Virus record (IMG/VR): IMGVR_UViG_3300019124_000022 | Span: 1 to 29,818 of that record | Source of the DNA: a virus | Reading direction: 5' to 3' (one strand) | Length of the DNA: 29,818 bases | Shown: positions 1-29,818 of the stretch, piece by piece | Layout of the letters: every line of letters starts with the position of its first letter | How positions within the stretch are numbered: the stretch's first letter is position 1 | Notes under the pieces: model-generated | Told to the model about the DNA's origin: nothing | Databases searched by the model: none | What the model saw: only the letters and a program-made list of their open reading frames with translations | Program-made: the position numbers and the translations under genes

Positions 1-80
1 CTACGGGCTACTTCGAAGGTGCTCGTTTCTTTAGGGGAGCGGCAGGGAACCTCGTGCCCGAAAGTTACGGCGCAGAAGAA
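1..80. other. left chromosomal flank
   Basis: These 80 bases lie outside the left attachment repeat of element 1 and are presumably host chromosome downstream of the original tRNA-Arg gene. I see no gene or clear signal in them. Confidence 0.5.
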
Positions 81-127
81 TGGCGCACCCGACACGATTC
101 GAACGTGTGACCTTTGCCTTCGGAGGG
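81..127 (-). repeat. attL of element 1 (displaced tRNA-Arg 3' fragment)
   Basis: These 47 bases are identical to 16485-16531 and correspond to tRNA positions 31-77, from the anticodon loop to the encoded CCA end. The match stops right after the anticodon loop, where the sequence turns into element DNA. This is the original 3' half of the tRNA, displaced by integration, and it is not a functional tRNA. Confidence 0.9.
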
Positions 128-255
128 TTTCGGTTAGGCATTTTCTCTGGTTTTCAGGAATTTTCTCGAAGTAGCTAAAGCCTTATATTGAAAACATTTT
201 CTGCCGTTTCGGGTTTTCCAGCCAATTCGAGCATCTTCCCCAATTTCGGATTTCG

Positions 256-274
256 TGGTGACTCTGTGGTGACA
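256..274 (+). promoter_or_regulatory. putative integrase arm-type sites, left end of element 1
   Basis: TGGTGACT at 256-263 and TGGTGACA at 267-274 form a direct pair with an 11-bp period, between attL and the integrase start. A matching pair with the same period lies at 16418-16436 inside the other end. Paired short repeats near both ends of an element are typical of tyrosine-integrase arm-binding sites. The function is inferred. Confidence 0.6.
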
Positions 275-299
275 CTAACCCCAAAGGCAAGGGTCACAG

Positions 300-1580
300 A
301 TGCCGAAGCTCACCAAGAAAATCGTGGACGCGGCCGAGCTGCGGGAGAAGCCATATTTCATCTGGTGCAGCGACCTTCCCGGCTTCGGCATCCGTGTCTT
401 TCCGTCCGGCAAGCGGGTCTATTATGCCGATTACCGCAACAAGTCCGGCCAGCGGAAGCGAATGACCATCGGGCCGCACGGCAAGCTCACGACCGAAGAG
501 GCCCGCAAGCTCGCCATGATGACGCTGGGCGACGTTCTGAAGGGCGAAGACCCGGCCGAGGAACGGGCCACCCGCCGCAACTCCCTCACCGTGAAGGAGC
601 TATGCGCCAACTACCTCGAAGCGGCCGAGCGCGGTTTGATCATGGGCAAGGGCGGCCGGGCGAAGAAAGCCTCTACCCTCTACGTGGATCGCGGCCGGAT
701 CGAGCGGCATATCATCCCCTTGCTAGGCTCGAAGCTGGTCCGCGACTTGGCGCAAGCCGACATTCACCGTTTCATCCGTGATGTGGCGGCCGGAAAGACG
801 GCCACCGTCGAGAAGACCGGCAAGCCGCGCGGCAAAGCCATCGTCGAAGGCGGGATCGGCACGGCCGCCCGCACCGCCGGCCTGCTGGGCGGCATCCTGT
901 CCTTCGCCGTGTCCGAGGGCGTCATTCCGTTCAACCCGGCGCAAGGTGTGAAGCGTCCTGCCGACAAGAAGCGCCAGCGGCGGCTCACTGCCGAGGAGTA
1001 CCGCCGGCTAGGAGAGGCGCTTGAGAAAGCCGAGGAGGAGGCAGAGACGGAACAGGCCATTCATGGGGCTTGGCTGCTTGCCCTCACCGGCTGTCGCCTA
1101 GACGAGATCCAAGGGTTGAAGTGGTCCGAGGTTGATGAGGCCGGCGGCTGCTTCCGGCTGGAGGACACGAAGGAAGGTGCATCCGTCCGGCCAATCGGAC
1201 GCCCGGTCTTTGACGTACTGGCGAGGATCGAGAGACGGAAGGGCTGTCCCTATGTGCTACCGGCCGCAAGGGGAGCCAAGGGCCATTATGGCGGCCTGCC
1301 CGGCGGCTGGGAGCGGATTGCCGAGCGAGCCAAGTTCACCGATGTGACGCCGCACACCCTCCGGCATTCTTTCGCCAGCGTGGCCGGCGATCTAGGGTTC
1401 ACCGAGAGCACCATTGCCGCAATGCTGGGCCACGCGGCCGGATCGGTGACCAGCCGCTATGTCCATCACCTCGATAGCGTCCTGATCGCGGCGGCCGATA
1501 AGGTGGCGCGGGCAATTCATGCGCAGATGACGGGAGAGGAAGGCAAAATCGTGCAGCTTCCAAGCCGGGCGGCGCGGTGA
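300..1580 (+). CDS. int: tyrosine-type site-specific integrase of element 1
   Basis: This 426-aa protein catalyses integration and excision of element 1 at tRNA-Arg. The N-terminus (residues 1-85) resembles the DUF4102-type arm-binding domain, the middle (95-210) is the SAM-like core-binding domain and the C-terminus is the catalytic domain. Catalytic residues are visible: R266 in TGCRLDEI, K291, H352 and R355 in HTLRHSF, H378 in LGHAAG and the nucleophile Y387 in SRYVH. The ATG follows AAGGG about 7 bases upstream. It sits 170 bp inside attL and reads into the element, next to the putative arm sites. Length and motifs are normal for the P4-like family, so the gene looks intact. Confidence 0.95.
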   Translation: MPKLTKKIVDAAELREKPYFIWCSDLPGFGIRVFPSGKRVYYADYRNKSGQRKRMTIGPHGKLTTEEARKLAMMTLGDVLKGEDPAEERATRRNSLTVKELCANYLEAAERGLIMGKGGRAKKASTLYVDRGRIERHIIPLLGSKLVRDLAQADIHRFIRDVAAGKTATVEKTGKPRGKAIVEGGIGTAARTAGLLGGILSFAVSEGVIPFNPAQGVKRPADKKRQRRLTAEEYRRLGEALEKAEEEAETEQAIHGAWLLALTGCRLDEIQGLKWSEVDEAGGCFRLEDTKEGASVRPIGRPVFDVLARIERRKGCPYVLPAARGAKGHYGGLPGGWERIAERAKFTDVTPHTLRHSFASVAGDLGFTESTIAAMLGHAAGSVTSRYVHHLDSVLIAAADKVARAIHAQMTGEEGKIVQLPSRAAR

Positions 1581-1591
1581 CTGACGATTTT

Positions 1592-1683
1592 GCGGTGTAA
1601 CAGGTGTAACGCGTGTAACAGCACTGATTTTAAAGGAACATTCCTGTTACACCGCGACTTACGGCAGGTGTAACAGGTGTAAC
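1592..1683. repeat. iteron cluster 1 (GGTGTAAC repeats) with inverted repeat
   Basis: Six copies of the 8-mer lie here. Three are forward at 9-bp period (1594, 1603, and 1612 as CGTGTAAC), one is inverted (1647-1654), and two are forward (1667, 1676). A perfect 13-bp inverted repeat (1592-1604 with 1643-1655) flanks an AT-rich centre. The same six-copy order in mirror image occurs at 8493-8605. It could be a Rep-binding site, a second origin arm or a transcription end for int. The rest of the 1581-1798 gap shows no gene. Confidence 0.7.
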
Positions 1684-1798
1684 AATTGCCAGCAGGTTGA
1701 AAGCTCAGTCCGCTGGGTACTCAGATTTGAGCCCTTCGGCAAGCAGTTGGATCAGCTCGCAAGGCTGCCCGGCCACTTCACAATCGATAGCAAAATCG

Positions 1799-2314
1799 TC
1801 ACCGAATTGACAGGAGCTCGTCTGCTTGGGCTTCGGTTATCTCGGTAGGCTTGCCCCAACGGGCCCAAAGATCAAGCATTGCTTCATAATCAGGCTCACC
1901 GCCGTGAGAATTCAGGTAATGGTTATGCTCGATGTACTTACCATTTTTGATCAGGAAATTGGCATACGCGAGCAGTTCGGGGTCTTTGTTGCCGTCGAAG
2001 CCTGGAAATTTGGGCTCGAAATTCTCAAGACGTAGGCGGCCTGAAGGATCACGGTCACCACCTGAATTGTCGAGCGCTTCTTTGTTCTTGGCGAGCTTTA
2101 GCAGGTAGTACAGCCACATGATGGTATGAACGAAGTTAGTCCGCTCCTCCGGAATAGGCTCAGAGAGACCAAGATACTCGTCATATTCGGCCTCATATCC
2201 TCTATCTAGAATGGTGATGATTTCCTCATAACCTTCGGGATTCTTCTCAAGTGCTGCGAGGATTCGATATTGACCGATCAGGATCGCCCGCTCGGCAGGG
2301 GTGAGCTTCGCCAT
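1799..2314 (-). CDS. YfbU-family protein
   Basis: This 171-aa protein resembles E. coli YfbU (164 aa; PF03887). The likeness covers the N-terminal pattern LTPAERAILIGQYRIL, then an ILDRGY segment (residues 36-41), EERTNFVHTIMWLYYLL (about 56-72), a PGFDGNKD stretch (104-111) and YEAMLDLWARWGKP near the C-terminus. The biochemical role of YfbU is not well established; it is a helical cytosolic protein. It is the last gene of the minus-strand accessory block, 242 bp downstream of the NYN gene, so it may be cotranscribed with it or have its own promoter. That gap shows no clear ORF. The family call rests on remembered pattern similarity and is fairly strong. Confidence 0.75.
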   Translation of the reverse strand: MAKLTPAERAILIGQYRILAALEKNPEGYEEIITILDRGYEAEYDEYLGLSEPIPEERTNFVHTIMWLYYLLKLAKNKEALDNSGGDRDPSGRLRLENFEPKFPGFDGNKDPELLAYANFLIKNGKYIEHNHYLNSHGGEPDYEAMLDLWARWGKPTEITEAQADELLSIR

Positions 2315-2556
2315 AGTTGCCTCAAAGAATGGAATTTCTGCTGTTCACCAGAGTTGGGCAGCGACTGATTTGTCACATGAGTCTTGCGCAACTGGCAACG
2401 TAGGCAAGGCACCCGCCCACGTCTGTGTTTGGTGCGGCGCCGAGTGGTAATTTCCGCAACGTGGAATCTCTACCCTCAAACCCATGCGCCACAAGGCTTT
2501 GATGGTATTTCTCTTGCCGTTTTTGGCCGAAAGAATCAGTAGGCAAATCGGCCGAG

Positions 2557-3324
2557 CTATTCGGCAACCTCATCTTTCGCTGGTGCTTTAGACTCTTCAG
2601 GAACCGTTATTGTGTAAGCCTTCTTCACTTTCTTTTGCGGAGCAGGCGGAGTGCGAACACCATCTGTATGTTCGAATAGGTGATCGTGAAGCTTCTGCCC
2701 AAGAGGATCGATGATAATATCGATGCCCTCTCGCCTAGCGAGCTTCGCGGCAGGAACGAAGTCGCTATCTCCTATGACTAGGACGATTTGATCAACAAGC
2801 TTCTTGTATGAAAGAGCAGCTACGTCCAATCCGAGCCGCATATCGACGCCTTTCTGATTGGTGTCGATGATAAAGCTCTCATCAGTAAGGTCCTCAAATT
2901 TCACCTCACCGCGGAGCAGCTTGGTAACCACGTCTTGCTTCAGACGCCAGTTCGTCGTGTCGAGGAGATGGCCGAGGCGAAGAGCTACCTTCCGCTTCCG
3001 CTTCAGTTCGTTGTGGAGCTCGCGGCGGAAGACCGCTTGAGGGGTTTTGCCGAAGTCGATGACCTTTTTACTTACGGGATGGTGCATCTTCTTCTCAAGC
3101 GGAGGACAGTCGTAAAAGAAGATGCGGTAGAGATCGAAGCTTTCGAAGATCGGCCTCCGATCAAGGTCTTGTCCAGTACGCTGATATTTGTGACGCAGAG
3201 CGTGTTCGTGGATTATCCGTGCAACGGCCTTTGGATCATCCGCCTGGACATCTGGGAAATAATGTTTCAGCCTCTTTAGAAAGAAGCCCCCATCAACCAA
3301 TACCGCCACACGATTTCGATGCAT
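2557..3324 (-). CDS. NYN-domain (LabA/DUF88-like) putative RNase
   Basis: The protein has 255 aa from the ATG at 3324; an upstream in-frame TTG at 3342 is less likely. It shows the PIN-like NYN fold signature: an N-terminal strand with acidic D11 in VLVDGGFF, KGVDMRLGLD around residue 161 and IGDSDFVPAAKLARREG with D186 and D188. These acidic residues form the metal site for RNA cleavage in this superfamily. The C-terminal 35 residues are charged and likely disordered. A TTGACG-17-TATCTC promoter and a long 5' leader hairpin lie just upstream, suggesting the transcript is regulated at RNA level. With its nuclease and YfbU neighbours it may belong to a defence or helper-interference cargo of the satellite. 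That role is inferred. Confidence 0.85.
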   Translation of the reverse strand: MHRNRVAVLVDGGFFLKRLKHYFPDVQADDPKAVARIIHEHALRHKYQRTGQDLDRRPIFESFDLYRIFFYDCPPLEKKMHHPVSKKVIDFGKTPQAVFRRELHNELKRKRKVALRLGHLLDTTNWRLKQDVVTKLLRGEVKFEDLTDESFIIDTNQKGVDMRLGLDVAALSYKKLVDQIVLVIGDSDFVPAAKLARREGIDIIIDPLGQKLHDHLFEHTDGVRTPPAPQKKVKKAYTITVPEESKAPAKDEVAE

Positions 3325-3344
3325 TCGATGCCCGTAAAGCAATA

Positions 3345-3413
3345 AGCCCCTGGGCTCGGCTTCCCGTACATAAATCGATCCAAGATCGACGGGAGAGCTT
3401 ACTGCCAGGGGCT
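3345..3413 (-). ncRNA. 5' leader hairpin of the NYN gene
   Basis: A perfect 9-bp stem joins AGCCCCTGG (3345-3353) with CCAGGGGCT (3405-3413). An inner 6-bp stem pairs TCCCGT (3362-3367) with ACGGGA (about 3389-3394). On the minus strand it begins only a few bases after the predicted transcription start and ends about 20 bases before the start codon. It could be an attenuator, an mRNA-stability structure or a target of the NYN RNase itself. No known RNA family is assigned. Confidence 0.55.
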
Positions 3414-3424
3414 GAATGAATTGT

Positions 3425-3453
3425 GAGATAGCTCACCCTCACCTAACCGTCAA
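3425..3453 (-). promoter_or_regulatory. promoter for the NYN gene, with overlapping operator-like palindrome
   Basis: On the minus strand a TTGACG -35 (3448-3453) is followed after 17 bp by TATCTC (3425-3430). The short palindrome GTGAG-ATAG-CTCAC overlaps the -10 box and could bind a repressor. The rest of the 3343-3588 gap contains the leader hairpin and no ORF that I would support. Confidence 0.45.
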
Positions 3454-3588
3454 CAGCCATAACCGTTCCGGCGTTTAAAACTTTCGATGAGTAGGATACC
3501 TCATTTGGGGTGTCTTCGGAGCATTTTCAACCCCCGAGAATGATCTGTAAGCCTTTCAAAAACCTAGCATAATCTGCTGGATATGGCC

Positions 3589-4080
3589 TCACTCCCGTGC
3601 CTTCTTCAACCTCACACCCGGCCCACCGCCATTCTCAGGAATGAACTCGACGCCAGCAGCTTCGAGCAGATCCTGGATCACACGCCTATCATCCTCTGGC
3701 TTTCTTAGGAGGCGCATTCGGGAATCGTGCGCCAATGCAGAACATTCGATTTCAACAAGTCTGATGCCGTTCGCCGGGAGCACCTGACGCCGCCGCTCGT
3801 CATAAATCTTCCGCTGCTCTCCTCGATGGACACCGCTCACAGTGAGTTTCCAAGGCTTATCGAAATGCGCAACGGGTCCACTGTGCTGCTCTTCCCGGTA
3901 TTCAACGACCAGTGCCAATGATGGATAGTACGCATCGACAGGCAACTTAGCGCACCGCCCGCTTGGGCCAGGATCTCCGATCAGGAATGGAAACCGCTTC
4001 TGCCGCTCAGCCGTTTGGCCGAGCACCTGGTCGCATAAGCTGATTACGTATGCCTCGTCGCTTTGATCTCGCTTCCCCAT
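3589..4080 (-). CDS. putative PD-(D/E)XK-like endonuclease
   Basis: This is a 163-aa protein if it starts at the ATG at 4080, which has AAGGGAA just upstream; an in-frame ATG at 4134 lacks a good site. The middle reads LPVDAYYPSLALVVEYREEQH, followed by YDERRRQVLPANGIRLVEI. This matches the layout of Vsr/DUF559-type nucleases: an acidic residue before a strand, a hydrophobic strand ending in E, a QH pair, then a helix with R and a final strand. The classical ExK lysine is not obvious, so activity is uncertain. It sits in a minus-strand run behind a ribbon-helix-helix regulator and a small unknown gene. It may be a DNA nuclease cargo; the exact family is not identified. Confidence 0.6.
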   Translation of the reverse strand: MGKRDQSDEAYVISLCDQVLGQTAERQKRFPFLIGDPGPSGRCAKLPVDAYYPSLALVVEYREEQHSGPVAHFDKPWKLTVSGVHRGEQRKIYDERRRQVLPANGIRLVEIECSALAHDSRMRLLRKPEDDRRVIQDLLEAAGVEFIPENGGGPGVRLKKARE

Positions 4081-4149
4081 TTCCCTTGCCTTAGCTTTTG
4101 TTCTTGTGGCGCCGCACCCCAGCTCCACCGCCATCGTCAGGAATGGCCG

Positions 4150-4485
4150 TCATTCAGGCTGGCGTGGCATCAAGCCACTTTCAGCGAGTTCGTTCACGAT
4201 CCCGATCACTTGCTCCTTTTGCTCGTCATTGAGCCACTTTAGCGAAGTACGTGCGAGACTTAGCACGTAGTCATAATCTCTCTGCGAAAGCTGGAATGCC
4301 CCAGATGCAGCGCAGTTTGTGACCCAAACACCAAGAATAAATCCTAGCGCATGATTAGTTTGAACCTCATTCATGCCGTTCAGCTTCCCAGCGGCATATT
4401 GCTCTATGCTTCTGGCATTAGAGACAGCATGCTGAGGGATTTTGTTTATGATGTTTTCTTTCGGCGGCTTGAATAGACCAAACAT
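4150..4485 (-). CDS. hypothetical protein (111 aa)
   Basis: I do not recognise this protein. It looks soluble and mostly helical, starts MFGLFKPPKENI and has a central mildly hydrophobic stretch (about residues 46-60) and a C-terminal helix with LNDEQKEQVIGIVNELAESG. It lies 26 bp downstream of the ribbon-helix-helix gene and 69 bp upstream of the nuclease-like gene on the same strand, so the three probably form an operon transcribed leftward. No toxin signature is clear, although an RHH gene followed by a ~110-aa gene is a common toxin-antitoxin layout. Confidence 0.6.
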   Translation of the reverse strand: MFGLFKPPKENIINKIPQHAVSNARSIEQYAAGKLNGMNEVQTNHALGFILGVWVTNCAASGAFQLSQRDYDYVLSLARTSLKWLNDEQKEQVIGIVNELAESGLMPRQPE

Positions 4486-4511
4486 CTATTTTGGCTCCAG
4501 TGATCGTCTAC

Positions 4512-4673
4512 TTACTTCAGGTAGCCCTTCGCCTTCAGGTGCTCGATTAGCAGCTTTTCCATGAGTGACGTCAGGGAACGGTGATCATCAGCAGCGGCTT
4601 TTTCGGCAGCTTCCTTGAGGCTGGGATCAATTCTGAGATTGAGGGTGGCCGTCTTCTTCCGTTGCTCTGCCAT
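4512..4673 (-). CDS. small ribbon-helix-helix DNA-binding protein
   Basis: This 53-aa protein starts at ATG 4673 with MAEQRKK; an upstream start at 4742 would run through the divergent promoter and is less likely. TATLNLRIDPSLKEAAEKAA gives the RHH strand followed by helix one, and HRSLTSLMEKLLIEHLKAKG gives helix two. The strand would insert in the DNA major groove as a dimer. The divergent promoter at 4692-4720 carries an ACTTG...CAAGT inverted repeat that is a likely operator. It could be a regulator of both directions or an antitoxin for the next gene. Confidence 0.8.
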   Translation of the reverse strand: MAEQRKKTATLNLRIDPSLKEAAEKAAADDHRSLTSLMEKLLIEHLKAKGYLK

Positions 4674-4691
4674 AAATGTAACGCCAGTGGC

Positions 4692-4727
4692 TTGACATGC
4701 GACTTGTATAGCCACAGTATCGCAAGT
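4692..4727 (+). promoter_or_regulatory. sigma70-type promoter with inverted-repeat operator
   Basis: TTGACA (4692-4697), a 17-bp spacer and CAGTAT (4715-4720) form a good promoter reading right. ACTTG (4702-4706) and CAAGT (4723-4727) form an inverted repeat, extended by TATA and TATCG, that spans the -10 region. It lies between the RHH gene on the minus strand and the acidic-protein gene on the plus strand, as expected for an autoregulated divergent control region. Confidence 0.6.
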
Positions 4728-4744
4728 GTCGTTACAAAGCAAAC

Positions 4745-4779
4745 GGCCGCGCTAGGTGGTTGCAACACCCAACGCGGCC
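4745..4779 (+). promoter_or_regulatory. 5' leader hairpin upstream of the acidic-protein gene
   Basis: GGCCGCG (4745-4751) pairs perfectly with CGCGGCC (4773-4779), and GGTG (4755-4758) pairs with CACC (4766-4769) inside. It lies between the promoter at 4692 and the start at 4804. Without a T-run it is probably not a terminator but a leader structure that protects or regulates the mRNA. Confidence 0.5.
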
Positions 4780-4803
4780 TGACCATCAACATGGAGTGAA
4801 GCC

Positions 4804-5181
4804 ATGTCTCAGGCTGTTGTCAGCCCTACCACACAGAGTTCCCATAGCGCACCTCTGTCAGTGACCCTTATTACCGCGGAAGCTGTTGCAATGAACCGTC
4901 TAGCACGTGAGACGGCTCGCCTTGTCGAACGCCTGGAAATTCTAGGCATGGCAACAGGCGACGGGCTGCGCCCTGCCGTAGAGGGAGCGGCCGAGGCCCT
5001 TATCAGATTCCTCGACTACCTCGACGGCGATTCTGACCTAGAGCCGGAAGAGGATGACGAGCACGACGGCCGAGAGCCGGACGAGGACTTCGAGGATGCG
5101 GACGACAACGGCATAGCGGACGCTGGCGGCTTGGCTGAGCAATGGAGCGGGGTCCGGCAAGTCACAACTGGCGTAGAGTGA
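4804..5181 (+). CDS. small acidic protein (125 aa)
   Basis: I know no function for it. Residues 1-30 look disordered, 30-75 are helical (MNRLARETARLVERLEILG and AAEALIRFLDYL), and 76-105 are almost all D and E (LEPEEDDEHDGREPDEDFED). Such small acidic proteins with a DGD-x-DLEPE motif recur in alphaproteobacterial prophages and islands. A DNA-mimic role is possible from the charge but is speculation. GGAG sits 7 bases before the ATG. A strong promoter and leader hairpin precede it, so it is probably an early gene of the rightward transcript. Confidence 0.7.
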   Translation: MSQAVVSPTTQSSHSAPLSVTLITAEAVAMNRLARETARLVERLEILGMATGDGLRPAVEGAAEALIRFLDYLDGDSDLEPEEDDEHDGREPDEDFEDADDNGIADAGGLAEQWSGVRQVTTGVE

Positions 5182-5214
5182 TCCATCGGCCCGGCCCCAA
5201 CGATGGAGCCGGGC
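5182..5214 (+). promoter_or_regulatory. two mutually exclusive hairpins after the acidic-protein gene
   Basis: TCCATCG (5182-5188) pairs with CGATGGA (5201-5207), while GCCCGGC (5189-5195) pairs with GCCGGGC (5208-5214). The two 7-bp stems interlock, so only one can form fully at a time. The second is followed by TTAT and could act as a weak terminator. It starts right after the stop codon. A switch role is inferred. Confidence 0.45.
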
Positions 5215-5227
5215 TTATCCACAGGCG

Positions 5228-5277
5228 CCTCTTGCAAATCGCCAGAGGCTGCGCTACCTCTTGCAAATCACAAGAGG
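5228..5277 (+). promoter_or_regulatory. tandem 21-bp palindromic operators
   Basis: Two near-identical sites occur at 5228-5248 and 5257-5277, each CCTCTTGCAAATC followed by an AGAGG half, 29 bp apart start to start. The second is the better palindrome (CCTCTTG...CAAGAGG). It contains the ribosome-binding region of the next gene (AAGAGGTGA, start at 5284), so a bound repressor or a folded mRNA could block expression. The MerR-like product of the next gene is the obvious candidate binder. Confidence 0.6.
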
Positions 5278-5283
5278 TGACAA

Positions 5284-5751
5284 ATGACCATCCGCCCGAA
5301 GCTAACTACCAAGTCTGCCTGTCGTGTGGCCCGTATTGATCGCGACCGTTTCAACGAACATGTCGCGGCCGGCCGCTTCCCCTGCGCGCCTAACACAGTT
5401 CCTGGCCGTGCTCGCCTGTTCGATCCGGACGACATGATCGGACTTTGGCTCTTCCGCGAACTGATGGAAGACGGATTTGAACCGGCCAAAGCGGGTGAAA
5501 TCGCATGTGAAGTCGCCAATGCTGCCCGTTGCTACCCGGATGCGTCCACTATCTCCTACGTTCAAGACTACTTTGGTAACGGTGGCAGGGCCTTCCCCTC
5601 TGATGCCGTCCCTGCCCCGTCAGAGTGGGATAACGTGCTCTTCAGCGGCACTGATATCCGGAAAGTCACGACGTACCGCATCGGCAAATTGCGCCAGCTG
5701 ATCGCGCACTACACCGCGGAAGAAAATTCCATCATCGGCGAGGACGACTGA
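5284..5751 (+). CDS. putative MerR-like helix-turn-helix regulator
   Basis: The protein has 155 aa. Residues 1-60 read KSACRVARIDRDRFNEHVAAGRFPCAP then ARLFDPDDMIGLWLFREL, which is the helix-turn-helix plus wing pattern of MerR-superfamily DNA-binding domains. The following helix (MEDGFEPAKAGEIACEVANA) could dimerise. The C-terminal 60 residues are not recognised. The start at 5284 overlaps the second palindromic operator and has AAGAGGTG as ribosome-binding site. In satellites such genes lie in the regulation module between integrase and primase; it may control excision or replication genes. The exact role is inferred. Confidence 0.65.
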   Translation: MTIRPKLTTKSACRVARIDRDRFNEHVAAGRFPCAPNTVPGRARLFDPDDMIGLWLFRELMEDGFEPAKAGEIACEVANAARCYPDASTISYVQDYFGNGGRAFPSDAVPAPSEWDNVLFSGTDIRKVTTYRIGKLRQLIAHYTAEENSIIGEDD

Positions 5752-5827
5752 CGCAAACTTCGTGATGGGAATTGCTCTTCGGCTCCTCCCCTAACCGAGT
5801 AGCCGAAGACTAATCGAGAGGAAGATG

Positions 5828-6112
5828 ATGAGCACTGAAGCAACGCGGAGCGATCCGCGAACAGATGAGCTTTGCCTGCCGCCTGCCCTGCGCAAGCCGC
5901 GCCTTCGCCGCTGGGAAGCGGCTGAATACCTGGAGCGAGTTCACGGCATCACCATCGCCGTAGCAACTCTCGCCAAGCTCGCCAGCGTCGGCGGCGGCCC
6001 GGCTTATCACAAGAGCAATCGGACACCGCTCTATCCGCGCGACGAGCTGGACCGCTGGGCGGCCGAACGTCTCGGCAACCTGATCACTAGCACATCGGAG
6101 CAACAGCAATGA
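5828..6112 (+). CDS. AlpA/HTH_17-like regulator or excisionase
   Basis: The product has 94 aa; an ATG at 5825 is equally in frame, but 5828 has better spacing from AGAGGA. RRWEAAEYLERVHGITIAVATLAKLASVGGGPAYHKSNRTPLYPRDELDRWAAERLG is not contiguous text of any motif longer than the family's core, but its parts match a winged helix: EAAEYL, a recognition helix with LAKLAS, GGGPAY, and YPRDELDRWA. This is the typical excisionase/AlpA pattern. In PICIs, AlpA activates satellite genes after helper infection. It overlaps the next start by ATGA, showing translational coupling. Confidence 0.7.
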   Translation: MSTEATRSDPRTDELCLPPALRKPRLRRWEAAEYLERVHGITIAVATLAKLASVGGGPAYHKSNRTPLYPRDELDRWAAERLGNLITSTSEQQQ

Positions 6113-6288
6113 GCTTGAAAATGGAAACTGCGACGGGCGGCCAGGCCCGTCGCAGCGAAAAGAAAGCGGTCCCTAGCAAAGTCCGCAGAGCCAATATGAA
6201 CCACAAGACGACGCTGATGGCAATGCCCCGGTTCCGGCCGATCTGGAGCGAGGATCGCCGTCATTTCCAAGGCTGGGAGCTGGCGTGA
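6109..6288 (+). CDS. small basic hypothetical protein (59 aa)
   Basis: The protein is too short for usual ORF cut-offs, but it is coupled at both ends: its ATG overlaps the upstream stop (ATGA) and its TGA overlaps the next ATG (TGATG at 6286-6290). It is rich in R and K, starts MSLKMETATGGQARRSEKK and ends FRPIWSEDRRHFQGWELA. No family is recognised. The coupling and codon use suggest a real gene of the satellite regulatory operon. Confidence 0.55.
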   Translation: MSLKMETATGGQARRSEKKAVPSKVRRANMNHKTTLMAMPRFRPIWSEDRRHFQGWELA

Positions 6289-6542
6289 TGGGGGTGAGCA
6301 TGGCTAGGCGCAAACCCGCCCCTCACGGTTCGCCAGCGGCTTCCTGCGAGTACATCGAGGAGATGGCCGCTTTGATTTGTCTCTACGGCGAAATGCTCCG
6401 CATGCATGCGACCGTCCCTGATATCACGGGGATGGGCTACCACTTGGACAAGGTGATTGCCTACGTGCGTTCGGCCGCGTTCGTCTACGACGACCTGAAA
6501 AAGTCTATGGTCGAGAAAGCCGGGGATAATCGTGCGGCTTGA
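6288..6542 (+). CDS. hypothetical protein (84 aa)
   Basis: The start at 6288 is chosen because its ATG overlaps the preceding stop; a GTG at 6285 is also in frame. A basic N-terminus (MARRKPAPHG) is followed by helices (YIEEMAALICLYGEMLRMHA and MGYHLDKVIAYVRSAAFVYDDLKKSM). No family is recognised. It overlaps the start of the DUF927 gene by 11 bp, so it is part of the same operon and is likely to be translated together with the primase-helicase. Confidence 0.55.
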   Translation: MGVSMARRKPAPHGSPAASCEYIEEMAALICLYGEMLRMHATVPDITGMGYHLDKVIAYVRSAAFVYDDLKKSMVEKAGDNRAA

Positions 6543-7083
6543 GCAACATGATCGTTTCGCGGATGTGCCCGCTCCTATGGGCACGTCTACTCCGAATGGC
6601 TCCATGCAGGACCATGACGAGAATCCGCCGGCCGAGAAGCCGAAGAAGACCGCGAAGGAAAAGTGGCCGTTCCGACTGACTGAAAAAGGCGTCGAGAAGC
6701 GTGTCGAGACGCGTGACAAGGAACTCGGCATCACAACCGAGGAATGGCGCTGGTTCTGTTCGCGGCTCGAGGTATCTGCTGAAACCCGATCTTCCGAAGG
6801 CGAGGAATGGGGCCGGCTGCTTTCCGTGACGGATCGTGACGGCCGCGTGAAGACCTGGGCCATGCCTATGGCGATGCTGGCAGGCGACGGCACGGCCTAT
6901 CGTGAACGCCTCCTCTCTCTCGGCCTAATCATGGCTCCGGGCAAGTTCGCCCGCGACGCCCTGCACGAGTACATCAGCACCGCCCGGCCTGGTGATAAGG
7001 CGCGATGTGTCGGACGCCTCGGCTGGGAGCTAGAAACCTTTGTTCTGCCGAATGGCGCAATCGGAGATCCTACCCATGGGTGA
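6532..7083 (+). CDS. DUF927 primase-helicase, N-terminal part
   Basis: This 183-aa ORF (GTG start overlapping the upstream gene; GGGGAT as ribosome site) carries the N-terminal half of a DUF927 domain, with WGRLLSVTDRDGRVKTWAMPMAML, LLSLGLIMAPGKFARDALHEYI and GRLGWELETFVLPNGAIGD. DUF927 proteins normally continue straight into the P-loop ATPase. Here the frame ends at TGA 7081-7083 while the rest continues in another frame from ATG 7076. A 1-base insertion in the CCC run near 7073 would explain the break. Alternatively the two halves are coupled cistrons. It is probably the replication protein of element 1. Confidence 0.75.
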   Translation: MRLEQHDRFADVPAPMGTSTPNGSMQDHDENPPAEKPKKTAKEKWPFRLTEKGVEKRVETRDKELGITTEEWRWFCSRLEVSAETRSSEGEEWGRLLSVTDRDGRVKTWAMPMAMLAGDGTAYRERLLSLGLIMAPGKFARDALHEYISTARPGDKARCVGRLGWELETFVLPNGAIGDPTHG

Positions 7084-8422
7084 GCGTATCATCTTCCAGG
7101 CATCCGGCGCGGTGGATCATGCCTTCCGTGTGAGCGGTGAGCTGAAGGACTGGCAGGACAACGTTGCCCGCTATGCCGCCGGCAACTCCCGCTTGCTGCT
7201 GGCAATCTCAACAGCCTTTGCCGCGCCCCTTCTTTATCCCACGGATTCGGAGTCCGGCGGCCTTCACTTTCGCGGGGGATCGAGCACCGGGAAGACGACG
7301 GCCTTGACTGTGGCCGGATCTGTATGGGGTGGCGGCGGCGTCCGTGGTTTCGTTCGCACCTGGCGCGCCACGTCGAACGGGCTCGAAGGCATCTGCGCCA
7401 TTCACTGCGACTCTCTTTTGTGCCTGGACGAGCTCGGACAGGTGGACGGCCGGGAGGCTGGGGCGATTGCCTACATGCTGTCGAACGGCATCGGCAAGTC
7501 TCGAGCGAACCGCAACGGTGAGGCGCGCCCGGCGGCTCAATGGCGGTTGTTGTTTCTATCGAGTGGCGAGGTTGGCCTTGCCGACAAGATCGCGGAAGAC
7601 GGGCGCGGGCGGCGCGTTGCGGCTGGCCAGCAAGTCCGTGTCGTGGACATTCCGGCCGATGCTGGCGCGGGCATGGGGATCTTCGAAAACCTTCATGGCT
7701 TTGAGAGCGCCGATGCTTTTGCCCGCTACCTGAAGACCGCAACGAACAAGTTTTACGGCACCGCCTGCCGGGCGTTCCTCACCCATCTGACAAAGGACTT
7801 CAAGGGCATCGCTCCTGTCGTTGTCGGCCTGCGAGACGAGTTCCTGACTGAATACTGCCCGAAGGATGCAGATGGACAAGTGAGCCGGGTTGCCGCCCGG
7901 TTCGGATTGATCGCCGCCGGCGGTGAGATGGCAACCACATTCGGCGTTCTGCCGTGGAGCCGCGGAGAGGCAACGAGAGCGGCGGCGCGGTGCTTTCAGG
8001 ACTGGCTTGCCGCGCGCGGCGGCGTGGAGCCTGCGGAGGAGCGGGAGGCCGTTGCCAGGGTGAGGCATTTCATCGAGCTGCATGGCACGTCCCGCTTCGA
8101 GCCGATGGGCAATCTTGTGCCGACCGATAACATCGGCAGCCCGGTAGAGCTGCGCATCAACAACCGCGTCGGCTTCAGGCGTCGGACTGATAGCGGCGGC
8201 ATCGAATATCTTGTTCTGCCTCAGTCCTGGCAGTCCGAAGTCTGCGCCGGGATGGACGCCGGAGCGGTGGCGAAGGTTCTCAGCCAGCGCGGGATGCTGC
8301 GGCGCGGCTCTGATGGGAAGATGCAAACCGTTGCGCGTGTCCCTAGCTTCGACAAGGCGGTGCGGGTCTATCTGCTCACGCCGCAACTCTTTGCCGATGA
8401 GCGGCCTGCCGAACCTGAATAA
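7076..8422 (+). CDS. DUF927 primase-helicase, ATPase part
   Basis: This 448-aa ORF starts at ATG 7076, which overlaps the upstream TGA and has GGAG 9 bases before it. It completes the DUF927 protein: Walker A GGSSTGKTT (residues 67-75), Walker B LLCLDELGQ (114-122), then a sensor region with WRLLFLSSGEVGLADKI and an RRVAAGQQVRVVDIPAD segment typical of DUF927 helicases. The C-terminal 120 residues may be a winged-helix DNA-binding part. Such proteins unwind and prime at satellite origins, and iterons lie just downstream at 8493-8605. Separately translated, it could still assemble with the N-terminal product; whether it works is unknown. Confidence 0.8.
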   Translation: MGERIIFQASGAVDHAFRVSGELKDWQDNVARYAAGNSRLLLAISTAFAAPLLYPTDSESGGLHFRGGSSTGKTTALTVAGSVWGGGGVRGFVRTWRATSNGLEGICAIHCDSLLCLDELGQVDGREAGAIAYMLSNGIGKSRANRNGEARPAAQWRLLFLSSGEVGLADKIAEDGRGRRVAAGQQVRVVDIPADAGAGMGIFENLHGFESADAFARYLKTATNKFYGTACRAFLTHLTKDFKGIAPVVVGLRDEFLTEYCPKDADGQVSRVAARFGLIAAGGEMATTFGVLPWSRGEATRAAARCFQDWLAARGGVEPAEEREAVARVRHFIELHGTSRFEPMGNLVPTDNIGSPVELRINNRVGFRRRTDSGGIEYLVLPQSWQSEVCAGMDAGAVAKVLSQRGMLRRGSDGKMQTVARVPSFDKAVRVYLLTPQLFADERPAEPE

Positions 8423-8447
8423 GACTTCGGCTGATGAGGACGAACCC

Positions 8448-8753
8448 ATGAAGGCATATGACCTCCTCGACGCCTTTGCCCGCAAGATCGGCGTTACACC
8501 TGTTACACCTCCTCACCATCGAGGTGTAACAGGTGGTGCAACCAGAAATAAGAAGCCAGATCAGTTACTTAGAAAACGCGTTACACCCGTTACACCTGTT
8601 ACACCGCAAAATAATAATGGCTGGGATGAAAACGATTGGCAGATGGCTTTCGAGGAACGGGCCGCGATCCTCGAATATGACGGCGGCCACTCCCGGCAAG
8701 ATGCAGAGCGTTTAGCGCGTGAAGAGATTGAGAATATGCTCGCAAGTTCCTGA
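8448..8753 (+). CDS. VTPVTP-repeat protein encoded across origin-like iterons
   Basis: The protein has 101 aa from ATG 8448. The N-terminus (MKAYDLLDAFARKIG) is followed by TP-rich repeats (VTPVTP at about 17-22 and VTPVTPVTP at about 45-53) that are the direct translation of the GTTACACC DNA repeats. The C-terminal 45 residues (DWQMAFEERAAILEYDGG and QDAERLAREEI) are a conserved helical tail that I associate with alphaproteobacterial island proteins of unknown function. The repeats probably serve DNA function first, and the protein tolerates them. It lies 25 bp after the DUF927 gene. Confidence 0.65.
   Translation: MKAYDLLDAFARKIGVTPVTPPHHRGVTGGATRNKKPDQLLRKRVTPVTPVTPQNNNGWDENDWQMAFEERAAILEYDGGHSRQDAERLAREEIENMLASS
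8493..8605. repeat. iteron cluster 2, candidate replication origin
   Basis: GTTACACC copies lie at 8493 and 8502 (9-bp period), one inverted copy at 8523-8530, and three more at 8580, 8589 and 8598 (9-bp period). They flank a more AT-rich stretch (about 8535-8578). Read on the minus strand the order is three forward, one inverted, two forward, exactly that of cluster 1 at 1592-1683. In staphylococcal PICIs the origin is a pair of iteron sets flanking an AT-rich region downstream of rep, and the position here matches. Confidence 0.65.
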
Positions 8754-8858
8754 AATGCCGTGACAATTCCAGCATATTTAAGTCACATCTTCTAGCCATC
8801 TATTCTTTGACTTACTTCCTGATTGGTCGATTTTCGCCTTGTAACGCGCAAGGCGACA

Positions 8859-10067
8859 ATGATCGAAAAGCTCAAAAGTCTGTTTCGACCTGAAACGAAA
8901 TCTTCCCTGGCCAACCCCTCGGCCGAGTTGCTTGCCCTGTTCGGGGCAAGCCCAACCGCATCCGGCACCGTCGTCACCCCTGAAAGCGCGATGCGCTGCG
9001 CGACGGTTTACGCCAGCGTGAAGGTGATTGCCGAGAGCGTGGCTCAACTTCCCCTGCACCTCTACAAGCGCACCTCAGACGGCGGGAAGGAACGGGCCGC
9101 CGATCATCCCCTTTCCGAGCTGCTGCACGATCAGCCGAACGAGTGGACTTCGAGCTTCGAGTTCCGGTTGTTCATGCAGACGGCCCTTTGCCTGCACGGC
9201 AATGCCTATGCCTTCATCAACCGGACGAATGGCCGGATCTTCGAGCTTATCCCCATCCCGTCGCCGTGCGTGACCGTCGAAGTCGATCCGGTGACGATGG
9301 AGCCTTCCTATAAGGTTTCGTCCGGTGATGGCGACCAGCGTGTCTATGACCGAACCGAGATCTTCCATCTGAAGACACTGGGAACGTCACCGCATATCGG
9401 ACTTTCGCCCATCTCTCAGATGCGCGAGGCTATCGGCCTGGCGCTGGTGATGGAGGAGCACGGCGCGCGCCTCTTCTCCAATGGGGCGCGGCCGAGCGGC
9501 ATTTTTAAATACGGCAAAATGGTTAGCCCTGAGCTGGCGAAGCGCCTGCGGGACAGCTTCAACGCGGCTCACGCCGGAGGCCCGAACAGCGGCCGGACGC
9601 TGATCCTCGAAGATGGATTGGACTTCCAGGCGCTTCAGTTCACGTCCGTGGACCTTCAATTCCTTGAGCTGCGCCGGCACCAAATCGCGGAGATCGCGCG
9701 CGGCTTCCGCATCCCGCTCCATCTGCTGCAAGAGCTTGAGCGCGCCACGCACAACAACGCGGAGAGCATGGGACAACAGTTCCTGTCGCTCACTGTTCTG
9801 CCTTGGTTGAAACTCTGGGAGGGCGCAATCAGCCGCTCGCTTCTGACGGCTGAAGAGCGCCGCGACTACTATGCCGAGTTCCTGGCTGACGACCTGGCGC
9901 GAGCCGATCTTGCAGCCCGCTTCGAGGCTTATGCCAAGGCCGTCACGAACGGCATTCTCAACCCCAACGAAGTCAGGGCGGCGGAAAACCGCGCGCCCTA
10001 TCCCGGCGGCGATCAATTCCGCCTGCCGATGAACACCGAAGATCCGAACAAGCCGGGGAACGAGTGA
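8859..10067 (+). CDS. HK97-family phage portal protein
   Basis: The protein has 402 aa from ATG 8859 (AAGG 5 bases upstream; a TTG at 8823 is less likely). Portal hallmarks are AMRCATVYASVKVIAESVAQLPLHLYKR near residues 38-65 (described here in two parts: AMRCATVYASVKVIAE and QLPLHLYKR), HPLSELLHDQPNEW, ALCLHGNAYAFI, and NNAESMGQQFLSLTVLPWL. Twelve copies form the ring through which DNA enters the head. It opens the head module; its stop overlaps the protease-capsid start (TGATG). In most phages the terminase lies before the portal, but here it lies after the connectors, as in cf-PICIs. Confidence 0.93.
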   Translation: MIEKLKSLFRPETKSSLANPSAELLALFGASPTASGTVVTPESAMRCATVYASVKVIAESVAQLPLHLYKRTSDGGKERAADHPLSELLHDQPNEWTSSFEFRLFMQTALCLHGNAYAFINRTNGRIFELIPIPSPCVTVEVDPVTMEPSYKVSSGDGDQRVYDRTEIFHLKTLGTSPHIGLSPISQMREAIGLALVMEEHGARLFSNGARPSGIFKYGKMVSPELAKRLRDSFNAAHAGGPNSGRTLILEDGLDFQALQFTSVDLQFLELRRHQIAEIARGFRIPLHLLQELERATHNNAESMGQQFLSLTVLPWLKLWEGAISRSLLTAEERRDYYAEFLADDLARADLAARFEAYAKAVTNGILNPNEVRAAENRAPYPGGDQFRLPMNTEDPNKPGNE

Positions 10068-11728
10068 TGGAACACCTCACGCTCGAAGTGAAGTTCGCGA
10101 CCGGTGATGCCGGGCTCGTCTCCGGTTATGCCTCTCTCTTCGGCCGGCCTGCCGATTACGTGAACGACGTGATCGAACCGGGAGCCTTCGCGGCTTCTCT
10201 CTCGGCTCATGACGCCAGCGGCACCATGCCTCTCATGCTGCGAGAGCACAAAGGCGAGCCTATCGGGGAATGGCTGGAGATCGAGGAAGACGAGATCGGC
10301 CTTCGCGTGAAAGGCCGGCTGGACATCAACACGCCCGGCGGGCGCGAAGTCTATGAGCAGGCGCGCGCGGGCCGGATTGATGGCCTGTCCATCGGCTATC
10401 GCGCCGTGAAGGCGGATCGCGAACAGGACGGCACCCGCACACTCCAAGAGATCGAATTGCACGAAATCAGCTTGGTCCGGCGTCCCGCGTCGAGCCGGGC
10501 GCGCGTGCTTTCAGTGAAGTCGGCTCCGGCCGGCACCATCGCCGCGAAGGGCGCGGCAACATCCAAGAGGACGACCATGGAAAAGAAGGAAACCGCGCCC
10601 GGCGGTAACTCGGGCAATGAGACGGACATCAATGCGCGCGTTGACGGCCTGGCAGAGACGGTTTCGGCCATCGACACCCGCTTGACGGCCGTGGAAGAGA
10701 AGGTTGGCTCGGTCAAATCCGTTGCCGACCGGATCGAAGCCAAGCTCAACCGGCCCGGCGCGGCCACTGAGACGAAGGCGGCACCGGAGAAGATCGAGGT
10801 AAAGGCGTTCCATGCTTTCCTTCGGCGCGGCATCGAACGGATGGAAGCGGACGAGGTGAAGACCCTCACCGTCGCCAACGACCCTTCGGCCGGCTACCTC
10901 GCTCCGCCGGAGTTCGGCACCGAGCTCTTCAAGAACATGGTCGAGTTCTCGCCCATCCGACAGTATGCCCGCGTGGTGCAGATCACCGGCCCGGAGATCC
11001 GCTATCCGCGCCGCGTGTCCGGCACGACCGCCTATTGGGTGGACGAGATCGAGGATCGCACCGGCTCTGAGCCGACCTTCGAGCAAGTGACGCTCACGCC
11101 CTGGGAGCTGGCGACCTTCACGGAGGTGTCCAACCAGTTGCTTGAGGACAACGCCTATAACCTGGAGCAAGAACTTCGCCTCGACTACGCCGAGTCCTTC
11201 GGCAAGAAAGAGAGCGTTGCCTTTGTGAACGGTACCGGCGTGAAGCAGCCGAAGGGCGTCCTTCAGGCTGCGGGTGTTGCCGAGATCGTCACCGGCAAGG
11301 CGGACGGCTTCGCCGCGACAGATCCGGCTGACGCTCTTATCCGCATGTATCACGCTCTGCCGACGGCTTATGCCCAGCGCGGCGCGTGGCTCATGAACCG
11401 CAACACGATGGGCCTGATGCGCCTGTGGAAGGACGGACAGGGCCGCTACCTCCTGAACGAGCCGATCACCGAAGGCGCTCCGATGACGCTTCTCGGCCGC
11501 CCGGTCATTGAGGCTGTCGATGCGCCCGATGTGGCCGCGAATGCCTACCCTGTCGTGTTCGGTGACTGGTCCGGCTACCGGATCGTGGACCGTATCGGGC
11601 TTTCGATCCTGCGCGATCCTTACACTCGCGCCCGGAACGGCATCACGACCTTCCATGCCCGCAAGCGCGTGGGTGGTGACGTGACCCATCCCGACAAGTT
11701 CGTGAAGCTCAAGGTTGCGGCCTCTTAA
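10067..11728 (+). CDS. fused HK97-family prohead protease and major capsid protein
   Basis: One 553-aa frame joins two normally separate proteins. Residues 1-150 are a U35/S78-type prohead protease, with H61 in REHKGEPIGEW and S108 in DGLSIGYR as likely catalytic residues and ELHEISLVRRPA closing the domain. Residues about 185-232 are a coiled coil (VDGLAETVSAIDTRLTAVEE), like the delta scaffold of HK97 gp5. Residues about 245-553 are the HK97-fold capsid, with SAGYLAPPEFGTELF and WELATFTEVSNQLLEDNAYN. The protease would process the scaffold and release itself. The start overlaps the portal stop. Fusions of this kind are known in some phages. Confidence 0.93.
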   Translation: MEHLTLEVKFATGDAGLVSGYASLFGRPADYVNDVIEPGAFAASLSAHDASGTMPLMLREHKGEPIGEWLEIEEDEIGLRVKGRLDINTPGGREVYEQARAGRIDGLSIGYRAVKADREQDGTRTLQEIELHEISLVRRPASSRARVLSVKSAPAGTIAAKGAATSKRTTMEKKETAPGGNSGNETDINARVDGLAETVSAIDTRLTAVEEKVGSVKSVADRIEAKLNRPGAATETKAAPEKIEVKAFHAFLRRGIERMEADEVKTLTVANDPSAGYLAPPEFGTELFKNMVEFSPIRQYARVVQITGPEIRYPRRVSGTTAYWVDEIEDRTGSEPTFEQVTLTPWELATFTEVSNQLLEDNAYNLEQELRLDYAESFGKKESVAFVNGTGVKQPKGVLQAAGVAEIVTGKADGFAATDPADALIRMYHALPTAYAQRGAWLMNRNTMGLMRLWKDGQGRYLLNEPITEGAPMTLLGRPVIEAVDAPDVAANAYPVVFGDWSGYRIVDRIGLSILRDPYTRARNGITTFHARKRVGGDVTHPDKFVKLKVAAS

Positions 11729-11758
11729 GGCCGCTTCCCCAACTTTGAGGACACCGAC

Positions 11759-12130
11759 ATGCGCGACATGCGGAACAGCATCAAAATCGTCCCGGTGGTT
11801 GAGCCCGGCGTCTATTCGGGCAAGGCCGAGGGCAAAGCCGTGGACACAGCGGGATTCGACTCGCTCACGTTCGCCATCGTCATGGCCGAAGGCGGCAAGG
11901 CCAGCGGCTTCGAGGTTGCGATGGAGCACAGCGATGACGGCAAGGAATGGGAACTCGTTCGGCCTGACAACGTGCTGGGTGAAATCGAGAGCGGTGAACC
12001 GTTCGGCTACACCGGCGGCACGACGGGCCAGCGGCGCTACGTGCGCCTTTCCCTTTCCCCGAAGGGCAAGACTACCAAGGGCACAGGTTTAGCCGTGATG
12101 GCCATTCTCGGCCATCGGCGCGGATCTTAG
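11759..12130 (+). CDS. hypothetical head-module protein (123 aa)
   Basis: I do not recognise a named family. The protein appears all-beta: alternating short strands with FDSLTFAIVMAEG, FEVAMEHSDDGKEWELV, FGYTGGTTGQRRYVRLSLSP and GLAVMAILGHRR. The EHSDDG.EW pattern recalls carbohydrate-binding-like jelly-roll or head-fiber folds. GAGGA lies 9 bases before ATG 11759. Its place directly after the capsid gene suggests a head decoration or stabilising protein, inferred from position only. Confidence 0.7.
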   Translation: MRDMRNSIKIVPVVEPGVYSGKAEGKAVDTAGFDSLTFAIVMAEGGKASGFEVAMEHSDDGKEWELVRPDNVLGEIESGEPFGYTGGTTGQRRYVRLSLSPKGKTTKGTGLAVMAILGHRRGS

Positions 12131-12239
12131 GGCGGCGGTTTTCTGAGGCCGATGCGATCAGGCCAACAACGGAAAGTCACCTCCCTGCCGCCCGTAGCTC
12201 TGTTCAAGATGCGAGAGGGTCAAGGTGACGAGATCGCAT

Positions 12240-12268
12240 GAGGGGCCGGAGACACCAACCGGCCCCTC
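12240..12268 (+). terminator. strong GC hairpin between capsid and connector genes
   Basis: GAGGGGCCGG (12240-12249) pairs perfectly with CCGGCCCCTC (12259-12268) around a 9-base loop. No T-run follows (CCCATCC), so it may be a pause or RNA-stability element that sets the capsid-to-connector ratio, not a full terminator. The rest of the 12131-12300 gap shows only a possible 29-aa ORF (12152-12241). Confidence 0.5.
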
Positions 12269-12300
12269 CCCATCCTCCGACGAGATGAAGGCGTATCACG

Positions 12301-12930
12301 ATGCTCACGGTTATCAGCCCTGCCGCCCATCACCGGCTTACGACGCTCGAAGCCGTGAAGAATGAACTGTCGCTCACGAATACGGCCGATGATGCGTTCC
12401 TCTCCGACCTGATCGACCAAGCAAGCGATATCGTGCGCACTTGGTGCGGCCGGTCATTTGCGCTCGAAGGCGTCCGTGAGACGCTGCATCACAACCGGCC
12501 GGGCGCAAGCGTGATGCTTTCGCGTTGGCCTGTCGCCTCGATCGATGCCGTCACTATCGATGGTCGAGTTTTCGACCCTGTGAATTTCCAGGCCGAAGAC
12601 GGCGCTGGGATCGTCTACCGGATCGGTGCTGACGGCTGCACGGCGAGCTGGCCATCCGGCCGGACAGTGATCGAGTACACGGCCGGCTATGTCCTGCCGA
12701 ATGACGACAACTCGGCTGAGCCCACCCTGCCGAAGGATATCGAGCGCGCTGCCATCATCCTTGTGAAAACGGCCTACTTCGCGCGTGGCCGCGATCCGCT
12801 CATTCGCACCGAAGATGTGTCCGGCATCGCCAGCACGACCTACTGGGTTGGTGGCTTCGGCAATGGGGCAACCCTGCCGCCCGATGTGGAAGGGCTCCTG
12901 TCCCCGCATCGGCAAGTTCTGATCGGGTGA
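12301..12930 (+). CDS. head-tail connector protein (gp6-like)
   Basis: This 209-aa protein begins with the connector signature TLEAVKNELSLTNTADDAFLSDLIDQAS followed by IVRTWCGRSF (the first given in two parts: LEAVKNELSLTNTADDAFL and DLIDQAS). The later ERAAIILVKTAYFARGR helix is also typical of gp6-type adaptors, which form a ring under the portal and receive the tail. The middle (60-130) is beta-rich with TIDGRVFDPVNFQ. It is followed after 4 bp by the head-tail joining gene. In a cf-PICI this protein would provide the interface that accepts a helper tail. Confidence 0.88.
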   Translation: MLTVISPAAHHRLTTLEAVKNELSLTNTADDAFLSDLIDQASDIVRTWCGRSFALEGVRETLHHNRPGASVMLSRWPVASIDAVTIDGRVFDPVNFQAEDGAGIVYRIGADGCTASWPSGRTVIEYTAGYVLPNDDNSAEPTLPKDIERAAIILVKTAYFARGRDPLIRTEDVSGIASTTYWVGGFGNGATLPPDVEGLLSPHRQVLIG

Positions 12931-12934
12931 CACG

Positions 12935-13267
12935 ATGAACGCTGAGATCGTCGCTCTTGATCGTGCCCTTGCCCGCACTGGCGAAACCATCACCCTGCGG
13001 CGCGGAACGACAACCGCTCCGACTGCCCTCGCGACCGTGAAGGCTCATGTACGCGGCTACAAGCCTGAGGAGCTGATCGGCGGCATCACTCAGACGGATA
13101 GCCTTGTCACCCTCTCTCCAACCGATCTTGTCGCCGCGAATTGGCCGATGCCACCGAAGAAGGGCGATTGGGCCATCATCCAGGGCCGCGCCCGCTCCGT
13201 CGAGGTGGTCGGCCTGATTGTCGCGGCTGATGTGCTGGTTCGGATCGAAATGCGGGTGCTGGGCTGA
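12935..13267 (+). CDS. head-tail adaptor / head closure protein
   Basis: The 110-aa protein has the size and beta-rich pattern of phage head-tail joining proteins (SPP1 gp16/HK97 gp7-like): ETITLRRGTTTAPTALATV, VRGYKPEELIGGI, LVTLSPTDLVAANWP, KKGDWAIIQGRARSVEVV and a final strand. It plugs the portal-connector complex and docks the tail. It starts 4 bp after the connector gene, and its stop overlaps the HNH start (TGATG), so translation is coupled. Confidence 0.8.
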   Translation: MNAEIVALDRALARTGETITLRRGTTTAPTALATVKAHVRGYKPEELIGGITQTDSLVTLSPTDLVAANWPMPPKKGDWAIIQGRARSVEVVGLIVAADVLVRIEMRVLG

Positions 13268-13719
13268 TGCCGTGGTCTGCACCAAAGCACTGCCCGCATG
13301 GCCATCCGCCTTACCGTGGATCGCGCTGCCCGCATTGCTCGGCCGCCTTCAGAGCGGCGACCGAAGCGCGCCGGCCGAACGCTCAACAGCGTGGTTATGA
13401 CAGCAAGTGGCGACGTGAGAGCAAGGCATTCCTCGCTCTGCCCGAGAACCGCTTTTGCGCCTGCGGCTGCGGACAGGTTGCCGACATGGTTGATCACCGC
13501 ATCGCTCACAAGGGCGACAAGCGTCTGTTCTGGGATCGCTCAAACTGGCAACCCATGGCCCGCGCCTGCAACTCCCGCAAGGCAATCCGAGAGGAAGGCG
13601 GCTTCGGCAACAAAGTGTCAAAACCCCTAGGGGAGGGTTCGAATTTGGCCTCTGGGGGCGACGACCGACCGGGGGTACTTGCGCGCAATCTCGTGGAAAA
13701 TGGGAGTTTTCGGAAATGA
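13267..13719 (+). CDS. HNH endonuclease of the packaging module
   Basis: The protein has 150 aa. N-terminal CPHG and CPHC pairs suggest a zinc knuckle. The HNH core is FCACGCGQVADMVDHRIAHK, where D and H of DHRI are the catalytic pair, followed by N in RSNWQPM and the C-terminal CNSRK. HNH proteins next to terminase work with TerL and portal in cos cleavage and packaging, and an adjacent HNH-TerS-TerL order is a hallmark of cf-PICIs and HK97-like cos phages. The frame overlaps TerS by ATGA. The last 40 residues are low complexity. Confidence 0.9.
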   Translation: MPWSAPKHCPHGHPPYRGSRCPHCSAAFRAATEARRPNAQQRGYDSKWRRESKAFLALPENRFCACGCGQVADMVDHRIAHKGDKRLFWDRSNWQPMARACNSRKAIREEGGFGNKVSKPLGEGSNLASGGDDRPGVLARNLVENGSFRK

Positions 13720-14126
13720 AGGGCCGCAAGCCGAAGCTGGCGGTGATCGAAGGCGGGTTTTCACCTGGCCGCTGCCCGGCTGCGCCCACATGGTTCACCC
13801 CTCAAGCGAAGGCGGAGTGGAAGCGGGCCGCGCCTCAACTCCATGGCCGGAAGCTGCTGTCATCCGACACGCTCGCAACCCTCGAAAGCTACTGCGTGGC
13901 TGTGGGCGTGGTGCGTGAATGCGAAGAGATCATGGGCCGCGACGGTCGCATGATCGAGAGCGAGGACGGCCCGAAGCCGCACCCTGCATTCAAGATGCAA
14001 AGCGCCGCGATGCGCGAAGCAAGACTTTTGGCCGCTGAACTGGGGCTGACCCCGCACCGTCGCGGCGTGCAAAGCAAAGACGAAGGGAAACAAAACGATG
14101 GCTGGGAGTCCGATCTTCTCGCCTGA
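13716..14126 (+). CDS. terS: P27-family terminase small subunit
   Basis: This 136-aa protein has the phage terminase small subunit P27 layout: MKGRKPKLAVIEGG at the start, CPAAPTWFTPQAKAEWKR, a central helix with LATLESYCVAVGVVRECEEI, then HPAFKMQSAAMREARLLAAE and GLTPHRRG at the end. It recognises satellite DNA (cos) for packaging and so decides which genome fills the head. It is coupled to HNH upstream (ATGA) and overlaps TerL by 29 bp. Confidence 0.9.
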   Translation: MKGRKPKLAVIEGGFSPGRCPAAPTWFTPQAKAEWKRAAPQLHGRKLLSSDTLATLESYCVAVGVVRECEEIMGRDGRMIESEDGPKPHPAFKMQSAAMREARLLAAELGLTPHRRGVQSKDEGKQNDGWESDLLA

Positions 14127-15711
14127 TCCGGCGCTTTACCCTGATCCGACCGGCAGGGCTGACCGTATCTGCCGCTTCATCCGGCGGCTCAAATTGTGGG
14201 AGGGCGACTTTGCCGGACGACCTTTCCACCTTCACGGCTTTCAGGAAGCCATTGTTCGGCGCATCTATGGGCCGAGCACCGACGACGGCGCGCGCCTGGT
14301 GCGGATCGCCTGCATATGGATACCACGCGGCAACGCGAAGACGACTTTGGCCGCTGGGCTGGGCTTGGCTCACTTCCTGGGCCCGGAGGCTGAGGCCGGC
14401 GGACAGGTTGTCATGGCCGCCGCGGATCGGGAGAACGCTGGCATTGCCTTCAACTCGGCCCATCAATTCGTTCTGCAGGATGACACCCTTTCCTCTCGGG
14501 TTCGGGCCATCGAGAGCCGGAAGACCCTCGGCCATCCGAAGACGAAGAGCACCCTGAAGGCTATCTCGAGCGAGGCTTATTCGAAGCACGGTCTAAACGT
14601 GTCGTTCTTCCTGGCCGATGAGGTTCACGCCTGGCCGCTGGGAGAAGGCCGCAAGCTCTTCAAGACCGTCACCGACTCCATGGTGAAGCGGTCGCATCCT
14701 CTCACGGTGATCATCTCCACGGCTGGCGAAGGACAGGGCGGCTTGGCCTGGGACTTGTGGCAGTACTCACACAAGGTGGCGTCCGGCGAGATCGAAGACC
14801 CGACGTTTGCACCGATCATCTTCGCGGCTCCGCCTGAAGCCGATTGGCGGGATGAAACCGCTTGGCGCATGGCCAACCCTGCGATTGCCGCCGGTTTCTG
14901 TTCGCTCGAAGAGCTGCGCATTAAGGCGCGGCGGATCGAGCACTTCCCGGCCGAGATTGCGGACTTCCGCCGCTTTCACCTCGATCAGTGGCAGGAAGGC
15001 GCGGCGAACCCCTGGCTTGCGCTCGAAGTCTATGACGCGGCGGAGCCGATGACGCCGGTTGAGGATCTAGCGGGCCGGTCGTGCTGGGTTGGAGTGGACC
15101 TGTCGAGTGTGGAAGACCTGACGGCCGTGGTTGCCGTCTTCCCCGATGGCGATGAAGAGGGCCGCCGCTATGACGTGCTGCCTATGTTCTTCCTGCCCGA
15201 AGCTGGATTGACGAAGAAGGCCGAGAAGGATCAGGCCGATTACCTGCGCTGGAAGGAAGCCGGGTTCCTGACCGTGACTGAAGGCAACGTGGTGGATCAT
15301 GCCGCCATCGTGGATTACGTGGTTGAGCTGGGCACGAAGTACGGCGTTCAGGAAATCGCCATCGACCGCTGGAACTCCACAGCGGTGAACACGGCCCTTC
15401 AGGACGAGGGCTTTACGATCAACCAGTTCGGACAGGGCTTCGCCAGCATGGCCGCCCCTGTGAAGGAACTGAAGCGGGCGATCCTGTCCGGCCACTTCCG
15501 CCACGGCGGCAACCCGCTCCTGCGCATGTGCTTCGGCAATGTGGTTGCCGACAAGGATGCGGCCGAGAACGAGAAGTTCACGAAAGAGCGGGCGCGTGGC
15601 CGGATCGATGGAGCCGTTGCCGCTGCCATGGCCGTGGGCCGCATCCTGGCGAATGAAACCGGGCCATCACCCTATGAGACGCAACGGCCCGAAGGCTTCC
15701 TGTTCATCTGA
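14098..15711 (+). CDS. terL: terminase large subunit
   Basis: The protein has 537 aa. The ATPase part carries Walker A PRGNAKTT (residues 76-83) and Walker B VSFFLADEVHAWP (about 168-180). The C-terminal RNase H-like nuclease part starts with CWVGVDLSSVEDLTAVV near 331 and contains EIAIDRWNS and a final acidic DGAVAAAMAVGR helix. It cuts DNA and pumps it into the proheads. It overlaps TerS and closes the packaging module. No tail genes follow. Confidence 0.95.
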   Translation: MAGSPIFSPDPALYPDPTGRADRICRFIRRLKLWEGDFAGRPFHLHGFQEAIVRRIYGPSTDDGARLVRIACIWIPRGNAKTTLAAGLGLAHFLGPEAEAGGQVVMAAADRENAGIAFNSAHQFVLQDDTLSSRVRAIESRKTLGHPKTKSTLKAISSEAYSKHGLNVSFFLADEVHAWPLGEGRKLFKTVTDSMVKRSHPLTVIISTAGEGQGGLAWDLWQYSHKVASGEIEDPTFAPIIFAAPPEADWRDETAWRMANPAIAAGFCSLEELRIKARRIEHFPAEIADFRRFHLDQWQEGAANPWLALEVYDAAEPMTPVEDLAGRSCWVGVDLSSVEDLTAVVAVFPDGDEEGRRYDVLPMFFLPEAGLTKKAEKDQADYLRWKEAGFLTVTEGNVVDHAAIVDYVVELGTKYGVQEIAIDRWNSTAVNTALQDEGFTINQFGQGFASMAAPVKELKRAILSGHFRHGGNPLLRMCFGNVVADKDAAENEKFTKERARGRIDGAVAAAMAVGRILANETGPSPYETQRPEGFLFI

Positions 15712-15721
15712 GGAGAGAGCA

Positions 15722-16117
15722 ATGCACACTGTGACGATCACCGGCCTGAACCGGGTGAGCAAGCCGAAGCCGAACCGGGCCGGGTTCACGATCCTGGCGT
15801 TCTTCGATTGCGAGGCCGGCGGGTTCGCTCTTCAAGGCTGCGCTCTGGTTCGGACGCCGAAGGATGGCTTGGTTGCTTGGCCGCCAAAGCTGGACGGTCC
15901 CGAAGGTATGCGCCGCTCCGTCGCGATCCTCGATGATTCGCTCCGCCATGCGATCATGCTTCACGCCCGCGAAGCCTACCGGGCCTTGGGCGGCCGTGAT
16001 GCCGAGTGGATCGGGCGCGCTGTTCCTATGGGTCCGCGTCAGCACGACGCTACAGCCGAGGATGGGAATGAGCCAATCGAAGGACTTCAACGCTTCCTCG
16101 GGGCTAATGTTAGTTAA
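15722..16117 (+). CDS. hypothetical protein (131 aa), SpoVG-like outline
   Basis: The start at ATG 15722 follows GGAGAGAG closely. The central part (FTILAFFDCEAGGFALQGC, ALVRTPKDGLVAWPPKLDG, then LRHAIMLHAREAYRALGG) has the outline of SpoVG-like nucleic-acid-binding proteins, in which a strand pair leads to a conserved G-hydrophobic-x-x-P-P turn and a long C-terminal helix. This likeness is weak evidence, and I cannot name a family. It lies 10 bp after terL and is probably cotranscribed with it. Confidence 0.55.
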   Translation: MHTVTITGLNRVSKPKPNRAGFTILAFFDCEAGGFALQGCALVRTPKDGLVAWPPKLDGPEGMRRSVAILDDSLRHAIMLHAREAYRALGGRDAEWIGRAVPMGPRQHDATAEDGNEPIEGLQRFLGANVS

Positions 16118-16151
16118 TGTGAGATGCCGGGAGACGTGGTAATGTTCGCAT

Positions 16152-16391
16152 ATGCCCCGTTACTTCTTCGACACGCATGACGGCGACCTTTTCATCCGAG
16201 ATGACGACGGTCTTGAGCTGGACGGCATAGAAGCCGCTCGTGATGCTGCCACAGGTGGGCTCGCGGATTTGGCGCGGGACGCAATTCCTGGTTCTATGCG
16301 CAGAGAACTTTCTGTTCAGGTTCGCGATGAGGGAGATAAGCCCATTATCAGGGCTGCCCTTTGGTTCGAAGTCGCAACCCTGATTCCATAG
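16152..16391 (+). CDS. DUF6894-type small protein (79 aa)
   Basis: It begins MPRYFFDTHDGDLFIRDDDG and continues with a helix (EAARDAATGGLADLARDAI) and a strand pair (RRELSVQVRDEGD and IIRAALWFEV). This is the DUF6894 pattern common in Hyphomicrobiales; function unknown. A second member (25983-26231) is in element 2. It is the last gene of element 1, 27 bp before the right arm sites, and could be a host gene picked up by imprecise excision. Confidence 0.75.
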   Translation: MPRYFFDTHDGDLFIRDDDGLELDGIEAARDAATGGLADLARDAIPGSMRRELSVQVRDEGDKPIIRAALWFEVATLIP

Positions 16392-16417
16392 CTTCACCAT
16401 CGGCCAGGAATGGCTTT

Positions 16418-16436
16418 TGGTGACACTATGGTGACA
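16418..16436 (+). promoter_or_regulatory. putative integrase arm-type sites, right end of element 1
   Basis: TGGTGACA occurs at 16418-16425 and 16429-16436, an 11-bp period identical to the left pair (256-274). It lies 49 bp inside the tRNA-derived core. Same sequence, orientation and spacing at both ends support arm binding by the element 1 integrase. Confidence 0.6.
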
Positions 16437-16484
16437 CCGGCATTTCCGCCGTATCGCCACATCTCACTAAGTCTTTGGGAAGAT

Positions 16485-16561
16485 TGGCGCACCCGACACG
16501 ATTCGAACGTGTGACCTTTGCCTTCGGAGGGCAACGCTCTATCCAGCTGAGCTACGGGTGC
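16485..16561 (-). tRNA. tRNA-Arg(CCG)
   Basis: The 77-base gene reads GCACCCG at the 5' acceptor arm, paired with CGGGTGC before the G discriminator and encoded CCA. D stem GCTC/GAGC, anticodon stem TTGCC/GGCAA with loop CTCCGAA (anticodon CCG at 16525-16527), and T arm ACACG-TTCGAAT-CGTGT are all well formed. It reads codon CGG and is the only complete copy in the window. Its 3' 47 bases are duplicated at 81-127 and its 5' 42 bases plus upstream DNA at 29713-29818, so it appears assembled from the ends of two mobile elements. Confidence 0.97.
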
Positions 16562-16625
16562 TTATGGCGGTTCGCCTGTTCTCTTCCCTACCCGATCAGG
16601 GCTCTCAAGACAACCTCTGACGGCA
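16520..16625 (-). repeat. attL of element 2 (tRNA 5' half plus upstream region)
   Basis: These 106 bases match 29713-29818 with two mismatches (16579 T against C, 16622 G against C). The repeat starts just 3' of the anticodon loop, covers tRNA positions 1-42 and continues at least 64 bp upstream, where the tRNA promoter should lie. The match reaches the window edge, so its full length is unknown. The rest of 16562-16849 holds the left arm sites and no gene. Confidence 0.9.
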
Positions 16626-16757
16626 GGGAGGAGAAAAACTCCTTAGAAACCAATGGAAACGCCCACTGGTCACAGTCAAGATTGTAGTGGGTATACCGGA
16701 AGGAGCAAGGGGCAATTTGACCAAAGCGCTTTAGCGTTCCCCCTCTCCCACTGGGCC

Positions 16758-16792
16758 TGTCACACCGCGCCACTGTGACAGAAACTGTGACA
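16758..16792. promoter_or_regulatory. putative integrase arm-type sites, left end of element 2
   Basis: CTGTGACA occurs at 16773-16780 and 16785-16792 (12-bp period), with an inverted TGTCACA at 16758-16764. A further inverted GGTCACAG lies at 16668-16675. The same direct pair with the same 12-bp period is found inside the right end at 29589-29608. Arm-site function is inferred from this symmetry. Confidence 0.6.
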
Positions 16793-16849
16793 AGCTAAGA
16801 TAGAGGAAGTGGGCCTTCGTCTGATAAGCGTTGGTCTGCTGTCGCCTCT

Positions 16850-18718
16850 TTATGCTACGGCTTCAAACCTCTGCAGCTTCTTCCGAAGGTGCGTCCGGTA
16901 TTTCCCAGATCCCCATTCCTCAAGCCCCATCTCCTCCAGGGCAGTCAGGAAGGCTTGGTGTTGCCGGATAGTGCTTCTGAAGTTGGATGTGTCCTTGATT
17001 CCCACTGCATTCTTCACGGCTTTGAGTGCCAGGGCACCATCAGGATGAGTAGCGAACCAGTCCCGCACATACTTAATAGCATCAGCAACCTGACCGCGCA
17101 CCTCCTTAGGGATCGGCGTCCATGACGTTAATTGGGCTCCTGGGAAGATCTCAGGCAGCAGTTCCTTGATGCCACTGTACGAGCTGGCAATCAGATAGGC
17201 ATTCACCGGGGGGCACTCACCACTCTGGTTCTGTCTCGCACTGCTCCGACACAACGCTTGCAGGATCATGTGGCTGTGTTCACCAGACTCCGTGGCCTGT
17301 GCCTGATGATCCGAAGGGCTTCCTTCAGATGGTCGTAGATTTAGAGCAAGCCGTGTCAGCCCTTCCCTGTGGGACAATGGAAGAAAGAGGGTGCCAGCCA
17401 GGATCACATTGGACATGTCCTTGAACTCGTTAGTGCCATCATGGCTCCCCCAGTTCAGGAACCGGACTTTATGATTGGGAGGCAGTTGCTCAGAGAGGCT
17501 CGTAGGAAGATCCAGCTTGAGACTAGGCGTGTACTTGTGGTGGATGACCAACCACTCCTCATCGGGCCTCGTCTCAATGGCCCTAAGGACACCCTCAATG
17601 ATCCTGTCACCCTCAGTCCTATAGGCCGCCTTGCCGCCACCGTGATCCCACACATTGATGGTCAGGCTGCTATAGTGCTTGGTTGCTGATGGGAGACGAA
17701 CGAGATCACCCCGATGCTTCTCCCACAGATCATAGGTAGTCCTGACTCTGGCCGAGGCGTCCAACGTGAGAATGGGCTTTATGTCGCTTGGAAGTGTCTG
17801 TCGGTAACTGACCAAGGTAGGCCCAGCAGGACCATCCACTCTCACCACAACCATTTGCCCCATGAGGAACCACAGGGCCTCCAGGGCCTTCTGCTTTACC
17901 TCGGGTTCATGGACGAACAATCCAGATACCTCATGAAGAGACACGCCTAGAGACACATCAAAGGATGGCACCTCAAGAATGGTCTTATCCTTGGCGTCAC
18001 CAAGCTCCTGGAAGAAGCCCTCCAGAGCCTTTGTCAGCTCAGGATACCGAGGTCTCAGGATCTGGAAGAGGGATGCCAAGCTGTCACGACCCAGGGTCAC
18101 AGGTTGCCCTGGTAGGATAGCTTCATCCCAGATCTTCACTTGTCGGGGTTGACCTTGGAACCAAAGGCTCTTGGCTTCACGAAATGAGCCTCCAGAGCAC
18201 CTCCTCTCAACCATGGCATGAGTTGTGAAGAGGATACGAGCATCCTCAGGGACACCACAGCCCAAGGAGTTCAGATCCTCATTGTTCTTACCAGTGAGAA
18301 CAGCAAAGTCCTGATCCTGAAGGCCAGCCTCCTCAATTGCATTCTGAATCTGATCCAATCGACCAAGACACACCAAAGCGGAGACACCCTTGTGATCCTT
18401 GGATTGAACCAACTCCTTGAGGAACTGGATCATGGCTGTGGTCTTCCCCACACCAGGATCAAGGCTGCTGACATAGTAGGTTGGGGCACAGCTTCCTTCA
18501 GCCATATCAACCATGACCTGGATTGCAGACCTTAGGCCTATCCACATCTCAGGGCTGAGGGACAGAGCACGGTTATCAAAGGTGATCTTGAGGTTTCTCA
18601 GAACCCCTTCAGTGAGTAAGCCTGAAACACAAGAAGTGGTACTATCTCTATTATAGTAATATAGGCTTTCTACCATATCTGTTCTGGCTATATCCAAGCC
18701 TGATTTGTCCAATACCAT
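16850..18718 (-). CDS. P-loop NTPase, SF2-helicase-like (622 aa)
   Basis: Walker A is SLDPGVGKTTAMI (about residues 84-96), followed by a motif Ia-like segment with ALVCLGRLDQIQNAIEEAG, a motif with ARILFTTHAMVERR, then Walker B KIWDEAILPG (about 193-202). Later TLDASARVRTTYDLW and VRFLNWGSHDGTNEF with NVILAGTLFLPL resemble helicase motifs III to V. The last 100 residues are helical and may bind DNA. It may be the replication or mobilisation helicase of element 2, or a defence helicase; I cannot assign a family. It is transcribed leftward toward the tRNA and has no close partner on its strand. Confidence 0.65.
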   Translation of the reverse strand: MVLDKSGLDIARTDMVESLYYYNRDSTTSCVSGLLTEGVLRNLKITFDNRALSLSPEMWIGLRSAIQVMVDMAEGSCAPTYYVSSLDPGVGKTTAMIQFLKELVQSKDHKGVSALVCLGRLDQIQNAIEEAGLQDQDFAVLTGKNNEDLNSLGCGVPEDARILFTTHAMVERRCSGGSFREAKSLWFQGQPRQVKIWDEAILPGQPVTLGRDSLASLFQILRPRYPELTKALEGFFQELGDAKDKTILEVPSFDVSLGVSLHEVSGLFVHEPEVKQKALEALWFLMGQMVVVRVDGPAGPTLVSYRQTLPSDIKPILTLDASARVRTTYDLWEKHRGDLVRLPSATKHYSSLTINVWDHGGGKAAYRTEGDRIIEGVLRAIETRPDEEWLVIHHKYTPSLKLDLPTSLSEQLPPNHKVRFLNWGSHDGTNEFKDMSNVILAGTLFLPLSHREGLTRLALNLRPSEGSPSDHQAQATESGEHSHMILQALCRSSARQNQSGECPPVNAYLIASSYSGIKELLPEIFPGAQLTSWTPIPKEVRGQVADAIKYVRDWFATHPDGALALKAVKNAVGIKDTSNFRSTIRQHQAFLTALEEMGLEEWGSGKYRTHLRKKLQRFEAVA

Positions 18719-19288
18719 AGCAATAATCTTGTTTGTGTCACACAGACTTAGCTTGGCAACCTAAGTCGTCGGAGATCTATACCTCCCAGGAGCATCAGGC
18801 CCGCACTCCTCACTGCGGATAATTCTTCACAAGCGGGATCTCCTTAGCGGCACAATAGGAGTGGTCCTAATACCAGGATATAATTTGCGTTTAGTTCCGA
18901 TATTCGTAGAACTCTATTGTTCAGACAACTATCTGATTCTCAGTAAACATGCAACAGAAGATTCAATATACACTTGGCAATTATTTTTACAGATCTTATA
19001 CAATCCGGATTTAATACATGCTTGAGTGTTGACACTTGATACTTAGTGCTTGTGTCACTCAGCAACCGAACTTTGCTCCTGGAGCTTAGCCCCATCTAGA
19101 TGCCGACTGCTCCTGAAGGATCTCAACGGTAGAGTGACTACGGATTTGGCACTAAAGGGCCGTCGAGGAGGACCGGTACGCTCGGCAGAGCTGCTAATGG
19201 GATAGCGAGCCCCATCCCCGAACGCTCCCAAGGCTCCCGCGTTATCTTGGAAGCACAGCTTGAGGTGCTAGACCCAAGGAGGCTTCCC
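18719..19288. other. 570-bp gene-free region
   Basis: No credible ORF is seen on either strand. There is a palindrome around 18733-18742 (TGTGTCACACA), an AT-rich stretch (about 18880-19040) with a perfect TATAAT at 18879-18884 lacking a matching -35, and an inverted repeat at 19024-19060 (GAGTG..GACAC with GTGTCACTC). The layout could suit a control region or replication origin for element 2, but nothing proves this. Confidence 0.4.
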
Positions 19289-19420
19289 ATGAACATGTCT
19301 GACATGGCTCACAGGGTCACTGATGCGATCAAGCGGATGACTGACAGGCTAACGCACCGGAGGGACACTCATTCCCAGCAGTCATCCAGCAAGAAAAGCG
19401 CCACTGACATGAAGAAGTGA
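19289..19420 (+). CDS. small basic protein (43 aa)
   Basis: A strong ribosome site (AAGGAGG, 6 bases before ATG 19289) supports translation. The product is hydrophilic, starts MNMSDMAHRVTDAIKRMTD and ends in a K/S-rich tail with SSKKSATDMKK. The first 25 residues could form an amphipathic helix. No family is recognised. It stands alone between the gene-free region and the recombinase remnant. Confidence 0.5.
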   Translation: MNMSDMAHRVTDAIKRMTDRLTHRRDTHSQQSSSKKSATDMKK

Positions 19421-19465
19421 GCAAAGGGGGTGCCTGAAAGGGTGCCTCACCTCCCATTGTGTTTG

Positions 19466-19558
19466 TCAGGATGCCCGGGCTCGGAACACCGATCTCTCAC
19501 CGAGACCGAGCCTCTGAGCAATCTCTCTTGGAGGCCCCTTAGGAGGCTAAGGCTTTGA
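19466..19558 (-). pseudogene. remnant of a serine recombinase 3' end
   Basis: About 90 bases resemble the HTH-coding end of the resolvase at 20147-20240. On the minus strand the segment reads IKALAS, then a TAA where the intact gene has CAG, then ASKR, a 2-base deletion, and IAQRLGLGERSVFRARAS with a stop at the same place. The stop and frameshift show that it is dead. It is probably left from an older resolvase copy or a recombination event between resolvase genes. Confidence 0.75.
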
Positions 19559-19668
19559 TGTGCGAGAGATCCTAAGGTGAGATGCCTCACGATCAAGCCA
19601 AAGATTTAGAGCGATCTATGTGTGTGGAATTCCGGAAGTGATCAGGAGTGAAAGGATCACTCTTAGGA

Positions 19669-20070
19669 TCAGCGTAAGCTAACCCCACCATTGTAGGACA
19701 CCTTCCTGCAACTGTTGAACTCAACAACGTGCTCGTACTGTGTCGCTAAGTGCTTGGCTGAGAGTGTCACGCTCCATCCGCGTCCAGCTACTCCACCTTC
19801 AGCGATGCGATCACCATAACGAACAGAGCAACAACTTGGGTCTCGTTCGATGGCAGAGACGTAGTCCTCAGGATTGGCGAAGTTGAACCCCTCTCGTGAG
19901 GATGCCTGTGGGGCAATCAACTGTTTGGCGAACGCAAGTGCCTGTTCTGGGGTGTTGATCCTCTCTTCGGGTGGGCAGGTAGCCATGAGATCGGCATTGC
20001 CGCCTGTCAGGTGCCAGAGGCCCAGGCCCGCTAGACCTATAAGAACGATTGCCAAACGCCCGTGTCTCAC
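19669..20070 (-). CDS. secreted or membrane-anchored hypothetical protein (133 aa)
   Basis: It starts with GTG 20070, preceded by AGGGGG. Residues 1-20 (MRHGRLAIVLIGLAGLGLWH) are a signal peptide or anchor. The mature part contains four cysteines (ATCPPEER, a CC pair in DPSCCSVRY and a late NSCRKVSYNGG), so disulfides in the periplasm are likely. No family is recognised. It lies 76 bp downstream of the resolvase gene on the same strand. Confidence 0.6.
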   Translation of the reverse strand: MRHGRLAIVLIGLAGLGLWHLTGGNADLMATCPPEERINTPEQALAFAKQLIAPQASSREGFNFANPEDYVSAIERDPSCCSVRYGDRIAEGGVAGRGWSVTLSAKHLATQYEHVVEFNSCRKVSYNGGVSLR

Positions 20071-20146
20071 ACAGCCCCCTTAGTGCTTGGAGCAATCGTT
20101 GCTTATCAAAGGATCGTGCTCTCTGAGAAGGGTTATTGATTGGCCA

Positions 20147-20698
20147 TCACGATGCAAGGACTCTAAAGACCGACCTCTCGCCAACACCAAGCCTCTGAGC
20201 AATCTCTCTCTTGGAGACACCCTGGGAGGCCAAGGCTCTGATCTGATCCGCTTTGGCTCGTGCTGTAGGGGCTCTCCCCTTGTACTTCTTCTCAGCCTTC
20301 GCTTTAGCGATCCCTTCCTTCTGGCGCTCCAGCATCATTTCCCGCTCAAACTGAGCCACACTCCCCAGCACATTGAGCATGAGCTTTCCGGTTGGGGTGT
20401 TGGTGTCGATGCCAAGATCCAGGATACGGAGGCCCACCTTCTTGGCTTCCAGAGCGGCAATGATCTGGCCCAGGTGAACCACGGAGCGGGCCAAGCGATC
20501 CAGTTTGGTAACAACCAGGGTGTCTCCCTCACGCACATACTCCAGAGCTGCTTCTAAGGCCTCTCTGGGGCCTACTGAGGAAGTCTGTTCCAGGAAGACC
20601 TTGCCACACCCGAGGGCCTTCAGATCCCTTTCCTGAGCTTCCAGCCCAGCCACCTGATCCAACGTGCTTGTGCGTCCGTAGCCCACCAGCATTGTCAT
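20147..20698 (-). CDS. serine recombinase (resolvase/invertase family)
   Basis: The protein has 183 aa from ATG 20698, with AGGA just upstream; a longer frame to 20926 adds 76 residues unlike the family and is rejected. VGYGRTSTLDQ holds the catalytic serine (residue 11), TKLDRLARS (64-72) the arginine motif, and LGSVAQFEREMMLERQKEGI the E-helix. The C-terminus (KADQIRALASQGVSKREIAQ and LGVGERSVFRVL) is the HTH. It could resolve dimers or invert DNA at res sites; the AT-rich gap at 18719-19288 is one place to seek them. It follows the NACHT gene by 231 bp on the same strand. Confidence 0.93.
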   Translation of the reverse strand: MTMLVGYGRTSTLDQVAGLEAQERDLKALGCGKVFLEQTSSVGPREALEAALEYVREGDTLVVTKLDRLARSVVHLGQIIAALEAKKVGLRILDLGIDTNTPTGKLMLNVLGSVAQFEREMMLERQKEGIAKAKAEKKYKGRAPTARAKADQIRALASQGVSKREIAQRLGVGERSVFRVLAS

Positions 20699-20929
20699 GT
20701 GTGTTCCTGCCACTGAAATCGAAGACATTGAGGCAGACACCATGCCAAAAAGCAAGAACCACTTCAGTGGCGCACAGGATTGTCCACAGTAAGCTCTGCC
20801 ATATGGGCAAGGCCTAATGGCCGCCGCTTCCCTGGCTAATAGAGGTTCGTCTTGAAACAATCCGCGCAGCTGTTTTTTGTTACCTGAGAATGCAGGTGGA
20901 GGTGGCCAGCATTTAGTAGCGAGCAAATC

Positions 20930-23900
20930 TCAATCTAAACTGCTCCATCTGGCATCGAGTTGTGCAAGTCGAATGCTATTGGGGTCATTAGGCAGCTGCG
21001 GACGACCGTTTGGCCAATGGTCCGTAGGTTCAGCGAGCTTCTCGATGTGATTGAGAGTAACTTGTTCAAGCCAATCCAGAAATTCCGCTCGGTACAAATT
21101 CGTTCTAATTGATAGATAGGTTTCTGCTATCCATTGACGACTGGGCACGAAAGATAACTTCGCCTCTCGCAGCGTCACATAATCCTTATAGCATGTACTT
21201 AAGGCTGAAAATAAAGATGTGCAATACACATAAGCCATTGGTATTGTGAGCAAGCTCAAAATTATAGTAAAAACAGATTTCCTTAGGTGTTCAGGAATTA
21301 ATCCTGTAGCAACGACTATCGCTATAGACCCGACAAATGAAAGCAGAAGAGAGCCTGTAAAAAATTTGACAAAGCGCTTTGAAGTTGGATGCCTTATTTT
21401 GTGCCAAGTTGCAGGGCTAGTAGGAATAAGGCCAAACACAATTACTCCGATGCTCCACAAAGTAGCGTCGTACCTTAAGCTAAAGCCTTTGTTCGCTACT
21501 TCATCATTAATAACAAGCTCCGAGATTGCCAACATAATCATAGCCACAATTTGGGCTAGAAGCAAAAAGAACGCAACATTATGCCCAGCCCTCATAAACG
21601 TGTGAAACGATAGAATAGCTCTGCGTGTCGCCATTCTTTGCGCAGGATTCTTAGAGCCTTCGAGCAGGCTTTTTATCTTATTGCGCTTTGAGGATTTAAA
21701 TAGCGGGATGGTGAAGTTAATCATATCGAATATGTACGCAGTGAGAAGCAGGAGCAGCCCAGATGAAACCCCCAATATAACTGCAGGACTCAAGGTGTAC
21801 ATTGATATTGCGATCAGCAATAATACAGATATAGTGGCTTTAATTACGTCGAAACGGAACAAATTTAGCCAAGTCGCTACTTTCTTAGTCGCATTACTGA
21901 TTCTGAAAACGTCGCCCTGACGAGCAGCTTCCATCGCGCCGAAGCGATCTATTGTATTGTCATAAATTGCAATAAGCAGTTTGGCCGAAGTCGAAGGTAG
22001 GTATCTAGCCGCTGTAGCGGTCGTTTCGGTTAGCCATGGCGGGAGCTTCCTAAGTGCTAAGATGATGACTCGATAGGTTGTTCTCGCATCGAGCAAGGAA
22101 ACTGCCTCAAGGATCGTCCGTGTTTCAAGGAAGTCCGATTTTCGGTTGAGGCGGCTGCGGATTATGCGCGCTAAATCTGGCTTTAGGTGTTCAATAGCCT
22201 CGCGTCTATTTCGGAAGCCTTCGACTTGGAAACGAAGTGCGTTACGGGCTTGGACAAATGCAGCCCGATCTTCTGCCAATGACAATGTTTCGATGTTGCG
22301 AGCAAAGCTCCAGGCATGAGTCACTAGCTGCTCTGCAACATCCTTTGGGGCTATCTCAGCATAGAGAACCAGAGCGTCTCTCAAGCGGGAGTCGGTCTGT
22401 ATAGCATCAAGGGAGATAGATCCCTGCTCTCGACTCAACCGCCTAACAAGGAAGTACTCGTTGAAACGCCGGTGAGCAAAAGAGAAAGTTCCCGTTTCGC
22501 CGCCAAGTCTACCTAGCCGGGACTGTGTTAGGAAACGAAGGACTTTAGGGAGGAGTGGATCTGATATGTACCGACGTAATTCGCTCTCCGAAATTTCTAA
22601 GCCGGTGTTGGTCTCCTGAAACATGGCATAAGCGATGTCCTCTGCGATCATATTGATCGAACCATTGTCCGTTTCACGGAATCGATAGGTATCTCTCGCA
22701 AATTGCAAATTGGCATCGACATAAGCCTGGAATATCTCGGCTTGCGTGTCAGGAGCTTTTTGCGTGTTGTTGAAGTAATTAATTATTAGGTGGAGTAGAA
22801 ATGGATTGCGCGCCAATAATCCAAGATCCGCCCTTTCAGTTAGAATGATACGAGCAAGAAGGCTTGGGGAGTCCGCCCCCAACCTGATGGCTTGGATGAT
22901 GCGATCATCAGAAAAGGGACGTATCTCATATACTGATCTAGTGCCGTGAATGATCTTAGGCTTCCTAAACAGGCGAGATGCGATCACGGCTCTCGCTTTG
23001 CGTCCGCTCAGGACGTAGCTTGTCACACAAGAGGACAACCTTTCAATCAGCCATGAGGTCTCCTCATGATCCAGCACCGCTGGAATTTCGTCAAAAGAGT
23101 CAAGGATAAAAAAGAAATATCCTGCCTCAAATAGGCGTTCATATATGGTTTTCCCGGAATCAGGGTCTCGTTGCCGTAGGAAGGCCTGAGAATTGTAGTC
23201 GAGATCGTCTTGTAGGCTTCTAAGGACGAACTCATGGAAGTCATGCTCAGTGGGTGGATCTTCGAGAGTCCAGTTCCTTTCAGCTCTCCACTCTTTGAGG
23301 TTCAAATATACAGGTATGCGATCTGACTGTTGGCTCCGATCTAAGAGATCACGCGCCAACTTCCTCATCGCTACACTTTTGCCTGACCCCGGTTCTCCCA
23401 ACACAACAAAGATGCGCGTCGTACGTTCGCTACGTAGTGCTCGCATTAGATCTACAACTTTGCGCCTTGAGGCTCGTCCCTCAAGCACTTGAACCTCTGC
23501 TTCAAGAGGCACGTAGCTTGCCGCGCTCCATCTTGTAGCCTGGTCGATACGGTCGAGACGATCCCGAAGAGATCTTTTGAGAATCTCTAGGCGCTCAAGG
23601 TTTGTCACAGACGGTAAGACATCCTTGATTTTTTTGTCCGGCTCTCCCATCGGCGACGCACTAGAGAGGCCCCAAAGCGCCACAAAGCATATAAAAGCCG
23701 TTAGGAGGACGACCAAGACTTGAGTGGAAAGTGTGGGGGAGATCTGATCAAGGCCAACTTCTGAAAGTTCAATCCCAGTAATCTCCAGTATAGTCCTGGC
23801 ATTTTTTCTGGCTATCTGCAAGATTACTGAAATAATGACATTCGAAGGCATTAACAATAGGGTTACTACAGGCAAAACACAGCTAACTACAATAATGCGT

Positions 23901-24100
23901 ACCCTATTGGCGCTTGCGGTTGGTATGGATGCGAGCTTGAACCCAAGATATGTAACTAGCCCCAAAAAAGATACGATTGTAACCTGAAGCAAGGGATTGC
24001 TAGAAAAATAGAGCCCTGCGCCGAGCCCGAGCAGCATGATAACAGTAAGAAGTAGGAAAAAGGAAAGTCGTTGCGCCAATTCGTTCTGTAAGAAGCTCAT
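20930..24100 (-). CDS. membrane-embedded NACHT NTPase, candidate antiphage STAND protein
   Basis: The protein has 1056 aa. Predicted membrane segments lie near residues 12-32, 35-57, 67-97 and 127-146. A NACHT domain follows: Walker A GEPGSGKS (235-242), YLNLKEW, Walker B FFFILDSFDE (329-338), LSGRKARAVIASR as sensor-like strand, and FAHRRFNEYFLVRRL (541-555), the winged-helix signature of NACHT proteins. A helical region (560-740) may sense ligands, and further membrane helices lie near 755-800, 842-862, 880-892, 912-935 and 942-966. Bacterial NACHT proteins are known antiphage sensors; membrane damage is a plausible effector here. The low-GC codon use suggests separate acquisition. Confidence 0.88.
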   Translation of the reverse strand: MSFLQNELAQRLSFFLLLTVIMLLGLGAGLYFSSNPLLQVTIVSFLGLVTYLGFKLASIPTASANRVRIIVVSCVLPVVTLLLMPSNVIISVILQIARKNARTILEITGIELSEVGLDQISPTLSTQVLVVLLTAFICFVALWGLSSASPMGEPDKKIKDVLPSVTNLERLEILKRSLRDRLDRIDQATRWSAASYVPLEAEVQVLEGRASRRKVVDLMRALRSERTTRIFVVLGEPGSGKSVAMRKLARDLLDRSQQSDRIPVYLNLKEWRAERNWTLEDPPTEHDFHEFVLRSLQDDLDYNSQAFLRQRDPDSGKTIYERLFEAGYFFFILDSFDEIPAVLDHEETSWLIERLSSCVTSYVLSGRKARAVIASRLFRKPKIIHGTRSVYEIRPFSDDRIIQAIRLGADSPSLLARIILTERADLGLLARNPFLLHLIINYFNNTQKAPDTQAEIFQAYVDANLQFARDTYRFRETDNGSINMIAEDIAYAMFQETNTGLEISESELRRYISDPLLPKVLRFLTQSRLGRLGGETGTFSFAHRRFNEYFLVRRLSREQGSISLDAIQTDSRLRDALVLYAEIAPKDVAEQLVTHAWSFARNIETLSLAEDRAAFVQARNALRFQVEGFRNRREAIEHLKPDLARIIRSRLNRKSDFLETRTILEAVSLLDARTTYRVIILALRKLPPWLTETTATAARYLPSTSAKLLIAIYDNTIDRFGAMEAARQGDVFRISNATKKVATWLNLFRFDVIKATISVLLLIAISMYTLSPAVILGVSSGLLLLLTAYIFDMINFTIPLFKSSKRNKIKSLLEGSKNPAQRMATRRAILSFHTFMRAGHNVAFFLLLAQIVAMIMLAISELVINDEVANKGFSLRYDATLWSIGVIVFGLIPTSPATWHKIRHPTSKRFVKFFTGSLLLSFVGSIAIVVATGLIPEHLRKSVFTIILSLLTIPMAYVYCTSLFSALSTCYKDYVTLREAKLSFVPSRQWIAETYLSIRTNLYRAEFLDWLEQVTLNHIEKLAEPTDHWPNGRPQLPNDPNSIRLAQLDARWSSLD

Positions 24101-24103
24101 TAC

Positions 24104-24166
24104 TAAAGGCCCCGAAAAATCTCCGTTTAGGTTTATGCGAACGATTGGCTGTAGGGAAGGCCTTTA
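24104..24166 (-). promoter_or_regulatory. leader inverted repeat at the NACHT start
   Basis: TAAAGGCC (24104-24111) and GGCCTTTA (24159-24166) form a perfect 8-bp inverted repeat. The near arm ends three bases before the start codon at 24100. In the mRNA the stem would hide the initiation region, and I see no strong ribosome site outside it. The gap 24167-24380 shows only a small hairpin (GCCTA/TAGGC near 24195-24210) and no gene. Confidence 0.45.
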
Positions 24167-24380
24167 TTTGTAGACAGGGAGAACATCAACAAGCCTATTA
24201 CGCTAGGCAGATTTTATAGTGCGAGTTGGATCCAAGCGCCGTGAAGCTCTCGTTAGTTGACTTGGCTTCTTCACCCTTCTTCCGGTATCCCCTCTGCTGC
24301 AAAGTTATTATTCACGCTCTCAACAGGCTCCCCTTCAGCCCCTCGACGAACCGCCCTTCTCATGAAGGTTTAACGTGCCG

Positions 24381-24585
24381 ATGCGTACACGGAAGCTGAC
24401 CATTGAGCAGGATCTTGAGGCTCGTTTACGGTATGGCGTCAGGTGAGCGAGAGTTCAGTCGATTTGCTCGGGAGTATGGTGTCAGCCCGGAGTCCATCAA
24501 GAATGCGATCTTGGGACACACCTTCAAGGATCTGCCCATGCCTCCCAGTAGGATGCTGAACCTTCGCCCCTTTCCCTACGGGTAG
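24381..24585 (+). pseudogene. frameshifted small HTH protein gene
   Basis: ATG 24381 opens MRTRKLTIEQDLEARLRYG and hits a stop at 24446. A second frame continues ASGEREFSRFAREYGVSPES and IKNAILGHTFKDLP to the stop at 24585. Together these give a 67-residue helix-turn-helix protein of the kind LT.EQ..E.R..Y..GE..F..LAREYGVS...I..I..G. One extra G near 24434-24436 explains the break. A restart at ATG 24433 could still make the HTH part. It could also be a sequencing error. Confidence 0.6.
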
Positions 24586-24715
24586 GCCACCTCGCAACCC
24601 AGGGGGCTTATGATGAGCCTGGGAAGATAATTCCTCTCCCCACCTTCACATTCCTCATGGGCACTGACAGATTTCCAACAAGGATCGATAAGGGTATCCT
24701 TAGTGGGTCTGGAGA

Positions 24716-25093
24716 ATGGCCATGGGTGAGCCTGGATCAGATCCCATCATGTGGGATACCCTCAAGCTGTCAGCCGAGCCCTTGCGGGCCCGATGCGGTA
24801 TTTTGGTGGTGGCTCAGGTCATGGTGAGGGAGCAGGGACAAGACGAGGGAAGCCAGTACCGCGTCAACTTCGAGATCAACAGGCAGCACGGCCTCGTATC
24901 CTATGACACTGAGGTTCTGGCCTCAGGCGCTGAAGGGGATGGCCCTCCCTGGAGATATTCAGGACGGCGGGATGTTCTTGAGGCAGTTAAGAAGCACTTT
25001 CTTACAACCCAACTTTATTCATATGTGGCTGGCCGGCTCGGCTGGGCTCCCAGCACAGGGATGCAGGTGTCTCAAGCGCCCTTAGATCCCTGA
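24716..25093 (+). CDS. hypothetical protein (125 aa)
   Basis: No family is recognised. GGAG lies directly before the ATG, which is too close, so the in-frame ATG at 24722 may be used instead. The product looks like a mixed alpha-beta cytosolic protein: LRARCGILVVAQVMVREQG and SQYRVNFEINRQHGLVSYD are strands, DVLEAVKKHFLTTQLYSYVA is a helix. It is followed by a gap of 550 bp (25094-25646) that contains copy A of the three-copy repeat and no other supported gene. Confidence 0.5.
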   Translation: MAMGEPGSDPIMWDTLKLSAEPLRARCGILVVAQVMVREQGQDEGSQYRVNFEINRQHGLVSYDTEVLASGAEGDGPPWRYSGRRDVLEAVKKHFLTTQLYSYVAGRLGWAPSTGMQVSQAPLDP

Positions 25094-25236
25094 GTTAACC
25101 AGCCACTCTTCTTGGAACATTGCTCTCAGCCGGTTGTTTGTCCGTGCCTTCATGCTTCCTCCCATTCGTGATGGCTCCTCTGGAAACTACAGAGCCCTGG
25201 GCGTGTCTTGGGGCTTCTCTTTGTCTGGGCACCGCA

Positions 25237-25346
25237 GGAGTCCCGTCAGCCAAAGGTGCCCCCAGGGGTGTGGAGTAGTGGGGCTATTTCAAAAACACGG
25301 CTAAAGGTCTTGTTGTTGGACCTGAGAGAGCCGTGAGCGCTGTAGA
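25237..25346. repeat. structured intergenic repeat, copy A
   Basis: This is one of three related copies (also 26257-26357 and 26832-26947). Shared blocks are GGAGTCCC, a CCCAGGGG palindrome, TTTCAAAAA, GCTAAAGGTC, GACCTGAGAG and CTGTAGA. In this copy CACGGCT (25296-25302) pairs with AGCCGTG (25329-25335) and AGGTC (25305-25309) with GACCT (25319-25323), giving a two-step stem. Confidence 0.7.
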
Positions 25347-25646
25347 AACACAGCCCATAGTATCTACAGGCAAGCCACCGCATAAAGGTGCGTGCGCGGC
25401 TGTATCCTTAGAATTGAGAACTATGCCTTGCCGATCAGATCCAGCATCTTGGGGTAGAGCGTCCATCAGAAATCAAGATCACTCCAGGGGCACACAGAAT
25501 CACCCACTTAAGCCCTACCCTCGCGACAAAGTTCAATAACGGAGATAGGGGCACGACTAGGAGCAAGAGGAGTAGGGAAACGTCATGGACAAGATTGCCA
25601 TTCCGTGCGGGAATTCCTCGAAAGAATCCGATGCGGGAGGTAGGCC

Positions 25647-25895
25647 GTGGAATTGCTGCAAAGAGCCTTGGACTATTTTCGGAAGCCACAGATGCCTCCA
25701 GCAGTGCCAATGCGAGTGCTGGACATAGATGAGCGGATCGGTGGTTCACGCTCAAAGCGGGCTCAAATCAAAGGCGTGTTGCGGCGCTATGAACAGGGTG
25801 GCGTTACACAAGCCGAAGCGGTCGAGGAAATTCTAAAGATCACCCGCACTTTCCCGCCTAATGCAGGTTCAAAGCCTTTCCCCAAACGCGTCTAG
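25647..25895 (+). CDS. hypothetical protein (82 aa)
   Basis: It starts at GTG 25647 with GGAGG 7 bases upstream. It is basic and helical: LLQRALDYFRKPQMPP, RSKRAQIKGVLRRYEQGGVT and QAEAVEEILKITRTFPP. The second half looks like a small helical domain with a GGVTQAEA turn, as in some DNA-binding or EF-like helical bundles, but no family is assigned. It lies 87 bp before the DUF6894 gene on the same strand. Confidence 0.55.
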   Translation: MELLQRALDYFRKPQMPPAVPMRVLDIDERIGGSRSKRAQIKGVLRRYEQGGVTQAEAVEEILKITRTFPPNAGSKPFPKRV

Positions 25896-25982
25896 AATGG
25901 CTCTCTGGTGCTGGGCCGCATCGAGGGAACCGTTCCCCATCAGCTTGATTGGCTTTTATGACCTTGGGCGAAGGGTAAGCTC

Positions 25983-26231
25983 ATGCCCCGTTACTACTTC
26001 AATGTGCACATAGGTGAAGACACGCTCACTGATCCTGAGGGGCAAGATCTCCGCAATCCTGATCAGGCATGGAATGTAGCTAAGGCCATGGCTCAAAACC
26101 TGATGAACACCAAATTTGAGCAGCCAATCAACTGGGCAGCGTCTTATATCGAGGTAAAGGATGATATGGATGAGGTCATCCTTGAGCTTCCCTTCTTAGA
26201 GGCCCTCCAGTTCACTCAGCAGCCGCATTAG
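25983..26231 (+). CDS. DUF6894-type small protein (82 aa)
   Basis: It begins MPRYYFNVHIGEDTLTDPEG, followed by a helix (DQAWNVAKAMAQNLMNTKF) and strands (ASYIEVKDDMDEVILELPF). It is a paralogue of the protein at 16152-16391: both share the MPRYxF start, a D/G-rich loop, a central A-rich helix and paired C-terminal strands. Function is unknown. Copy B of the intergenic repeat starts 25 bp after its stop. Confidence 0.75.
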   Translation: MPRYYFNVHIGEDTLTDPEGQDLRNPDQAWNVAKAMAQNLMNTKFEQPINWAASYIEVKDDMDEVILELPFLEALQFTQQPH

Positions 26232-26256
26232 GTCCTCCCGAACTGTCTAAGGTGGC

Positions 26257-26357
26257 TTGGGACTTCTGTGGCCCGAAATACCCCAGGGGCCCAGATGGCA
26301 GGGGTGTCTCAAAAACAAGGCTAAAGGTCTTGTTGGTGTTGTTAAGCCTGAGAGAGC
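26257..26357. repeat. structured intergenic repeat, copy B
   Basis: This copy shares the CCCAGGGG, GTCTCAAAAA, GGCTAAAGGTCTTGTTG and CCTGAGAGAG blocks with copies A and C. The inner stem differs: AGGCT pairs with AGCCT around the loop, which keeps a hairpin by different bases. That hints at selection on structure and not on sequence alone. Confidence 0.7.
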
Positions 26358-26455
26358 AGGGAAACCACTGGAGAGCTTCAAGCGTCCAAGCCTCTTCAAC
26401 TTACTTCCTACCTCCTGCACACTAGAGTTAGCCAAGGTGCTGTTCAGGAGGTGTG

Positions 26456-26809
26456 ATGGGGCAAGTAATTCAATTCGGGAAGCGTCGGCCAAAAGAAGGT
26501 CCACCAAGGAGGCTCCTGCCACCAGAGAGAAGGCCGTCCTCCAAGAAGCTCTATCGAGGTAGCCGTCCCTGGCTTTCTCTGATCCTCGGCGGCACTGTCT
26601 TAGGAGGTCTCATTGCTTCAGAGTTTGGTCCACCCTTGGTTGGCTGCAGTGTGAAAGGCAACATCAGCCGCAACACTGGCGAACGGATTTATCATGTGCC
26701 CGGTCAGGAACACTACTGGGAAACACGGATCAACTGGCTTCAGGGGGAGCGGTGGTTTTGCTCAGAGAATGCCGCACGAACGGCTGGGTGGCGAAGAGCG
26801 CGATCCTAG
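26456..26809 (+). CDS. membrane-anchored sunset-domain protein (117 aa)
   Basis: AGGAGG lies 4 bases before ATG 26456. Residues 1-40 are basic and proline-rich. About 43-63 (PWLSLILGGTVLGGLIASEFG) form a membrane helix and are given here only as its limits. The C-terminal 50 residues carry the sunset-domain signature: C.VKGNIS, TGERIYHVPGQEHYWET, GERWFCSENAARTAGWR. This small Cys-paired domain often accompanies nucleases or cell-surface proteins, and its function is not known. It would face the periplasm if the basic N-terminus stays inside. Confidence 0.8.
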   Translation: MGQVIQFGKRRPKEGPPRRLLPPERRPSSKKLYRGSRPWLSLILGGTVLGGLIASEFGPPLVGCSVKGNISRNTGERIYHVPGQEHYWETRINWLQGERWFCSENAARTAGWRRARS

Positions 26810-26831
26810 GGAAGTTGCCAGCTTACTGTTA

Positions 26832-26947
26832 GGAGTCCCACCCGCTAAAAGTGACCCCAGGGGGTGCTTGACGAGGGTGTTCTCAAAAAGCTGCTAAAGG
26901 TCATGTTAGTGTTGTTGGACCTGAGAGGCACGCGAGGTCTCTGTAGA
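26832..26947. repeat. structured intergenic repeat, copy C
   Basis: The same blocks occur as in copy A, from GGAGTCCC to CTGTAGA. AGGTC (26898-26902) pairs with GACCT (26918-26922); the outer stem of copy A is lost. It begins 22 bp after the sunset-domain gene. The rest of the 26948-27106 gap shows no gene. Confidence 0.7.
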
Positions 26948-27106
26948 TTTCTTGGACTCCTACGCTCTCAGCCTATCCCAGTTAGCCTTCATGCCTTTCT
27001 AGGAACACCCCACTCATCCAAAGAGTAATTTTGGGTAGATATACCTAGCTGGGTACTGGACCGCCCCGTAAACACTGCTAGGTTTGAACGGTCTGTGGGG
27101 GCACAA

Positions 27107-27532
27107 ATGACCATTGCAAGCGATTATGGACACTTATCAGGTGAAAAGCCAAAACCTGCTGTTCGTCTGAAGTGGCTCAAGTACACCTGGAGGGTGTTGC
27201 TCAACCTGTTCTCCCTAGTTGTCATCTCATTCGTGTTTATGAGTATCCACAATGCGCAGACTCAGATCACCGTTTCAATTGGTGGACTTTTGTGGGTTGC
27301 AATCAGATCGTCTGCCATGGGTCAGGGGCTTTACTCCACGATTGCCATGTCTGCGATGGCTAAGGAGCTTGATGAGATCAAACGGCGACTGAAAGGCGAA
27401 CCCATCGACAGGGCTGCCTATGCTCACTCAGATGAAGTGATGTCCTACCATCAGATCAAGATGATGATAGATGGCACGTTCTTGGGAATCATTAGCCTCA
27501 TCTGCCTATTCCAGTTCTTCACCGCTCTATAA
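27107..27532 (+). CDS. hypothetical inner-membrane protein (141 aa)
   Basis: I chose ATG 27107 because GGGGG lies 5 bases upstream; a GTG at 27095 is also in frame. Two membrane helices are near residues 28-46 (LLNLFSLVVISFVFMSI) and 54-72. An amphipathic charged helix (AKELDEIKRRLKGEP) follows, and a last membrane helix (GTFLGIISLICLFQFFTAL) ends the protein. No family is recognised. The charged loop of about 45 residues probably faces the cytosol. Confidence 0.6.
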   Translation: MTIASDYGHLSGEKPKPAVRLKWLKYTWRVLLNLFSLVVISFVFMSIHNAQTQITVSIGGLLWVAIRSSAMGQGLYSTIAMSAMAKELDEIKRRLKGEPIDRAAYAHSDEVMSYHQIKMMIDGTFLGIISLICLFQFFTAL

Positions 27533-27616
27533 AAACCTGCACCGCTTGCCGTTCTCTATTACATCCGAGACAAGCAAGCGTGGATGCTGTCAGTTAAATC
27601 AGTCATGAGAGGCTCC

Positions 27617-28036
27617 ATGAAAACCATTGCAACTGCCGCAATAGCCTTATCTGCTGTTTTAGGAACTGCTGCTTTTGCCAATGAGCCAAAGGCATTTGTC
27701 TGCAAGTTTACCCAAGGAGCCGCTGCCAGATACGATGAGGCCGAATGGTCAGTAAAGATGCTGAACGAGAAATTGGACCTCACGTTCGCTGGTCTCAATT
27801 CGCAGCAGGGCAAAGCTCAACTGATCGGCAACGCTGGAGCCTCAGATGTACGGTTCTGGAAGGGAGCTTGGACCTGGAATTTTGTTGAAGTCACTGATGT
27901 AGGTAACGTGATGACGACAACGGTCTTTGAAGCGTCAGGCGGTAAAGATTATCCAGCAGTCCATTCTCGGCACACGTCCGTTGCCGGTGAGCCATTTCCT
28001 TCCCAGTATCGAGGCACTTGTTCCGCTAAGAGCTAA
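27617..28036 (+). CDS. secreted hypothetical protein (139 aa)
   Basis: The start at ATG 27617 (GAGAGG upstream) gives a clean Sec signal peptide, MKTIATAAIALSAVLGTAAF, with likely cleavage after AFA. The mature protein is beta-rich (KLDLTFAG, WTWNFVEVTDVGNVMTTTVF) with one N-terminal Cys (VCKF) and one C-terminal Cys (RGTCSAKS) that could form a disulfide. The next gene encodes a similar layout, so the two may be a diverged pair. Function is unknown; it is probably periplasmic. Confidence 0.65.
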   Translation: MKTIATAAIALSAVLGTAAFANEPKAFVCKFTQGAAARYDEAEWSVKMLNEKLDLTFAGLNSQQGKAQLIGNAGASDVRFWKGAWTWNFVEVTDVGNVMTTTVFEASGGKDYPAVHSRHTSVAGEPFPSQYRGTCSAKS

Positions 28037-28095
28037 ACATGGCAAGCTCTTCACCCATTCCAAAATAATAGCAAAGGCTGTGCTTAGAGGATTCT

Positions 28096-28500
28096 ATGGC
28101 CAATATCTGCCGCATTGCCGCTTACAGCGTTGTTTTTGTCCTTGGATCATCCTGCGCTCAATCCACGCCAAACCTTTTTCAATGTCAGATATTGCAGAGC
28201 GGCCAGCTGGACGAGAACGGGTACATAAATGATAGCCAGTGGACAAAAAATATTCGGGAAGCGGTCAAGGACTTTGTTTTTGACTCAAGATCAGAGCAAC
28301 TGTTTTGGGGTGGAAGGGCATACGATTTTAAAATCCTTCAACACCCAACCCCTAAAAGCTCCCTCGTGGCTTTTCGCCATTACCAAGGCCCCGCTAGTAT
28401 TGTTGTCGAGAACCTTAGGATTGAGACGTGGCGAGAGGGTAGTCCGTTTATCTACTACGACGCGAATGAAATTTACTCCGGTAAATGTCGGTCGATGTAA
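28096..28500 (+). CDS. secreted hypothetical protein (134 aa)
   Basis: An N-terminal hydrophobic stretch (ICRIAAYSVVFVLGSSCAQ) is a signal peptide; the Cys could be lipidated but GSSC is a poor lipobox. The mature part starts with FQCQILQSGQLDENGY and ends YSGKCRSM, again placing cysteines at both ends as in the preceding gene. Strands such as YDFKILQ and ASIVVENLRIETW suggest a small beta-barrel. No family is recognised. No strong ribosome site is seen before the ATG. Confidence 0.6.
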   Translation: MANICRIAAYSVVFVLGSSCAQSTPNLFQCQILQSGQLDENGYINDSQWTKNIREAVKDFVFDSRSEQLFWGGRAYDFKILQHPTPKSSLVAFRHYQGPASIVVENLRIETWREGSPFIYYDANEIYSGKCRSM

Positions 28501-28575
28501 CGGGTGGATTTGAGTGAGGTGCGCAACGGGGGCAAAGTGTGTTGTTACCGAACGTGAGATTAAACCTACATCCCG

Positions 28576-29568
28576 TTAGCTCTGGGCTCTTGCCAACTTC
28601 TCAGCCACCTTTTCCGGCTTGAGGTGTGTGTACCTGTTCAGCATCCTCAAATCCCGATGCCCGCTGATCAGAGCGACCTCAGGGATGCTCAGTCCGTACT
28701 CAAAGAAGCGTGACACAGCCTCGTGCCTGAGATCGTGGAGGCGAATATCATCTAGTCCAGCTCTACTCCGCAGCCTTTCCCAAGCTAATCGGATGGCATT
28801 TGGCTTGATTGGAAACACCTGATCATTGGTCCTCTGGAGGGAGCCAAGAAGCTCAATCGCTTTGGGAGTTAAGGGGATAGTGCGAGAATCACCGTTCTTC
28901 GTCTGCTTCAGCCTCAGTATGCGCCTCTCGAGGTCCACATCCCGCCAGCTGACAGAGAGGAGTTCGCCTCGCCTCATGCCTGTCTCGATAGCAAGCACCA
29001 GAAATGGGCGTAGGTACCAAGCAGAGCGTTTGCCAATCGCGTTGAACAGCCTACTGGCCTCACCGTCTTCAAGACGGCGCTCTCTTGGCCTGGAGTCCTT
29101 TGGCAGCTTGATTGAATGTACTGGATTGCTAGGGAGGGGGATGTTCCACTCGGACTTGGCCACTTCGAATACATGCCTCAATACAACCAGCTCACGGCGA
29201 ACTGAGGCGGCTTGAACCTGTTTCAGGCGATCATCGCGGTAGCGGGCTGCTGAGGCTCCTGAGAGATCACTTAGGCGCACTTTGGAGACAGAGTGCCGTC
29301 TGAGCGTCTGAAGGCGTGAACGCTCCGCCTTCTCACCCCGCTTGGTTGGTGTCACCTCATTCTCATAGCGCGTCAAAAGGTCAGCTACAGTGAGCTTATA
29401 GAGATCCTGGATGTTAGGGGAGCGCACAGTGCAGTCTAGCTGTGTCTCAATGCTCCTAGCCCAAACCGCTGCCTCCCCCTTTGTGGGAAAGCTCTTGGAC
29501 ATGGGTGGGTGCCCCTCTCGTCTCACTTGAACCTGCCAAGAGGAGCCCCGTTTACGGATCGTAGCCAT
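28576..29568 (-). CDS. int: tyrosine-type site-specific integrase of element 2
   Basis: This 330-aa protein is smaller than the element 1 integrase and unrelated to it at the N-terminus (MATIRKRGSSWQVQVRREGH is an AP2-like arm-binding start). The core-binding domain covers about 60-145. The catalytic residues are R199 (TGMRRGELL), K224 (QTKNGDSRTIPL), H278 and R281 (RLHDLRHEA), H304 (ISGHRDLRM) and Y313 (NRYTHLKP). It lies 145 bp inside the right attachment repeat and reads into the island. It should recombine at the anticodon stem-loop region of tRNA-Arg. Confidence 0.95.
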   Translation of the reverse strand: MATIRKRGSSWQVQVRREGHPPMSKSFPTKGEAAVWARSIETQLDCTVRSPNIQDLYKLTVADLLTRYENEVTPTKRGEKAERSRLQTLRRHSVSKVRLSDLSGASAARYRDDRLKQVQAASVRRELVVLRHVFEVAKSEWNIPLPSNPVHSIKLPKDSRPRERRLEDGEASRLFNAIGKRSAWYLRPFLVLAIETGMRRGELLSVSWRDVDLERRILRLKQTKNGDSRTIPLTPKAIELLGSLQRTNDQVFPIKPNAIRLAWERLRSRAGLDDIRLHDLRHEAVSRFFEYGLSIPEVALISGHRDLRMLNRYTHLKPEKVAEKLARAQS

Positions 29569-29588
29569 ACGCTCACGTTCTGTATCAG

Positions 29589-29608
29589 CTGTGACAAATG
29601 CTGTGACA
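29589..29608 (+). promoter_or_regulatory. putative integrase arm-type sites, right end of element 2
   Basis: CTGTGACA occurs at 29589-29596 and 29601-29608, a 12-bp period that matches the left pair at 16773-16792. The sites lie just upstream of the integrase gene, so binding may also control its transcription. Confidence 0.6.
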
Positions 29609-29712
29609 GACAGGCGTTTCTTAGGTTTCTGAGGAGTAGGCCCTTAAGTCAAACCCAAGCTGTGTAAGGGCTTGAACATTGCCCCTCTTGCAGCATCTCT
29701 GGACTTACACAG

Positions 29713-29818
29713 GCCTTCGGAGGGCAACGCTCTATCCAGCTGAGCTACGGGTGCTTATGGCGGTTCGCCTGCTCTCTTCCCTACCCGATCAGGGCTCTCA
29801 AGACAACCTCTGACCGCA
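29713..29818 (-). repeat. attR of element 2 (displaced tRNA-Arg 5' half and flank)
   Basis: Bases 29713-29754 equal tRNA positions 1-42, and 29755-29818 match the DNA upstream of the intact gene, with two mismatches in 106 bases. The 3' half of the tRNA is absent, so this copy is a fragment that still carries the presumed chromosomal promoter. The match runs to the last base of the window. Confidence 0.9.

Follow-up and report, generated by a model that had tools for sequence, protein, structure and literature searches.

Organization and gene content of the element

The window analysed here, a metagenomic IMG/VR record of 29,818 bases, includes a bounded element of 16.4 kb (element A, positions 80-16531) that is seated in the 3' half of a tRNA-Arg(CCG) gene. 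Its ends are formed by an exact direct repeat of 47-48 bp, with attL at 80-127 and attR at 16485-16531 (longest match 16484-16531). The copies lie 16,404 bp apart, in agreement with the original prediction of a 47-bp att repeat spaced by about 16.4 kb. The repeat sequence is the 3' half of an intact tRNA-Arg(CCG) gene identified by ARAGORN at 16485-16561 on the minus strand, and a sister element in genome G622 is flanked by the same 47-48 bp with 100% identity.

Profile searches confirmed the gene list first proposed for this DNA: integrase, DUF927, portal, protease-capsid, connector, adaptor (closure), HNH endonuclease and both terminase subunits. The tyrosine integrase (300-1580, plus strand; PF00589, phrog_1) has an omega (dN/dS) of 0.03-0.08. 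It precedes a block of variable cargo at 1799-4792 that differs in every relative and consists of five minus-strand ORFs, including YfbU-domain and NYN-domain (LabA-like) proteins and small ORFs; the claim that all genes are co-directional is thus incorrect. A comparison of the cargo with defence profiles returned a single weak LabA/NYN match and nothing else. Next on the plus strand are a small conserved acidic ORF (4804-5181; 68-77% identity in L004, L005 and G622) and, downstream of two 21-bp repeats found by repeat search at 5228-5277, an ORF at 5284-5751 (35-99% identity in relatives). The latter had been called MerR-like, a putative label for which profile searches gave no support. The plus-strand ORF at 5825-6112, previously described as AlpA-like, has a weak match to phrog_7338 and none to Pfam; among solved structures it is closest to RdfS, a recombination directionality factor (8dgl, E 2.8e-4), and it is probably an excisionase-regulator of the AlpA/RdfS helix-turn-helix type. 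A further small conserved plus-strand ORF (6285-6542; 60-93% in relatives) lies upstream of DUF927.

The head and packaging genes are all encoded on the plus strand. They begin with the portal (8823-10067; PF04860, E 4e-106) and an S78 prohead protease fused to an HK97-fold major capsid protein (10064-11728; PF04586 and PF05065), whose best solved relative is the RcGTA capsid. These are followed by a small ORF, g11759 (11759-12130; phrog_5707), by the connector and closure genes described below, and by the HNH endonuclease (13267-13719; phrog_144), TerS (13716-14126; PF05119, Terminase_4) and TerL (14098-15711; PF03354 and PF20441; omega 0.03-0.05). The element ends with a conserved plus-strand ORF with no named function (15722-16117; 86% identity in L003, 54-69% in G130 and L082) and a DUF6894 ORF (16152-16391, plus strand; PF21834). 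The AlphaFold model of g11759 (AF2 pLDDT 72) is all-beta and jelly-roll-like, and Foldseek returned weak matches that include the jelly-roll-bearing head chain of Bordetella phage BPP-1 (3j4u_H), with unnamed phage proteins scoring better. Our best guess from this model is a head decoration protein. A role as tail tube protein is disfavoured by the jelly-roll-like fold and by the presence of distinct tube genes in relatives.

The original prediction also held that tail and lysis genes are missing. None of the element A ORFs scanned matched a tail or lysis family in PHROG/Pfam-type profile searches. Custom profiles built for five tail components (the tape measure, tube, chaperone, completion protein and terminator) were all negative; such calls of absence are profile-based, and divergent proteins could escape them. 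By these profiles, element A lacks the tail and lysis modules of a full temperate prophage.

Replication module

DUF927 had been predicted as a primase-helicase. The family assignment stands, but in place of a single intact ORF there are two overlapping ones on the plus strand: an N-terminal part at 6532-7083 (PF06048 positions 1-130) and a translationally coupled C-terminal helicase part at 7076-8422 (PF06048 positions 129-282; phrog_1139, primase), which share the stop/start overlap ATGGGTGA. Of six elements compared, at least five keep this overlap (the window, L005, G622, L004 and L082), and the sixth, L003, keeps the start motif. Because the overlap is conserved across elements, we interpret the division of DUF927 as a natural coupled split and not as damage; a frameshifted gene is ruled out by the same conservation in relatives.

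The iterons noted originally are real, with 11 copies of GGTGTAAC in two clusters where about 0.5 would be expected. The first cluster, at 1587-1683 (copies at 1594-1683), follows the integrase with the copies in 9-bp steps. The second (8493-8612), a probable origin, lies inside a small ORF after DUF927 and before the portal. The layout in two separated clusters resembles that of satellite P4, with its ori and crr sites. The primases (priC) of L005 and G622 are 95-98% identical to that of the window and are accompanied by the same iteron, GGTGTAAC. In L003 and L004 (primase 72-79% identical), two clusters of GGGGAACA occupy equivalent positions; L082 has two clusters of GGTGTTAC, and a cut-off element in G130 has GGTGCTAC. 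Since the iteron is shared at 95-98% primase identity and differs wherever identity falls to 67-79% (the elements with GGGGAACA, GGTGTTAC or GGTGCTAC), iteron sequence co-varies with the primase, as would be expected if DUF927 binds the iterons.

Close relatives

Viral contigs were searched with the capsid, and a Rhizobiales family was searched with the tRNA flank. The capsid search identified L003, L004 and L005 as near-complete sisters, with capsids 94-96% identical to that of the window, and a second group at 60-73% identity; the flank search identified G622, with its sister element at the same tRNA-Arg gene. Among deposited phages no close TerL relative was found, the best being about 39% identical. 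From these relatives we infer that the host of element A belongs to the Rhizobiales and is a soil alphaproteobacterium, which agrees with the alphaproteobacterial host proposed at the outset.

The gene order of element A recurs in these four elements. Across them capsid and TerL are 94-98% identical, and the integrase, head and packaging genes 89-98%, with the exceptions of TerS (79-96%) and HNH (76-81%); the cargo between integrase and regulators is different in each sister. For integrase, portal, capsid, g11759, TerS and TerL, comparison of the window with its sisters gives omega values of 0.025-0.17. Because the layout is shared by four other elements and purifying selection on these genes is strong, element A is, as far as sequence comparison can tell, a maintained mobile element and not a relic or decaying prophage. 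In a further tRNA-Arg relative, L061 (G130:C23 1756-9004), the portal (82%) and TerL (87%) are close to those of the window and the capsid has been replaced (50%), an indication that heads are exchanged too.

Tail genes in the wider Rhizobiales clade

The notion that all Rhizobiales loci of the portal-capsid-HNH-TerS-TerL type are tail-less proved wrong. Many carry a tape measure gene near TerL or the portal, accompanied in some by a gene for a tail tube, chaperone, completion protein or terminator, or by a gpM-like gene; in a PHROG scan of 52 large non-head ORFs, a single tape measure family was matched by 16. Three such elements are bounded by repeats: L066 in G077 (67-bp repeats, 18.1 kb) and L062 in G212 (19-bp repeats, 17.4 kb), both with head, neck, tape measure, tube and chaperone genes, and L160 in G096 (53-bp repeats, 17.2 kb) with head, neck and tape measure. 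Hub or fibre (tail-tip) genes were not seen inside any of these three, which could possibly be satellites that borrow only a tail tip. No tail gene is present in the window group or in the G001 element (18-bp repeats, 17.6 kb). In L010 a lone tape measure gene follows TerL (10951-13212) in an otherwise tail-less element; the near-identical L006 is without it. Because tape-measure-bearing members stand at the base of subclades that hold tail-less lineages, it is likely that the latter arose from tailed phages whose tail genes were lost step by step.

Such an ancestry also bears on the chief alternative, that element A is a defective prophage remnant, deprived of its former tail and lysis genes and now decaying or domesticated. 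Distant clade members with tail-shaft genes imply that tail genes were probably lost at some point, and the G622 portal appears to be frameshifted. We nevertheless regard this explanation as unlikely: the same tail-less layout is found in several independent elements, with head, packaging and integrase genes under strong purifying selection. Turnover of the cargo, co-variation of iteron and primase and repeated exchange of the neck also argue against it. The original prediction would have been undermined by close relatives that are full prophages from which tails were deleted; no full prophage sister was found among the relatives, the closest of which are equally tail-less and under selection.

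Exchange of the neck genes

Against each of G622, L003, L004 and L005, DNA homology of the window (85-95%) breaks off at position 12252 and picks up again at 13253-13267. The non-homologous kilobase (the exchanged cassette, 12253-13263) coincides exactly with the genes for connector and closure. The window has a neck of type A, with a head-tail connector (12301-12930, plus strand; phrog_442) and a head closure/adaptor (12935-13267, plus strand; phrog_161, E 1e-4; 41-44% identity in tailed prophages), and its sisters one of type B (TIGR02215 connector, TIGR01563 closure). The same A/B exchange is seen in a Microvirga-type lineage, in which the connector of L006 and L010 is of type A and the type B side comprises G001, L007, L009 and L012 (the neck of G001, L009 and L012 being read directly); the capsid and terminase regions of these A and B elements are still 84-90% identical.

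Of 397 genomes sampled from the order Rhizobiales, 9 have a type A connector and 231 have one of type B. Some of the type A necks sit in tailed prophages with the order TerL-portal-capsid-connector-closure-tail completion-terminator-major tail protein-tape measure, and the satellite necks are 34-44% identical to these prophage necks. A search of the viral contigs with the type A connector gave no match, and phage records matched it at only about 30%. Type B is the widespread alphaproteobacterial phage and GTA form of the neck. In G171, a related tape-measure-bearing element (L069, G171:C6) coexists with a complete tailed prophage (L133 and L134, G171:C4) whose neck is of type A. Because the relatives of each neck type belong to a different class of tailed phage or GTA, exchange of the neck may switch the helper; the neck would decide which tail docks, and swapping it would change the helper.

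The GTA relationship raises the question of whether the heads, at least in type B elements, are completed with host GTA tails instead of phage tails. The element A capsid is nearer to that of RcGTA than to that of the E. coli satellite EcCIEDL933, type B connectors have relatives in the 231 genomes just mentioned, and the only other strong capsid-connector locus in G622, its main other HK97 locus, is GTA-like and of type B. However, type B necks are only about 35% identical to GTA-like necks, and the window itself has a type A neck with relatives in phages, which makes GTA tails a very improbable source.

A second element at the same tRNA gene

Element A is directly adjoined, at the same tRNA-Arg gene, by a second integrated element, element B (16520-29755). 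It encodes an integrase (28576-29568, minus strand) and a NACHT-domain protein weakly like the antiphage protein EruA (20930-24100, minus strand), together with a resolvase and a second DUF6894 gene. The 3' region of the resolvase is partly duplicated (19466-19562 and 20147-20245, 81-83% identity). The end repeat of element B comprises the 5' half of the tRNA and at least 64 bp upstream (98% identical), and the chromosomal tRNA-Arg halves now lie at the far ends of the window (75-127 and 29713-29818). The intact gene between the two elements seems to be built from the 3' half supplied by element A and the 5' half supplied by element B, which probably also brought its promoter. The tandem arrangement is the same in G622 (L058 and L059, G622:C1 4077334-4090974), where element B has a related integrase (73% nucleotide identity over window positions 28592-29756) and an AriA/AriB-like (PARIS-type) gene pair. 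The adjacency of the two elements in both the window and G622 might suggest a two-part phage with its tail genes on another element such as element B, a reading that we consider extremely unlikely given that element B has no tail genes and carries the NACHT protein, resolvase and integrase here and AriA/AriB-like defence genes in G622.

Proposed mode of action

The explanation that we consider highly probable is that element A is a phage satellite that forms heads but no tails, in the manner of a capsid-forming PICI (cf-PICI). A helper phage, whether it infects the cell or is induced there, would derepress the element, the RdfS/AlpA-like protein would drive excision, and DUF927 would start replication at the iterons. 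HNH, TerS and TerL would then cut the DNA and pump about 16 kb of it into the small heads made by the element, the connector and closure would dock a long non-contractile tail preassembled by the helper, and lysis by the helper would free the particles. The neck cassette would set the tail that is accepted and be exchanged to switch helper. Exchange of connector and closure between two classes thus offers a testable answer to a change of helper: swap the neck and keep the head.

Three observations are new here: the wholesale replacement of connector and closure between near-identical elements, recurring in the Microvirga-type lineage; an iteron sequence that changes together with the primase; and several related elements with tail-shaft genes and no tail-tip genes shown. 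A gradual transition from phage to satellite is suggested by those relatives that have tail-shaft genes. More tentatively, the Rhizobiales elements might represent a separate radiation of head-making satellites in which tail parts were lost or kept stepwise. The elements of G077 and G212, which also have a terminator or completion protein, would then borrow only a receptor-binding tip and the window lineage a whole tail, with a swappable neck setting compatibility; we hold this wider scenario to be possible and somewhat doubtful.

Comparison with known systems

The region of E. coli O157:H7 EDL933 at about 1680300-1694800 of NZ_CP008957, which we take to be the cf-PICI EcCIEDL933, has a capsid identical to the solved chain 9gyi_B and the order int, HTH (AlpA-like), DUF927, capsid, protease, portal, closure, connector, HNH, TerS, TerL. 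Blastp shows DUF927, portal, capsid, protease, HNH, TerS and TerL to be homologous between the window and EcCIEDL933. The two elements have in common an AlpA-like gene, a P27-type TerS, the HNH-TerS-TerL end, a small ORF, the lack of tail and lysis genes and a size of about 14-16 kb. They differ in that element A has its portal upstream, its protease fused to the capsid, a split DUF927 and the extra jelly-roll-like protein; protein identity is 24-40%, the target of element A is tRNA-Arg and its hosts are Rhizobiales. Of the features that mark a cf-PICI, element A has its own capsid, protease, portal and head-tail connectors and its own HNH, TerS and TerL; integrase and DUF927 are firm and the AlpA/RdfS-like gene weak. 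It is att-bounded, with 16.4 kb between the tRNA repeats, compared with a mean cf-PICI size of 14 kb (PMC10803314). The reading as a cf-PICI-like satellite with which this DNA was first annotated is thus supported by gene set and order, size, tRNA integration, lack of tails and a Rhizobiales host.

The Microvirga-type elements (L006-L012 and G001) share with element A the arrangement portal-protease-capsid-g11759-HNH/neck-TerS-TerL, a comparable size (17-18 kb), the lack of a full tail and the A/B neck exchange. They differ in having other replication genes and separate protease and capsid genes, and their capsid and TerL are 60-73% and 37-38% identical to those of the window. The likeness to RcGTA lies in the capsid, for which 6tb9 is the best solved relative, and in the type B connector family. 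GTAs encode complete tails but neither an integrase nor a replication module, and they have no att sites, whereas element A has an integrase and DUF927 and no tail genes. Satellites with a tape measure, a capsid and some tail genes exist in E. coli (PMC10448857); they are without terminase, protease, AlpA and adaptors, all of which element A has, and element A in turn has no tail gene.

A TerL tree of 48 rows, built with IQ-TREE, puts the window in a Rhizobiales clade of 34 rows (support 97/99) to which neither EcCIEDL933 nor the sampled tailed phages belong; EcCIEDL933, the single cf-PICI included, groups with tailed phages on a long branch. By TerL, element A thus lies outside the EcCIEDL933 group. 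Three cf-PICI radiations have been reported, cf-PICIs can use diverse phage tails (PMC13345588), and the hosts described are mainly Enterobacteriaceae and Firmicutes-type (PMC10803314). The conserved alphaproteobacterial lineage represented by element A widens this host range and probably adds a separate origin.

Follow-up and report, generated by a model that had tools for sequence, protein, structure and literature searches.

A tRNA-Arg(CCG) gene very probably built from the ends of two integrative elements, and an integrase family with three forms of attachment site

The window analysed here is the whole 29,818-nt stretch of the IMG/VR virus record IMGVR_UViG_3300019124_000022 and contains a single tRNA gene, a tRNA-Arg(CCG) whose anticodon was located at tRNA position 35 by ARAGORN (Table 1). 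Two direct repeats meet in this gene. The first, D4, is formed by the two copies of the 3' half and extends over 53 nt with 98% identity, where the single mismatch (80/16484) is located outside the tRNA and the 47 nt within the tRNA are identical. The second, D1, is formed by the two copies of the 5' half and upstream DNA and extends over 106 nt, also with 98% identity, with mismatches at 16579 and 16622 and 62 of the 64 positions upstream of the tRNA identical. The right end of D1 is placed at 29818 because the record ends there and cuts the right repeat. Chance cannot account for near-exact repeats of such length within 30 kb. The only stretch common to D4 and D1 corresponds to tRNA positions 31-42, which comprise two stem bases, the 7-nt anticodon loop and three stem bases. 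An earlier note on this DNA had described both repeats, the two upstream mismatches and an overlap confined to the anticodon loop and its flanking stem bases, and each of these was verified. Direct repeats which end at the anticodon loop, with one copy inside an intact tRNA gene, are the mark of tyrosine-integrase elements of the anticodon-loop kind. In addition, the displaced 5' fragment was found upstream of the tRNA, in the same orientation and at the far end of the second element. The left flank (1-80) gave no match among the loci compared and was left unused.

Table 1. Features of the two-element locus in the window
Feature	Position	Strand	Basis
Displaced tRNA 3' half, outer att site of element 1 (D4)	75..127	-	repeat; G256 equivalent 4061201-4061249
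Probable arm-type sites of element 1, integrase side, GGTGAC x2	254..277	+	
Int1, tyrosine integrase of element 1 (Arm-DNA-bind_3 + Phage_integrase)	300..1580	+	domain match; 95% identical in G256
Probable arm-type sites of element 1, distal side, GGTGAC x2	16418..16438	+	
Element 1-borne 3' half completing the tRNA (D4)	16479..16531	-	repeat; flank conserved in G003
Intact tRNA-Arg(CCG), probable mosaic of element 1 3' half and element 2 5' half	16485..16561	-	ARAGORN, repeats, fold
Putative shared crossover region, only stretch common to both repeats	16520..16531	.	same boundary in G256; tRNA-Ala anticodon loop in G319
Element 2-borne 5' half and promoter region, captured host-type DNA, end point not fixed (D1)	16520..16625	-	repeat, G256, G319
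Inferred -10, TAGGGA, 17 bp from the -35	16585..16590	-	hexamer and 17-bp spacing as in most Microvirga sites
Inferred -35, TTGTCT (TTGCCC in most Microvirga)	16608..16613	-	placed by eye against Microvirga sites
Probable arm-type sites of element 2, distal side, TGTCACA then TGTGACA x2 12 bp apart	16758..16792	.	
Int2, tyrosine integrase of element 2, R-K-HxxR-H-Y catalytic motifs present	28576..29568	-	domain match, motifs located
Probable arm-type sites of element 2, integrase side, TGTGACA x2, 12 bp apart	29590..29608	+	
Outer att site of element 2: displaced chromosomal 5' half with its native upstream DNA, truncated at the window end (D1)	29713..29818	-	repeat; chromosomal nature read from G256

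The repeats delimit two elements, each with its own integrase, and both integrases match PF00589. Element 1 (about 128-16531) restores the 3' half in the ordinary way; it is satellite-like, codes for a capsid and is without a tail, and Int1 adjoins the left repeat. Relatives of element 1 are present in IMG/VR (four contigs) and in the genome G256. One of the IMG/VR relatives, at the tRNA-Arg(CCG) gene of another host (G003, locus L011), shares the element-side flank (16440-16484) and has unrelated DNA upstream of the tRNA. The 3' half is therefore taken to be borne by element 1, as the earlier note had proposed. Element 2 (about 16520-29719) bears the 5' half and at least 64 bp of upstream DNA with a complete -35/-10 promoter. 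Int2 has an intact reading frame whose start is about 144 bp away from the repeat, and TGTGACA pairs are located inward of both att sites of element 2.

The same two-element arrangement was observed on a 4.4-Mb contig of a separate genome, G256, in the order 3' half (4061203), element 1', full tRNA (4077334), element 2' and 5' half (4090931), and both repeat boundaries are found again there. Long stretches of its first element are 88-91% identical to element 1, with 95% identity in Int1, while its second element has a cargo largely different from that of element 2 and an Int2 of 77% identity. Beyond the 5' half of G256, about 4.8 kb are collinear with the tRNA-upstream flank of Microvirga rosea, and the far part of this flank is also collinear with the tRNA-neighbour gene in five other Microvirga. 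Because of this collinearity the copy on the Int2 side of G256 can be identified as chromosome, and therefore the middle 5' half and its promoter came with element 2. This bears out the further claim of the earlier note that element 2 replaced the 5' half together with the promoter region.

Some other traces were noticed around this tRNA gene. Beyond the displaced 3' half of G256, positions 4061031-4061099 (L202) match the first part only of another Int2-type integrase, and therefore the tRNA has probably hosted at least three elements. Furthermore, the region upstream of tRNA-Arg in M. oxalidis and in G270 holds, some 60-100 bp before the gene, an inverted copy of the tRNA 3' half, and such a copy is also present in the element-borne upstream DNA of G256 (L134, L163, L203).

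The exact tRNA sequence was found across Alphaproteobacteria in a sequence search, and the best match of the upstream DNA of both window copies was to Microvirga, at about 74-85%; no match to the tRNA leader was obtained in the viral contigs scanned. In the aligned Microvirga sites the consensus promoter is of the TTGCCC-N17-TAGGGA type, about 51 and 28 bp before the tRNA; a script picked it, with small variants, in 12 of the 14 sites, and the remaining two show it on inspection by eye. The element-borne region upstream of the rebuilt gene holds -35 and -10 hexamers with the 17-bp spacing (TTGTCT-N17-TAGGGA), a pair that was read by eye, the top score of the script in the middle copy being a different pair. 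The two mismatches between the copies are located outside these hexamers. The element promoter region of G256 differs from the chromosomal one and keeps TTGCCC-N17-TAGGGA. The promoter upstream of the rebuilt tRNA gene is predicted to be active.

Homologs of Int2 (E below 1e-60) were found in 54 of the 397 genomes of the Microvirga family by whole-genome search. Int2 as a single query against viral contigs and genome contigs returned no relatives with exact 8-residue patterns, which were probably too strict. In most of the about 30 loci read, a tRNA is present on the integrase side and about 110 bp separate its 3' end from the integrase start; the targets include the tRNA genes Arg-CCG, Ala-CGC, Ala-GGC, Thr-GGT, Ser-CGA and Val-GAC. 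Comparison of both ends of each element gave three types of att site. The both-halves type (11 elements: G006, G315, G285, G012, G329, G275, G352, G385, G007, G365 and G262, the complete tRNAs of the last being read from contig ends) has a complete tRNA at both ends and a shared upstream piece of 1-29 bp with no native -35. The 3'-only type is formed by G270 and G183, whose integrases are distant (about 51% identity), together with G295, G195 and G388, in which a broken distal 5' half is seen. This half is broken by a similar insertion of about 28 bp in G195 and G388 and was judged by eye in G295. In the 5'-only type (the window, G256 and G319) the integrase side begins at the anticodon loop and the complete tRNA is at the far end. 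The repeat of G319, at tRNA-Ala(CGC), is 227 bp long with 96% identity and no gap and extends about 190 bp past the tRNA to include TTGACA and TAAAAC hexamers. G395, which resembled a further candidate but is masked with N around its att sites, was excluded from the typing, and G380 (tRNA-Ser), where several copies make the pairing ambiguous, was not counted.

The repeat ends at the anticodon loop in G256, in G319 and in the 3'-only relatives. Measured from the integrase start, the anticodon motif is 144-145 bp away in the three 5'-only elements; of the 14 others, 13 have a spacing of 142-148 bp and one has 135 bp. This geometry seems to be independent of the 3' half since the spacing is equal though only the elements outside the 5'-only type have a 3' half there. 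When the 5'-only integrase arms were compared for a decayed 3' half, no significant similarity was observed; an exchange of the arm is therefore as likely as decay. A whole promoter is carried by all three 5'-only elements and by none of the 11 both-halves elements (Fisher p 0.003, ignoring kinship), the status of the latter being judged by the length of the shared upstream piece. Because the integrase arm of a 5'-only element is without a 3' half, the far-end gene would be the only complete one and a whole promoter would be functionally required. In the distal arms at L189, L190, L183, L220 and L221, we also noticed that both-halves elements share a TCAATCNGTTAC-like motif just past the captured leader, which resembles an IHF site.

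In the integrase tree, a single clade of the three 5'-only integrases was rejected (AU p 2e-43), and therefore the 5'-only form arose more than once. The window and G256 integrases are not sisters, and a clade of these two was not rejected (p 0.17). The independent cases number two or three. The tree thus points to at least two origins of the 5' form.

An opposite assignment of the two 5' copies has to be considered, where 29713-29818 would belong to element 2 and 16562-16625 to the chromosome, with a crossover farther upstream and an incidental match at the anticodon loop. The near identity and equally host-like character of both copies and the cut of the window at the repeat would suit this assignment, but it conflicts with the chromosomal continuation of the G256 copy into DNA collinear with M. 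rosea, with repeats that end at this loop in G256, in G319 and in the relatives of the 3'-only type, with the constant integrase-to-anticodon distance and with the arm-type sites inward of both copies. We consider it very improbable. The earlier note had named this assignment as the finding that would overturn its reading; it is contradicted in G256, while the window ends 64 bp into the flank, inside the right repeat, and for this reason the chromosomal status of its right copy is read from G256 and not from its own genome. Slightly less probable still is that the copies come from ordinary duplication, or from homologous recombination between repeats, without an integrase crossover at the tRNA. 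Tandem att copies would stay identical if they underwent homologous exchange, and the 62/64 upstream match fits this. Against this, both integrases are intact with matching arm-type sites at fixed distances from the repeats, and the same boundary recurs across different cargo, hosts and tRNA genes.

An explanation that is unlikely, though it deserves more weight than either of these, takes element 2 to be a decayed both-halves element, its 5'-only state reflecting a redundant tRNA copy that is still being lost after integration, and not a transmissible form. Both-halves elements are indeed the norm of the family and three relatives (G195, G388 and G295) have lost the other half. However, the sequence that stands in place of the 3' half is similar in the integrase arms of the window and G256 with the spacing kept, and this similarity, despite an Int2 identity of 77% and different cargo, points to a 5'-only form that spread. 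The appearance of the 5'-only form again at tRNA-Ala in G319 and the full promoter of each 5'-only element also argue against this explanation.

The explanation that we strongly favour is that two elements recombined into one tRNA-Arg(CCG) gene, split at the anticodon loop, and that the single-half forms were derived from a redundant attP with both halves. Both elements would cross over in the anticodon loop of the same gene, on opposite sides, with Int1 and Int2 presumably catalysing the crossovers within the 7-bp loop. Element 1 would replace the 3' half, while element 2 would replace the 5' half and bring along a tRNA promoter copy of its own. As the integrase arm of element 2 is without a 3' half, the junction at 29713 would be a dead 5' fragment and the working gene would be located at the far end. 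The tRNA gene may thus be seen as a pair of exchangeable cassettes that meet in the anticodon loop, and therefore the loss of either element alone should leave a complete gene.

The usual attP of the Int2 family carries both halves, and therefore integration would leave two complete tRNA genes. From this redundant state, loss of the distal 5' half would give a conventional 3'-restoring element, while loss of the 3' half in the integrase arm would give a 5'-restoring element which must carry the whole promoter. This direction of change is suggested by the prevalence of the both-halves form and by the broken halves that were seen. More generally, the family may be a case of duplication, degeneration and complementation of an att site, where a whole split tRNA lets either half decay and the 5' route needs a whole captured promoter, which travels with the element and then drives the host tRNA; we hold this broader account to be about evenly balanced between right and wrong.

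Restoration of the 5' side, which the earlier note had called unusual, is uncommon and already catalogued: of the 3,919 islands mapped in Islander, 159 have 5' fragments and 3,760 have 3' fragments (PMC4383910). The former, like element 2, split the tRNA, rebuild its 5' side and leave the original 5' fragment displaced (PMC4383910). They differ from the present case, where the remaining half of the gene is restored by a second element and 3'-only, both-halves and 5'-only sites occur side by side in the Int2 family. Restoration of both halves at one gene had been thought rarer still, and it is not unique since G256 repeats the pairing. Archaeal pTN3-like integrases use the 5' half as attB, and the rebuilt tRNA is likewise severed from its original promoter (PMC5495485, PMC8371274). 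Their site is inside the integrase gene, which integration splits, and expression of the rebuilt tRNA is attributed to the integrase promoter, whereas element 2 brings a tRNA-type promoter copy and its att site is located outside an integrase gene that stays whole. The tRNA-dependent lysogeny of mycobacteriophages is similar in that the element supplies the tRNA function its integration destroys, but there a separate phage tRNA gene complements the loss (PMC10865867), while here the junction itself rebuilds the gene.

According to a review, rebuilt bacterial tRNA genes retain the original promoter in all but very few cases (PMC8371274, citing Williams 2002). This exception appears to have arisen at least twice in one integrase family with likely intermediates still present, so that how an element changes the half of the target it restores becomes testable. 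A partial literature search found no integrase family with all three att forms and no tRNA formed from two elements at once. The 5'-restoring islands are thus a kind already known, and the two-element mosaic gene, the graded series and the at least two origins of the 5' form would be what is new here. Both halves and the promoter of this tRNA gene all appear to be on mobile DNA. Furthermore, the both-halves elements of the Int2 family would be a class that duplicates tRNA genes upon integration, and the usual 3'-fragment rule would misplace the boundaries of such islands.

In element 2, a 1056-aa NACHT-domain protein beside a serine resolvase (20930-24100) is a possible defence gene, for which no firm PADLOC match was obtained, and about three copies of a degenerate 27-38 bp repeat are present in a low-coding part (25281-26936). 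Element 1 is likely a capsid-forming satellite of Alphaproteobacteria. It encodes an integrase, DUF927 primase, portal, protease-capsid, adaptor, head closure, TerS and TerL, and no tail families were found among the proteins scanned in its about 16 kb (small ORFs not all included). Head and packaging genes, no tail genes, a size of about 15 kb and an integrase and primase of its own characterise a capsid-forming PICI, and element 1 resembles these satellites in its gene set. In addition, imperfect inverted repeats rich in GTGTAACA units were observed at 1587-1683 and 8493-8612, on either side of a stretch of element 1. Similar GTGTAACA-like units recur in its relatives and are perhaps replication or regulator sites.
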